From Tetradesmus obliquus (Eukaryota > Chlorophyta > Chlorophyceae > Sphaeropleales > Scenedesmaceae): a stretch of 64,000 nt of DNA. The stretch lies in the NCBI GenBank assembly GCA_030272155.1, contig CP126203.1, forward strand, positions 3,410,001 through 3,474,000. Direction: 5' to 3'. This document shows positions 1 through 64,000 of the stretch, in pieces (positions within the stretch are counted from its first letter, which is position 1; each line of letters opens with the position of its first letter). Below the pieces are notes generated by a model, which was not told where the DNA came from, made no database searches, and saw only the letters and a program-made list of their open reading frames with translations. The position numbers and the translations under genes are program-made.

Positions 1-35
1 CTGACACATGCTTCACATCAACGATTCTCCTGCAG

Positions 36-568
36 GTACGGCTTTGGCGTGGGTGGCGAGTACCCCATGGCGTCTGCGTCTGCTGCCGAGCGCAGCCAGA
101 GCGACGAGGCGCTGCGCCACAGGCGCGGAGAGCAGGTCGTGCTCACCTTCTCGGGCCAGGGCATGGGCAACTTTGTCAACGGCTGTGTCATCTTGATCAT
201 GATGGCCTGGTTTGGCATGACTGGCCCAACCCTGGACCCCACCAAGGCCCGGGATGTGATCAGCATCCAGTTTGCTGTGGGCGCGGCGGTGTCTGTGTTC
301 ATGGTGCTGTGGAGGTGGTTCAAGCTGAAGGAGTCAGAGGTGAGCCTGCAACACAGCAGCAGCAGGATAGTAGCAGCAGCGACGGCAGCAGCACGACCCA
401 ACCTGTGTGTACAGCCATTCTGCACAAGCAGTAGTCGGAGATGGGCAGGCTGGAGATGGGTGCGATGATCTGAGCTTGGGTGCCAAAGCCATGTTTCGCT
501 TGTAAAACAGTGCTTGCATGCTGTCAAGACACTACCACCACCATCTCAGTGCCTCTGAGCACCCCTTG

Positions 569-612
<44 letters not shown>

Positions 613-2367
613 CAGGTGTGGGAGGCTGAGAAGCACGACTTTGACGAGATCACTGAGAATGAGCTGCACAAGGGCAAGCGCTTCCTCACCCTCAACGCCT
701 TTGCCAACTTCTGGTGAGTTTGACTTCCGTTTGACTTTTGTTTGGCTGCGGCCAAGCAGCTACATGCAGGGCCCTTGTGACGATTCAGCCGCAGCCTACT
801 GGATGTCTGGCCTGCTTTACCACCACCAGCCGCATTGCTGCTGTTTTTACTCATCATTTGTTTTGCCTATCCACATTCAACTTGTTATTTCTGTGCAGGC
901 CGCGGCTCACCGCCACCAGCATGGCCTGGGTGGCCAACGACTTTGCCTTCTACGGCAACAAGCTCTTCCAGAGCACCTTCATCGCGCTGCTGTACCCTAA
1001 AGCCACAGAGTTTGAGCGCATGCAGTGGACCGTGCTGAACAGCGCAGTGTCACTGATGGGTTACTTCTGTGCAGCTGCACTGATCGACAAGAAGTGGTGA
1101 GTGCGGCTGTCTGTACAGCCCGATGGTGGAGCCGTTTCTCCGAAACGCGTAGCCTAAGCTGTAACGTGCTTTCAGCAAAAAAAGGAGAACTGTGTTGCGA
1201 GCAGTGATAGCCAGTCGATCTAACTCCCAAATCAAAAACCTGTCTGCAGAATTGCATGTGGCCTCTTTGCTGCCTTTGTAAGCTTGCTCAACCAGCTCGT
1301 AGAACACGGCACTATTGTTGCCTTTGGACTGATGTTAATCTTGCTCCTGCTGCTTGTGTGTGAATGTTGCTGCGCGTGTGCAGGTATGGCCGCTGCCGCA
1401 TGCAAAATGTGGGCTTCCTCATGATGTTTGTGCTGTTCCTCATCTGCGGAGTGGCTTTCCCCACCCTGACAGCCTCAGAGGCGGGCCTGCGCGCGTTCCA
1501 GTTCCTGTACTTTTTCAGCAGCTTCTGGAACCAGTTTGGGCCCAACTGCACCACCTGGCTCGTGGCAGGTGAGAAAACACTGCTCCTGAGTCGCGCTGGG
1601 CTGTGCTGGGTTGCGTTTTCAGACACAAGGCAGCAGAGTATTCTCAAAGTCAGCTCAGTTTCACCAAAATCAGCTCAGTTTTACCAAGGATGTCTGTTCT
1701 GTGCTCTGACGCCGCTGGCTGTTCCTGCTGCCACCCTGCACTTTGCTATTTGCAGCCGAGGTCTTCCCCACTGATGTGCGCGGCACATTCCAAGGCATCT
1801 CTGCAGCAATGGGCAAAGTCGGCGCCATCATCGCCGACATTGTGTTCGGCTATGTATCAACCCGGACCACATTCTACATGTCTGCTGCGTTTGGCCTGGC
1901 TGGCGCGCTGGTGACCTGGCTGTTCCTGCCCGACACGACCGGCCTGTCGCTTGATGAGCTGGATCGCATGGCCAAGTACATGCTGAGCAATGAGTTTGAG
2001 CACTACCATGGAGAGGCTGTGAACCCCAAGCACCTGTCGACATGGGAGCGGTGAGCGTTTGGCTTTAGCCTTCTGCTGTAAAGTTTGTAGCTGTTTTATT
2101 CGAGCCAGCATGCATCTGCAGCCGCACATCCCAGGCTCAAAATGCCGCACTGCATCCTGTAGTGAGTCATAATTCCTTCCTGGTCTGGTGTCTGACCCGC
2201 TGGGCTTGGTCTGTCTGTACTGCCTTTATCTGTACTGCAGGTATGTGCTGAAGTGGCACAGGCACTACGACCCAGAGATGGACCGCAAGCACAAGGCAAT
2301 ACAGCTGGCCAAGTCAATGGGCAAGGAGCTGAGTGCACTGGAAAAGGAGGTGCTCAGCAAGTGCTAA
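36..2367 (+). CDS. MFS phosphate transporter, copy A (5' truncated by window edge)
   Basis: Plasma-membrane proton-coupled phosphate symporter of the PHT1-like major facilitator group (family knowledge). Visible exons are 36-339, 616-713, 899-1096, 1384-1568, 1756-2050 and 2241-2367. Phases agree at every junction, giving 401 residues that end at TAA 2365-2367. The sequence shows the GVGGEYPMAS motif after TM4, several membrane helices, and the GPNCTTWLVAAEVFPTDVRG segment followed by GISAAMGKVGAII, which matches the conserved PHT1 region around TM10. The C-terminal tail is short, basic and cytosolic. The N-terminal half lies left of the window. Copy B (5991-11242) is a close paralogue whose equivalent exons have identical lengths, except that B carries two additional introns. 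Specificity for phosphate rather than another anion is inferred from family motifs. Confidence 0.82.
569..610 (+). repeat. (CTG)n tract ahead of a splice acceptor
   Basis: An almost pure CTG run ends five bases before the acceptor at 615/616 of the phosphate transporter copy A. It is typical of many tracts in this window: on the sense strand the unit is CTG, and the tract occupies the place of the polypyrimidine tract. Confidence 0.9.
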
Positions 2368-2414
2368 GCAAGCAGCTGAGTGCCCTGGAAAAAAAGGTGC
2401 TCAGCAAGTGCGAA
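2320..2414 (+). repeat. Direct duplication of the terminal coding segment of transporter copy A
   Basis: The last 45 or so coding bases (ending in the codons for VLSKC and the stop) are repeated immediately after the stop at about 2372-2414. The second copy has several substitutions, including a run of extra A. It lies in the 3' untranslated region and is the terminal-exon counterpart of the exon echoes seen in introns elsewhere. Confidence 0.8.
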
Positions 2415-2499
2415 GCAAGCAGTGCTTACACTACTAGGAATTTCCTGAGACAAAGCAGAGCACGACACAATTGCAGTGTGCACTTTCTTTGACAGCATG

Positions 2500-2504
2500 T
2501 GTAA
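2500..2504 (+). terminator. Candidate TGTAA poly(A) signal, transporter copy A
   Basis: TGTAA lies 133 bases after the stop codon. This pentamer is the usual chlorophyte poly(A) signal; its use here is inferred. Confidence 0.5.
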
Positions 2505-5500
2505 AGAGTTGCATCGTTAGGGTGTGTTACAGGCGTGTCGGCTGGCAAAGGCTAGCCGAGTCAGAGACATGTGGTATTGTTGCATAAGGAAGCATGGGGG
2601 CTGTAGGCCCCATATAGCAGCAAGTGCTGAGTGGGGTGCTGAAGCAAGCACCGAGCAGCACTTGCTGCTGCAAAGAGAACAGCCCGCCTGCAGTTTGTGT
2701 TGCATTTTGCTGCGATGCTGATGCAGCGTTGCTTGATACGTGCAGCCACATTGTTAGGCATGCTGCCATAGGCAGCTGGGTGGGTTGCTGCGTACGTTTG
2801 CAGCGCCAGTGCACTGAATGCTGGCCTGCGTGTGCTGTGATGCTGATGCAGCGTTGTTTCATAAGCACAGACATATTGTTAGATATGCTGCCACAGGCAG
2901 CTTGGTGGGTTGCTGCTGCAGAGCACGGGGTATGTAGAGCGAGAATAAAGGGCCAGAAAGGGACAGGAAAGGCTTTGCTGCCGCTGTGAGTGGCTTTGTG
3001 TTGCAGCTTGTGGAATGCATTTTAGAGTTGTACAGCTGTTGTTCAGCCAGCCAGCAGTGCAGAGCATCGTATGACGTTACATCTTGTTTTCCCTTTCAAG
3101 GGTACCAGGCTCGCGGCATATGCGGTTGGCTGCAGGTTAAATTGACAGCATGTTCTGACTACTCTGTACCTACGTATTGATACATATGGCACCAGTGATT
3201 GCAACTCTGTTGGCACCTCAAAATGTGCACTGTATGGCCGGCGGGGTGGATGCTATGCTGCCTGCATTGCTTTTGTGAAGCCCTGTACGTGTTTTGTTGT
3301 GCAAATTTGTCCTTGCCTCGTGGCAATGGAGCTAGCCTCCTTTTTGCGTGCTGCAGCATACCTTTGGCTGGCTGCTGTCAGGCTGATGCTCAGAACAGCA
3401 TCTTTCGTGATGCTGTGTTTGGTGTCAGCCGCACACAGATAGGATTCGGCTGCTGTTGACACCAGCTGCTACGACAGTGGTATCTGAAACAGCTGTTCTG
3501 ACTTGTATGGTGGTTTTGATGATATACGGTTTCTTGCTGTCGCAGCGGTCTGCAGTGCCATCAATTGCACCTGGTAATTGTGAACGGGCGGCTGCTGAAA
3601 GTGCACGAAAGTGCCTTATCTCAGCTGCCTGTGATGCCAGGCGTGCCTGCAACTGCACATGTGCTCATTTGTTACTAGCATGCAACCTGGGGCTAGCAGA
3701 CAGTTGCCCTGGTTTTGACCCTGGGGCAAATGCTGGTTTCACCCTGATGAAGGTGCAGCTTTGCTGGCCTGATGCAATTTGGGGATTTGCTTCTGCTTAT
3801 GTTTCTTGCGTAGTGTCTCCCCTATGAGCCTCTCGTCGGCTCCTGACTGGGGTTCCCACTCCTCGTTGAGTGGAGCATGTAATGTAATGTCTCCTGTGGG
3901 GCTCCGCTGCAACAGCAGTTGCAGGTGAGGCTGCAGAACATGGCCTTAGTTTCTAATCTCCGCAGGTCCGCATCTCGCGCGTTGAAGGCTGGTTGCACAG
4001 AGACCATGCAGCACTGAGTATGCTGCTTGTGTGCGTTGGCTTACCATATTCAATAAGCTTGTCCTGTCGCTTCGTGCATGTGTGGTACAATTTGTGTCTC
4101 GGCCGCTACGCCGTTTTGCGGGGTCCTGTTGCTGCTTGGCATGCCCCCGTCACCTCTCTAGCAGCTGTTTGGCTTTAGGTGGCTTGGGCTGTTGTGCCGT
4201 GGGCATGTGTTATCTGCTGATGCAGGCCTGGAGGAATGGCAGCTTGTGCTGCATGCGAGGTTGGTGACTGCCACGCCTGCTGCAGATACAGCACAGACGA
4301 TGTTAGCACAACTGCCACAGCAGTGCAGTGTGTCGCACGCTACTCGCACTGATGACAGTTTGGTTTGCTTGCAAAGCTGGCTGTTGCATGTTGCTGCTCC
4401 AGCTGGTCGTCTTGCTGCGTGCGTGCCACACGCCCGCGGGATGTTGTGCATTCCATCAGATGCTGCATGCACTACGGCTTGTGGTGCAAGGGTGTTGACT
4501 GATAGTTGGTGTGAATGTGGGGTGGCACCTTGGTGGGGTGCTTGTTGGCGTTGATTCTGCAGCAGCACACGCTGTTTTCGGCGCTGTCGTGCTGCTGCTG
4601 CTGCTGCTGTGCAGATGGCAGGGGTGTGTCTGATTTCCTCTGTCACGGCTAAAACTGTGGCCAGAAAAATGTGGTGGGTCGCCAGACAGGGGATGGTGTG
4701 TGAGAGAAGGTGGTCAACTCAATTGTCGATTGTCAACACGGCTGCTGCAGTCAGCTGCGAGGTGCACATGCCGCGCCGTGCTCTGTGAGGGCAGGCAGCC
4801 AGCAGTTGCACATATGCAAGGGCACACAGCCAGAGTTGCACATAGTGATGTAAGTTTGTGCTGTTTACATGATCTGCAGGCGGCAGTGCTGCAGCTCACG
4901 GTGCCCAGCAGCCTCAGCAGTGCCTTCTCAAATATGCTGGTCAAACACGGTTCTCATCATTACGTCTGTGGTTTCCGTGTAACCTCTTGCGGTTGACTGA
5001 ACGCACACTTCAACAAATGTCGCCTGGAGTTGCAGCACTGTGCTCGTAGATGGCGAGAATATAATGTATTTCCTGCAAGGATACTGTACAGTACTGTACA
5101 GACATGTCGGTTGGCAGCAGTTAATGTACAGTCAGCGCCGATCCCACCCCCTGTATGTTCTAATTATCTTTCTCACACTGCTACGATAATAATATCAGCA
5201 TTGGAAAGAAATAAACGCACACAATCGTGGAGTTGCCGCTTGTACAAGCAGCGTCCATCGCATGCCTGCACGTGGCACAGCAACATGGCGCAGCAGTTGA
5301 GGGCCCCAGTGCCGGGCACTGCCTGGATGGCACAAAATGTCAAGTAAAGAGCAGCGGTCCTAGCGTGCCATGGCTTTCAGCATGTGAGCCAACTAATTAA
5401 CCACTGTTCGTTTGCAGCATGCAGTCACTGCAATGGTTGCTGGAAGTGACAAGTTGCGCCGTGTCCCGCCGTGCTTTACTGCTGCAGCTGCCTGCACTCC

Positions 5501-5990
5501 AGCCAGACCACGTGCACCCTCCCCATGGTGTATTCGTGCTGTTCAATGTGCACACTGGTTTGATCTCGATCGTTCTGTCAAACGTCAGCAGCCAGGGCTG
5601 CTTGCTGGCTATCAGTGCGCTGATAGAACAACGTTGCGAAGCCCTAGCGTGCCATTACACCAGCGTTTCCGGGCATTTTCTATGTCAATAATGTAGCAAA
5701 TACAACTGAAAAGGCTCACGAAATACTTATGCTCTGCAGACGCTTAAGCCCTTCCCTTCACATCGCGGGGTGGTTACCGGGTTACTGGTGTGAGAGCATA
5801 TGCCGCCCTAGCTCTCACCATTTGATAGCACATATTCGTAGGCACCGCAGTATCGTTAGTGAAACTCAAGGGAGGATTGATAAAAAGGGCCCTCCGTCTG
5901 CTGCACCAGTATCCCTGCTGCTCTCCGGTGAACAGCATTTGTCAATCATCCCGGACAGCTTGATCGGCGTGGTTGCCGATCTTTGACGCA
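2505..5990. other. Gene-free interval between the two phosphate transporter copies
   Basis: About 3.5 kb with no exon chain, domain or RNA gene that I could recognise on either strand. The + strand is rich in TG and TGC words. Short open frames exist but show no protein features. One imperfect tandem pair (2714-2791 and 2839-2916) is listed separately. The right end must contain the promoter and 5' untranslated region of transporter copy B. Confidence 0.6.
2714..2916 (+). repeat. Imperfect tandem duplication, about 125-bp period
   Basis: The stretch beginning GATGCTGATGCAGCGTTG at 2714 recurs at 2839, and both copies run on through a similar GGCAGCTNGGTGGGTTGCTG segment. Substitutions are scattered. 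No coding role was seen. Confidence 0.75.
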
Positions 5991-8285
5991 ATGGTCCACG
6001 AAGATGTGGATGTTCGGGATGTACATAAGCTGCGGCGCCTGAGCAGCATCACCACCACGGCGCAGTACTCACACCCACAGTGAGACCCAGCCTTCTTCTG
6101 CTGTTGCAGCTTCACTGTAACATTTGCCAGCCTTGCTGCATGATGTAACCAACCCGATGAACACGCGGCAAGCACGTTCATAAGCATGGCAGGATTGTGT
6201 TAGGTGGTGCCATCATGCACAGCACAGAAGCGGTTAAATGCTGTTGAAATTTCACATGCATGGGTCTAGCTGTGTATTTGAAGACAGCGACCTATACATT
6301 AGGTGTGGCTGCTGACAAAAATCTTTGACTATCTGATGGCTGCTGTAAGACACCTTGCTGCTGACAAAACCCCCTCATACAGCTGAGACCAAACCCTGCT
6401 GCCCTGGGGGCGCTCTCTGCTAGTGTGTGTGCTCCTTTTGACACTTCCGCCGTCGACTGAGCCTTGCTGTATACAAGTTTTGCCCAAGCCTGCATGGAGG
6501 TTGCTGCCGCCTAACATCACCGCAACATAAACCACCCACCACCTACCAAACCTCAACCCTCCAAATGAGTCTCAGACCTGGTGAAACTGCTGTGCTGCAT
6601 GCAATTGCGCTTGCAGGAAAAGGCGTGGCTCCTGCCTATCAGCATGGTGGCACTGGTATCTGGCCTGGGCCATCCCAGGCCTGGGCATGTTCAGCGAGGC
6701 TTACATCATCTTCTCTTTAGGCCTCACCAAGCCACTGCAGACAGCTATGTTCCCCACATGCTTCAAGACACATGATGACTGCAAGGAGACCATCACGCAT
6801 GTGCAGAACTACATCCAGATCGTGGGCATCATTGTGGGTGGGTGACTCAGCAGCAGTAGTAGCAGCAGATCAGCAGGCCGCATACAGCGAGGCGTCAACC
6901 GCAACTGCATCTGCAGCAGCAGCAGCTGTTAGCGGCTGTCAGGAAACAGAGCAGTTGCAGCGTCGACTGTAGGATGATCGCTGAAGCATTGCACCAGGCT
7001 GTTTGCGCAGCACATTTAACTCTTGCCTTGTTGTCACTTAGACAATGTTTTGGGCGTGCTATGGCCAGCTAATACAGCGGCAGCCTGCAGCACAACATCG
7101 CATGTGCCAAACAGCAGCATGCCTGCCACACACGTACACATGGCTTCCTGCCGTCACCTTTTTAATCTTTTGCGAACCACTGTTTCAAACCTGCTTGCCG
7201 CCACCTTCAGGCATGCTGCTGTTTGGTGCGCTGGTGCACATCATTGGCCGTCGCTGCCACATCTAACAGCTACCTGTTACTCCTTCATCATTGTTTCCGA
7301 CTCAATCTTCATGTTCCAAAACTGCTGCTGTGTTTGATGTGTGTTTGTAGGCATGCTGCTGTTTGGTGCACTGGGTGACATTATCGGCCGCCGCTGGGGC
7401 AGCCGCATTGTGGCCAGCATCATGCTGAGTGGCACCATCCTGCTCACCTTCAGCCCCCTGGTGCCCAACCCAGCCACCTTTTTGAACCTGTACATCTTTG
7501 CCGCCACCTGGTGAGGCTTGCGGCAGCAGCAATCGCTGTGCTGCAATGCAATCATGCCTGCAGCAGTAGCCTTTGTTATCATCCATAGCTTGTATGCTGC
7601 AGTATGGTGAATGCCTTCAGGTGTGGTGCTCAAGTCTTGCGTGCATGACAACACTATGCAATTGGCAACCGATGCAGCCAGCAGGGCTGTACAGCAGTAC
7701 ACACAGCAGCAGTACAGCAAGCGCCTGCACTGCCTGCACCTCTGCCTTTCACTGACTACCCGTACTGCTGCTGCTGCTGCTGCTGCCAGGTATGGCTTTG
7801 GCGTGGGTGGCGAGTACCCCATGGCGTCCGCATCTGCTGCGGAGCGCAGCCAGAGCGACGAGGCGCTGCGCCATAGGCGCGGAGAGCAGGTCGTGCTCAC
7901 CTTCTCCGGCCAGGTGCGTGTGATGCTGTGGCGGCTGTAGGTGCAGTGTGTTGATACTTTGATTTGCGTGAGGGCGGAGAGCAGGTCGTGCTCACCTTCT
8001 CGGGCCAGGTGCGTGCATGCATGGAAGCTTGGTGCTGGGATGCACTGCGTCAGATAGTGTGGACAGCAAGATGTGCTCACTTGTTCCGGCCAGATGAGAG
8101 CAGGGAGTTGGCAGGGTCGATGCAGCTGGTTGCACTGTGTGACTGTTCATATGCGGCAGTTTTTGAGTTGTGGCCGGACACCGCAATTAACCTGGTGGAA
8201 TCAATGCAGGCAGCTGGGAGGGCATACAGGCAACAAGCAGGAGTAGGTGCAAGTGCGCTCTGGCTGGCTACAGTACATGCTGCTG

Positions 8286-8321
<36 letters not shown>

Positions 8322-8873
8322 ATGTGCCATCCGTGCTGCAACTACTGCTGCAGGGCATGGGCAACTTTGTCAACGGCTGTGTCATCTTGATTCTCATGGC
8401 GATGTTTGGCATGACCGGCACCACCTTGGACCCGATTGCCAGCCGCAACGTGGTCATGATCCAGTTTGCCGTTGCAGGAGCTGTGTCGCTGTTCATGGTG
8501 CTGTGGAGGTGGTTCAAGCTGAAGGAGTCAGAGGTGAGCCTGCAACACAGCTGCAGCAGCAGCAGCAGCAGGATAGCAGCCGTGGCAGCTGCGGTACAAT
8601 GGAACAATAACATCATGCAAGGTGTTTGCACCATGCATGGCAGGTGGCGCAGCTGTGGAAGAGTTGAAGTGATGATTGTAAGAACAAGGAATAGTGTGTG
8701 CAGCTGGCACAACTTGCGGCCGTGAAGGATGTTAATCTGTTGCACCATACTGCAGTGCATTGCCTGTGTTGTGCTTGTGGTGCTTACGTTGTTTTTGTCT
8801 GTGCCGCCTGCTGGTGTGGAAGACTGAGAAGCATGACTTTGACGAGCTCGCAGTACTTCTTGAACAACAACCG

Positions 8874-8915
<42 letters not shown>

Positions 8916-11242
8916 CAGGTGTGGAAGACTGAGAAGCACGACTTTGATGAGCTCACAGAGCAGGAGGTGCACAAGGGAAAAACATACGAGGCACTCAACG
9001 CGCTCGCACACTTCTGGTAAGTTCTGCTTTGACTTTCGTCTGACTTAGTTTGACTGCGCTCAAGCAGCAAGTTGCTGGACCTGTGCCATCGTTGGGTCAC
9101 AGCACACATGGTATCTGGTCTGCTTTCACATTGCACTGCTGTCCTTACTCATCTGTTTTGAATCCACACTTCAACTGTTTGCAGGCCGCGGCTGACCGCC
9201 ACCAGCATGGCCTGGGTGGCCAACGACTTTGCCTTCTACGGCAACAAGCTCTTCCAGAGCACCTTCATCGCGCTGCTGTACCCGGATGTGAGCTGCAGCT
9301 GTGCACATGTGTGCAGCTTCAGCAACTCTTGCTTCAGATACTTGCTGAATGCTGCTGCATTTGGCCAACAGGATCAGCAGGTTTTGCAGGCCAACAGCAC
9401 GACCCAGTGCGCGTGTTGTCTGCACTGTTGTCATGCTTTCTTCTGTCAGCAACGAACGCCTGCTGACATGGCATTTGTGTGACTGTCTGTGCGTCATGCA
9501 GGCCACAGCGTTTGAGCGCATGCAGTGGACCGTGCTGAACAGTGCAGTGTCACTCACCGGCTATTTCTGCGCTGCAGCAGTTGTGGACAAGAGATGGTGA
9601 GGAAGACATATATGAACTCCACTGCACAGAACAGCATGTGGCATCTCCTGCTGTGTGTATCCTGCTGAGTTGTTCGGCAGCATTTGTTGTAATGAGTGCA
9701 TTGTGTAGGACAGCTTGCATGGTGTAGCATGGGGCTGCAGCAGTGTATCTGTCAAATGCAGCCACCCACAGCTCATTTGTTCTGCTTGCGCAGCTCTTCA
9801 CACTTCAACCTGCCGCTTACAACGGTGCTTTCAATGGTGAACTGAAACAACCTGCCTGTCTGCCCATTGCTGATGTGGTACAACAGGTATGGCCGGCGCA
9901 GGATGCAAAATGTGGGCTTCCTCATGATGTTTGTGCTGTTCCTTATCTGCGGGGCGGCCTTCAAGACGCTCACTGCCAGCGCCACAGGCCTGCGCGCGTT
10001 CCAGTTCCTGTACTTTTTCAGCAGCTTCTGGAACCAGTTTGGGCCCAACTGCACCACCTGGCTCGTGGCAGGTGAGGAAACTCTGCTCTTTAAGTTGCGC
10101 TGGGCTGTGCTGGGTTGCGTTATAAGACACAAACAGGCTGGTGAGTGATGCACCACATGGTTTGTGGCAGGTGAGTAATGATGATGGTTGGTGCATGTTG
10201 GTAGCAGGTGAGTAACGTACCACCCGCTGCGACGCAGGTTTGGCTGCGCATAGGTCCACAGCACCACTTGAGCATGTGCAATTGCCGTCAGCCACAACAC
10301 CATGATATTTGCTGTGGCTGTCGTCATATTTGCCCTTCAGCCTTTCAAAGAAGCAGAGCTGCACCTTGCCACATTCTGCCTTTTGCCAAGCCATGCTAGC
10401 AATGCTATGCTGTCACAAGCTTGGCCACCTCAACAAATTGAGCTGCACGCACATGTGCTGTGCTTGAGCATAGTATGCTCAGCGTTCAACAGCCAATCAC
10501 AGTGTGAGATGCCGCTGCATCCAAGGGTGCATGCAGGTGTGTTGCAATGGCGTCCTCATCTGCTGCTGCTGCTGCTTCTGCTGCTACTGCTGCTACTGCT
10601 GCTGCTGTGGGGTGCTGCTGCAGCCGAAGTGTTCCCAACGGATGTCCGCAGCACATTCCAAGGTTTCAGCGCAGCAATGGGCAAAGTCGGTGCTATCATT
10701 GCCGACGTTGTCTTCGGCTACGTCAACCAGCAGACCACATTCTTCATGTCTGCTGCATTCGGCCTGGCGGGCGCGTTGGTCACGTGGCTGTTCCTGCCTG
10801 ACACAACTGGTTTATCGCTGGATGAGCTGGACCGCATGGCTAAGTACATGCTTGCTGGAGAGTTTGAGCACTATCATGGCGAAGGGGTCAACCCGAGACA
10901 CCTATCAACATACGAACGGTGAGCAGCGCATATTTTGTTAGGCAGCAGGTGAGGTAGATATCATCTTTGCATATGCAGGGCAGAGGATGGGGAGCATGCA
11001 GTGCCTAGGGTACCTGCCTGCGATGCCTGTATTCTGCTTGCAATAACCCGTGTACAAATGCTGATCTGTATCACTCACCACTGCTGTGCCGCCTGCGTAC
11101 CGCCTGTATCTATCTGTACTGCCTTTGTTGGGTGTACTGCAGCTGGGTGCTCAAATGGGACAGGCACTACGACCCAGACATGGATGACAGGCACAAGACA
11201 GTGCAGCTGGCAAAGCTGCAGGAGCTGAAAGAAGGCGCATGA
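5991..11242 (+). CDS. MFS phosphate transporter, copy B (complete)
   Basis: Proton-coupled phosphate symporter of the PHT1-like MFS group. Eleven exons: 5991-6079, 6617-6837, 7351-7510, 7790-7913, 8354-8533, 8919-9016, 9185-9287, 9502-9596, 9887-10071, 10624-10918 and 11143-11242, totalling 549 residues. The start at 5991 opens MVHEDVDVRDVHKLRRLSS, a hydrophilic N-terminus. It joins in phase to the first membrane helix and the GLGMFSEAY motif, the position held by G-x-FxDAY in plant PHT1 proteins. GALGDIIGRRWG is the classical MFS loop 2-3 motif. GPNCTTWLVAAEVFPTDVR marks TM10. Relative to copy A, two exons are split by introns 7914-8353 and 9288-9501 with exon lengths otherwise conserved (124+180=304; 103+95=198). 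Introns 6838-7350, 7914-8353 and 8534-8918 contain partial copies of adjacent exons. Confidence 0.85.
7211..7259 (+). repeat. Exon echo: 5' end of transporter B exon 3
   Basis: A CAG acceptor-like end at 7210 is followed by a diverged copy of the first ~49 bases of the exon that starts at 7351. The GDIIGRR region is altered and a stop follows. It lies upstream of the source exon, in the same orientation. Confidence 0.85.
7971..8096 (+). repeat. Exon echoes: 3' end of transporter B exon 4
   Basis: 7971-8014 copies the last bases of exon 7790-7913 together with its donor (CCAG followed by GTGCGTG). A weaker third copy lies at about 8062-8096. Both are inside the intron that copy A of the gene does not have. 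Confidence 0.85.
8814..8850 (+). repeat. Exon echo: 5' end of transporter B exon 6
   Basis: About 36 bases match the start of the exon at 8919 (codons for VWKTEKHDFDEL) with two substitutions. A divergent stretch and a long (CTG)n tract then lead to the true acceptor. Confidence 0.9.
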
Positions 11243-12688
11243 AGCAGCACTGGCATGGCTGCGAGGAAGGTTGCTGCTGCACTGGGCTAACGCTGTAGTG
11301 AAGCAGCAACATATGTGTGACTTGCAACAAGATGTTCAGCTGCACCACTGCACTGAGAGGTCTTGCTGGATGCAACAGGGCAGCAGGCAGACATATTCAT
11401 CCACGTATGGCGTGTGGTGCTGTTCTTGCTGCAGCTTTGTACGTGCGTGCAAGCGGCATAGCGGATGCGGTCACTGCATGAAGTTCTGCAGTCATGTCAG
11501 TCAGGCGGTGCAGATGCCTGGGGAGATGCTTAGCCATGGTTTATATCTGGGTGTTAGGCAAGTGCTGTACAGCACGCACAATACTGGGATTAGGCAGCAG
11601 CCTGCAGTGCTTGCAGCTGAAGGAGTTGAACTCATCAAGTGACAATGCATTGCCAGATTGTGACCCAGATGCTTTACAAGATGTCTAACAACTTGCCCAA
11701 GAACCAGCGTGGCTGTTGGCCTCCAGTGTCTAACAGGAAAGTGTGACATTCAGACAGGAGATTCATGCCAGAGTCTCTGGCCCAAGATATGCCTGGTTCC
11801 TGGAAGGTTTGCAAGGGTTGGTTCTGCTCTGTGCATTTCTTTTGTGGCACATGCCTTATTTATCAATAGTTGCACATCATCAGCATAGCGTTATCAGCAC
11901 CCTTGAAATGCGGTACAATCACTTGGTTGCAGCACTGATGCAACAGATGCACAGCTGTTGGGCTCTTTCTGCATGGCGGATGTGAGCAGGTCTGGTGCCG
12001 TTGATGTGTGCGGCGCAAGCTCACTGGTGTTGCTTAGCAGCAGCTGCTGCTTCCGGACATCGTGGTCAGACAGCCGCCAGTCCTTTTGAAGAAGAAAAAG
12101 GATGCTATGCCCCATTGCGTGTGCCAGATTGCAGACAGCAAGCTTGCGTAAGCTGTGCGTACGTTGGTCAAAGTCCGGGGCGATGCAGTGACCTGTTCCA
12201 GCACATGTGCTGCAGCATTTGCAAGGTTGCAGTCTGACACGATGCCAACAGCTTGCAGGTTGAACGAGACGTACACAGCACGCTGCGCAGGTTTGAGGTG
12301 CTGGTTGCTGCATGCTGTGAACAACAGCATTGGCCAGTCGCTATTTCTCGTGAGTTTGGCACAATTGCATCGTAAAACATCTTTCCAACCACACAGAGCT
12401 TGACACCTCCACAATATTATGCCGTGCTCTTGGTCCTGATCATAGGGAAGCCCAATGCATGCTTGCACGGCGCTTGGATTTACTCATGCAGCAATCCAAG
12501 GGGTGTCATCATCAGGGCACAACCCTACACCCTCGCAGCGTCCGACAGCTTGCAGCACACACCCTACAAAGCTTTCTCGTTTTGAATGAGCGTTTGTGTG
12601 CGTCCAGGGATCCAAGGGTCGCATGTGCACGTGCAGCGAGTGTGTACTGCAGGGCTAGGGCAGTTCGACTGCTGCAGCTGACCTTGGC
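11243..12688. other. Interval between transporter B and LIP2
   Basis: About 1.4 kb holding the 3' untranslated region of transporter B and presumably the LIP2 promoter. No exon chain, RNA gene or clear TGTAA signal was found. Open frames on both strands lack recognisable protein features. Confidence 0.5.
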
Positions 12689-14456
12689 ATGCCAGCTAGC
12701 AAAGCGCTCCGTGTTTGCAGTTTGACTCACAAGCTCGTTAGGTACCTGCCGTCAGTCGAGCTGCAAACTTTGCTCGAGCAGCATCGCAAAGAAGGCACAG
12801 TTGGTGACACCCTGCTCGTCCTTCAGGTGCAATAGCTACAGGCTTGTGTGTAACGCACTGAAACATTCTTCAGCTGGGTCTCACTGGCCGTTGACTGTCT
12901 GCAGCATGCCCCGGTGTTCACAGTAGGCAAGCGTGGCAGTGCCCAGGACTTTCACACGGATCCTGAGGTGGGCTGACTTGATGCATCGGCTTCAGTCGTT
13001 ATGCGTCTGCCAATAACTATTTGTCGATGCAAGTAGGCATCAAGCACTCGCCAACATCTTTATGCTGCTTTAGCTGCTTGCTGTTGCTGGTGCTGCTACT
13101 GCTACTGCTACTGCTACTGCTACTGCTACTGCTACTGCTACTGCTGCAACCCATGACATTTGTCAGGGCTAAGGTCTTCACACACCAATGCAGATCAACA
13201 CTTTATAACCTTGTACTGAAAAGAATACAACTGCACCAGCACTGCATGTGCAGCCAGAGCCTCTGAGCCACCCGCCAGGCACCACACGCGCAGCTGCCAG
13301 GTCAACCCTTCATCAGCCACTGCCAGTCAAACCTCCCTCACTGCTTGCCTGCCCAATTACCCTGCAGGAGCTGCGCCGCACTGGCTTTGAAATTCACAGC
13401 GTGCCCCGTGGTGGGGAAACGACTTACCATGGGCCCGGCCAGCTAGTGGCATACCCCATCATCAACTTGAGGCAGCTGGGGCTAGGGGCCAGGGCTTTTG
13501 TAGAGGGTCTGGAGGATGCTATGGTGCAGGCAGCCGGCTGCTTTGGCATCGAGGTAAGCTAGCACATCTGCATATGAGATGTATGCCGACTGGCTAGCTG
13601 CACTGGCGGTCACTGCCATTGCAGTTTTGTTGCGTGTGTGTGCCCTGCTGTGACATACGAGCGAGTGCCTCCGCTGCTGCAGCTGGCTGGCCGTGTGGTG
13701 CAGCGCAGGACACGCAGTAGTGTGTGGTAGGTTGTTTGGGAGTGCCAGTATGCAGCAGTGTATGTGGCTAGAAGCGGGACATGTGCTACTGTACATGCAT
13801 TACGTGTCCTGCAAGCCGCAGGAGTTGCTTCAGCCGTTGTCCTGCAAGCAGCTGCGTCACACGGCAGCCGTCCTGCAAAGGCCCGGCTTTACACAGCGGT
13901 CATCTTACAAGCAGCTGCTTGCAGTCAGCACGTCGGGAGTGAGATTGCTGGTCCTGCAGGCGTGCATGGCGCAGCTGCTGTGCGATTTTGCATCCTGGCG
14001 CAGCTTAGCGTATGGAAGCAAATGGGCTGCAGCTCTTTTGAGGGTGTGAAGCTGACAGCTGCTCTGCAAGCACGCAGGAGGCGGCCCTCCTGCAAGTGCC
14101 AAGCGCAGCTGTCCTGCAAAGCCGCACGGGCAACGTTCCTGCAAGCACATGCAGCAGCTGTCCTGCAATCGTTCAATAGGCGCCCATCATGCAGCCCAAC
14201 AGCTGGTTGCATGTGCTGAGGCTGTGCCACAGGCCCTCAGCAACAGCACCGCACAGAATCAATTCAGGGCTGCTTGCCGGCTAGCGCTGACAAACAGCAT
14301 CTGCGAGTTCGAGCACTGGCCATGTCGCGACACCATGCTGCTGAATTCCGTACTGCGCTGATGATGATGCCATTGTTGCCATCACCTGCGCTGCTGCTGG
14401 TGCTGCTGCAGGCGCGAGGGCGCGTGCCAGGCAAGACTGGTGTGTGGGTGGGTGAG

Positions 14457-14495
<39 letters not shown>

Positions 14496-14551
14496 ACGTG
14501 TTGCAGGCGCGAGGGCGCGTGCCAGGCAAGACTGGCGTGTGGGTGGGTGAG

Positions 14552-14593
<42 letters not shown>

Positions 14594-15596
14594 AACGTGT
14601 TGCAGGCTCGAGGGCGCGTGCCAGGCAAGACTGGCGTGTGGGTGGGTGAGCGCAAGATAGGCGCTGTTGGTGTGCGCATCTCTCACGGCATCAGCAGCCA
14701 TGGCGTCGCCCTCAACGTGACAACAGACCTCAGCCATTACAGGTGGGCTGGGCAGCAGGCAGTTCCAAGCTGCATTATTGTCTTATGTAGAAATACTTGA
14801 CATCACATTACATATACACAGCTGCGCACCTGCAAGCAATGCTGGACCAAGAGAGCCCTGCCAATACTCTCCTGGTGTGTGGCTGCTATACCCGAGGGGG
14901 CGCTGATCCGCCTGCTGCAGCTGAAACTCAGAACGCAGGGGTGGGTCTACAGGCATGGCTTAGCCAGCAACGGCAGCAGCAACAGTGCCAAAGCCATTTG
15001 CAGCTGGTGCTGCAAAAATCGGGTTGATGCCAGCATGCAGCTAGCTGTGTGGCAGGTTGTGAGTCGCGCATGCTCAGCAGCAGCTGCTGCCCTGCTGCTG
15101 CTGCAGCTGCAGTGCACTGCTGCCTGCAACACTAAACACTAAACAACACTAAACACTAAACACTAAACACTAATTTCTGTGCATCATAGTCAGTGGGTAT
15201 TGCCTAGGCAGCAGTGCTAGCGTATGTTGCCTTTCGGCTGCTGGTGCGTGAGCTGGTGCGTGAGCTGGTGCGATGCGCAGAGCGCTTGCAAATCATCCAC
15301 AGCGCCATCCTGTGTGTCACCTCTGTTTATTGCTTTGCAGGCACATTGTGCCCTGTGGCACTCCAGACAAAGAGGTGACTTCAGTCCAGCGGGAGTTGCA
15401 GCAGGCTGGCACATATTTTGAAGCTGGTGGGAAGGGCGGGGATGCTGCCAAAGATGACGCGCTGCTGCAGGACACTGCACCAAACCTGCTGAAAGAAGCA
15501 GAACATCACCTGGTGCGCTGCATTGCCGGTGTATATGGCTACACAGACGTGCAGGACATTGTGGAGAAGCAACTGCTGCCAACCACGGCACGCTAG
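12689..15596 (+). CDS. LIP2: Octanoyltransferase (LipB family; plant LIP2-like)
   Basis: Transfers the octanoyl group from octanoyl-ACP to lipoyl domains, the first step of protein lipoylation, normally in mitochondria in plants and algae. Exons: 12689-12826, 12905-12967, 13368-13553, 14606-14742 and 15341-15596, in phase throughout, 259 residues, close to the usual family length. Motifs in order: [18 protein letters not shown] (residues ~39-57), [18 protein letters not shown] (80-97), [20 protein letters not shown] (136-155) with the catalytic-type Lys146, and [13 protein letters not shown] leading to HIVPCG with the catalytic Cys180. ATG 12689 is the first in-frame methionine before the conserved domain. 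The N-terminus ([19 protein letters not shown]) is short and basic, which could serve mitochondrial import, though I cannot confirm it. Exon 4 is preceded by two decayed copies of its own start. Confidence 0.93.
13088..13146 (+). repeat. (TGCTAC)n hexamer microsatellite in a LIP2 intron
   Basis: Roughly nine units of a CTGCTA/TGCTAC hexamer sit in the intron between LIP2 exons 2 and 3. It is a variant of the CTG tracts found in other introns, again pyrimidine-rich on the sense strand. Confidence 0.9.
14412..14605 (+). repeat. Exon echoes: two extra copies of the LIP2 exon 4 start
   Basis: Copies begin at 14412 and 14507, and the functional exon begins at 14606. Each copy has a CAG acceptor, about 46 near-identical bases encoding [15 protein letters not shown], then a (CTG)n tract in place of the rest of the exon. 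Spacings are 95 and 99 bp, so the segment looks like a tandem array crossing the acceptor. Confidence 0.95.
15130..15173 (+). repeat. (CACTAAA)n interstitial heptamer repeat
   Basis: Five perfect CACTAAA units plus one partial unit, interrupted once by CAA, lie in the last LIP2 intron. The reverse complement, TTTAGTG, differs by one base from the plant-type telomere unit TTTAGGG. No pure telomeric unit is present. Confidence 0.85.
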
Positions 15597-15602
15597 CGAA
15601 GT

Positions 15603-15607
15603 TGTAA
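15603..15607 (+). terminator. Candidate TGTAA poly(A) signal, LIP2
   Basis: TGTAA begins seven bases after the LIP2 stop codon. It is unusually close, so a more distal site may be used instead. Confidence 0.35.
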
Positions 15608-16290
15608 TTCAACGACTGCTGTGACTCACAAACCTTGGATCATATTTTCCTGACAATATGGTAGTATCGTCAACCAGGGCTCCTCTTTCTGATCGCTGCC
15701 ATGCAGTTTAGATTATTGTTTGTTCTGTTTTTCTCCTGAGTAGAGAGGTCTTTAGCGTAGGTTTGTTCGACCGCCAACCGGAAGAGTTTTGCCATACGCT
15801 CTTGTTCTTAGCGCAGATACGTCAGACGTAGACAGTAAAGGCTTATTATAGTTGCAAGAGGCGGCGATTTGGCGCAGACCAGGCACCGCTGTTGCTGCTT
15901 GCGTATTGAGCTCGACCTTTTTTCAGCCTTGTCTGGCTGTCCAGACCTGCAACCCAACTGTTGGGGTCCTGGATCTGCTATTCGAGGTTGCACCCCTGAA
16001 GGGAAGCCCTGCTTCAGCTGTTTCAGGCGTCATCATCCATCATGCAGTGCTGGGCCTGATCCACCTCTAGGTATTGGAGTGGGCCTTGGAGCAGTGCCAG
16101 AAACGATCATTACTTGATATCCAAGGGTGTGCAGGCGTTTGCAGCGCGGTTGCGTACAGGCAGCTGGCCAGCTGGTCGGTGCAGTTCGCACGTACACGCC
16201 TGTTCGCACATCACGCTGGAGCTAACTGGCAGCGTCTTCAGCGATGAGAGGTTCATTTACAGCCTAGGTTTGTCCTTCGACTCATCGCTT

Positions 16291-19200
16291 ATGGCTAGTG
16301 GGAGTGCACCGTGGCAGTATCAGGCCTCGGACGCAGCGCAGTTTTACGCGGCTGCCGATCAGCTGCCGGCAGGCTACAAGCGGCCGCGCGGGCCTGGCAG
16401 TGAATTACAGGTTCCCTTGAGCGGTGAGTGGTGCGGCGGGTGTGGCAGGATTGCTGCTGCATGGGCGGATCAGGGGCAGGTTGATGCAGCAATGGCTGAG
16501 GCAGTTGCACAGCAAGTCTCGGTCATCAGCTTGGTTTGCTGCAACATGCGCTGACACGCTGCACCACGCTGATCATTCCATGCTGTATCTTGCTGTATCG
16601 TACTTTAACCATGGCCTTCTGCATCTTGTTGAGAGGCTGCTAGGTCCATGATACCCAGACGTCACAGCATCTTGCATGGCTGCAGCAGCAGCATGTGGTC
16701 TCTCTGCATGCTAATCTTTCAGCCTCGGCTGGGCTGCAAAGATTGCTACAGTGTGTCCTGCAGCAACCAAGGTTTCTGTTCTCGCACAGCTGCCGAATGC
16801 CACCACCACTGCACTCACAATGCTGCCTCTCTGTTCCCCGCCTGCTCACACACACGCCTTTCCTGCAGGCACCGGCATGCAGCATTGCCACCTGATTGAC
16901 AACACCATCGGAGCTTCAGTCACCTCTGGCCTCAGCCGATCAGCATCCAACTCCCCGCTTGAGTGGCAGGCGTCCTCAACCACCTACTCAGGCCCAGCAG
17001 CAGCAGCAGTTGCCGTAGCCGGTCCTGCAAGCACTTTTGGCGCCCAGTGCCTCCCCAGCAGCAGCATCATAGATCAGAGCTGCCTCATGAGCCAGCATCA
17101 GCACCAGCAGCAGATAATGGGGCCAAACACCACCAACACCGGCAGCCAGGACGTCTCCCGCCTCTACAAGCAGTACCGCACTTCACAGGAGTATGGCGGC
17201 GCAGAGATGCACCCACGCAGATTCAGCAGCCACACAGCAGCAGCAACAGCAGCAGCAGATCCTGCAGCACAGCTGACCGCTGATGCCGTGCGTGTGCACC
17301 AGGAGCAGCACATGCTGCGCCAGCAGCGCCAGCTGCTGCTGCAGGCGCAGCAGGCAGAGGCAGCTGCTGCAGCAGCCAAGGCAGCCCAGCTGCAGCAGCT
17401 GCAGGTGCAGCACCAGCAGCAGCAAGCTGCGCTGGCTGCACGCGCTGCTGCAGCAGCAGCTGCGGCTGCATCCTTTGGTGGCAGCCAGGCCAGCACTCAG
17501 GCTGCGCAGCCAATGCCCCTGTATGGCCAATACATGCCAGCCAAGGCGGCTCAGCAGCACTGGGACAGCAGCGCTGCAGCCATGACACACCCTTCCCGCC
17601 ACACTGCAGCACCCCAGCCTGCAGCTGGCCTGCCACCCAGGCCTGCAGTTAACAGCAGCCAGCACCACCAGCACCTCCAGCAGCACCAGCAGCAGAGCCT
17701 GTTTGCCGGCAGCAGCAGCAGCAGCGGCGCCAGCAGCAGGGGCACCGTGGTGTTCCCGCGCAGCAGCGGCGGTGCCGCGGCTGCAGCTCCTGCGCCAGCT
17801 GCTGCACCAGCAGCAGCGTCTGCAGGCAGCGGCAGGCCCCTGGGTGCATGGTCAGGTGCTTATGCAGTGATGAGCAATGTAGTGCTTCCTGCAAGCCAGG
17901 AGAGTGAGCACACCAGTGGCTGCTTTGCGCTTGAGTGTGAGGAGGTTCTATTCTCTATGGGCACAGGGGAAAGCTACTATTACCAGCCAAAGGCAGGATC
18001 TAGCCTGCAGGAGCAGCAGCAGCACATGCAGGAGCAGCGCCGGCAGCAGCAGCAGCAGCAGCTGTATGGCGGTAGCCGCTATGCTGCTGTGATTCTGCCT
18101 CAAGCAGAGGCAGATGAGCAGCTAGCAAGCCTGATTGAGGAGTCCGGCTCAACCCGGCCTGATGATGACTGTCCCTCATGTGACATGGATGAGGATCAGG
18201 CAGATCAGGATGATGCAGGCCCTGCAGGCGGCCCTGCTGACCAGGCTGACTGGGGTTCAGGTTTTGGCGTAAAGTCAAACCTCGACAGCCTGATGGCAGG
18301 TCAGCCGGAGGATGTGGATGCAGTGGCGCTTGTTGCTGCGCAGGCAGCAGCGCTGGCGACGCAGCAGGCAGCCGAGCAGCAGCAGGGTGTGGTGCTGCAG
18401 GTGCTGGGGCGCGTGGCTTCACTGCGCAAGGGGCAAGCAGTGCTCACAGCTAGCCCACGGGCTGCTGTGACTGCTGGTGCTGCGAGTGTGCGCAGCAGGC
18501 TGCTTATCACTGAGGTGTCGCTGTACACCAACAGGGCAGCAAACAGCCAGATGGCGCTTGACCAGTCAAACGTGCTTATTGGCAAGATGGCCATCCCAGG
18601 TGTGTGCTGTTTTTTTTACTAGGCAGTTTTTCGTTTGTTGAATTCGTTTAATTGGTTCTGTCAGGCTGTCCTGCAAGCTGGTAGTTGGTTGTGTCAAGGC
18701 TGTCCTGCAAGCTGGTAGGCTGGACTCCGCAGTGTTTTTTCCTAAAGGGCAAGCTGCGCTTTGTATGGTGCCGAATGATGTGACACAGCGGCATGGAGTT
18801 GACTGCGTGTAGTGCTACCTATGTTTTTTGTGCAGCCACAACGTCACGCATGTGCTGCGTTCGCTTTGTTGATTGCTTTCCTGCAACTCTGCACCTCCTA
18901 CCTGTCCCTCTGCGCAGACAACATCAAGTATATGCCCGTGGTGCCCGACTCCTTCCTCTTCAAGGCTGGTGCTGCCTGGCAGTTCCCCGCGTTTGTCATC
19001 TGCCTCGGCAGCAGCTACCTGCAGCGCATGCTGGCACGCCTGCCGCAGCTGGCAGAGGCTGTGTTGGCATGCCCTGGCTTCGAGGAGTATGCAGCCTACC
19101 TGCCAGAGCTGGTGAGTGTTTGGTCAAACTTTGTTTGACTTTGACTTTGACTTTGACAAGTTTGACTTTGACTGGGTTATGGGTGTTTCAGCATCAAGTT

Positions 19201-19769
19201 GTCCTGCAAGCCAACATCATACTGTGCTGGGCGTTCCTGCAAGCAGGCAGCATGCAGCACCACTGCTTATGTATCAGGGCTTGGCGTTTCTGGCAGCTGC
19301 AGCAGGCAGCGTTCCTGCAAGCCACCAGCTGAACCTGACGTTTTCCTCTTCCGCCGCCGCTGCCACCACCTACCAACTCCTGCACCCCAATCACCCACCC
19401 CACCACCTTTCTACCCCACAGCCCCATGAGATGCCACCACGCCTGTCTGGCCCAGAGGCAGTTGCCACACTGGCCACGCTGCGCAGCGTGCAGTTCACCT
19501 GCCTCTTCCTTGCCACTAAGGTGGCAGACCAGGTGCACGCGCTGGGTCTGCTGCGCTTCATGCTCACCAACCTGAGCCACAACGGCGCAGTGGTGACGCT
19601 GCAGCAGGCTGCCAATGTGGAGGCTCGCTGCCTGGAGGCGCTGGAGTGGCGCCTGGGGCCTTTCTTCAGTGAGGATGAGCTGTCGGGTGATGATGAGGCT
19701 CTGTGGGCAGAGTGCATGGGCCACTGGGATTATGGCACACATGGGGACCACTACCCGGAGACCTTCTAA
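16291..19769 (+). CDS. Gln/Ala-rich protein with a C-terminal cyclin-like fold
   Basis: Four exons (16291-16423, 16869-18599, 18918-19111, 19422-19769) give 801 residues. Residues 1-620 are low-complexity: Gln, Ala, Ser and His runs, a likely short coiled segment around residues 180-240, and an acidic patch near residues 470-500. The C-terminal ~180 residues look like a cyclin box. A helix containing FPAFVICLGSSYLQRML resembles the 'YLdRfL' helix. It is followed by SVQFTCLFLATKVAD, the 'lTaLllAsKv' helix, and by VEARCLEALEWRLGPFF, matching the 'vLexLdWRL' ending of cyclin N domains. No MRAIL-type sequence is obvious. Function as a CDK partner is inferred from the fold only, and the subfamily is unclear. 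ATG 16291 is the only in-frame methionine in the first exon. An unrelated low-complexity protein with a helical tail remains possible. Confidence 0.5.
18664..18722 (+). repeat. Short tandem duplication containing TCCTGCAAGC
   Basis: Two copies of a ~36-bp unit (GGCTGTCCTGCAAGCTGGTAG core) lie in a cyclin-like gene intron. The decamer TCCTGCAAGC recurs widely in introns and flanks of this window. Confidence 0.8.
19129..19174 (+). repeat. (TTTGAC)n hexamer just downstream of a splice donor
   Basis: Seven or so TTTGAC units, interrupted once, start about 17 bases after the donor at 19112. Shorter TTTGAC clusters follow donors 714 and 9017 in the phosphate transporter genes. Confidence 0.85.
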
Positions 19770-22700
19770 GGCGGTTTGAACCTAATTCCTGGAGGGTTGG
19801 GTGGATGTGTGGGTTTGTGTGGTTGTGAAGGTTTGCAGGTGTGAAGGCTTGCAGGAAAAGGCGTTTGGCGTTTTGAGGTGGTATGGTTGGAGTCCTGCAG
19901 GTTGAGAGGTTGGGGGCTTGCAGGAAACAGCCCTGAGGAGGGCAGAGGGCTTGATGCCTTGCAGGAAACAGGCCCAAGCATGCAGCGTGTGGAGCTCAAG
20001 CTGCCAGGGTTCGGCATGTCGCATGCTATGCGGCAGTCGGACAGCTGTATAATGATGCGATGGGAGGGTTTTGGCGTATGTGGTGTGCTGTGTGTCGCGG
20101 CTCAGGCAAGGATGGCTGTGAAAGAGATTAGCAGCCAGCTTTGGCGGGCAGCTGCGGCAAGCTGCAGTGCAGCAGCCTCAAGGTGTACGGAGCATGCATG
20201 TTGCCTGCAGTTGCTGGAGGTGGGTGTAGCGGCTGCAGTTTTGCAGGGGAGGCATGGTGCTATCAGCAGTTGCTATGCTTCTGCATGGTTGCTGCCAAGG
20301 TTCCCCATGTTTTGTGCTCGCTGCTTGAGCAGAGTGGCAGCTGCTTAAGCAGATGAAGTGGACATGCCAGTGGACTGCTTGCAGGATTGTCAGCCAGGCT
20401 GTGCTGTTGCTGCATGAATTCTCGTGTTGGTGCAAGTGCGCAGTAGCTCAGTACAGCGCAGTACATACAAAGTGTGGGATCCTTTTACCTCATCTTGTAT
20501 GGGGAGCTAGACCCATTGCTGGTGCATTGTGGGCGGCTGTGTTGGAGCCGAAGGGAAGGGAAAAGCAGTGGTAAGGAAGGCTGCTTCAGTGCCATGGGCG
20601 CTTGCATGGCTTCGGGCGTGCTTACACATGCATGGTTGCTGTGTGACGATGCTGTGTAGCATCCCTAGGGTGCACTGTGTTGTTCAATGCATTTAGGTAT
20701 GTGGTTTTGGGGATGGGGTCGTGTGGGGTAAAAGCTTATGGTTGATGGGTTGCTTACTATATGGCCTGCCATGCCCTGAGTTTTCCTTCTCAGCAGCTCC
20801 TTGGGCATGGCACGGCGGCTGATGTGCTTGTATGTGTTGCAGGCACAGCATGCGTCAGCGTGCAAAGCGTAGTGTATTGAATCGTAAGGTAGAACTGGAT
20901 AGATTTTGACCAAAATGGCAGGGGGTTGATGACAGGCTGCCAGTGCACAAGGCCTGCCAGCCACAGCATTTCCGCTCCTGTGTGGAAATGTTGCGTGTTG
21001 CAGCTTTTCCCTTGCAGGAAACCCTCCCCTGCTGTGGCCATGGCGCAGGCTGCTTGGACTGTTGCAGTCTGCATGTTGCTTGTAGATGCAGCATAGCTCG
21101 GGGCTCCGTGACAGTCAGCTGTAGGAGTAGCTGTAGTCTCTGCTGCTGCACTTGTGCCTGGCATGCCATAACGGAGGGGGTGCTACCTGCCCCGAGCGGC
21201 TGCTGGCGACAGGCTGTTGTTACCTGTCAGCGTGCCAGTTCAGTGGCTGTTTTGGATGTGTTGCTGCTGCATGATCACGCTCTGCCTTCATGATCAACCA
21301 GCTGCTGTGTTAGACGTGTTGCTGCTGCATGACCGCGCTCTGCCTTCCCAGCAGCAGCGTGGTACAGCAACTTGCGATCGGCTAGCTGTACTGTTCTTCG
21401 TTCAGTGCGGTTATTGCACGCAAGACAGGCGTGCAGCGCCAGAGCTGCTTGCAATTGCTGCGGGTGTGCTTGCAGAGGCGCGCATACTGCCGGTGCTGCT
21501 GTGGTCACATGCTGTGGTTACATGTGCTGGCTTTGCCGCGCGCAAGTAGCAGGGACAGGACATTTTTGACTGGTTTGGCACGTTTGGCTGGTCAAAGCTT
21601 GCCTCGTATTGGGCAGGCAGTGCCCCTGGTTGTCTCCTGCAGTCTTGCTGGCTGTGCAATGTCCGTTTTGGATGCAATGTGGAGTGATGTTGCCGTGTCC
21701 TAGCCACGCTTGATGCTAGGAATCCTCTGCAAGGCAGCACCTGATAGGTCAGCAGCAGTTCTGCCATGCAGTCTAGCGCAAATAGAATCTGTTTTCATCC
21801 GACCCGATGCCCTGCATTTTGCGCGTATTTGAATGCCTGCACATGCTGCTGTGTGCATGTGTTGTTAATGCGTGCACATGCTTCTGTGTGACATGCCAGC
21901 TGTTTTGCGATGCTCTTCTGCACTGTTCTTGTCCTTTCTTGGATGCGGCACCTACTGTGAGATCTTGGCTGTGCAGTGCAGTGTCTGCATGTTGCTGGCT
22001 GCTGCAGCCACTTTTGCAGCATGCTATGCTCAACTGCAGACTTGCAAGTGCAGCTTCAGACGGATTAGCGGTGCCGCAATGTTCATCTAATGGAGCCGGA
22101 TACCTCTTGCACATCTTGGCATCGACTGCTTGGGTTAGCGGGGTCTGTCAGGATCAGTCGATTGTGAGGAGTATTTAAGCTGGTAGGTGCTTCAAGTGTG
22201 CTCCAGTGTTGTGTTGTGTGGCTTTGCAGCAGCACAACACCCTCTCTGCTTTTTTCTACGTAACAGGCCTGCCAGTGTAACCAGCCTGTTGTGCTATAAA
22301 TATCAGTGGAGTTGTTTTGGTGTGGGATTCGCCACAGCTGGCTCTGTTGCGAAGTGGGGTCAATGGTTGACAGGTGTGCCAAGGCAATGCATCAAGAATT
22401 GTGGTGTTGCAGGCTCGATTATGTGCGCGTCCCAGGCGCCGCACATAGCATGCTTGCTATTGCGGTTTGGCACATGCACATGTGAGCTTCGCTGGAAAGG
22501 TCATGTATTACACGATGCACAACGCAACCGCCTTCCTCGTTGCACGAACACAGGCACATTGTAGTGTGCTTGTGTGACGGCTTGTGCATGCAACTGCGCA
22601 ACTGCACATCAGTCCTGACGCGTTGTCTGCTGCACATTTGTCAGGAATCATACAGGCAGTGTCTGCATTGCAGGTTAACCTCACTGCAGTAGCCTCTCCT

Positions 22701-25256
22701 TGATCGGATAGGTTGTCATGATATCAGTCGATGATGTGAGTTTACGACTCCTGCTCCCGCGGCGTTCATAGTATCACCAGTATCACCTGCTGGTGCCATG
22801 CATGTGTGTCGGCGTGCTTGCATGTCTGCATATTCCGTCATTTGTAGCCATGTGTGTGTTGTGCCAGCAGCTAGCTGTGGTCCTCGCAGCCATGAGATGA
22901 AAGCCCCAGAGGGGCTGTGCTGGCTGTTGGCAGCGCACAACCTTGTTCATTTCAGCTGTTAGGCCTGCTCTTTTGCAGTGTAGTGTGCTGCAGCAATTTG
23001 CTGCTTTGGACAGGTGGTCAAGTAGCCTCCTGCGCTTGACTGTGCTACTTTTAGCATCGCGTGTAGTGTGGTTGATTACAGGTGGGCATGTCGATGATGA
23101 AGGCATGCATCGCATTCAGTCGCATCCGTTGGTTTTTGCGCCTCAGGCAGTTAGTAGGGTAGGTGGTGAACATGCAGTGCTGCTTGCAGTTGGGGTTTGC
23201 AGCTACGTCTCTGTATCTTGCGCCTTTTGGCAGCACTGCTGATGCGGAGCTATTGGCATAGCCGAGATCGAGACTTGGTCATGTCGGCAGCTTGAATGGT
23301 GTGTCAGGCGTGTCAGCTGTTAGGCTACTGCCTCGTTGTCACCCATCAAATCAAGTGTGGGTTTTCAATTGCCGATGCCGAGTTTGTTTCGAGGGCGGTA
23401 CAGAGCACCGTCGGAGGTTGGCGTATCGCTGAAGAGATGGACGATATGTGGAGCATTCAACTAATGGTGTGTGTGTGTCTGTGTTTTGATGTGTGTCTGT
23501 GCGTAGCCGCAGGTGAAGAAGTTTGTAGCTGACTGCTAGCTAGCTGGCAGCGTTGGCAGTGGTGGCGGTGTTATGACTAGGGTTTGCATGTGCAGTGTGT
23601 AGTGTGCTGCTAAATTGATGGTAGTGCAGGAGGATTGCAGCAACGCTGCAATTGGCGGCTCTGCTGGGGTGCCTGTGCAAGGCAGTGTTGAATAACACTA
23701 TGCGCGGTGCTGCATGCGTGCGCGGTGTGTCAGCTGCGCACAGTTGCAGCCACGTGGCCGCAGAAATGGTAGTGCATGACATTGGCTTTTGCGTGGTTAT
23801 GGCTTTGGTTGGACAGCATGCTGTCTTTGCCAGAGGCCTACGCAGAGGTCCTGTGGTTTGCTGTGCACATTCTGCTGCTTGAAGCTGTTGTGTGGCTGCA
23901 GGATTGTGCTTTCACACCGAGATTCCTTCATTTTGTACACGTACGTATGCTGGAAGCTTTGCTGGTGTTCCAGCTTTGCGTACATATGCTTTGGGGCATG
24001 CATGCATGCTTGCGCATCATTTTTGCGGCCAGTGCCACAGTGCGTTAGACTTGACTAGATCTGCCTGAAATGTGATAGCCATGCTGCAGCGTGTCTTGCT
24101 GGTGCCATGCGCACTGTGTGCCTGCCTGTCTATGCTTGTGTGGCATGGGTGTGTGCTGTTCTCAATGAAAACCGCGCTCCTTTTGTTGAGATTGCATGTC
24201 TCTCAAAAGTGCTGCGACATTGTTGAACCAACTCTGGGTGTGGGACGCTGCAGTGTGCTTATGCAGGGATTCTCCTGCCAATCACACATGGGTGTCCTCC
24301 GCACTAGCTGCACTGCCTGCTGCTACAGTTGCTAGCTGTACAGCTAGACAATGTAGCTGAGATGATGCGTGCTGAATGCGCCAAGTGCTCAGCCTTGCAA
24401 TTTTTTTGTTCCTAGCAGTTTTGCTACCTTCATTGCCACCCTCATCAGGACACACAGTTGACGATGTTAGGATGTGCAGTTGAGCCTTTGACTTGTTTGC
24501 GCGGCAGGCTTTGGGCAACAGGAAGTGGGAAGGAGTGTTTGCATCTGTTTGAGGCTTTGCATTTTATACGTGCGTGGCTTTACTGTGAAAGTGTTGCAGT
24601 TGACCTCAGGTAAAAAAGAGTTGAAAAGCGCAGGACAGACGAGCTGATTGCATCGCGCCTACGGGCTAGGCACCGCAGGAAACCTTGCGAATGCAATCAA
24701 CTTGTTGTTTCACCTGCCAGTGCCACACAGGCGCTGCCTGAGCAAATGGAGAGGAGCATCGCCTTTTAGCATGCCTCGAAACTGCACGGCTGTTGCCTGA
24801 CTGCGCACAGTCAACCACACATGTGGCACCGTCTAAATACGCCCATGGCCGGATGACAGTCACCCGAGCCTGCGCTGATTCCCCAGTCCCAACAGGATGC
24901 CATCAGTGCATGGGTAGCCTGAATCCCTGGCTTACATGGACTCTTGAAAGGCACCCTGGCACCCTGAAAGACATTATGACAAATTCTCTAATCATTATGT
25001 TACAAGCTTGAAGCTCAGCGCACATGAAGTGTCAGCCACAAGATCAACAAGCCACAGCGCACTCAGGCCATCTGCCGGCCGCCATGCCTTGCTGCGGCGG
25101 CGGCTACCGTTGCCAAGCCTGATCATCAGGCTTGGCATTAGGACTTCAGGACATGATGTCCAATGCACATTTGGTTTCGTTGCAGTGTTCAAATATCAGC
25201 TCAACGAGCAGTGGCAGATTGTCTGCCAGCAGCCATCTCACACAGTAGCTGCCGGC
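19770..25256. other. Long gene-poor interval
   Basis: About 5.5 kb without a convincing exon chain on either strand. It contains the 3' untranslated regions of the cyclin-like gene (from the left) and the ankyrin gene (from the right, with TTACA at 25000-25004). Early on there are several GCTTGCAGGAA motifs (about 19848-19970), the reverse complement of the TCCTGCAAGC family. The + strand is TG-rich with scattered short direct repeats, for example the paired GTTGCTGCTGCATGA words near 21259 and 21319. No transposon ends, LTRs or RNA genes were recognised. Confidence 0.55.
25000..25004 (-). terminator. Candidate TGTAA poly(A) signal (minus), ankyrin gene
   Basis: TTACA on the + strand reads TGTAA on the minus strand, about 250 bases after the ankyrin gene stop codon at 25257-25259. 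Confidence 0.5.
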
Positions 25257-26450
25257 TCACAGCTCTGTATGGCCTCCGCCCGCCGCCACACCTTGCTGCT
25301 GCTGCTGCTGCTGCCTTGCCTGCGCCATCTGCTGCATGCGCTGCTCCAGCAGCAGCGGGTCCTGCTGGTATGGCATAAGTCCGAAGCACCACATCACGCC
25401 CCACAGCACAAACACCATGCACATGATCTTCACAGCCTGCAGGTGAGCAAAATAACAGGCCAGCAGCAAGCAGCAGCGAGCAATGCAAAGTTTAGTGCAG
25501 CTGAAGACAGCAGCTTGCAAGACACTTACACGGTTGCTTACAAGCAATGCGCGTGAGGAGCGTGCCGGACGGTGGTGAGTAGTTGGGAAATATCTTTGCA
25601 TGCATGCGCCGCGGTCGCTTGCTGAGCCACTGATAGACATAACCTGGCGCACATGAACAGTCCATGGGGATTCTGGCAGTTGCACGCAGTTTGTGAACAC
25701 GGTGAACCCGTGCCGAAGCACCTTGCAGCCACCAGGCTTGCACCCGCTTCAGCATCTGTTGATCACATAGTACAGCTGTACACTTTGCCACACCTGCTAG
25801 AAGCTGTTGAGCACTGCAAGCAAGAAGTGACGCTATCGATGCCTCTTCCCACCTGCTTGAAGCTGCCAAGCAGTACGACTCTGACAGTTGCGCCATGCAA
25901 TGCAGCGGTCGTTCAAGTCTGCTCTTCCCACCTGCTTAAGCTGTTGGCACTTCTTATCGCATGCACTCCCAAAAGCTCTCCTCAAGCGGCTTCAGGCCGC
26001 AGCGCACAATGTACAACAGGGACGCCATGCTGTGTACTTATCGCACCTGCTTGAAGCTGTAGATCTATTTGCATTGCATTTGCACCAGCCAGATGTCCTC
26101 CCACCTGCTAGGGCTTCCCAGTTTCTACCATAAGCAGTGCTGCCGTGCAATGCAGACTTCTGGATACCCTGCTGCCGCCCACCTGCTTGAAGCTGTTGAG
26201 CACTTCGTACCTCATGCGCTCCCAAAAGCTCATGTCGGTCACAACACACAAGGACACCGTGCAATTCAGCTGTGCTTATCAGCCCACCTGCTTGAAGCTG
26301 TTGAGCACTTCGTATCGCATGCGCTCCCAAAAGCTCATCTCCTCAAGCGGCTTGAGGCCGCGGCTGCGAGCAGCAGCAGCGGCTTCCGCTGCAGCAGCAG
26401 CCTGCGCCTGCTGCAGCTGCAGGTCCAAGTCCAGCTCAGCATCTGATTCA

Positions 26451-26482
<32 letters not shown>

Positions 26483-26595
26483 CAACAGCAGCAACATCGT
26501 GCATCAACCAGTGTGCGCAATGTTCTGTATGTGCAGCTGCAGGTCCGGGTCCAGCTCAGCATCTGAATCGTGAAGCAACGCCAAGCAAAGCAGCA

Positions 26596-26635
<40 letters not shown>

Positions 26636-26711
26636 GCATTGAGCAGTGTCTCAGAGGTTTGAATAATTGCAGCTGTAGGTCAAGGTCCAGCTCAGCATCT
26701 GGTTTGATTGT

Positions 26712-26771
<60 letters not shown>

Positions 26772-27778
26772 TCATGCATCAAACAGTGCACGTGATGTTC
26801 TGTATGTGAAGCTGCAGGTTCAGATCCAGCTCAGCATCTGGTTTGTGAAACAGCAACACAAACAGCAGCAGCAGCAGCAGCAGCAGCAAACTTCACACAC
26901 ACTGCCTGAAGGATCCAAGAAGTGCAGCTGCAGGTCCACGTCCAGCTCAGCATCTGTTTACGTGGAGCCAAGCCAAGCCAAGCAGCAGCAGCAGCATGCA
27001 TTGAGCAGTGTCTAAGACGTTCACTAAGTGCAGCTGCATGTTCACGTCCAACTCAGCAAGTACTTTGATTCAGCAACGCAGCAGCAGCAGGCGGCAAGCA
27101 GCAAAAGCACGTGTTAAAGAGTGCGCAAAGAGAGCTGATCGAGTGTGATTGCGGGTTGAGGCACAGGTCACATCACCAGCTGAATACACAGCAGGAGCAG
27201 CTGGAGCAGCAAAGTCACTGCGGTGGCCCAGTGGCTGTGGTTGCATGCCTGCAGTGCGGTGCGCACTGTGATGCCAGCAGGGTACTGCACATATATCAGC
27301 ACAAAGCTGTACAGCTGCGCGGCAGCTGTGAGGGCGCAGCACCATCCGTATGCCAATAAGACAACAGGCAGGTACCAGACCATCCAGGTACACGCGACAC
27401 ACCCGGACGTATCCAGCACGGCGTAATCAAGCAAGTAAGCACGTTATAATGCGCACCTGCAGCATCGGCTGGCGCCGCAGGCTGGATCTCTGCAGACGCT
27501 GCCGCACTTGTCTTCCCGCCCATGGCAGCAGCACCAGCAGCGGGCGTTGCAGCCGGCCAACCCACTATAGCTGCCACAGCAGCGCTGCGAGCTGCTGCGG
27601 CTGCTGCGGTCAAACCTTGGACCTGCTGTGCGTCCTGCTCCATGAGCTGTGCCAAGGTTTGACCAGGTTTGACCAGCACGTCCTGCAGGCCCAGGCGCAT
27701 GCCGCACTCCTGCATCACTGAGTGGAACTTTTTGAGCTTGGCTGCGACTGCCATGATGTGGCGCTCGCCCTTGTACCT

Positions 27779-27817
<39 letters not shown>

Positions 27818-30800
27818 GCCAAGGAAGCAAATGATGTTGGCAATGGCGTGTGGAAGGTGTGGCGGTCAGTAAGCAACACTACAAACACAAGGGAGACCAT
27901 CACACGCACGAACTTGTGCACAAAACTTGTTGCACCGGCATGCAACCCACCCCATGCACTCATCATCCTGCCAAGTGTAGCTGACGTACCAGCCAGGATG
28001 GTGCCCCCTTATGCATGCCACAGTGCAGCTTGATCCAGCATGCACCAACTCAAGCATCAACAGCAATCATTGTCAAAGTCTTTCGCAGCATTATGGAGCA
28101 GGCGACAGCAGCCAATCTGTTCTCATTGCACTAACTTTTTGACTGTTTGCCAGGGCCATCTCATGCAGCGCTGCCTGCACAGCAGGCTCGGAGGCATCCC
28201 CCTGGAATGACTCATGCACTAACAAATTTGCCAAGTCCAGGGGCAACGCGAGCCAGGGTGATGCTTCATCAAGCCTGCAGCTGCCCAGGCTGACACAACA
28301 CGCAACAGCCACAGCATTCTGTATCAAGTGCATGCGCAGCAGCCAACCACAGCCAACTAAAGCCTAGGCAGCCTACTCACTGTTCGAAGCTGTTGGCCAG
28401 GGCCATCTCATGCAGTGCTGCCTGCACAGCAGGCTCCGAGGCATCCTCCTGGAATGACTCATCAATGCGCAGCGCTGCCACAGCACGGTAGCAGGTCAGC
28501 AGCTGCTGCGCGCGGCGCACCTGCAGGACGGCAGTACGATGCAACCAAACAGGTGTGAACTTGTATCAAAGAGGAACGCGCATATGAGGGGCGCAAGCGG
28601 CATGACTAGGTGTGAGTAACGCATGCACGCATGTGCTGGTAACAGCTGCACGCTCAGGCGCTGCTGCTGTGCGACCCTAACGTCCACATCCCAGCCCCTA
28701 TACGGCACAGTCACCTGCTCCAACTTGGCTGCCTTGCTCTGGGCCAGCAGGACACTAAAAAGACGCGTTTCCTTCTTGAGTCAAATGTACAGATAGCCTG
28801 CTTGCATGCATCTGACTGTAAGCTCTCTGTCAACAAAGACTGACAAAGCTCTCCCCACGGACTCTAACAGGCTCTCAAACACACACCTGGCTAATAGCCT
28901 GCCTTGCCTCTGCTGACAGGAAGTCTAACTGACCAAGCTCCTGCTCCGACATGCGCGCAAATGTATCCACTTTGCGGCCCTGCTCTGCCGCATTCAAGCC
29001 AGCAAACTGCACAGCGTACGCAGCAGTGGGGCTACTAGCTTCTGGCCTGGCAGCTGCTGCAGAGTCTGCACGTGCTCGAGCTGCTGCTGCTGCTGCTGCA
29101 TCCTTGCTGTTGGCAGCACTGCTGCTTGCAGGAACAACCCCAGCCTTCTTTGCAGTGCTGCTGCTGCTGCCAGCAGCATCCTTCAGCTGCTGCCCAAGCT
29201 GCTGCTGCACTTCTGCTGTATCTGCTGCTGCCACCTGCCAAGGCATCAAGCCCTGAGCACCTGCCAGGCCGGCATCTGCACCCTGCTGCAGCAGCAGCTG
29301 CACACAAGCAGCAGATCCAGCCATGGCAGCTGCATGCAGGGGCGTTGCTGAGTCGCCGTTGAGTGCATCGTTGATGAAAGCGCTGCTGCCAGGCTGCTGC
29401 AGCAGCAGCTGCAGCACATCTTTGTGGCCCATGCCAGCAGCGATGTGCAGTAGGGTGTACCTGCAGTGGCAGCAATGCACAAGCAGCCGCAGCAACAACA
29501 CAAAATCTGTGGCATGTCGAGCTGTTGCTGTTTAGTGACAGCGACAGGCGTAACAACGGTCAGACTGCTGTACGCCACTGCCCCCTGCTGTGCAGCCAAA
29601 TTCCCCCTCTGCAACAGCGTCTGATACATGACATGTGTGCTTCCTAGTGCTTCGCTAGCCATCGTAAAGGAGCCTGACGCCACCCACCCTGCTGCTCTGC
29701 AGTTGGTATCAGCTCCAGCCTGCAGCAGCACCTCAGCTGCTGCAGTGTGCCCGCCAGCCACTGCCTCCCCTAGTGCGCTGAGGCCACGCTTGTTTGGGAT
29801 GTTAGGCGAGGCGGCGCCAGCCAGCAGCAGCTTGATGCCTGGAGCCCAACCACGCCTACGCAGCAGCAGCAGCAGCAGCAGTAGCACATGCGTCAGCAGT
29901 GCAATGGGCGAGGCGGCGCCAGCCAGCAGCAGCTTGATGCCAGGCGCCCAGCCACGCCTACGCCTACGCCTACGCAGCAGCAGCAGCAGCAGCAGTAGCA
30001 GCAGCAGCACATGCGTCAGCAGAGGCATTGGGCGAGGCAGCGCCAGCCAGCAGCAGCTTGATGCCAGGCGCCCAGCCACGCCTACGCAGCAGCAGCAGCA
30101 GCGGTGGCAGTCGCTGCTTGCCTGTGAAAAAGGCAACAGGGAGTGGCTGGTGTTCTCACCGCATGTGCGCCGCTGCCAACTTTCAAGTGACTCCCCTTCA
30201 CATAGACAGGTTGCTGAGCAGCTACAGAAAACCACCGCACATAAGCAGTGCATGTGCAAGCTGCAGTTCGCGCACCTGGCAGCCAGGTGCAATGCTGTGT
30301 CATCTGCGCCGTCTGCTGCATCCAGCCAAGTTGACCGCTGAATAAGGAAGCGCAGGACTTCGATACTGCCGGAGACGACTGTAGCAGGGTACACACAGCA
30401 AGATAGTGCAGGTCAGGGGTCACTAGCATTGCTGGGTTGTGTTGTGGCTGGTGGCATGCACAGGTGGCAGAAGGAGCAGCAAAATGCATGTCGGAGCAAA
30501 CTGCTGCATTCCCAAATAAGGCTCATCAAAAACATTGCTAAAATTGATACTGGGAGGCCTGGAGCTTATACACACCTGCATGGTGCAGGGGCATGCGCCC
30601 CTGAGGGTCCTCTGCCTCCAGATCAGCTCCTTTTGTGGCCAGGTACTGCAGCAAGTCCAGGTGGCCGTGTGCTGCTGCATAGTGCGCAGGCACAAGCCCC
30701 TGCTTGTCACGTACCTGGGGCTCTGCCCCGCGCGCAATCAGCTCAACTGCCTGTTGTTGTTTGTTGATGGAGTTTGCAACAAAGCAGCAGGGCAGCAGCA

Positions 30801-31088
30801 GGGGAGGTTGGGAGGCAGGAGAGGTATGGACAGCAAGTGACGGTGCTGCTGGAGTTGTGGGGATGCAAGGATCGAGCAGGACTGACTGTTGCTTTGGCGT
30901 TAACGCTAGCAGAAACATGGCACTTGTTCTGCTGCACAAAGCATGTGCGTTTTCTTGTGACAGGTGCTGCTGCTGCTGCTTGCAGGGCATGTTATGCTGT
31001 GCTGAGGTATGGCTTTGCTTACATCGGCGAGCAGGCCTCGAGCAGCTGCCCAAATGAGCAGCTCGTTTTGCTCCGCCTGATCCTTTGC
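25257..31088 (-). CDS. Ankyrin-repeat protein with C-terminal transmembrane helix (5' exon unresolved)
   Basis: Exons in transcript order: 31023-31088, 30576-30750, 30276-30378, 29688-29855, 28887-29460, 28715-28774, 28381-28520, 27457-27776, 26288-26442 and 25257-25436. Every junction is in phase, giving at least 646 residues; the start-codon exon lies above 31088. Residues ~10-240 form about six ankyrin repeats (for example LVPAHYAAAHGHLDLLQYL, TALHLAAR, YTLLHIAAGMGHKDVLQLLL, TPLHAAAMAGSAACVQLLL). An Ala/Ser-rich linker follows, then conserved-looking helices (LAQSKAAKLEQ, KLKKFHSVMQECGMRLGLQD, WERMRYEVLNSFKQ). A single hydrophobic helix (AVKIMCMVFVLWGVMWCFGL) precedes a Gln-rich tail. This suggests a tail-anchored scaffold, but the partner and membrane are unknown. 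Introns hold many echoes of exons 4, 7 and 9. Confidence 0.72.
25791..26240 (-). repeat. Exon echoes: repeated 3' end of ankyrin-gene exon 9
   Basis: Copies of the exon end plus its donor (codons for VLNSFKQ, then GTGGG) lie at about 26183-26235, 26047-26060, 25929-26000, 25851-25868 and 25791-25818, downstream of the functional exon in the gene's direction. The nearest copy is the longest and best conserved. More distant ones are short and mutated. Confidence 0.85.
26531..27062 (-). repeat. Exon echoes: five copies of the ankyrin-gene exon 9 start
   Basis: Copies of the exon's first ~35 bases (codons for DAELDLDLQLQ) lie at 26531-26569, 26669-26702, 26808-26842, 26922-26960 and 27028-27062. 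They are separated by (CAG)n tracts, which are CTG on the sense strand. The real exon starts at 26442. The unit is roughly 105-140 bp, including a shared non-exonic spacer. Confidence 0.92.
28148..28217 (-). repeat. Exon echo: 3' part of ankyrin-gene exon 7
   Basis: About 65 bases nearly identical to exon 28381-28520 (codons around ESFQEDASEPAVQAALHEMALAN) lie in the following intron, about 240 bp downstream of the source in transcript direction. Confidence 0.9.
29904..30087 (-). repeat. Exon echoes: two extra copies of the ankyrin-gene exon 4 start
   Basis: Copies at about 29904-29971 and 30030-30087 repeat the acceptor and the codons for RGWAPGIKLLLAGAAS of exon 29688-29855. Each is preceded, on the sense strand, by a CTG tract. 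One copy also carries a small GCGTAG triplication. Confidence 0.92.
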
Positions 31089-31705
31089 CTGCACGCAAGC
31101 AAACAGGCAGCAAGGGCAGCTGCTTCAGATGCAGCACCAGATGGCCTGCAGCACAACACCAGGGCTCGCGCTTCCCGCACGCAGAATGATCCAGAGCTTC
31201 TCAAGGCCTACTCCTCATTCAGCGCAAAACGAGGTTGTAATGCATTCCGCTCAATTGGCCAACTGACAACCGTGCAGTACAGAACACACCTCTTGCACAG
31301 CTGCGTCCATTGCTGGCAATAAAGCACGTTGAACTCATAACCAGATGTTTGTTGATCGAACAGTGATACAGCAAGTGCCTATGGGCAACAACGCTGCACT
31401 CCAGAGCCTTTGTCACCAGCCAAGAACCCCAGTAGAGCCTGACATGAATCCCGCTTAAGTTGAAGAGACAAATAAATGTAATGTAATGTGGTGCAACCGT
31501 AGTAAGCCTCCAAGAGAAAAGAAGTGCGACCAGTCAGTGTGCACGCAAGCGAGGTTAGCAGGCTAGAGGCTGTCGCTCACGCCTAGTACGACATATGTAA
31601 TCAAGCAATCACTACGGTTTCAGATGTTTTGCGAAGCTACTCTGGTCAGCGCATAACGCAGCACTACTCAACAGTGCATGTCAACTTGACACACTGCAAC
31701 CTTAG
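31089..31705. promoter_or_regulatory. Divergent intergenic region, ankyrin gene / LRR membrane gene
   Basis: The minus-strand ankyrin gene and the plus-strand LRR gene point away from each other here. The interval must hold both promoters, the first exon of the ankyrin gene and possibly a 5' exon of the LRR gene. A CTTAG acceptor-like site at 31705 could open an upstream-extended first LRR exon. I see no definite TATA element. Confidence 0.45.
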
Positions 31706-31761
31706 ATGCTGCAGCTGCTATCGTAAAGTTGACTAAGACAGAAGCAGAGCAGCGGCTCACA

Positions 31762-34700
31762 ATGCTGAAGGCCATAAAGGGCTACCGACAGTCCTCACGC
31801 CAACAGCTGGTAAGCAACTGGCTTGCAGCAGCGCAGCACACTCTTGTGGACAATGATGACTGCATCACAAGCTTGCTGAAACCCACGTCAAGTCAGGCAC
31901 ACCAATCCCATGCTGCATCTCCAGCCAGACAGCTATCAGGCATGCTAGCCTTGCTCCGCATCTGGCAGTGCACACTTGCATCCAGTACCATCGCATGATG
32001 TGCACACACGTGCAGCAATAATAGCCGCAGAGTTCAAGCAGATGAAGTTTTCACATTGCAGGGTGATGAAGAGGACCCAGACGAGCCAGAGGTGCAGATA
32101 GCAAGCGATCCAGACCTGGACTCCCCACCAATTGGCAAGGCCAGGATCAAGACAGCATTTCAGCAGCAGGCACCCCTCCCACCCCTTCCTGCAAGGCAGC
32201 CATCTCAGCAGCGGCTGCCATCCGGAGGCAATCAATTCGCCTCGCGCTATGAGCAGCAGGCTGAGCAGGTCTACGGCTTAGCATGGAAGGTGCGTTGTGC
32301 AACCTCACCAGTTGCAGTGCCCGCACCAGCATCAGAGGCCGATGCACCTTGCAGGACAGCCCTGCAGCGGAGCGCTGCTGACAGCACCTGCTGCTGTGCC
32401 TGTGTTAGCACTGTTGCCAGGTTTCAGCAAAGCTTATGGCAGGTCAGGCAGCAGCATTGTCACAGCAGCTCGCAGGACAGCTTGCCCGCTACAATCGGCA
32501 GACAATGGCATGCTCACCATGTTACAGCAGGTGCCTGCAAGCACACAATGATGTGCAGTACAGTAATTGCTGTAACAGCGGCAGAGAACAATGGTGACAT
32601 GGAGGGATGTTCAGCAGCAGCAGGCTGCGCAATGCGCAGTTAAGAATTGGGCAAATCTGGCAGCTGCACAGGCTGCAGTTGAAATGTTTTCAGTGCGCTG
32701 ACCTCGGCGTACTACACTGCAGGTGCTTATCAACGTGCTTATAATCTTCCCTTGGAGCTGTGTGCTGCTACTGTCATGGCTGGTGAACAAGTGGCAGCTG
32801 ATGTTCAGGCCAGTGGGAGTAGCCTTCTGGTGAGTAGCCCTGCAGCGCAGCTAGCTGTGCCGGCCAGCATCAGCACCTGCTGCGATGCAGCACACTCACT
32901 TGAGGAACAACGGACTGACGCAGCAAAGCTTAAGGAGCAGCTGGCATTGTTGAGCAATATGCCTGATCAGCCGCACTAGACAATTAGTTGATACAGCAAA
33001 TGTGTGGCCAAGCAACAGGTGATCTTACTGCTCAACTGCATGCACTGCTGCTGCTGTTGCTGCTGCAGGTGGTGTGTTGACTACTTTGACCGGCGGCTGC
33101 CATCTACTGTTGAATGGTTCCTGTGGGTGATCAGCCAGGTCAGCCTGATCCTGCATGTCATCACTGTGGGCATCAACCTGGGAGTAATCTGGGTGAGCAT
33201 TGCCCTCTGGCCAGCAGCAGCAGCATTGTGCAGCGGGTGTATCGTTCCACCGATAATGCATGGAAGGCAGGCAACCAAACCAGGCATAACACTGGAGCTT
33301 CACGTTGCTTGTTATTACCCTACAGCTGCGACTTGCCAAAATCACTTGAAACGTATCGCATACACACCAGCTATAGGCAGAGAGCGTTGATGGTGGCTGA
33401 GCGCGGTTCACCGCCGCTCACACCAGCACAGTTGCTCACAGCAACACATTGCTCTGTTGGCCGCCTGCTGTGCTGCTTGCCGTCCAGATCATGTGGGACA
33501 ACGGCCATCATGCCTCGCCCATCTTTGTCATTGCCTTCTACGGCTTCTGCCACCTGTGCACGGCAGTCACCATGTTCAAGGAGCTGGACATGCGGGAGGC
33601 CGGCGACACTTACTTTGCGGTGAGCAGGGCTGTATGATAGGGCTGGCGATTGCGTCAGTTGCACAGCAAGCTGCAGCAATTGCATGCGGAGGGGAGCTAG
33701 CTGGTGCACCATCTGAATACTCGCGCTGGTCACCACGCCCTGGTTCCGGCAGCACTGCAGCTGGCAAGTGCACGTGGCCCATCACTCAGGGTTGTTAACA
33801 GGCAGCATGGCAAACAACCCTCTAGAGAGGGCAGTTGCACGCACCACACTGATCGCGTGTACTGCTGTTACTGTGACTGTACTGTGCTTGCTGCAGGATG
33901 TGCTGATGCTGTTCCAGCGCTGCCTGGACGTGCTGTTCTATGACATCCAGATGGTGGCCTCCGTGGTGCACAGCAACAGGATGCTGGAGGGCATGACGCA
34001 GGTGACAGCAGTGCACTGGTCAGCCAAGAACACGATAAGTTTTGGGCAGCAGCACAAATATTTGACTTCAACCTGTCATCCCCTGGTTGCGGTCTGTGGT
34101 TTTGTCCTGCAGCCTCCAGCTGCAACGCCTTGCACATGACAGCAATGCTCAATGCAAAGACATTCCAACATCAAGTGCTTATGTCCATAGTTTATACCTA
34201 TGCTCGATCCTGTGGCCTGTGCATGCAGGTCATGTTCAAGGGCTACGAGGAGGCGCGTGTGGCGCTATCTGCGCTGCTGTTCTCCATGCCCTGCTGCATC
34301 ATCATCGGCATCGAGTACGGCATCTTCATGGGAGGCAAGCTGAGGAAGGTGACCATTCCGAGTCGGATGGTACAACTGTTTGTGCTCAGTGCAGAGAAGC
34401 TGCCAGGGATTGAGATGTGCCGGCCTGTTCTCAACCACTGTGCGCTGTGCTGTAGACAGCTGAGCCAGCCTGTCGACAGCCGCAGCAGCTGCGTAAAAGA
34501 ACAATCCGTGCATGCCACACAGTCAGACAGGCGTTCATCAGGGTTGCAGCACAGATCTTGCAGCTTGCTGCATTAATGGAGCATAAAGTGCTCATGCTCT
34601 TGCCGCAACTCCTACAATGCTGCTGCTGCTGTTGCTGCTGCTGTTTACAGGATGTGCTCAACCTGGACATCCTGACCAGCTACCACGACCAGCTGTACGC

Positions 34701-37443
34701 AGCGGTGTGCTTCAGCGTCATCAACAGCGTGGAGAAGATGTTCCGGTGCGGCCAATTTTCAGATAGCGCCTCTGCTGGACACAACACACAGCCTGACCGC
34801 AAGGAACCTCCCTGTCGTATTTGGCACTTGCTCTTAGCTGACACATGCATGCAAGCGTAAAGCGAATCGCCCACCCTTCCTGGTCCATCTCTTCCCACTG
34901 TCGGCAACTGGCCTGCTGTGCCACTTTCATTTCAACTTGCGCTGAGCGCGTGCAGGTTCAGCGTCGTGGACCCCTGGATGCACGAGAAGAACGACGGCTT
35001 CCCGTTGCTGTACGTGCGCAGCCACGCTGCGCGCCTGCCCGGCAGTGTGGTGCGCGACTGGCTGGTGCGCTGCAAGGTGGCACTGGCAGCCAGCCAGGGC
35101 CGGCTGGTGCTGAAGGTGCGCGGCTGGTTGACTGAATGGAATGCCTGCAGCATAACGTGCGGGTCTGTAGGTCTGCTGCAACAAGGCACGTTTGAGTCAG
35201 CAGCGTGGCATTACTACGGGGGTGTTAGCCTGCTGCCGAGGCAGCCCCTTCGCAGCTGGTGCAGAATACCACTGCTGCCTGCGTGTGATTCAGGGATTCC
35301 TCACTGCTGCTGTTGCCCCATGCTGTCCCTTTTCCCTCACCCCTGCAGGAGCTTTACAGCCACTACAGCCAGCAGGTGAAGGACACCTCGCTCAGCCTGT
35401 CTGACCCGCACAAGGCCTACCTGCTGCGCAAGGCGGTGCACTACTTCAACACGCGGCTGCTGTACAGGCCCAACATCGACAACTACCCCACCAACAAGCC
35501 CATCATTCAGGTGCAGCGGCACCCGTTGGATTGTCACTTTCACTCGTGCGCAGCTCAGCTTGAGCTGACCCTAGCCGCATCTAGCATGACAAACTTGTGC
35601 TGCTGCTGGGTCTAAGCCACAACATGGAGTGCAAAAACTTGTATTGAGGTTCTTGCTGCTCTGTCGCTGCCCCTTGCAGGAGCTGATTGCAGATGACATC
35701 GCGCCCGGTGCGCAGCTGGCAGCCATGCTGCCGGACATCCTGGACGATGCCTCCAACCTGACTACACTCAGCCTGGCTGGCAACGGCTTGGACGATGCTG
35801 CGCTGCGGGGCGTGATGCTGGCGCTGGCTGAGAACGTTGACGTGCAGCTGCAGCACCTGGACCTGAGCGGCAACCAGATGCTGCCAGCGGTGAGTTGGCA
35901 TGCTGAGTAGACTGTGCATTGGGCGAAGGGGAGCCAGGGTGGAGTGAACAGGAGCCCCCTGCACTGTGCTGTGCAGACTGCAGCAGACACCAGCACTGGT
36001 TCTTGTTTAAGCAAACCCTAATAATGTTCCTCTGTGTGTGCTGCCTCAGGGCGCTTCTGCAGTGGCGACAGTGCTGTGCAACGACCACAGCATATATAGC
36101 CTTTCGGGCTGACGTGGGACGCAGTACACTGCATTACTGACAACGCGCTGCTGTGTGTGCTGCCACAGGGAGCTGCTGCAGTGGCCACGGTGCTGTGCAA
36201 CAACCACAGCATCTATAGCCTGCGGCTGGCGGGCTGCCCTGTTCGTGATGAGGGCGCTGCAGCACTGGCGGAGGCACTGAAAAAGAACATCTCGCTGTAC
36301 AAGCTGGACCTCAGCAACTGCCAGGTGGGCAGTTTGGTACTGCAGTACTGATAGTACTACTATAATAGCAGCGCAAACTTTGAGCTTGAGCAGGTTCAAC
36401 CAGAATATCTTGTGAGTGCCGCAGTTGTGCGGCACCGCATAATGTGCCGCCGGCAATATGTGCATCAGGATGGCAGCAGCACAGGCACAGATAGCCTGGT
36501 GCATCATTCGCAGCAAGCCCTTCGGCCGTACATGTTTGTGTGTTTGTGGTTTACATCACCTGCAGATTGGCCCTGAGGGTGCATTGGCGCTGGCTGATGC
36601 GCTGAAGGTCAACCCAGTGCTGTCGTCTCTGGACCTGTCCAACACACGCATAGGTGAGCAACTGCACTGCAGTGTGATGCATGCACCGCAACGTACAGCC
36701 CGGAAGCATGCCTGTCATAACCATGGAACCTGGTGTACATTGCCAGTGCTGCTATCAGTGGTGCCTGTCCCAACTGGCTGCCTGTGTCGTCCACTGACGG
36801 CTGGCTTGGTGGATGCTTATCAGCACAGCTTCCATGCTCTTATAAGACGGTGCTCTGCTGCTGCCGCTGCTGCGCAGGCTCTCTGGGCTGTGAGGCGCTG
36901 TGCAAGGCGCTCAAGGTGGCTGGCAGCAGCGGCCTGAAGGAGCTCAACCTGAACCACCTGCCACTGGACGACCGCGCTGCTGCTGCTGTGGCTGGTCTGC
37001 TGGCCAGCAGCCGCGTGCTGGAGCGGCTGCTGATGACGCACAGCAACATTACAGACGCGGGGGCCCAGCTGATCTGCAACGCGCTGCAGGTGGGTGCGAC
37101 TCTGAGACAGCTGCAGTTGTTTTGTTTGTGTATCGTGGCAGCTCACTCGAGCTTGGCCTGTTTGGAGTTGCTGAACAGCTGCAGTGGCTACAACCAGTGG
37201 TGGCAGCAGCTCTGCTGTGATGGGCTCAGGTGTAGATCGTGCCTGGTTGGCAGGCAGGTGAACACTGTTTGATGGCACTGTCACATGTCAGCTTCTCTCA
37301 CCGGGCTATTGCCTGCCTGCTGATGTTGTGTGCTGCAGAACAACGGCACGCTACAGTTCATTGACGTCAGTGAAGGCCACTGCATGGATGCCTCGTGGCA
37401 GAAGCTGCTGAACCACGTGGTGAAAGGCAAACCCAAGGCCTAG
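31762..37443 (+). CDS. Polytopic membrane protein with C-terminal leucine-rich repeats
   Basis: Fifteen exons: 31762-31809, 32062-32289, 32723-32829, 33069-33192, 33488-33619, 33897-34001, 34229-34369 (or ending 34348), 34651-34745, 34956-35115, 35349-35510, 35680-35889, 36169-36324, 36566-36653, 36878-37089 and 37339-37443. The model has 690 residues. An acidic, Pro-rich cytosolic N-terminus (residues 17-92) is followed by about five or six hydrophobic helices between residues 93 and 320 (for example VLINVLIIFPWSCVLLLSWL and ALLFSMPCCIIIGIEYGIF). A soluble linker runs to about residue 435. RNase-inhibitor/NLRC-type LRRs follow (LTTLSLAGNGLDDAALRGVM, IYSLRLAGCPVRDEGAAALA, LSSLDLSNTRIG), residues 455-660. 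I know no named family with this order, and function is unknown. The start could extend upstream through an acceptor at 31705. TGTAA at 37793 is a plausible poly(A) signal. Confidence 0.7.
36050..36111 (+). repeat. Exon echo: 5' end of LRR gene exon 12
   Basis: A CTCAG acceptor-like end at 36049 is followed by a copy of the exon's first ~55 bases (codons for AVATVLCNxHSIYSL), then a stop. The functional exon begins 119 bp downstream at 36169, and the upstream flanks of both acceptors are also similar. Confidence 0.92.
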
Positions 37444-38551
37444 GCGGCTGGCTGCTGCAGCTGTGGTTTACTGTACAGCAGGTATCACCATGCAGCGGAG
37501 GCAGACGAGCATCACTTGTAGGCTGCGCGTCTAGATTTTGCAGCGCACTGATCCAAGCAAAACGTGAGAGGGTTTGAGCTGGCAGGTTGCAGCAGCGGCT
37601 GCTCCCAGCAGCCTGTGGCAGCAGCCGCGCTGCGTTGCGCAACTTGTGTCCGACTGGGAGTCTGGCAGGTGTGCAGATCAAATAAGGAAAGTTGCCGAAT
37701 TGCATTCATTACAAGCATCAGCATCATGCAACATAATGCGCACTCACACCAGATCAATTTGTCATCGTTTGTAGTGTCAGGCTTCAGTGCAGTGTAAGTG
37801 ATGGCTGGAGTTGTGAATCATGCATGTGCTGATGTGCCAGATATTAGCTGATCTGGAGGAGCGCATGCTTCCTTGCCTTTGGCAAAGTTACAACAGCTGT
37901 GGCAGGAAACAGAGCCGTCCTGTGCCAGGGAGTGCACTCACGTGAGGCTGAACAAGGCAGGGACCTCTGGTTGTTTAAAGACCGACACCACCGGATTCAT
38001 CCCAAACATCACCCATCCCACTGTATCACATAGCTGTTCCTGGTGGCACACAGGGAGCCTCGCCCATCAACAAAGTGCACCAGGTGTGCAACAGCACCAT
38101 GATGTGCATCAGTCAACGCATACATGCAGTACATACCCGCAGGGTGGTTGAGACCACCCCCGCCCAGATACAAGCGCCTGACCCGCTCGCGCAAATCACA
38201 ATAGCAACAGCTGTCAGACACGACCTAGGCCTGCTTCTCATCCACGTCACTGTGCTGTATCCATTGCACTGCTTCAGCACATGCCACCCGTGCAATGCCA
38301 AAGACGCAAGGCATCAGCAACATGTGTGGCCAGCAACTTCTCAGCAATCTCTCCATACGCCGGCAAGAGTAGCACTGGCAGGTGCCTGTGCAGAGCAGCA
38401 CAAATGTAACCCACGCCGCCACTGCTGCTGCTGCTGCTGCTGGTGATGCTGCGGTTGCTGATGATGCTCAGCTGTTGCGAGGCGGCGGGCGTGTTAATGC
38501 TCTTTGTTCTGCCATGGCTGCTGCTGCTGCTGCTGCTGCTGCGCGCTGCAC
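37444..38551. other. Convergent 3' interval, LRR gene / PhlG-like gene
   Basis: About 1.1 kb between two convergent stop codons, so it is expected to be 3' untranslated sequence from both sides. It contains TGTAA at 37793-37797 (+) and a short CTG tract near 38421-38445. No gene was recognised. Confidence 0.55.
37793..37797 (+). terminator. Candidate TGTAA poly(A) signal, LRR membrane gene
   Basis: TGTAA lies 350 bases after the stop codon at 37441-37443. Confidence 0.45.
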
Positions 38552-39928
38552 TCAACCGATCTGTGGTGGCGGGCCCGGGCGCGGCGGGATGCTGTTGCAG
38601 TCGGGGAAGTACTTGCCAATATCATATCCGTCAAACTTGGCTTCATCACAGCACTGCTTGAAGCCGTCCCAGTTGTCTGGATCTGTCATGTCATAGTCGT
38701 CTTGGTCGCACTGGTAGTCTGGTGCGTTGCCTGGCGTGGGTGCGGCAGTAGCAGGTGCTGGAGGTGGGGACGTTGTTATTTGACAATGCGCTGCCTGTCA
38801 CAACGACGCATATCAGCTGGATGAGCTGTAATGCATGCAGGTTGTGAAAACAGACTGACTGTCCTTGCGTCCTGAAATAAATCGATTTGTGCGCAGTATT
38901 CCATCACATAGATGGACACTACCAAACTTAGCAACATGACAAGGTGCAGCGGCTCACTCAACCGAACAGTGACTCCAATCAAGAAGCAGCTCTGTCAGTT
39001 CCACCCTCAAAGTGATCAACCCGCCACCGTAATCAACCTGCCACAGTAAACCCATGAATCAAAGCATCACAGCAAGCTCCCAAACCACATCATATCCTCC
39101 TGTACCTCATAAAGCAGGCAGGCTGGCAGCAGTGCTGCACAGCTCTGCCAACAACTTTCTGTGTGGTAGTGTGACTTTCATCCCTGCTTGCCTGTCTCTG
39201 CCTTGTACACCTGTGGTAGCCACTGCGGCAACGCTGCCCACTCCTGCAGCGTGTGCATGACGTAGTAATTCACAGCCCTGCAGCACAGCAGCAAGTACAG
39301 GCAGCAGCAGGGGTTGTGAGAGACTGATGCTGCGGATGATGGGCCAAAGCCCGTGCTTTGGCCCATCACAGCAATCATTCGCGTTGCGGCTCTGCATTGT
39401 AGACACATAACACACTGCAAGACCTCTGTTTTGTCTTGCGCTGCTGTGCATGTTTCAAGCCCACAGGAGGGGCTTCACTCTGCCCAGAGCAACCAGGCGG
39501 CAATCAGGACAGGACTAGCATGCACACACTACTTAATCAGCTGCTGAGCTTCGACATCAGTGCTGGTCCTCCGCTGGACTGGCGTTGAATGCAAGGCTGC
39601 TTCATTGATGTGCAGATGTGATTCTGTCACTGTGCTGGCAGTTCAATGCAAATGCTTTTTACTCACAGCCTCCAGAGCTTGCCGCCTGGTGTGAAGCCAG
39701 CCCACAGCGGCTCCAGGTACGGCTCGTTGAAGATGACAGCCTGCAGACAAAAGTAACATGTCATGTAACACTGATGTAACACAGCCACCTGCAGCAGGTT
39801 CATCTGGTAGCAACGATTTGTTCTGTCAGCTGCGCAGCAGAGTCCATTAAAACGCAGTGTCAGCAATAATCAGCAGAACTTTAACGCCTAGTCCTATCGG
39901 CACTATACCAGGCATCAGCCGCAGGGTT

Positions 39929-39968
<40 letters not shown>

Positions 39969-40972
39969 GGTCGTAGGCACCAGAGCCAAACCAGATATAA
40001 GTGATTGCATGCTGTGACCAGGCTGCGCACTGCTGGACAATGTATAGCGCCTGGGTTGGTGTAGTGTGGCAATCTGCTGTGTCCATCTAGCGCAGCGGCG
40101 GCAGCTCACCACCCCATTAGGGTAGCCAACATTCCATGTGGTGATGACCCGCATCTCTGAGCCATTGCGGGGGTAGTACATGACGTTGCGGAACTCAACA
40201 AAGGGCCGCCACAGGTCGACGGGTAAGCAGCCAGCATCTTTGATGTTGAAGAGGTACCTGCCGGGATGACACCGCAGCACAGCGGTGTCAGGGGATGCAG
40301 CAAAGTAGCATCCCAAACAAGTCAGAGAAATTGTTCATGCGGCCTGTATGCAGCTTTGATGGTGGTGCGTGAGTTAAGTTGACGCGTCATGGCACACCAT
40401 GCACTGAGCAATTCATGTGCTGTTGTCGGCGGCACTGCATCAAAGTACTTAAATCGCCCTTGTCCTGCAGCAGGCAATGGATGCGTACTGTGTGCATGCC
40501 GCTGCCTGCAAGCCTAGCTGCAGAGTGAGCAGTTGTTGCGTGCAAGAGGTGCTACCAGCAACGAAAGCCGCCACAACGCCACTGATCTTGCAATGCAATG
40601 CCACTGCGGCATGCCTGCTGCCCTTGTGCAAACATCTCAAACGTTGACTCACTTCATGCTGATCGCCGATACTTCGAGGCCCGTCTCATCTGTGTCACTC
40701 GTAATCTCGGCCATCATCGATATGTTGAGCGTGGCGATCTTTTTGAGCTGCGCTGCGGTGATGCTGTTGCAGGTGTAACCAGGCTGGTTGGCAGGGCACT
40801 CCACATATGTGCTGTTCACTTTGCAGCCGCTTGCAGGAATCTCGCTCCACACCCACTTTGTTGCATTGCCAGGTACCACGTTGCCTTCGGCATCTGGTAC
40901 CAGCAAGTTCAGGTCCCTAGAGCTCCATTTGACACCCACGTGGTCCGAGGGATGCAAGAGTTGGAACATCTG

Positions 40973-41033
<61 letters not shown>

Positions 41034-42031
41034 GTGTGGCATCATGGCTGTCACTGCGCGGTGCAGCGGCACCTGCAGTGTCAGCATCAGCGCGGACAGC
41101 TCTGTGCTGGAACCACAGCCAGCAGCTGCTGCAGCGTGCTGTCGGACTGCTTGCCTGGCCTGCACTGGGCCAGCTTTACTGCGCTGGGGATATCACTGCA
41201 CAGCGTTGCACACGATCATAAGTTTGAGCGATACTTTAGGAGATGCCAACAACAACCTGCCGAACCACGGTTTACAAACCCTCACCTGCCACTTCTTGCC
41301 GTCCCTGGGATCCGCCACTTGCTTGTCCATGTTGTTCCACATCCAGCGCACCATCTCAGGCGTAACCCCCTTGATTGGTGCATGGCGCAGCTTCCAGATC
41401 ACTGCCTTGCCCTTACTGGCATCTTTGACCGACGTTGCATAGGGCTTGTTCTTTACAAATGGGGGCCGCACCCATGCAGTACCGTTCCAAATAGCCATGG
41501 TTAGGCTGCGCTCATAGTTGTAAGGTGCTGGTCGGGAGCATGGCAAGTCAGCTGGGTTGTCCAAATCCATTTTGGGTAGGTACTGACTGGCAGTAGCATG
41601 CGCACCACAAGCAGCAGCAGCAGCAGGAGTGAACACAGTAGATGCGGGAGAAGACAGGGAGGCGGTCTGAAACCTGCACAGCAGCAGCGAGTGGTGGCTA
41701 CAGCTGCGGGCCAGGCTTTACAATGTGCAGGACAGTCAGGTGTGCAGTGATGGCAGCAATGGGAGTGTACTCCCATTGCTGCTGTGATGGACGCGAGGGG
41801 CAAGGACGCTGTTGAGACAATGCCATCGTGTTCCACGTGTGTTTGCTGGTGTTTGAAGCACCGAGTTGTGCAACTACAGCACGTCCTGCAAGAGGAAACT
41901 GCTGCTCACCTGAAGTTGGAGCAGCTCTGCTGTATCACCACCTGCTCCAGCAAATCATCTGTAGGTGCGGCAGTCGAGCAAGATGCGGCAAAAAGTACAA
42001 ACGCCAGCGATAACAGTATAATGCGACCCAT
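38552..42031 (-). CDS. Secreted PhlG / DAPG-hydrolase-like protein with acidic Cys-containing tail
   Basis: Exons in transcript order: 41942-42031, 41286-41666, 40653-40969, 40110-40257, 39667-39740, 39211-39277 and 38552-38794; all junctions are in phase, 439 residues. Residues 1-22 are a clear signal peptide (MGRIILLSLAFVLFAASCSTAA). The core resembles bacterial 2,4-diacetylphloroglucinol hydrolase PhlG, a zinc C-C hydrolase: KGVTPEMVRWMWNNMD (~residues 123-138), then HPSDH (163-167), a buried-looking MMAEI, and HTLQEW (345-350). The last contains the H-x3-E pattern of the zinc site. The tail after residue 357 is Pro-rich, then acidic with four Cys. The stop-like TGA at 39663 is removed by a GTGAGT donor at 39666. 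The substrate cannot be read from sequence; the assignment rests on remembered motifs, not an alignment. Confidence 0.52.
39934..39967 (-). repeat. (CTG)n tract on the sense strand of the PhlG-like gene
   Basis: CAG repeats on the + strand read CTG in the gene's direction. The tract lies inside the intron between exons 4 and 5. Confidence 0.9.
40977..41031 (-). repeat. Long (CTG)n tract abutting an acceptor in the PhlG-like gene
   Basis: About 18 CAG units on the + strand, CTG on the sense strand, end six bases before the acceptor of exon 40653-40969. Length variation between strains would be expected. Confidence 0.92.
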
Positions 42032-42997
42032 GATGAGGCCACTTGCAGCACGTGCAGCCAGCAGTGGTGCTGATTTGGTGGATACGAGCGGGAGCTGGCT
42101 CGTAGGCGGCAGCACGTTATCAGCGGACGTTGCTGCTGAAGTAACAGCAGTGCACGTGTGTGCTTCAAGCTGAAGCAGCCACACAGCGAGTAAGCTGTTG
42201 TGACAAGTTCTGCGAACTTCTCTTTGGTCGTGAACCGTCATGCACCTCCTGTTCACCACAGTTATTTTGACATGATTTTGAAAGGTTTCAAGCTGTACTG
42301 GTCGTACGCAAGTTCGCCTGTGCCGGGTGTCACCGCTCGCTGCGGTGAGGACCGGCCACCGGCCAGCATGGCTGGCCAGGAGCCTAGCCAGCGCTGGTGA
42401 CAACACTGCAGAGTGCCTTGGGTGGCCACGCCAGCAGCAGGATACCCCTGCCTCCACAGACTTTGAAAAGCGGGCATAGTCACAGTGTTCGGTGCCTTGT
42501 GTTCGAGGTGTAAGCACAGCACAAACAGGTCACGATGACACACTCATGGCCTGCGTTGTGAGGCACATGCCAAGTGCAACCATGATGGTTGCAGACGGGC
42601 TTGACAATGTTCTTCTCGTGGTACACACAGACTTGAAGGCCAATTAAACTGGTGGTGTTTGCTGTACGCTACATGAACTCATCAGCATGCAGAATGGTGC
42701 CGCAGCGCATGCTCAGCTGTACTATGCTGCTGGCTGCCCTCTTTTGTTCATCCCACCAGCGGCACAGGCCACTCAATTCAACTTTGATATGTTCAGCACC
42801 CGGCTCAATGCTGCCAGCAGGGGGGCAGGCCGCCTGACCAACCTGGGCAAAACCCGGGCTGCCCACGTGGAGGTCTGTTGCTGCTGACGCTGACGTGGCT
42901 TGCCGAAAAGCAGTAGCGTTTTCCGCTATGTATGCGAACTCCCTCTACTGGCCACCTGGTCCTATTCTGTTGATTCTTCCAAAAACCTTTTGCAGCT
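42032..42997. promoter_or_regulatory. Divergent intergenic region, PhlG-like gene / acyl-CoA oxidase
   Basis: About 970 bp with promoters for both directions. An in-frame-looking ORF, 42687-42889, ends in a possible donor (GAG before GTCTGT at 42872). It could be an untranslated or alternative first exon of the oxidase, but the phase fits only if the next exon starts at 43004, inside the ATG exon. Confidence 0.45.
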
Positions 42998-44698
42998 ATG
43001 GAGGCACAGCGGAGGCTGCAAATCATTTCGGGGCATTTGGTGCCTCATGGCGCATCTCGGCCCGATGTGCTGGCGCTGCAGAGGCTGCTAGATCACGACA
43101 ATCTTGAGCTACGAGCTCGCATGAAGGACTTCTTCAAGGATGAGCTCTATGTGCCTCGGTAGGCAGCACCGGCATGGCTGCAGTAGCCAGCAGCAGCAAC
43201 AGCTTTCGGCATGCTTAGTGCAGGCATGGCATCATTCCAGGAGTAAGATAAGCAATGAAACCGCAACATTTGGCTTGCTAAATACCAGCTGGCAGCGGTT
43301 CGTGCATGTAGCTTGCAGGAAGGGTAGTGCAGCAGCACTTGCAACAGCAGTAGCCATGCAACACAGGCCTTTACTGCAGCAACATGATGGAGAAGCTCGG
43401 GAATGTGCACCATTGCTGTTAAATACGATAGCATGCACATCTTTGGAGCAGAGGTCCCCTGGCTCATGCTCCTCCTTTTTTGCATGCAGCCCTGCCAGGG
43501 CACCAGGCTGGTGCATGCAGCATGCAAGATTCAGGGCAATGGCTGCAGCTGTGCTTCTGCAGCAAACAGGCACGATGTTATAGCAGGCAGCATTCCCCGC
43601 GGGGCCATTGCTGGTGGTTTGTATTAATCAACATCACCTCAGTATCCTGCAACAGCAAACACCCAGCCGCTTTCCTGTCCCCCATGTCTCTGTCCCCTGT
43701 CCTGCAAGCTCCCGCACCTTTCCCGCAAGCCCGCCCCATTTCCTGCACGGCCGCCTCAATTCCTGCAAACCCTTTCCTGCAAACTTCCCCTGCATTCCTG
43801 CAGGTATGACATGGACCTGCGCTACAGCCGAGAGCTGGCACTGCAGCGTCTGGCCAAGTTCTGCCGCGCAGGCTTTGTCAGTGTGACAGACTTCAGGCTG
43901 TCCCCGCTGAAGATCTTTGCGGCACACGAGGTGGCGGCGCTGGTTGACCCCAGCATGGCGACAAAGATGACAGTGCAGTTCAACCTGTTCGGTGAGCTGC
44001 TTTTCATCAAACCTGGCAGCAACAGCCGCAGCAGCAGCTAGTTTGTAAAGATGGACAGTCTAGCATGAAAAAAGCAAAGCTGCGTACCTTGTTTGTGTAC
44101 CTGGTTGACGCAAGCATGGCAATCAAGACGACGGTGCAGTTAAACGTGTTTGTTGAGCTGCGTTTCATCAAACCTGGCAGCAACAGCCGCAGCAGCAGCT
44201 AGTTTGTGTACCTGGTTGACCCAAGCATGGCGACAAAGATGACGGTGCAGTTCAACCTGCTCGGTGAGCTGGGTATTTGAACCATGTAGCAGCAGCAGAA
44301 GCTACATTGTATCCCTGTGTGTTACCTGCAATTCTCTATAGTGTATCTCTGGTAGACCCCCTAATGGCACAAAGATGACTGTGCGGTTTACCCTGTTTTG
44401 TGAGGAGCATTGGCTCTGATGCTGGCAGCAGCAGCAGCAGCAGGGTTGCCACATGTACAAATTTGGTTGACCGCTTTGGCAAGCTGTTAGGGCCTGCTTC
44501 AAATCCCACTGTTGCCCACAGCAGGTGCGCTGAAAGCAGACACTGCAGCACCTGCTGCAGCTTCAGCAGGCACTCTACGCTGCAGACCTCCAGCAGCAGC
44601 AAGTAGACTGGAGCTGCGAGGTTTGAGGCAGCAGCAATGGCTTGCGGCAGCACGCCACACAATGTACTTTTGAGGTGCTGTTGCCCTGAAGCTTGCAT

Positions 44699-44734
<36 letters not shown>

Positions 44735-44827
44735 GCTGCTGATTGCTGTGCAGGCGGCACAGTGCTGAAGCTGGGCACTGCCCGCCACCACCAGGGCCTG
44801 CTGCTTTACTTGAAGCAGGCTCAGATG

Positions 44828-44875
<48 letters not shown>

Positions 44876-44954
44876 GCAGGCGGCACTGTGCTGAAGCTGG
44901 GCACTGCCCGCCACCACCAGGGCCTGCTGCTCCACTTGAAGTAGCCCTCAGATG

Positions 44955-44985
<31 letters not shown>

Positions 44986-47584
44986 TGTGCAGGCGGCACA
45001 GTGCTGAAGCTGGGCACTGCCCGCCACCACCAGGGCCTGCTGCGGGGCATCGACAATGTGGACGCCATTGGGTGCTTTGCGCTTACAGAGCTGGGCTTTG
45101 GTGAGGATGGTTTCATGCAATTGTGCGGGCTTCCAGCCTGTTGAGACGTTCTGAGTGCTTGCTGCATTACAGCTTGTTGAAATCAGCTGGTTGCTTGCCG
45201 ACAGCAAGACGCCATTGGCTGCTTTGCACTGACAGAGCTGGGCTTTGGTGAGGAGGGTTTAAGGTTGTGCGGGCTTTCAGCATTTTAAGACCTGCTGGTT
45301 GCTTGCTGACAGCAAGACGCCATCGGCTGCATCGTCCTGACAGAGCTGGGCTGTGGTGAAATCCTGCAGTTGTGCACCAGACCCTTACTGTCATGTGGTC
45401 AGTATCAAAGCCTGTTCTGCGTCGTGCCTCCCCGTTTCCCACTGCTGCGCCGCTGCATGACTGCCGTGCCTCTCCTGCAGGCAACAATGCGGTGGAGATG
45501 CCTGCCGTGCCTCTCCTGCAGGCAGCAATGCGGTGCCTCTCCTGCAGGCAACAATGCGGTGGAGATGCAAACCACCGCCACCTGGCAGCCATCCAGCAGC
45601 AGCTTCACCATCCAACGCCAATGCATACAAATAACATTGCGCCCACTGCTTGTTCACACTGCATCTGCTTGTGTCCTGCAGGCAACAACGCGGTGGAGAT
45701 GCAGACCACCGCCACCTGGCAGCCAGCCAGCGGCACTTTCATGATCCACTGCCCCAGCACACTGAGCCAGAAGTACTGGATCGCCAACAGCGCTGTGTCA
45801 TGCCTGCTGCTTGTGCCTCCTGTCTCCTGCAGGGAACAGCACGGACCACCGCCTGCTCTCAGCCGGCAATTTTGTCATTCACTGCTTACTTGAGACGTAC
45901 CTGTGCGCCTGCTGCTTTTGTCCTGCAGGCAACAATGCGGTGGAGATGCAGACCACCGCCACCTGGCAGCCATCCAGCGGCACTTTCATCATCCACAGCC
46001 CCAGCACACTGAGCCAGAAATACTGGATCACCAACAGCGCTGTGCACGCGCAGTGGTGCGTCGTGTTTGCGCAGCTGCTGATGGGCGGCCAGAACCACGG
46101 CATCCACGGCTTCCTGGTCAGGTGCGGGGATGTTATATGACTGGCATAACACATTGTTAATTGTTACATCAGGGTCAGCGCAGTGCACGCGCAGTGGTGC
46201 GTGGTGTTCGCGCAGCTGCTGATGGGCGGCAGTAACTACGGCATCATCGGCTTCATGGTCGGGTGCGGGGTTGCTATGTGACTGTCATAACGATGTTGTC
46301 AATGTCACATTGTAGTCAGTGCGGTGCACGCGCAGTGGTGCGTGCGTCTCTCACCACCATCACTGCTGCTGCTGCTGCTGCCGCCGCCGCAGGATCCGCA
46401 ACGACGACATGACGCCCTGCAAGGGTGTCACCATCCACGACATGGGACACAAGATGGGCTGCAATGGCGTGGACAACGGGCAGCTGTCCTTTGAGCACTA
46501 CTCAGTGCCACGGGAGGCGCTGCTGAATGCATTCAGCGAGGTGGCAGCGGACGGCAGCTTCAGCAGCAGCATCCCCAAGGCGCGGGACAGGTTCCTCAAG
46601 GTGTGTATTACATGACATGTTACATGACATGTTACATGCCTTTACATTCAATCGTCAGATTGGTGTGTGTTCCCTTACAAGTATGCTGCGCAGCACTTTG
46701 CTCGCGGGGTGATGTTTATTGTTCTGCTGCACAGCTGGTTATTGTCTCGTGCCTAGCATGTGAAGCGCTGGTATACAACACTGCTTTATATAGATCACCC
46801 ACGGGCTTTGAAACCCAGCATTAATCTGTTACTCCTTGCAGTTGGCGTACCAGCTGCTGTCGGGCCGCATCTGCATTGCAAGCATGATGCAGAGCGTGAG
46901 CAAGCTGTCCATGCCTGTTTGAAAACCCAACAAGCAAATCAGACATCACTTTGCCACTCCCTGCAGGTGGCAGACCAGCTGCTGTCGGGCCGCATCTGCA
47001 TAGCCAGCATGATGCAGAGCGTGAGCAAGCTGTCGCTGACCATCGCAATGCGCTACGCCGGCAGTAGGCTGGCTGTAGGCCCCACCGGCCACAGCGACAT
47101 GCCTATTTTGGACTACCAGCTGCAGCAGCGCGCGCTGCTGCCGCTGCTGGCACGCACCGTGGCGCTGCAGGTGGGCCTTGCGCAGTCGCTGCTGCGGTGT
47201 CAATCGTGCTGCTGTTTTGTTCCACCGTGTCATATTGGGTGCTGCCGCTGCTGGCACGTACCGTGGCGCTGCAGGTGGGCCTTGCGCAGTCGCTGCTGCG
47301 GTGTCAATCGTGCTGCTGTTTTGTTCCACCGTGTCATATTGGGTGCTGCCGCTGCTGGCACGTACCGTGGCGCTGCAGGTGGGTGGGGCCTGTGTGCTTG
47401 GTGCGGCTTGCACTGCTTCTGTGTTGTATGGTTAGTGCGGTGCAGACAGTGCCTGCTGTGGGTGTGTCAAGATGCTTATAGTATCTAGTAACACGTGCAC
47501 ATGCTGTGCGGTCACATGCTGCTGCCTGCTGCTAGCAGCGGCCGCTGATGGCGCTGGAGAGGTTGGAATTTAGCTCACACCTTA

Positions 47585-47627
<43 letters not shown>

Positions 47628-49044
47628 ACCAGATCGGGCTCAACTATGTGAAGGACCGCTGGGCAGCCGCATCAGGCTTCGACGGCAAGCCAGTGGACCC
47701 CAAGGTGCGGCGCAGAAGCTAGACCTCTTACCCTTGCAAGTAAAGCCCTGGTATCGGTCCTTAGCAGGCGCAGCTGCTGGGCCTGCAGCTCGTGTCCCTG
47801 CTGCACGTGTTTGCATGCAGCTGTGCGCACATACCATGACATGACTTTGCGGCTTCTGCTGCTGCTGCTGCTGCAGGTTGGCCTGGAGGTTGTGGTGCTG
47901 TGCTGCGCCATCAAGCCGCTGTGCGCGTGGAACGCAGAGACGTGCGCAACAACCAGCAGGTGTGCAGCAGCTGGCTGTTCATCTTCCTTGCTGCCTGTTC
48001 TCTCTTCTTGCATGTGGCCTGCCAGGTGCTTGCGCTTCAAAGTTTACAAGGGAGTTATCATTTTGGAACCTGCCTTGCTGTGCTGCAACGAAGCGCTGTG
48101 GGTCCAGGGCTATCTGAACATGTGTCGGGCTGCTGCTGTGTGTATTTTTGCGCTGTATTGCGCTGTGTCACATCCGTGCCTCATTGCGTTGCTGCGGTGT
48201 GTGCTGCAGGGAGCGCTGTGGCGGGCAGGGCTACCTGAGCGTGAACCGCTGACTGCTGCGTCACACTGCTGTGGTTCGCATGTGCCACACTGCTGGCTGT
48301 TCACATATGTCACACTGCCGCCATGTGGTTGTGCTGCTTTGTTTCTGCAGGGAGCGCTGCGGCGGGCAGGGCTACCTGAGCGTGAACCGCTTTGGGGAGC
48401 TCATCGGCTTTGCGCATGCAGGCATGACGGCAGAGGGAGACAACAGGTGCGGCGGCTGGCTGGCAGCCCCTGCCTTTCTTGTTGTGAGTATTACAGTACA
48501 GTAATCTTATAATTGCTAAGGAGCCGCTGAACATGCTGACCTGGGTGGCTGTTGCAGCACTTAGGCGGCTGTTGCCAAAGTGTAATAAACATGTTACCGT
48601 GTCATTTCTGTTTCTGCAGGGTGCTAATGCAAAAGGTGGCTAAGGAGCTGCTGGGCATGCTGACCTGGCCAGGCATCGCAGCACGCCTGGCAGCAGCAGA
48701 GCTCGCAGCAGCGCCGCTGGCAGCAGGCAACCTGGCAGCGCTGCATGCAGCAGCGGCGGCGGCTGGCAGCAGCAGCAGCGGCAGCGGTGCAGGGCTGGAT
48801 TTGGAAGTGCTGCGGAAGATGATGCAGGTGTGTGTATCTTTGAGAATGTAGACTTTAGTGTGCTGGTGTTCTACTGCTACTGCTGCTTGATCAGCCCTGC
48901 TGGGTGCTTGTTTGTTACTCGTGCTGCTCTGCCTTCCGTGTATTGCGCTGGCACTTGTGTGCGGCAGATGCGCGAGATGCGGCTGCTGTGGCACTTGCAA
49001 CTGTGATGCGGCGCAGTCGGCTGCTATTTCAGCGCTGCTGCTTC

Positions 49045-49082
<38 letters not shown>

Positions 49083-49507
49083 GTATTGATTGTTATGTTG
49101 TGTCACGCGTGCACTGGTGTTACATTTGTGCGCAGGTGCGTGAGATGCGGCTGCTGCGGCAGCTGGCCAGTGTGATGCGGCAGGCCTCAGCGGCGGGCGG
49201 CTTCTTTGACGCCTGGATGAAGCAGCAGAGCGACCTGGTGCAGGGCGCGGCGCAAGCCTTCGCAGGTGCGGCACAAAGCGTGTTGCTGCTACTTGTTCAG
49301 CAGTTCTTTTTGCAAACTGTTTGTCAACAGTTGCGTCTGGCGTTGATGTCAGCGCGTGCAGCCCAAAGCTCCCTTGCCATTTGTTGCAGACTCATCAAGC
49401 CTTATGCTGGTGCTGCTGCAGAGCGTGAGGTGCTGGAGGCGTGCCTGCGCTGCCTGGAAGGCCCAGGCATGACCCCCGGGCTGCATATCAATAGCCACAC
49501 GCATCAA

Positions 49508-49540
<33 letters not shown>

Positions 49541-49733
49541 AGAGCGCGAGGTGCTGGAGGCCTGCCTGGAGGGCCCAGGCATGACCCCACCTGCCTACGT
49601 GTAGTGCTCACACCAACCCTGCTGCTGCTGCTGCTGTTGCTGCTGTGCTGCTGCTGCTACCGCAGGGCGTGCCTGCACCGCCTGGGGGGCCGGGCTTGTC
49701 TTCACCTGCCTATGCATAGTGCTCAAACACATC

Positions 49734-49776
<43 letters not shown>

Positions 49777-51028
49777 AGAGCGCGAGGTGCTGGAGGCCTG
49801 CCTGCGCTGCCTGGAGGGCCCCGGCTTGTCTTCACCTGCCTATGCGTAGTGCTCAAACAAACCCTGCTGCTGCTGCTGCTGCTGCAGAGCGTGAGGTGCT
49901 GCAGAGCGTGAGGTGCTTGAAGCCTGCCTTCGCTGCCTGGAGGGGTCCCGGCATGACCCCGGGGCTGCACATCAATAGTCACACACATCAACACTGCTGC
50001 TGCTGCTGCTGCTGCAGAGCATGAGGTGCTGGAGACCTGCCTGCGCTGCCTGGAGGGTCCCGGCATGACCCTACTTGCCTTTGCATAGTGCTCACACCCA
50101 CCCTACTGCTCCTGCTGCTGCTGCTGCCGCCGCAGGGCGTGCCTGCACCGCCTGGGGGGCCCGGGCGCGTGTTCACCTACCTACGCGTAGTGCTCAAACA
50201 AATCCTACTGCTGCTGCTGCTGCTGCAGAGCGTGAAGTGCTGGAGGCCTGCCTGCGCTGCTTGGAGGGCCCCGGCAAGACTTCCGGGCTGCGTGAGCTGC
50301 TGGCGCCGCTGGTGGCGCTGTTTGCTGCTGCAGCGGTGGAGCGGGAGCTGGCGTGGTACCTGAGCCAGGAGGTGGTGCCGGCAAAGGTGAGACTCCCATG
50401 TACATCCCCAAGGGAGGCCCAGCTTGCTGTACTGATCAGGGAGGTGGATGCTGCATGGATTGATATCATATGTATGGCAAATGCAAGGATAAAGGTGGCA
50501 AGCAGGTGCAAGCATAACGCGTGGTTTGCAACTCTCACTTCCGCCTGCCTTGCTGTGTGCTGTATGCCCTCTCTGCTGCCGCTGCCGCAGGTGGGGCAGC
50601 TGGTGCCTGACTATGTGCGGCAGCTGGTGGCTGCAGCAGGTGCAGCCCTTGTGTAAGCTGCAATTCTCACAGCTCCACCGCCTGCCCTGCTTGTGTTTTC
50701 TTTGTCTTTTGTCTGTTCGTGCTGCAGGTGGGGCAGCTGGTGCCCGACTAGGTGCGGCAGCTGGTGGCAGCCACAGGTGCAGCGTCAAGTACATTGCTCT
50801 GCCACTTAGTGCCCTGCTTGCGTTGGTTTCCACTCAATTGCGCTGCAGGTGGGGCAGCTGGTGCCGGACTATGTGCGGCAGCTGGTTGCTGCCATTGCCC
50901 CCAACGGGCAGCAGCTGGTGGCGGCCTTTGGCATACCAGACCACCTGGTTGCAGCGCCCATTGCAGGGCAGTGGGAGCTGTACAACACATACGACAACCA
51001 GGGAGAGCTGACAGCCAACAGGCAGTGA
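42998..51028 (+). CDS. ACX: Peroxisomal acyl-CoA oxidase
   Basis: FAD enzyme that oxidises acyl-CoA to trans-2-enoyl-CoA with H2O2 release, the first step of peroxisomal beta-oxidation. Thirteen exons: 42998-43158, 43804-43991, 44993-45100, 45929-46121, 46393-46600, 46967-47170, 47633-47704, 47877-47959, 48351-48446, 48620-48827, 49136-49265, 50229-50386 and 50849-51028. The model has 662 residues, normal for the family. The N-terminus [14 protein letters not shown] contains a perfect PTS2 peroxisome signal (R-L-x5-H-L, residues 6-14); the C-terminus (TANRQ) has no PTS1. [13 protein letters not shown]...TTATW (~144-163) is the flavin/substrate segment. [16 protein letters not shown] and AEGDN (~434) carry the conserved glycines and the catalytic-type Glu. 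It resembles plant long-chain ACX2/ACX3 isoforms. Nearly every intron holds echoes of adjacent exons. Confidence 0.95.
43680..43803 (+). repeat. Cluster of CCTGCAA-type motifs ending at an acceptor
   Basis: Several variants of TTCCTGCAA(G/A)C occur in ~120 bp, and the last one (CATTCCTGCAG) is the acceptor of acyl-CoA oxidase exon 2. The motif family resembles repeated copies of an acceptor signal. Confidence 0.7.
44089..44405 (+). repeat. Exon echoes: three copies of the acyl-CoA oxidase exon 2 end
   Basis: Copies of the exon end (codons for [18 protein letters not shown]) and its donor lie at about 44101-44160, 44211-44274 and 44350-44405. The first two also copy ~60 bp of the following intron, so the duplicated unit spans the exon-intron junction. 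Confidence 0.92.
44753..44992 (+). repeat. Exon echoes: two extra copies of the acyl-CoA oxidase exon 3 start
   Basis: Acceptor plus ~58 bases (codons for [16 protein letters not shown]) recur starting at 44753 and 44879; the functional copy starts at 44993. Each is preceded by a CTG tract, and a shared spacer containing CAGATGTGTCG precedes the tract of the second and third copies. Confidence 0.95.
45206..45360 (+). repeat. Exon echoes: two copies of the acyl-CoA oxidase exon 3 end
   Basis: Copies of the segment for [14 protein letters not shown] with its donor lie at about 45206-45256 and 45317-45360, downstream of the exon that ends at 45100. The second is more diverged. Confidence 0.9.
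45481..45800 (+). repeat. Exon echoes: four copies of the acyl-CoA oxidase exon 4 start
   Basis: Acceptor-linked copies begin at 45481, 45522, 45548 and 45682; the functional exon begins at 45929. The 45682 copy is about 120 bases long, remains open ([15 protein letters not shown] and beyond) and covers more than half the real exon before diverging without a matching donor. Confidence 0.93.
46177..46345 (+). repeat. Exon echoes: two copies of the acyl-CoA oxidase exon 4 end
   Basis: 46177-46265 repeats the codons for [17 protein letters not shown] and beyond plus the start of the intron. 46316-46345 is a shorter third copy. The period is about 140 bp. Confidence 0.92.
46842..46916 (+). repeat. 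Exon echo: acyl-CoA oxidase exon 6 start
   Basis: A CTTGCAG acceptor-like end followed by ~70 bases matching exon 46967-47170 (codons for [20 protein letters not shown]) lies 125 bp upstream of the true acceptor. Confidence 0.93.
47171..47385 (+). repeat. Exon echoes: two tandem copies spanning the acyl-CoA oxidase exon 6 donor
   Basis: An almost exact ~105-bp unit holding the codons for [12 protein letters not shown], the donor and ~65 bp of intron is repeated, with exon-end copies at about 47238-47274 and 47343-47379. The copies are nearly identical, so this duplication is recent. Confidence 0.95.
47588..47626 (+). repeat. (CTG)n tract ahead of acyl-CoA oxidase exon 7
   Basis: About 13 CTG units end six bases before the acceptor at 47632/47633. 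Confidence 0.92.
48086..48252 (+). repeat. Exon echoes: acyl-CoA oxidase exon 9 start
   Basis: 48210-48252 repeats the acceptor and the codons for [13 protein letters not shown] almost exactly, then has a stop. 48086-48120 is a more degraded copy. The functional exon begins at 48351. Confidence 0.9.
48517..48547 (+). repeat. Exon echo: internal start region of acyl-CoA oxidase exon 10
   Basis: About 30 bases resembling the codons for KELLGMLTW lie upstream of the exon at 48620, with three or four substitutions. Confidence 0.75.
48966..49020 (+). repeat. Exon echo: acyl-CoA oxidase exon 11 start
   Basis: A GGCAG acceptor-like end followed by a diverged copy of the codons for REMRLL... and the later CDAAQSA-like bases lies 168 bp upstream of the exon at 49136. 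Confidence 0.8.
49421..50228 (+). repeat. Exon-echo array: about eight copies of the acyl-CoA oxidase exon 12 start
   Basis: Acceptor-linked copies begin near 49421, 49542, 49664, 49776, 49886, 49905, 50017 and 50135; the functional exon begins at 50229. Two sub-types alternate: one retains the codons for [16 protein letters not shown]; the other, at 49664 and 50135, has lost bases near its start and reads GGGCGTGCCTGCACCGCC. Each unit includes a CTG tract and a spacer with CACCTGCCTATGC or CAATAGCCACAC. Confidence 0.95.
50591..50790 (+). repeat. Exon echoes: two copies of the acyl-CoA oxidase exon 13 start
   Basis: Copies at 50591 and 50728 repeat the acceptor and the codons for [15 protein letters not shown]. 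The 50728 copy has TAG in place of TAT for Tyr, so it cannot be coding. The functional exon begins at 50849. Confidence 0.95.
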
Positions 51029-51108
51029 TGTGGCGTATCGCAGCAGTCTTATGGTCAATAGGGCCGCTGTATCTGTGGTTGTGGATGAGGTTTTGCAGGA
51101 GAATTGGG

Positions 51109-51188
51109 TGGCAGCACTCATTGCAGGGCAGTGGGAGCTGTACAACACGTATGGCAACCAGGGAGAGCTGACAGCCAACAGGCAGTAA
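51109..51188 (+). repeat. Terminal-exon echo after the acyl-CoA oxidase stop codon
   Basis: About 78 bases repeat the last coding segment ([21 protein letters not shown]) including an in-frame stop, TAA instead of TGA, about 160 bp downstream of the real stop at 51026-51028. Confidence 0.93.
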
Positions 51189-51480
51189 AGCGGCGTAGTG
51201 CAGAGCAGCGTTTGTAGCTGCAGCTGCTTCTTGACTCAGAGGGTGTTGATACGTTTCATGCCGCGGCAGTAGCACCTGTCTGTGCTGCTGCAGACGCGAC
51301 ATGCTGTATGATTATGTTGGTGGCTTGTATCAGCAACAGCAGCGTGGAATGTGCAAAAATGTATTGTATTTCGTGCAATTCTTTCATGTGCTCGAGAAGC
51401 GGCTGCTAGGCTGCAGCGTCTGCTGGCCATCCCTTGGGCACTGCTGACTGGGCAACTTGGCGCGCAATAACCAACTGTTG

Positions 51481-51485
51481 TGTAA
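51481..51485 (+). terminator. Candidate TGTAA poly(A) signal, acyl-CoA oxidase
   Basis: TGTAA lies about 450 bases after the stop codon and before the next gene's start. Confidence 0.4.
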
Positions 51486-51676
51486 CACTGCGACGGGACA
51501 CTTTAGAGGAAGCATATGGAAATACTATGGTTATCTTTTAAGTACTGCGCTGTTGATTAAAAGCAGCTGTATCACCGGGGCCTCGCTGGTCGTTTCTCAG
51601 GGTGCTCGGCTGAGCAGTGACCATCACCAACGAAAGTCTTTTCACGCATGTTTTTATGTCGCCAAACGTTGCTAAA

Positions 51677-52921
51677 ATGATGAAAATAGTTGTAGCGGCG
51701 ATCGCACTGTGTGCCTTCGTCCAGACAGCCTTGGCGCAGGACTGCCCAGGCCAGATTTTGATCAACGGAGACTTCGAGGAACCCAACACGATGTTGGTTC
51801 CGACAGACCACAAAGATCAATACGCTAACAACAGATGGGGCTGGTATCTTTCCGATAAAGTGCCCGGTAAGCTGCAGTGTGAAGTCACCAGTAGCTGTAG
51901 GAGGCAAGCAGCATAATGCAGAGACCAGCTCTTTTAACTGCGATTTCTGCTGCAGGCTGGTACACAACGCGCCCAGATGGCCTGCCCTGCGCCAGGACTG
52001 ACTGGATGCAGAAGAGAATGTGAGCTGTCCACATCAGCAGTGCTTGTCACTGCTGCTTTTGAGTGCTGTCATGTGCTACCTCCTGGTGACAACGCAGCTG
52101 CCTGCACCATATTAGGTCAGGCGGCTTCCAGTCTGTTGTACACTTCAAACAAACAGTTGCTGACGTCGCAGTTCCTATGTCATAGTGCGTATATAGGACC
52201 TGCTGTGGTCAAACATGGCTCTTGACTGTGTGGTTCTTGCTGCTGGTGCTGGTGCTGCTGGTGCTGATGCGTAGGTACATTGAGATTGCACGCGGAGCAC
52301 TTGCCACTCCAGCTGTAAACAAGCAGTACGCCGAGCTGCTGCCGAATGCCACCGGTGAGCATCTTCAACCTGCATCAACCGTGCAGCAGGTTGTGCGAGG
52401 GAGCCAATCTGCAAGCTTGCCGGCGCCATTGTCATCGATTCCCCATTATAACGGCGTTGTTTAGGACTGGCAGGCACAGGGCAGTGTTCACACAGCCCAA
52501 AACAGTCAGAAAAGCGTAGCACTACTTGACAGACATGCCTTCCAGTCATTGTGCATCTAGTCAGTCAATGCGCAGCTTGCACGCACTCAAAACTGCATGC
52601 TCCATGGCCACATGCAAATGCCTGCTTGCAGGAAACTACTGCCAGGACGTGCAGCTGCAGCAGGGTGCACGCTACAGGCTCACCTACTTCTACGGACGCC
52701 TCATGACAAAGACAGAAGGGTGAGTTGCAGCTGTCATAAGCTTCGATTTGACTGTCTTACTGATTTTTACCAACCAGCTTGCGGTGTGCTTGTGCACTGT
52801 GATGGTTGATGTTCCTGCACGCCAAATACAGCCTAGCAGGTGAGGCTCACTTCTTCTTGTCGGTCTGGCAATTGGGGCTGTGACAGGTTGGCACCGCTAC
52901 TGCACTTCTAACCGCCTCTTC

Positions 52922-52961
<40 letters not shown>

Positions 52962-53533
52962 AGGAGGGACCGTGGCACGCACGGCACCGGCCAGATGACT
53001 GCCTTTGACACAGCTGTAGATGTGGCGATCCGCCCCAGCAGCTACCAGCCGTCAGCCACAGGTGCACCCTGGCCAAAGGACACACAGGGGTACAGCAAGA
53101 TAGACCATGCTGACACGTTGGAGGATTGGAGCAGGAGCAACAGGCAGTGGACGAAGCACCAGGTGGAGTTCACCGCGCCTGCAGACAGGGTGAGTGCACT
53201 GCTGCAGTTGGATGGCCACAGGCGTGTTGTGCATCATGGTGTTGCGCTGCTGTGGCCGGGGCGTACGGTTGCTTGGCCAACATAATTCAAATCCCTGCAG
53301 CACACACGAACTAGGGATTTCCATTCCTGCTGGCAGGCCACAATGGTGTTCAAATAGTGTTCCAAGGTCTGCACCGGCACTGCTACCAACCTTCGTCGCT
53401 CCTGCTGCACACTTCCTGTTTTCACTTTGATATTATGCTGCAGGTCACGCTGGCCTTCATCAATGCGAAGCGCCCCAAGGTCTGCGGCAGCTGCGGCAGC
53501 CTGCTGGACGGCGTTTGTTTGCAGCGCATCTGA
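51677..53533 (+). CDS. Small secreted protein, galactose-binding-like (DUF642-type) fold suspected
   Basis: Six exons (51677-51866, 51956-52019, 52275-52354, 52632-52719, 52964-53189, 53444-53533), all in phase, 245 residues. A signal peptide is obvious (MMKIVVAAIALCAFVQTALA, cleavage before QDCPG). In-frame ATGs at 51656 and 51680 are alternatives. The mature N-terminus (QILINGDFEEPN...WYLSDKVPGW) resembles the opening of DUF642 and other carbohydrate-binding beta-sandwich domains, where 'NG(D/G)FE' is typical. RYRLTYFYGRL and WTKHQVEFTAPADRVTLAFIN look like later strands. Eight or so Cys, including CGSCGSLLDGVC at the C-terminus, suggest disulphides. A cell-wall or extracellular role is inferred; no catalytic residues were recognised. 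Confidence 0.55.
52927..52962 (+). repeat. (CTG)n tract immediately ahead of an acceptor
   Basis: Twelve CTG units run directly into the CAG acceptor of exon 52964-53189 of the secreted-protein gene. Confidence 0.92.
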
Positions 53534-55354
53534 TAGGAGCAATGACAGCAACCAAGCTGGCCGTTTACGCCAACCTGGCGGTTGAACCAGAAGCTACAGG
53601 CTGCAGTAATCACAGTGTTCAGCTGAGCACCGCAGATTGAAGGGAATGCAGCACTGCTGGCAGCAGCAGGTTTGCTGGGGGGTGCGGCCTGCAGCGCCCA
53701 CCCATGGCAGCAGCATCATGTAGCGATAATGCCAGCTGGCATTGCTAGCGGTGTCGCGGCTGCAGCGGCAGCGCTGCCTGTGCTACTGGTGTGAATGCAG
53801 CAGCTTGCTGTAGGGCTGGCACTTCTGAGGCGCTGCTGTTTCTGCTGGTGCTGCGCCTCCTGGAGCAGTTCCAGCAGTTTGTCTTTCAACTCAATCAGGA
53901 ACTCCACTCAATCCTTTCTTGTGTCTATGCGGTTGTTATTGGTTGTGAGCGCGCACTACAGAGTGTAAAAAGTGCGTGCTGTCTGCCGCTGTTGTTGTAA
54001 CATCTGTTCAACAGTGTTGCTACAAGTGTGCTGTTGTCCACTTCAACCTCAAGTTGAACCTGAGCTGCTGTCATGCAGCCACTTTACAGCAGACCTGATA
54101 TCATTGTCACGGTGATACGGTTTTAGGGTGGTGCGATGGCTGCCAAACTTTGAACATTGAATGCTGCATTATGATTTTGGTGGCATGGTATTGTTTGTGG
54201 CGGTAACATGACAATGTGACATTTGGTGCTGCGCTGCTGTTGCTGCAGATCATGACCCTGTTGTGACAGCTGCACAAGCACCATACCCATGCTGCTGCTT
54301 GCTTTGAAAGCACAACTTATGTCAGCTGGTTGCCGTGCTGCTACTAGGAGTGCTGCTGTTTAGTAGCTACGGTAGCAATGCTGCTGAGGCGGCTTCACAA
54401 GAATAGTTGGAGTAGACGTTTGGTTTGCAACCATTTACAAAAGAATCCACACTGCAAACAAGCCGTGCAGCCTGACATGCAGTGCATGGCTGGGCTTGCC
54501 CAACAGGCAGCACAGCAACTGCTGGTGACCCACGACCGTGCTACGCAAAAAGGAAGGAAGGTTTGAATACCACAATATGCTCAGCCGGGCTGTGCGCTAC
54601 CAGTTGCCATGGCATCGCAAATTTCTTCCCTGGGAGAAGATAACTGCACCACCACCCACTGAGAGGCAAACTGTGACGGCCATAGCTGCCTGTGCCATGG
54701 CATGTAGAGAGCGACACTGCTCAATGTGCATGACACATTCAGCGTGCTTTGTAAGTAGACAAACATGACATCACAATGTGGTCGGTGTGATGCATAACAC
54801 ACTATCAAGCCCTGCATGAGCTGGCACTGCTGCCAGCAAGGACATGAATGAAATGGCTCTTTTCCAGAGCACAACAAAATGGTTGCCTTACTCGCCATCC
54901 TACGCATGCATACAACACAACAGCCTGAACTGGAGGCATCGTCATCATACTGCAGGAAGAGCGCAACAACTGGCAATAAACTCTGTACTCTCTGATTCGA
55001 CGGTCTGGCTGTTCGCCAGGGGCATTTCTGTATGTTGCAACAGAAACTCTGTACATAGGTACATGCACCAACAACACATGCTTTACAGCATGTCATCAAA
55101 GGCATGTGGGCTTCAGTATCTCAAGTTGTTATGCGTTATTGATTGAGTGGTAAAGCTGCCTAAGGTTGCTGTGGCCATTGCCACAGGCAGGATCTGCATC
55201 CCACTGCTGTGGCTGCTGCCTTTCCAGCCAGCGGGCTTCGATCCAACACATTCCACAGCCTGCAAACTCACTGCTCAAACCCTGGGAAATTTGGTGGTGA
55301 TTCCTGCTACTGTTGCAGCTGTTGTTCTTCGTTGTGTGAAGCGCTAGCCGCTGC
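53534..55354. other. Convergent 3' interval, secreted protein / small membrane protein
   Basis: About 1.8 kb between two convergent stop codons. Candidate poly(A) signals: TGTAA 53964-53968 and 53996-54000 (+), and TTACA 55083-55087 (minus). An open frame at 54538-54765 (+) starting MLRKKEGRFEYHN is compositionally plausible, but it has no family match I know and no splice context, so I do not call it a gene. Confidence 0.5.
53964..53968 (+). terminator. Candidate TGTAA poly(A) signal, secreted-protein gene
   Basis: TGTAA lies about 430 bases after the stop codon, and a second copy follows at 53996-54000. Confidence 0.4.
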
Positions 55355-55947
55355 TTAGTGTGCAGCAGGCACTGGCATGTCGTGCCAGTTCAGCACTGAT
55401 GGCTGCATCATCAGCGTGGAGACAGCTGTCCTGCTGTCCTTGTCATGGTGCAGCTGGTCCTTCAGCTCCCAGATAACACCAGCAGCAGCAAAGGCGGGAA
55501 GCACAGCTGCGTTGGCAACCACACGGCCACCAAACTTGGCACCGCCTGTGAGACAGCAGCAACAGCAGCAAGGAGGCGAGTATGTCAGCAATGTGGGACC
55601 CAGTTGCAACTCAGGAGACATTGAAGCAGAAGATCTGGATCATTATATCTGTAGTTTTCGCTGCTTGTCTAAGGGTGCAGAGCTTGCAAGGAGCTGGCGC
55701 GAAGGTGCCCGAGTTGCGCGGCATGGCGCCGGCCAGCAGACTTCAGCATTGCTCAGAATCAAACACTAATTCAATCATGGTAACAAGCATGATGCCAGTG
55801 ATGCCTGCAGCACAGAAAATGTTCGAGCCCTGCCTCACCTGCGACTCCGTTGAGCAGGCGCATCAAGACCTCAGTGATGAAGCCGCACAGCGCGACCACG
55901 GTGTAAAGTGGCAGAGAAGCCACGGTCTTGGGTGCTGCAGAGGCCAT
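55355..55947 (-). CDS. Small two-helix membrane protein, 99 residues
   Basis: Two exons (55839-55947 and 55355-55545) join in phase (GCA G / GC GGT) to give MASAAPKTVASL... ending MPVPAAH. Hydrophobic segments are residues ~10-30 (LPLYTVVALCGFITEVLMRL) and ~48-65 (VVANAAVLPAFAAAGVIWEL). Between them is a Gly-rich loop (NGVAGGAKFGGR). The C-terminal third is hydrophilic with His and Asp. I do not recognise the family; the size and two helices would suit an organelle inner-membrane accessory subunit, but that is a guess. A TATATATA stretch lies about 125 bases upstream of the ATG. The gene is divergent from the BCL7-like gene. Confidence 0.55.
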
Positions 55948-56495
55948 TGCGAGCTGTGGGCTGCGATCCGAAGTGATAAACTGGGATTGATTGCAGAGTG
56001 CAGGGACACAGCAGCTTAAGCTCCGGGAATGTTGAAAGTAGGCAATGTGCTGATACACAGAGCAGGTCGCTATATATACACCTGCAACGGTCGCCCAGCT
56101 ACGTGTCACTGCCCTCACAAAACTAACAGCTACCTCTGACCTTCACGCAGGTCACCCGAAGCTCAACTGCCTGGTTGCTGACTGTTTACGGCGCTGAATA
56201 GTCTTTTGCTTTACTTTAACTGCTGCAAATTGCTCCTGTGCAACAGATCACGTGCTGTTGTTGCCCTTCGGCTACCTGCCAGGCTGGTGAACCTTATTTC
56301 AAATGTTGATCCATCTACAACCTATTGCGCTAAAATCAACTATGTCTAGTTGGCATCGATGCCAAGTACGTGTTGCTTCCTTGCCATAGAGCAGTTTCAG
56401 CTACTGCTGCACACCTGAGCCTCTGATCTTCCGTACCTAGCTGCACACGATACAACAGTACGCAGCAGAGTAATTGTTCTGGCAATCAAAATAGT
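55948..56495. promoter_or_regulatory. Divergent promoter interval, small membrane protein / BCL7-like gene
   Basis: 548 bp between two divergent start codons. TATATATA at 56071-56078 could serve the minus-strand gene. The remainder is AT-richer than the surrounding genes; no other element is identified. Confidence 0.5.
56071..56078 (-). promoter_or_regulatory. Candidate TATA element for the small membrane protein gene
   Basis: A TATATATA stretch lies ~125 bp upstream of the minus-strand ATG at 55947. The element is palindromic, so direction is inferred from distance alone. Confidence 0.35.
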
Positions 56496-59400
56496 ATGGA
56501 GGCAGCGCTGGGCATGCTTCCAGCTGCTGGCCCCAGCGCTGTGCATCCTGCAGCAGCAGGCGCAGCAGGTGGCCCAGCCCTTATGCAACAGCAGGCAGCA
56601 GCTATTGCTGCAGGTGCAGCAGCAGCAGCAGCAGCAGCAACAGCAGGCTCAGGAGGAGCAGCAGCAGGGGAGGATGGTGCAGCAGGGGAGCCGGCAAAGA
56701 AGGTGTGGCAGGCTAAAAGCAGCATGCCTTACACATCATTCTGCATGCTTCGTTGTGAGAACATGAGAGCGATGCATATGCAGCAGACCTCTCATACGGT
56801 GTGACTGGTTGATGCTGATCACACGGCACGCCATGTGCAGCAGCGCCTGCTTTGATACCTGCTTGATCATCTGCCTGTGTGCATCATGCCTGCAACTGCG
56901 ACTGTAATGCTGCGCTGCTAGCTCTGTCAGCTGTCATGCACACACCATAAATGCACAAGCTTCACCTTTGCATGACAGCCTGTGCGAACTGCTGTGCATG
57001 CCTATCTTTTGCTATAATTGTCTGATTGCAGCGCCGGCGGCGGCGCAAAGGCCTCGTGGGCGACCTCAATGTAGCGCTGTACATCAAGCAGCAGCAAGCG
57101 CGCGGCTCCACACGCAAGTGGCGGCAGCAGTGGTGCGTTGTGCCTGGCCGTGTGCAGCTCGAGCTTGTATATTTGGGAAGTTGGCATGCACTCTTCACAC
57201 AGCGTAGTGGCTGCTGCTGTTCCGCTGCCTGGTTGCCCATGTAGCAACCCCGCAGCACCTGCACAGCAATCGAGGAGCAGGAAATGTTGACTCGCTGCAG
57301 CTGCATGTGCGCTGCACGCATGCTGCTGCAGTTGATGCGCAGCGAGTGCAGCTGCACGCATGCTGCTGCAGTTGATGCGCAGCGAGTGCAGCTGCACGCA
57401 TGCTGCTGCAGTTGATGCACAGCGAGTGCAGCTGCACGCATGCTGCTGCAGTTGATGCACAGCGAGTGCAGCTGCACGCATGCTGCTGCAGTTGATGCGC
57501 AGCGAGTGCAGCTGCACGCATGCTGCTGCAGTTGATGCGCAGCGAGTGCAGCTGCACGCATGCTGCTGCAGTTGATGCACAGCGAGTGCAGCTGCACGCA
57601 TGCTGCTGCAGTTGATGCACAGCGAGTGCAGCTGCACGCATGCTGCTGCAGTTGATGCACAGCGAGTGCAGCTGCAGCCAGCCCACTCAAGAGTTACCTG
57701 CGCAGTCCGCCAGTGTCCGATGCAACGCAATCTAGACAGCAATGACAGCAGCACACCCAGGCTCGTCCATCACCGCACTGGAATGCACCCGGCTGTTGTA
57801 GCTTTCTCTGCTGCAGCAGCTTGTAACCACTTCTCCTGTCGCGCTGCCACTCTGCTGCTGTTTCATGTGGCTGCAGGGTGAGTGTACGCACCATTGTTGG
57901 GGGTGGCGAAGTGAAGATGCTCAAGTGGGTGTCAGGTGAGGCAGGGCCAAGCTGGTGAGAGAGTGGTGGTCCAGGTTTCAGGTGTAGAGTGTGGAAACTA
58001 GCTGTTGGGTTCCTGCATAAGGCTCAAGTGTGCTGGGCCTAGCAACCGTTGCTGCCCCAGCTAGCGGCTGCAGGCTGGCAGTTACAACTCGATTGAAAAT
58101 CATGCGTCTGTTTGACTCCTCACAATTGCTGCCCCTGCATTGCAGACACACCACCCTCAGCACCCACCACAACCATTCCTGGCTTTGCCAAACTTCCAGG
58201 TAGGAATCTGACCATGTATCTATGTTGCGACCTGTCAATTGCTTCTTCAATTGCAGACACACCACCCTCAGCGCCCACCACAACCATCCCTGGGTTTGCC
58301 AATTTCCAAGGCTTTGCAGCAGCCAGCAAGCGCAAAGAGAAAGACCCGAGCAAGGAAGCAGCCAAGGACGCAGCAGCAGTAGCAGCAGCAGGCGCCGCAG
58401 GGGTAGCAGAGCAGGCCAAGCAGCAAGGCAAGGCAGCATCACTTTCTCGGCTGGGGTCTTCTGCATCGCTGCAGAACACACCAGGCGGTGCTGCTGCTGC
58501 TGCTGCTGGGGGTCTGCCGCCGTTACCTGGCTCCCACAAAGCAGCTGCAGGAGGTAGCAGCGCTGCTGGTGGTAGCAGCAGCTACAGCAAAGCCCACCAC
58601 CAGCAGCAGCCGCAGCAGCAGCATGGCCACAAGTCAGGTGCAGCGGAAGATCGGCATAGAGGAGGGCCAGGCGGTGCTGTTGTGCCGCTTACTGCTGAGG
58701 AGCTCGCAAGCTATAGTGCTGCTGCAGCTGCTGCTCTGCCAGTGGATGTGCTGCCGCTGCCGCCGTCTGTGCCGAGCGCAGCGCCGGCAGCAGCAGCAGC
58801 AGCGCACGATGCTGCTGCTGCAGCAGCGCCCCGCGACATCAAGTCGATCGCCGCATCCATTGCAGCGGCGGTTGCGGAGGCTGCTGCAGGCGGCGGCTCG
58901 ACTGCAGCAGCAGCGGCGGCACCCGTGCCAGACCTACCAGCAGCGGCCGGCAAGAAACGAAAGAAGTCGGCAGCAGCGACGACAGACGGCAGTGCAGCAG
59001 CGGCATCAGACTCTGCAGCAGCAGGCAGCGGCGGCTTGGATTTCGAGCCTGTCATGACGGGCCCACCTGGCGCGCAGCGCTTTGGCTGCCCCACATGCGG
59101 CAAGAGTTACACCTCGCTGGGGTCGCTGCGCAAGCACATGCATGTGCATGGAGAGAAGAGCTTTTCGTGCACCTTCCCTGGCTGCAAGAAGAGCTTTGCG
59201 GATGCGGAGAAGCTTGAGAAGCACGCCATTAAACACACCGCTAGCAAGGACATCCAGTGCGAGGCGTGCGGCAAGGTGAGGTCGTGTTATGACAGCGTGT
59301 CAAGACCTTGTGTTATGCCTCTGTGTTATGTCATCAGTCAATGTTGTGAGCTGCACGCCATCAAGCACACCGCCAGCAGCGACATCCAGTGCGAGGCGTG

Positions 59401-59825
59401 CGGCAAGGTGAGAGCGTGTTATGACAGTGTGGTATGCCAGATTTTTCTCCCAATATGTTGAACAACACATGTCACTTCATTCAGCCTGCTTACATGCAAC
59501 ATGGTGTTCAACCTGCGCACTCTACATAATGCATCCCATCGTGTCATGCGCTGTGCTGCTGCTGCTGCTGTGCTGCCGTGCAGTGCTTCTTCGATAATCA
59601 ACCTGCGCACATAACAAAACAAACAAACTACCTGCGCACTTGTCACATTGCATGCTGTGTTGCTGTGTTGCCGTGCAGTGCTTCTTTACAGTGTTCAACC
59701 TGCGCACACACTGGAAGCAGCTGCACAAGCACCTACCTATGCCTGCAAGCGTGATGACCAAGACAGCAGCAGCTGGAACAACGCCCGCTGCATCAAGCGC
59801 TGCAGCTGGCTCCGACGCCAGCTGA
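56496..59825 (+). CDS. BCL7-like domain plus three C2H2 zinc fingers (chromatin/transcription protein)
   Basis: Five exons (56496-56702, 57032-57132, 57877-57935, 58257-59275, 59679-59825), in phase, 510 residues. After an Ala/Gly/Gln-rich N-terminus, residues ~70-121 read RRRRRKGLVGDL..., then RKWRQQWVSV and VKMLKWV. This matches the BCL7 signature (RKWEKKWVTV...LxIxKWVP) of SWI/SNF-associated BCL7 proteins, and the motif is assembled only after splicing three exons. A long low-complexity region follows (Ala, Gln, Ser; KKRKK nuclear-signal-like near residue 360). Three C2H2 fingers come next: FGCPTCGKSYTS...HMHVH (~399-421), FSCTFPGCKKSF...HAIKH (~427-451) and IQCEACGKCFF...HWKQLH (~455-478). 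The last is split by an intron. The fusion suggests a DNA-binding chromatin-remodeller subunit (inference). A 40-bp minisatellite and several exon echoes lie in its introns. Confidence 0.72.
57321..57680 (+). repeat. 40-bp minisatellite, nine units, with higher-order pattern
   Basis: Nine units start at 57321, 57361, 57401, 57441, 57481, 57521, 57561, 57601 and 57641 (TGCTGCTGCAGTTGATG core). They differ mainly at one base in a GCGC/GCAC position: two GCGC, two GCAC, two GCGC, three GCAC. That order suggests a 160-bp block was duplicated. The array lies in the intron between exons 2 and 3 of the BCL7-like gene and leaves long open frames on the minus strand. Confidence 0.95.
58145..58199 (+). 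repeat. Exon echo: BCL7-like gene exon 4 start
   Basis: A TTGCAG acceptor-like end is followed by ~53 bases repeating the codons for TPPSAPTTTIPGFA. The functional exon begins at 58257, so the spacing is about 112 bp. Confidence 0.93.
59346..59408 (+). repeat. Exon echo: BCL7-like gene exon 4 end
   Basis: Sixty bases repeat the codons for HAIKHTAS.DIQCEACGK plus the donor GTGAG, about 133 bp after the real donor at 59276. Either donor would produce an in-frame zinc-finger junction locally, so alternative splicing is conceivable. Confidence 0.95.
59581..59612 (+). repeat. Exon echo: BCL7-like gene exon 5 start
   Basis: An acceptor with the flank GTGCTGCCGTGCAG and ~28 bases resembling the codons for CFF...NLRT lies 97 bp upstream of the real exon at 59679, with a frame-breaking change. 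A weaker fragment (GTGTTCAACCTGCGCAC) is at about 59502-59518. Confidence 0.88.
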
Positions 59826-60361
59826 GCAGCAGCACCAACAGCAGTAACAGCAACAGCAGCAGCAGCAGAGGTGTGCGGCAGTGGCTATCACGGTCAGCCA
59901 TTGCACTGCGGTAGCTCTTGCAGAAGCCAAGAGAACAGCAGATGCTGTGGCAATTGTTGCATGACAGGTGCAGGCATGGGCCGCACAGTTGTGTGTCCTT
60001 GTGAACAATCGTGGGCTCTGCTTGCGTCTGTGGGCGTTGAGTCGGGATCAGATGCTGGCCAATGTTGCATGTCATGGGTGCCTAATCTGTTTTGTATTCA
60101 AGCAGGTGCTGCTGCTGCTGCTGCTGTGAGTGTCTTGGACCAGCCATGGCAGTGTGCAGCAGCAGGGTGTGGTGGCGCCCAGGCGCCAAGCAGTTGCGGT
60201 TGTTGTGGTTGGATCGTGGCGTCGTATTGGCCGTGTATTTCCTGACTTGCCAGCCAGTCGACGTGATGACCTGGCGGTCACTTGGTGCTGGGGTTCTTTT
60301 GGGTGTTTGTGCGTCCCCACTGCCTGCAAGTACCTCCTGAGAATTGACCGTGACTCAACGC

Positions 60362-60366
60362 TGTAA
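60362..60366 (+). terminator. Candidate TGTAA poly(A) signal, BCL7-like gene
   Basis: TGTAA lies about 540 bases after the stop codon, shortly before the AAAP transporter gene. Confidence 0.4.
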
Positions 60367-60534
60367 GAAACGTGGCTGGTTATCCGATGATCAGAGTACA
60401 TCACGTGTTCTGCTGACTTCTGCTGCATGTGAACTGTTTGCGAGAGTCATACCCATGTGCTGAGCAGATCGGTAGAAACATCATGCGTGAACGTGGCGTA
60501 CTTGACGCGCAATAAGGCAGTTCCAACTGCTGGC

Positions 60535-63500
60535 ATGCGTAGATGGCATGAAGACAACGATGCTGCATCTATGCGGAGAACAATCACCAAGCAGCAACGC
60601 AGCGAAGAAGGCGTTCCATTCAGCAACGGAGATGCTGGGATGCCTGGCTTCGGCGCAGACGATTTTCCTGGGAAGCGGAACGTTGCTGCAGGTGTGTGCA
60701 CCCACCTGACCAGCAGCAGATGCAGCCATGTGCTTTGGCTGATGCTGCCAGTCAAACCTCTCATGAGCAAAAGGTATAAGGGACTCCTTGCTTATGTATC
60801 TAGAGTCCTCACTGCAGCACCCTTGCTCCCTGACACATGCAGCTCACCATCAGCTCAGTAAGTCGGCACAGTCAGCTGTATGCTTGCATCAGCCAGTGAG
60901 CGTACATGCTGCTAGCTGAAAGTGCTGCTGCCGCTACATCAATAACAGCACTCCACACTGCAGTCTGGATACAGCAGTCAGCAGCGACGCAGTACACGAT
61001 TTACTCTGGCACAGTTGCTCCATGTCCTGCAAGCTGCACGCGAGGCACCTGTCCTGCAAGCAACAGCCATGCATCAGCGCACATACACCCCTCACCTCTG
61101 CACGTGTCAACCCTCTGCGCTGCCTCCTCTGCACACCTGCCTGCCCTGTTTTACCATGACCACCACGCCATACGACAACACCACAACAACAACGCACGTA
61201 TCCCCGCAGCTTACAGCAAGGATAGCGGCTATGCCGGGTACGCCAAGGCAGACGTCTCGCAGAGCACAGTTAACCTGGTCACATGCGTGCTTGGCGCCGG
61301 AGCGCTCGGCTACCCTTTCTGCTTCAAAGAGTGCGGCCTGGTGCTGGCAACCCTCATCATGTTCGTAACACTGGTGGCCACGCGCATCAGCTACCAGCTG
61401 CTGCTGCACTGCGGCCAGCTGTGCACTCGCAGGACATATGAAGGCATCGCTGAGTCAGCATTAGGCAGGGGCGGCAGGACGCTGCTGGAGCTATGCATTG
61501 CAGCAATGAACTTGGGAGCGCTGGTGGCGTTTCTGGACATTCTGGCAGATGTGCTGTCAGCAGTGGCAGGCACAATAATCCCGCCAGGCGCAGAGCCGTC
61601 ACGCCATGCGTACATCACAGGTGCGGCTGCAAGTTCTGTTGACGGAGAGTTTGCTGTTGCATGATACATGATAGGGGGCTCCCCCTGCGAGTCCTGCAGC
61701 AGTTGCATGACGCAACCCTGCTTGACACCGACAGGAAAACAGCATGCGATGCATGTGATGGGATCGCAACCTGCAGCAGCCACCAACAGCAGTCAGCAAG
61801 TAACAGTTCTTGGGGTTGCCATGCCTTGCATGTCTGTTGTTATGACACGTTTGTATGGGGCAGCAGTGCTGCACGTTTACATGACCACACTGCCATTCGC
61901 TCTGCCTGCCTGCCTGCCTGCATGCCTGCTGCTGTTTGATGCGCAGGTGTTACTGTGGTGGGGGCGCTGCCAGTGTGCCTGGTAGTGCGGGACCACGCTC
62001 TCATTGCAGCGCTGTCAAATGCAAGCGTGGTGTTTGTGGTCATCTTTGCAGTGGTGGTGTTCTGCACAGCCTTTGCCCCATACGCAGCAGCAGCACTGGG
62101 CTTCAAATGGGCTCTGAGCTCAGTAGCAGCAGCAGCAAGCACAGCACCCGCTGCTGCAGGCACTGGCAGCGGCGGCGCAGCAGCAGCAGCGGCGACGCTG
62201 ATGCCACCCGTGCTGCACATGTGGCATGTGCAAGGCGTGCTGGTGTCGCTTCCTGTGATGGCGTATGGCTTCACAGCACACCAGTACTACATGGGGATTT
62301 ACACCATGCTGAAAGCACCCAGCGTGCGCAAGATGAAGCATGTCACTGACCTGGCGCTGCTGATCTGTGCGGGTGTGTACTGGACAGTGGGTGTAGGCGG
62401 CTATGCTACGTTCGGGGAGCGCACGGCTGGTGACATCATCCGTAACCTTGGCGGTCAGCGGACGCTAGGGTTGCTGGGCGCGTACGCGCGCGCGCTGAAG
62501 CTCTGTTACGGCATGGCGATCCTTGGGAACATCCCTCTTGTGATCATGCCCTTCTATTCAATTCTAAAGCCGCTGCTGCCAGCAGACGAGCAAATCCTGC
62601 AAGGGACAGCCAACCTGGCAGGTTCCTGCAGCTTAGCAGGTGCCAAGGCAGCAGCAGCAGCGGCGGCAGCTGCCGATGGCAGCTGTGCGGGCGTACTGGG
62701 CACTGGCGGCTATGCCAATCGCAGCTGCAGCCCGCTGCGGTCAAGTTCAGGTGTGAAAGCAGGTGTGAAGTCTGCATTGAAGCTGAAGACGAGCTGCGGC
62801 GGAGAGGAGCTCATGGAAGGTGGCAGCACAGCAACAGCAACAGCAGCCAGTTACGGGGTGGATTTCGAGGGAGGCAACGGCATGCTGCAGCAGCAACAGC
62901 AGCCGCTGCTGCAGCCGCCGCCCTGGCCGGAGCAGCGGCAGCAGCAGCAGCAGCCGTACCAGCAGCAGCAGCTGAACCCGCACTTGGCGACCGAGCAGGC
63001 TACTTACGTGCTGACCGGCATGCAACATGCGCTGGTTGTGTTTCTGGTGCTGGGTTTAGGGTTGGCCAGTGCGCTGTGGCTGCCCAATGTTGAGCTGATC
63101 TTTGGTCTGACTGGTTCCACGGCATCTGTATTAGTTGCATTCATCATCCCAGCCATGTGCTTCATCAAGCTCTATGAGTCAGCACCGGAGCTTGGAGGCG
63201 GCGGCAGCAGCTGGGAGAGCAGCGGGCCACGCGGGGTACTTAGCGCAGTATGCTACATATGCTGCGGCTGCTGCGACATCCCCAGCTGGCTGTTCAGCTT
63301 CTGCAACAGCAGCAGCAGCACGGGCAAGGGCCACGGATCGCCCGGCAGCAGCAGCAACGGCAGCAGCAGCAGCAGCGGCGCAGGCGCGCAGCAGCAGTAT
63401 CATTCGCCTGTGAAGGGGCAGGTGCTGGTGGTGCCGGAGCTGAGGGCGCAGTGGATGTGCCGGCACAGGCTGGCGGTGCTGCTGCTGGTGTTTGGAGTCA

Positions 63501-64000
63501 TCAGGTGAGATGGTGGCTGGCTTGCAGTCTGCTATGACAGTCCTATATCTATAAGATGTATCTCATAGATTCTAGCCCCAGCTGAGGGCGCAGTGGATGT
63601 GCCGGATGCAGCGCTGCGGCGGCTTTCTTGATGACGTTCAAGCCAGCCGAGGCACATGTGTATGCTGCACGATGATGGTGCTGCTCAACAGTGAGAGCAT
63701 GTGCTTGTGCTGGTAGCAGCAACAGATGCAGCCCTGTGCTGTGCATGGTGCGTTCACACAGGGTTGTCTGCTTCATGAGGTGCTGCCTGCCTGCTTGCCC
63801 TGCTACGTCTGTCTCCCAGCGGCAGTCAACTTGCTTTTCGCCTCCACTGCACTTCAATCACGTCGCTAGCAGCTGCAGTGCTCTCAACTCCTTACATTGC
63901 CTGTGCCTGCCTGCCCTGCCCTGCCTGTCTCTGCTCTGCTGTTTATTGCTGCCCATGTGCTGCTCTCGCTGCAGTGGCCTGCTGTGCACTGACGCCATCC
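60535..64000 (+). CDS. AAAP-family amino-acid transporter (3' truncated by window edge)
   Basis: Proton- or sodium-coupled amino-acid/auxin permease-type transporter (Aa_trans fold, SLC38-like). Exons: 60535-60691, 61210-61620, 61947-63504 and 63975 to the window end, all in phase, about 717 residues visible. The cytosolic N-terminus begins MRRWHEDNDAASMRR. TM1 has the family motif QSTVNLVTCVLGAGALGYPF (~residues 67-86). SLPVMAYGFTAHQYY corresponds to the conserved TM5 'FxxHQ' site. GVYWTVGVGGYATFGE is the TM6-7 segment. An unusually long Gln/Ser/Gly-rich loop (~420-525) precedes the later helices, and a second Ser/Gly loop follows (~600-680). ATG 60535 is the first in-frame methionine; the vacuolar or plasma-membrane location cannot be decided. 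Confidence 0.85.
63578..63612 (+). repeat. Exon echo: 3' region of AAAP transporter exon 3
   Basis: AGCTGAGGGCGCAGTGGATG and the following CCGG repeat exon bases 63438-63470 (codons for ELRAQWMCR) about 140 bp downstream, inside the next intron, then diverge. Confidence 0.88.

Follow-up and report, generated by a model that had tools for sequence, protein, structure and literature searches.

What process leaves partial copies of exon edges in and beside the genes of a green alga, and what becomes of those copies once they are made? The question is raised by a stretch of 64,000 nucleotides from Tetradesmus obliquus (the window), which covers 3.41 to 3.47 Mb of contig 13 in a genome of 104.66 Mb and 17 contigs. 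The G+C content of the window is ~56%, in agreement with the 57% listed for the species (PMC5966456). A preliminary description of the window had named these copies exon echoes and counted about 40 of them. We asked how common such repeats are, which rules of spacing, side, and orientation they obey, and what kind of event may have produced them.

Family scans of the 449 open frames of at least 75 amino acids in the window returned few domains, and for this reason exons were taken from a small, self-trained ab initio gene finder, whose output contains many weak exons. An acyl-CoA oxidase gene was recognized at about 43.9 to 49 kb by a Pfam ACOX match; one frame of this region had no match in PDB.

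Local direct repeats and a preferred step of ~120 bp

Repeats were sought in 314 kb, made up of the window, twenty 10-kb samples, and one 50-kb block. Since a BLAST self-comparison overlooked short-offset repeats that were present in the TRF list, every offset from 13 to 1200 was rescanned, with simple repeats (CAG/CTG) masked ahead of counting. The scan yielded 340 direct pairs, which fall into 105 clusters (28 in the window, 67 in the sample, and 10 in the block). At a score of at least 60 and a distance of up to 1 kb, the window held 55 direct and 0 inverted pairs and the 200-kb sample 136 and 4; at the looser score of 40 over the same distance, the counts were 80 and 10 in the window and 178 and 16 in the sample. 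A second scan of the 200-kb sample returned 233 direct pairs against 3 inverted. Chance as a source of the repeats is ruled out by these counts, and copies that adjoin in direct orientation are what tandem duplication produces; the earlier observation that the echoes lie next to their source on the same strand is thus borne out, both in the window and in the sample.

Twenty-six repeat clusters in the window have a spacing of at least 60 bp, and 15 of them show two copies. By our own count, 25 of the 26 contain ~75 copy intervals, or roughly 50 extra copies, compared with the earlier figure of about 40; the 26th cluster is a 40-bp minisatellite. True minisatellites are few (57307-57676 is an example), and at least 54 of the 68 pairs with a step of 80 to 160 bp consist of partial units rather than whole units arranged head to tail. 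Most copies have diverged, to a maximum of about 30%, and some copies are 100% identical.

The striking part of the pattern, which the preliminary description overlooked, is a preferred step. The smallest offset per cluster lies between 80 and 159 bp in 64 of the 105 clusters, below 80 bp in 18, between 160 and 239 bp in 6, and above that in 17, with a mode of ~120 bp and an additional peak at ~240 bp. Pair offsets likewise peak at 100 to 149 bp, drop at 150 to 190 bp, and rise again at 230 to 250 bp, with weaker rises at ~360 and at 440 to 490 bp. Among 47 families of partial units, the offset has a mean of 118 bp and an SD of 20. The 50-kb block is poor in clusters, and 5 of its 10 fall within 80 to 159 bp. 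A further 19 kb held 11 of 16 clusters at 80 to 160 bp and 0 inverted pairs; this set was not blind, as two of its five loci (the D1-protease gene and its relative on contig 16) had been scanned earlier at looser settings, and all five flank genes of two families instead of being randomly chosen places. The relative on contig 16, a second protease gene, has repeat clusters at steps of 105, 113, 132, 134, and 135 bp. By eye, the ~120-bp step also occurs in a few pairs away from exons, which argues for a mutational origin of the step rather than for selection on splicing.

We also asked whether the sequence between the copies is itself a dispersed element. In a comparison with 264 kb, 57 spacers gave 3 non-self matches. 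Comparison of spacers with one another gave 21 weak matches, of 11 to 25 nt among the matches listed, and two spacers searched across the whole genome had no copy beyond their own locus. As dispersed copies were found neither for these two spacers across the genome nor, apart from the 3 matches, for the 57 in the 264 kb, a mobile spacer is rejected.

Position of echoes relative to exons

The echoes and ambiguous copies assigned to exons of the window are collected in Table 1. In the acyl-CoA oxidase gene, six more exon edges besides those of the exon at ~44994-45104 carry echoes in our own reading. The copy at 46176..46344 differs, by hand count, by about 14% in its exon part and 27% in its intron part. 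A weaker, older copy of the 5' end of exon 48351-48446 was noticed by eye at ~48091-48128. Between the two zinc-finger copies at 58139..58302, all 3 differences are synonymous in the frame read. In-frame coding repeats or entire small exons are possible readings of the repeats at 14410-14646, 26500-27058, 29802-30080, 49414-50291, 58139-58302, and 59215-59431.

Table 1. Echoes and related copies in the window (positions are those of the window)
Feature	Position	Strand	Basis and remarks
Echo of the 5' end of a transporter exon (exon start 7351)	7209..7256	+	Alignment, exon edge; offset 140, 85% identical
Echo of the 3' end and donor of the exon ending at 7913	7974..8015	+	Offset 95, 98% identical
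Echo of the 5' end of the exon starting at 8919	8814..8853	+	Offset 105; AG lost
Complete ~40-nt exon present three times, both splice sites included	14410..14646	+	Offsets 95 and 99; possibly repeated exons (ambiguous)
3' end and donor of exon 26288-26388, echoed twice	25927..26236	-	Offsets 356 and 105
Echo of the 3' end of exon 28381-28520	28143..28215	-	Offset 247
Echo of the acceptor and 5' end of the exon starting at 36182 (model) or 36169 (by eye)	36032..36102	+	Offset 119
Two echoes of the 3' end and donor of acyl-CoA oxidase exon ~43940-43996	44091..44274	+	Exon end by eye
Two echoes of the 5' end of acyl-CoA oxidase exon ~44994-45104	44753..44944	+	Exon by eye
Echoes at 45208-45251 and 45316-45359, from the 3' end and donor of exon ~44994-45104	45167..45359	+	
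Echoes of the acceptor and start of the exon starting at 45929	45462..45797	+	
Tandem copy of the exon end at 46118-46121 as a full unit of 141 bp, with a partial third copy	46176..46344	+	
Echo of the acceptor and 5' end of exon 46967-47170	46831..46909	+	Offset 125
Nearly identical pair of echoes from the 3' end and donor of exon 46967-47170	47246..47383	+	Period 104, 99%
Echo of the acceptor and 5' end of exon 48351-48446	48204..48250	+	Offset 141, 98%
Two copies in a zinc-finger gene	58139..58302	+	Offset 111; ambiguous, frame open across the two copies
Zinc-finger exon ending at 59275: copied 3' end and donor	59347..59431	+	Offset 132; ambiguous, in frame

The preference for exon edges was measured on the 68 pairs with a step of 80 to 160 bp, using several exon sets and 300 random placements as a control. 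With the 267 strong exons, 26 pairs had one copy on an edge and the other free of exons, against 7.1 expected (maximum, 18), and with the 435 reliable exons there were 28 such pairs against 11.6 (maximum, 24). No excess was found with 950 predictions (25 versus 21.1) or with all 978 (24 versus 21.9), perhaps in part because the echoes themselves are called exons in these loose sets. Pairs in which both copies touch a strong exon are depleted, with 1 found and 10.2 expected. Twenty-seven of the 68 pairs touch none of the 435 reliable exons; by eye, about 16 of these resemble missed exon edges, and the remainder are minisatellite, intronic, or unclear. Among 196 introns between strong exons, an edge-type pair was found in 8 and a wholly intronic pair in 6, so that the edge preference is weak there. 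Median intron length is 391 nt with an echo (n = 13) and 186 nt without (n = 183), a comparison confounded by the greater room that long introns offer.

Echoes were said to follow a side rule, with copies of the 5' end of an exon upstream of it and copies of the 3' end downstream. Across the window, sample, and block, the rule was kept in 33 pairs and broken in 0, with 48 of the 81 pairs not scorable. The claim therefore stands for every pair that could be scored, and its weight is to be read against random placement, which keeps the rule in 11.0 pairs and breaks it in 3.6, so that geometry alone yields 75%. Echoes of acceptors are as common as echoes of donors, with 22 and 20 entries, respectively, among 40 pairs. 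Position and side are thus those that selection acting on duplications would be expected to leave, and confident edges show some excess.

Splice signals and constraint

The splice dinucleotide is retained in 32 of 40 echoes (16 of 21 acceptors and 16 of 19 donors), and splice-site scores of 2.3 and 3.2 in echoes lie near those of real sites (3.4 and 5.0) and far from those of random sequence (about -10), as the earlier notion of decoy splice sites had it; such sites thus persist. By eye, most echoes lack the second splice site, with the copies at 58139 and 14410 as exceptions. On the exon side the match has a median reach of 45.5 nt, compared with 8.5 nt on the intron side (42 entries). The motif AGGT at the copied junction, also judged by eye, is absent at 36032, 48204, and 58139 and present at 7879, 47142, 50584, and 59215.

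Mismatches in the exon part of 40 pairs number 33, 51, and 104 at codon positions 1, 2, and 3, or 55% at the third position; of the codons changed, 85 are synonymous and 80 nonsynonymous, and 3 stops were counted. A frame-free test of 74 pairs, intron parts included, fits 44% at the third position. By our rough estimates, a neutral echo should show a share of ~45% and a pair of constrained copies ~78%; judged from these substitution patterns, the echoes look unconstrained or nearly so. Coding constraint on both copies is, on average, unsupported by either the codon-position or the frame-free test. The offset is divisible by three in 17 of 40 pairs (13.3 expected) and not divisible in 23.

A D1-protease gene with protein evidence

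Exons of a D1-protease gene elsewhere in the genome are identical to PDB entries 1FC6/1FC7 over 54, 53, and 89 consecutive residues; this structure comes from Scenedesmus (now Tetradesmus) obliquus. One exon, L031:1909-2068, matches 1FC6 at 53 of 53 residues. Its start, together with the acceptor, is echoed 91 nt upstream at L031:1816-1866, with 86% identity. The translation of this echo had no PDB match at an E value of 0.01 and is absent from the crystallized protein. The intron halves match at an offset of 109, with 80% identity over 45 nt of CTG-rich sequence, so that a unit of ~109 bp was probably duplicated and acquired an indel afterwards. The strict scan missed this echo, so our repeat counts are conservative. 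The D1-protease gene is also the one place where the direction of gain is polarised. The preliminary description held that only the copy contiguous with the exon body stays functional; this is shown at the protein level in the D1-protease gene, and elsewhere the ab initio models suggest it.

Whole unit or exon patch

If the duplicated unit spans the splice junction, as had been proposed, the intronic half should have left traces. Just beyond the match, the flanks are mostly unrelated: of the pairs that allowed the test, 3 of 31 had significant similarity. When the alignment was extended from an anchor into the intron, the result was significant in 20 of 40 pairs; the other 20 had no significant intronic-half homology past 6 nt. 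Furthermore, in 19 of the 40 pairs the spacer resembles the outer flank of its own echo better than the flank of any other locus, with 1 expected, and the same own-flank test on partial units, made independently of gene models, was positive in 18 of 54. An earlier flank test gave 8 of 36 on the intron side and is not relied on, as masked letters can match each other. Full-unit tandems are also present, at 46035-46344 and, with 100% identity, at L018:2627-2959. Traces of the full unit thus remain in about one third to one half of pairs, which weakens the idea of sharp copying that takes along the splice signal only.

The intronic half is missing even where the exon half is highly similar: of 20 pairs with an exon half at least 92% identical, 11 show no intronic homology. 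We simulated neutral decay of 118-bp units at several indel rates, and 0.37 to 0.58 of edge pairs ended with at most 14 nt of matching intron, compared with 0.76 observed; plain neutral decay as a full account falls short of the observed skew between intron and exon. We conclude that many duplicated units crossed the junction and that their intronic half vanishes faster than simple decay predicts. The earlier proposal of a junction-spanning unit is accordingly sustained for many cases, with about half of pairs retaining no trace of the intronic half, a loss for which simple decay does not account. Patch copying, later deletions, and homogenisation of the exon half are candidate causes.

Proposed mechanism and alternative explanations

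The best explanation, to which we assign a probability of roughly 60%, is a genome-wide duplication of DNA on the same strand at ~118 bp, filtered by selection and leaving echoes that decay. A mutational process would duplicate short stretches alongside themselves with a step of ~118 bp (SD, about 20). Its step may originate in the fill-in and joining of staggered breaks. Duplications internal to an exon would break genes and intronic ones would be neutral, whereas those that cross a junction would be tolerated because correct splicing of the copy joined to the exon can continue. The leftover exon edge, splice site included, would become intron, that is, an echo, which would decay and could be duplicated again to give arrays at multiples of 120. 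Its exon-derived half would remain recognizable longest because the partner of that half is held by selection. Each event would add ~120 nt and one decoy splice site to the intron. We infer that the process is mutational and blind to splicing and that its net effect is to lengthen introns.

The main competitor to whole-unit duplication, possible though rather unlikely, is patch copying, in which a template switch would insert only a ~55-bp copy of a stretch ~118 bp away; the order copy, spacer, copy would then be primary and the full unit never duplicated. Such events would readily leave the partial units seen in at least 54 of 68 pairs, the sharp ends at 97 to 98% identity (7879/7974 and L002:3429), flanks that are mostly unrelated, and lengths of copy and spacer that are anticorrelated (-0.43, 47 pairs) with a tight sum. 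They would less readily leave the full-unit traces in 19 of 40 and 18 of 54 pairs, the full-unit tandems at 46035-46344 and L018:2627-2959, or the D1-protease intron half that is homologous at offset 109 with an indel. We consider it improbable that echoes are functional, as regulated decoys or alternative splice sites kept by selection: the 80 nonsynonymous against 85 synonymous codon changes, with 3 stops in 40 pairs, the frame-free estimate equal to the neutral expectation, and the missing second splice site in most echoes (58139 and 14410 excepted) speak against this, despite the retention of the splice dinucleotide in 32 of 40, the end of homology near the splice signal, and a third-position share (55%) somewhat above the neutral-echo estimate.

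Ordinary tandem exon duplication or in-frame protein repeats, with both copies translated, would suit the zinc-finger region at 58139-59431, the copies at 14410-14646, and ankyrin or polyQ regions, where offsets are in frame or frames are open, as well as the slight surplus of offsets divisible by three (17 of 40, with 13.3 expected). As a general account it is slightly less probable still, as 23 of 40 offsets are not divisible by three, most echoes cover a single exon edge, and the D1-protease protein lacks the echo. The least credible of the alternatives invokes introners or assembly artefacts: copies do carry splice sites along and some are 100% identical, but spacers are locus specific apart from weak matches of 11 to 25 nt, the repeats are local and nearly always in a single orientation, and divergence, which reaches about 30%, marks most copies and sets them apart from assembly stutter.

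Comparison with known duplications

The preliminary description knew of no standard feature class for echoes, a statement that is too strong, since tandem duplication across an intron-exon boundary is in print for the potato RdRp gene (Ma, Lan and Niu 2016, PMC4974935). As described there, the potato case is like the echoes in being a local direct duplication of the 3' end of an intron and the 5' end of an exon, splice signals included; it differs in that it created a new intron and turned part of the copy into exon, whereas here the copy remains within the old intron, and many loci share a ~120-bp step. In the intron gain at AGGT described by Rogers, splice sites are likewise supplied by tandem duplication. 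That route requires AGGT within an exon, whereas several echoes lack the motif and others have it, and the echoes copy the site of an existing intron. Tandem repeats of Chlamydomonas and Volvox are concentrated close to intron-exon junctions (PMC3887541); they share with the echoes their occurrence in green algae and their location at intron ends, and as reported there they are short motifs such as GT/AC, unlike the ~120-bp single-locus duplications with exon sequence found here. Small tandem duplications also form at DNA breaks with 3' overhangs (PMC8355091). These are short, same-strand, and tandem like the repeats described here, but the passages concerned deal with human genomic insertions that are short (<100 bp) and with breaks induced in mouse cells, and mention neither a ~120-bp mode nor a link to introns. 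In the open-licence PMC literature, searched by title and start of abstract, we found no report of genome-wide echoes with a ~120-bp step; single boundary duplications are known, and their scale and step as observed here were found in no paper of that literature.

Implications for intron length

Introns in relatives of Chlamydomonas have medians of 198 to 343 bp and lack the usual peak at 60 to 110 bp, and the driver of intron length is likely ancient according to Craig and others (PMC8226300). The mean intron of T. obliquus, at 462 bp, is the longest among five algae listed in Table 1 of PMC5966456. Duplication of exon edges is likely a route to long introns. If the 43 clusters counted in the sample and block (250 kb together) are scaled up to all 104.66 Mb, the genome would hold about 18,000 such loci. 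We tentatively suggest, while holding it somewhat less probable than its opposite, that duplication quantised in length at ~118 bp per step operates genome-wide, that introns grow by dateable layers of echoes, and that the species may owe its unusually long introns to this growth. Echoes would then give intron growth a readable record, with layers that can be aligned to their source exon and dated. They would also provide a great many natural experiments on how the spliceosome passes over a near-perfect decoy that lies ~120 nt away from the true site, and the preferred step points to a specific error of DNA repair or replication that should be possible to find.

Repeats in the window and at other loci

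A Pfam search of the tail-specific protease gene on contig 16 (L029/L030), a relative of the D1-protease gene that has the protein-proven echo, returned a partial match that is repeated, with a stop codon. Several repeat clusters were also observed in this gene. In the window, CTG runs separate the copies of a nine-copy array, and an open reading frame extends over part of it; the array may be a gene, an echo array, or both.

Direct repeats in the sampled loci L007 and L005 are longer and do not belong to the 120-bp series. The repeat in L021 could represent terminal repeats or a fresh duplication.

Location and properties of repeats (L0xx, comparison stretches of the same genome with local coordinates)
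Feature	Location	Copies or length	Step, offset or separation	Identity
Protease repeat clusters	L029/L030 (contig 16, 3538856-3540700)	several	105-135 bp	
Array	window 49414-50291	9	~120 bp	
Minisatellite	window 57307-57676	9.3	40-bp unit	98% matches
Direct repeat	L021:7107-7606 (contig 1, near 5.007 Mb)	500 bp	597	~100%
Direct repeats	L007:2042-2874		~443 bp	
Direct repeats	L005:1152-2073		~390-402 bp	
Similar segments	window 33-160, 7787-7914	128 bp	7.75 kb	95%

The two similar segments in the window are apparently corresponding exons of two adjacent transporter genes, which would point to recent tandem gene duplication or conversion.
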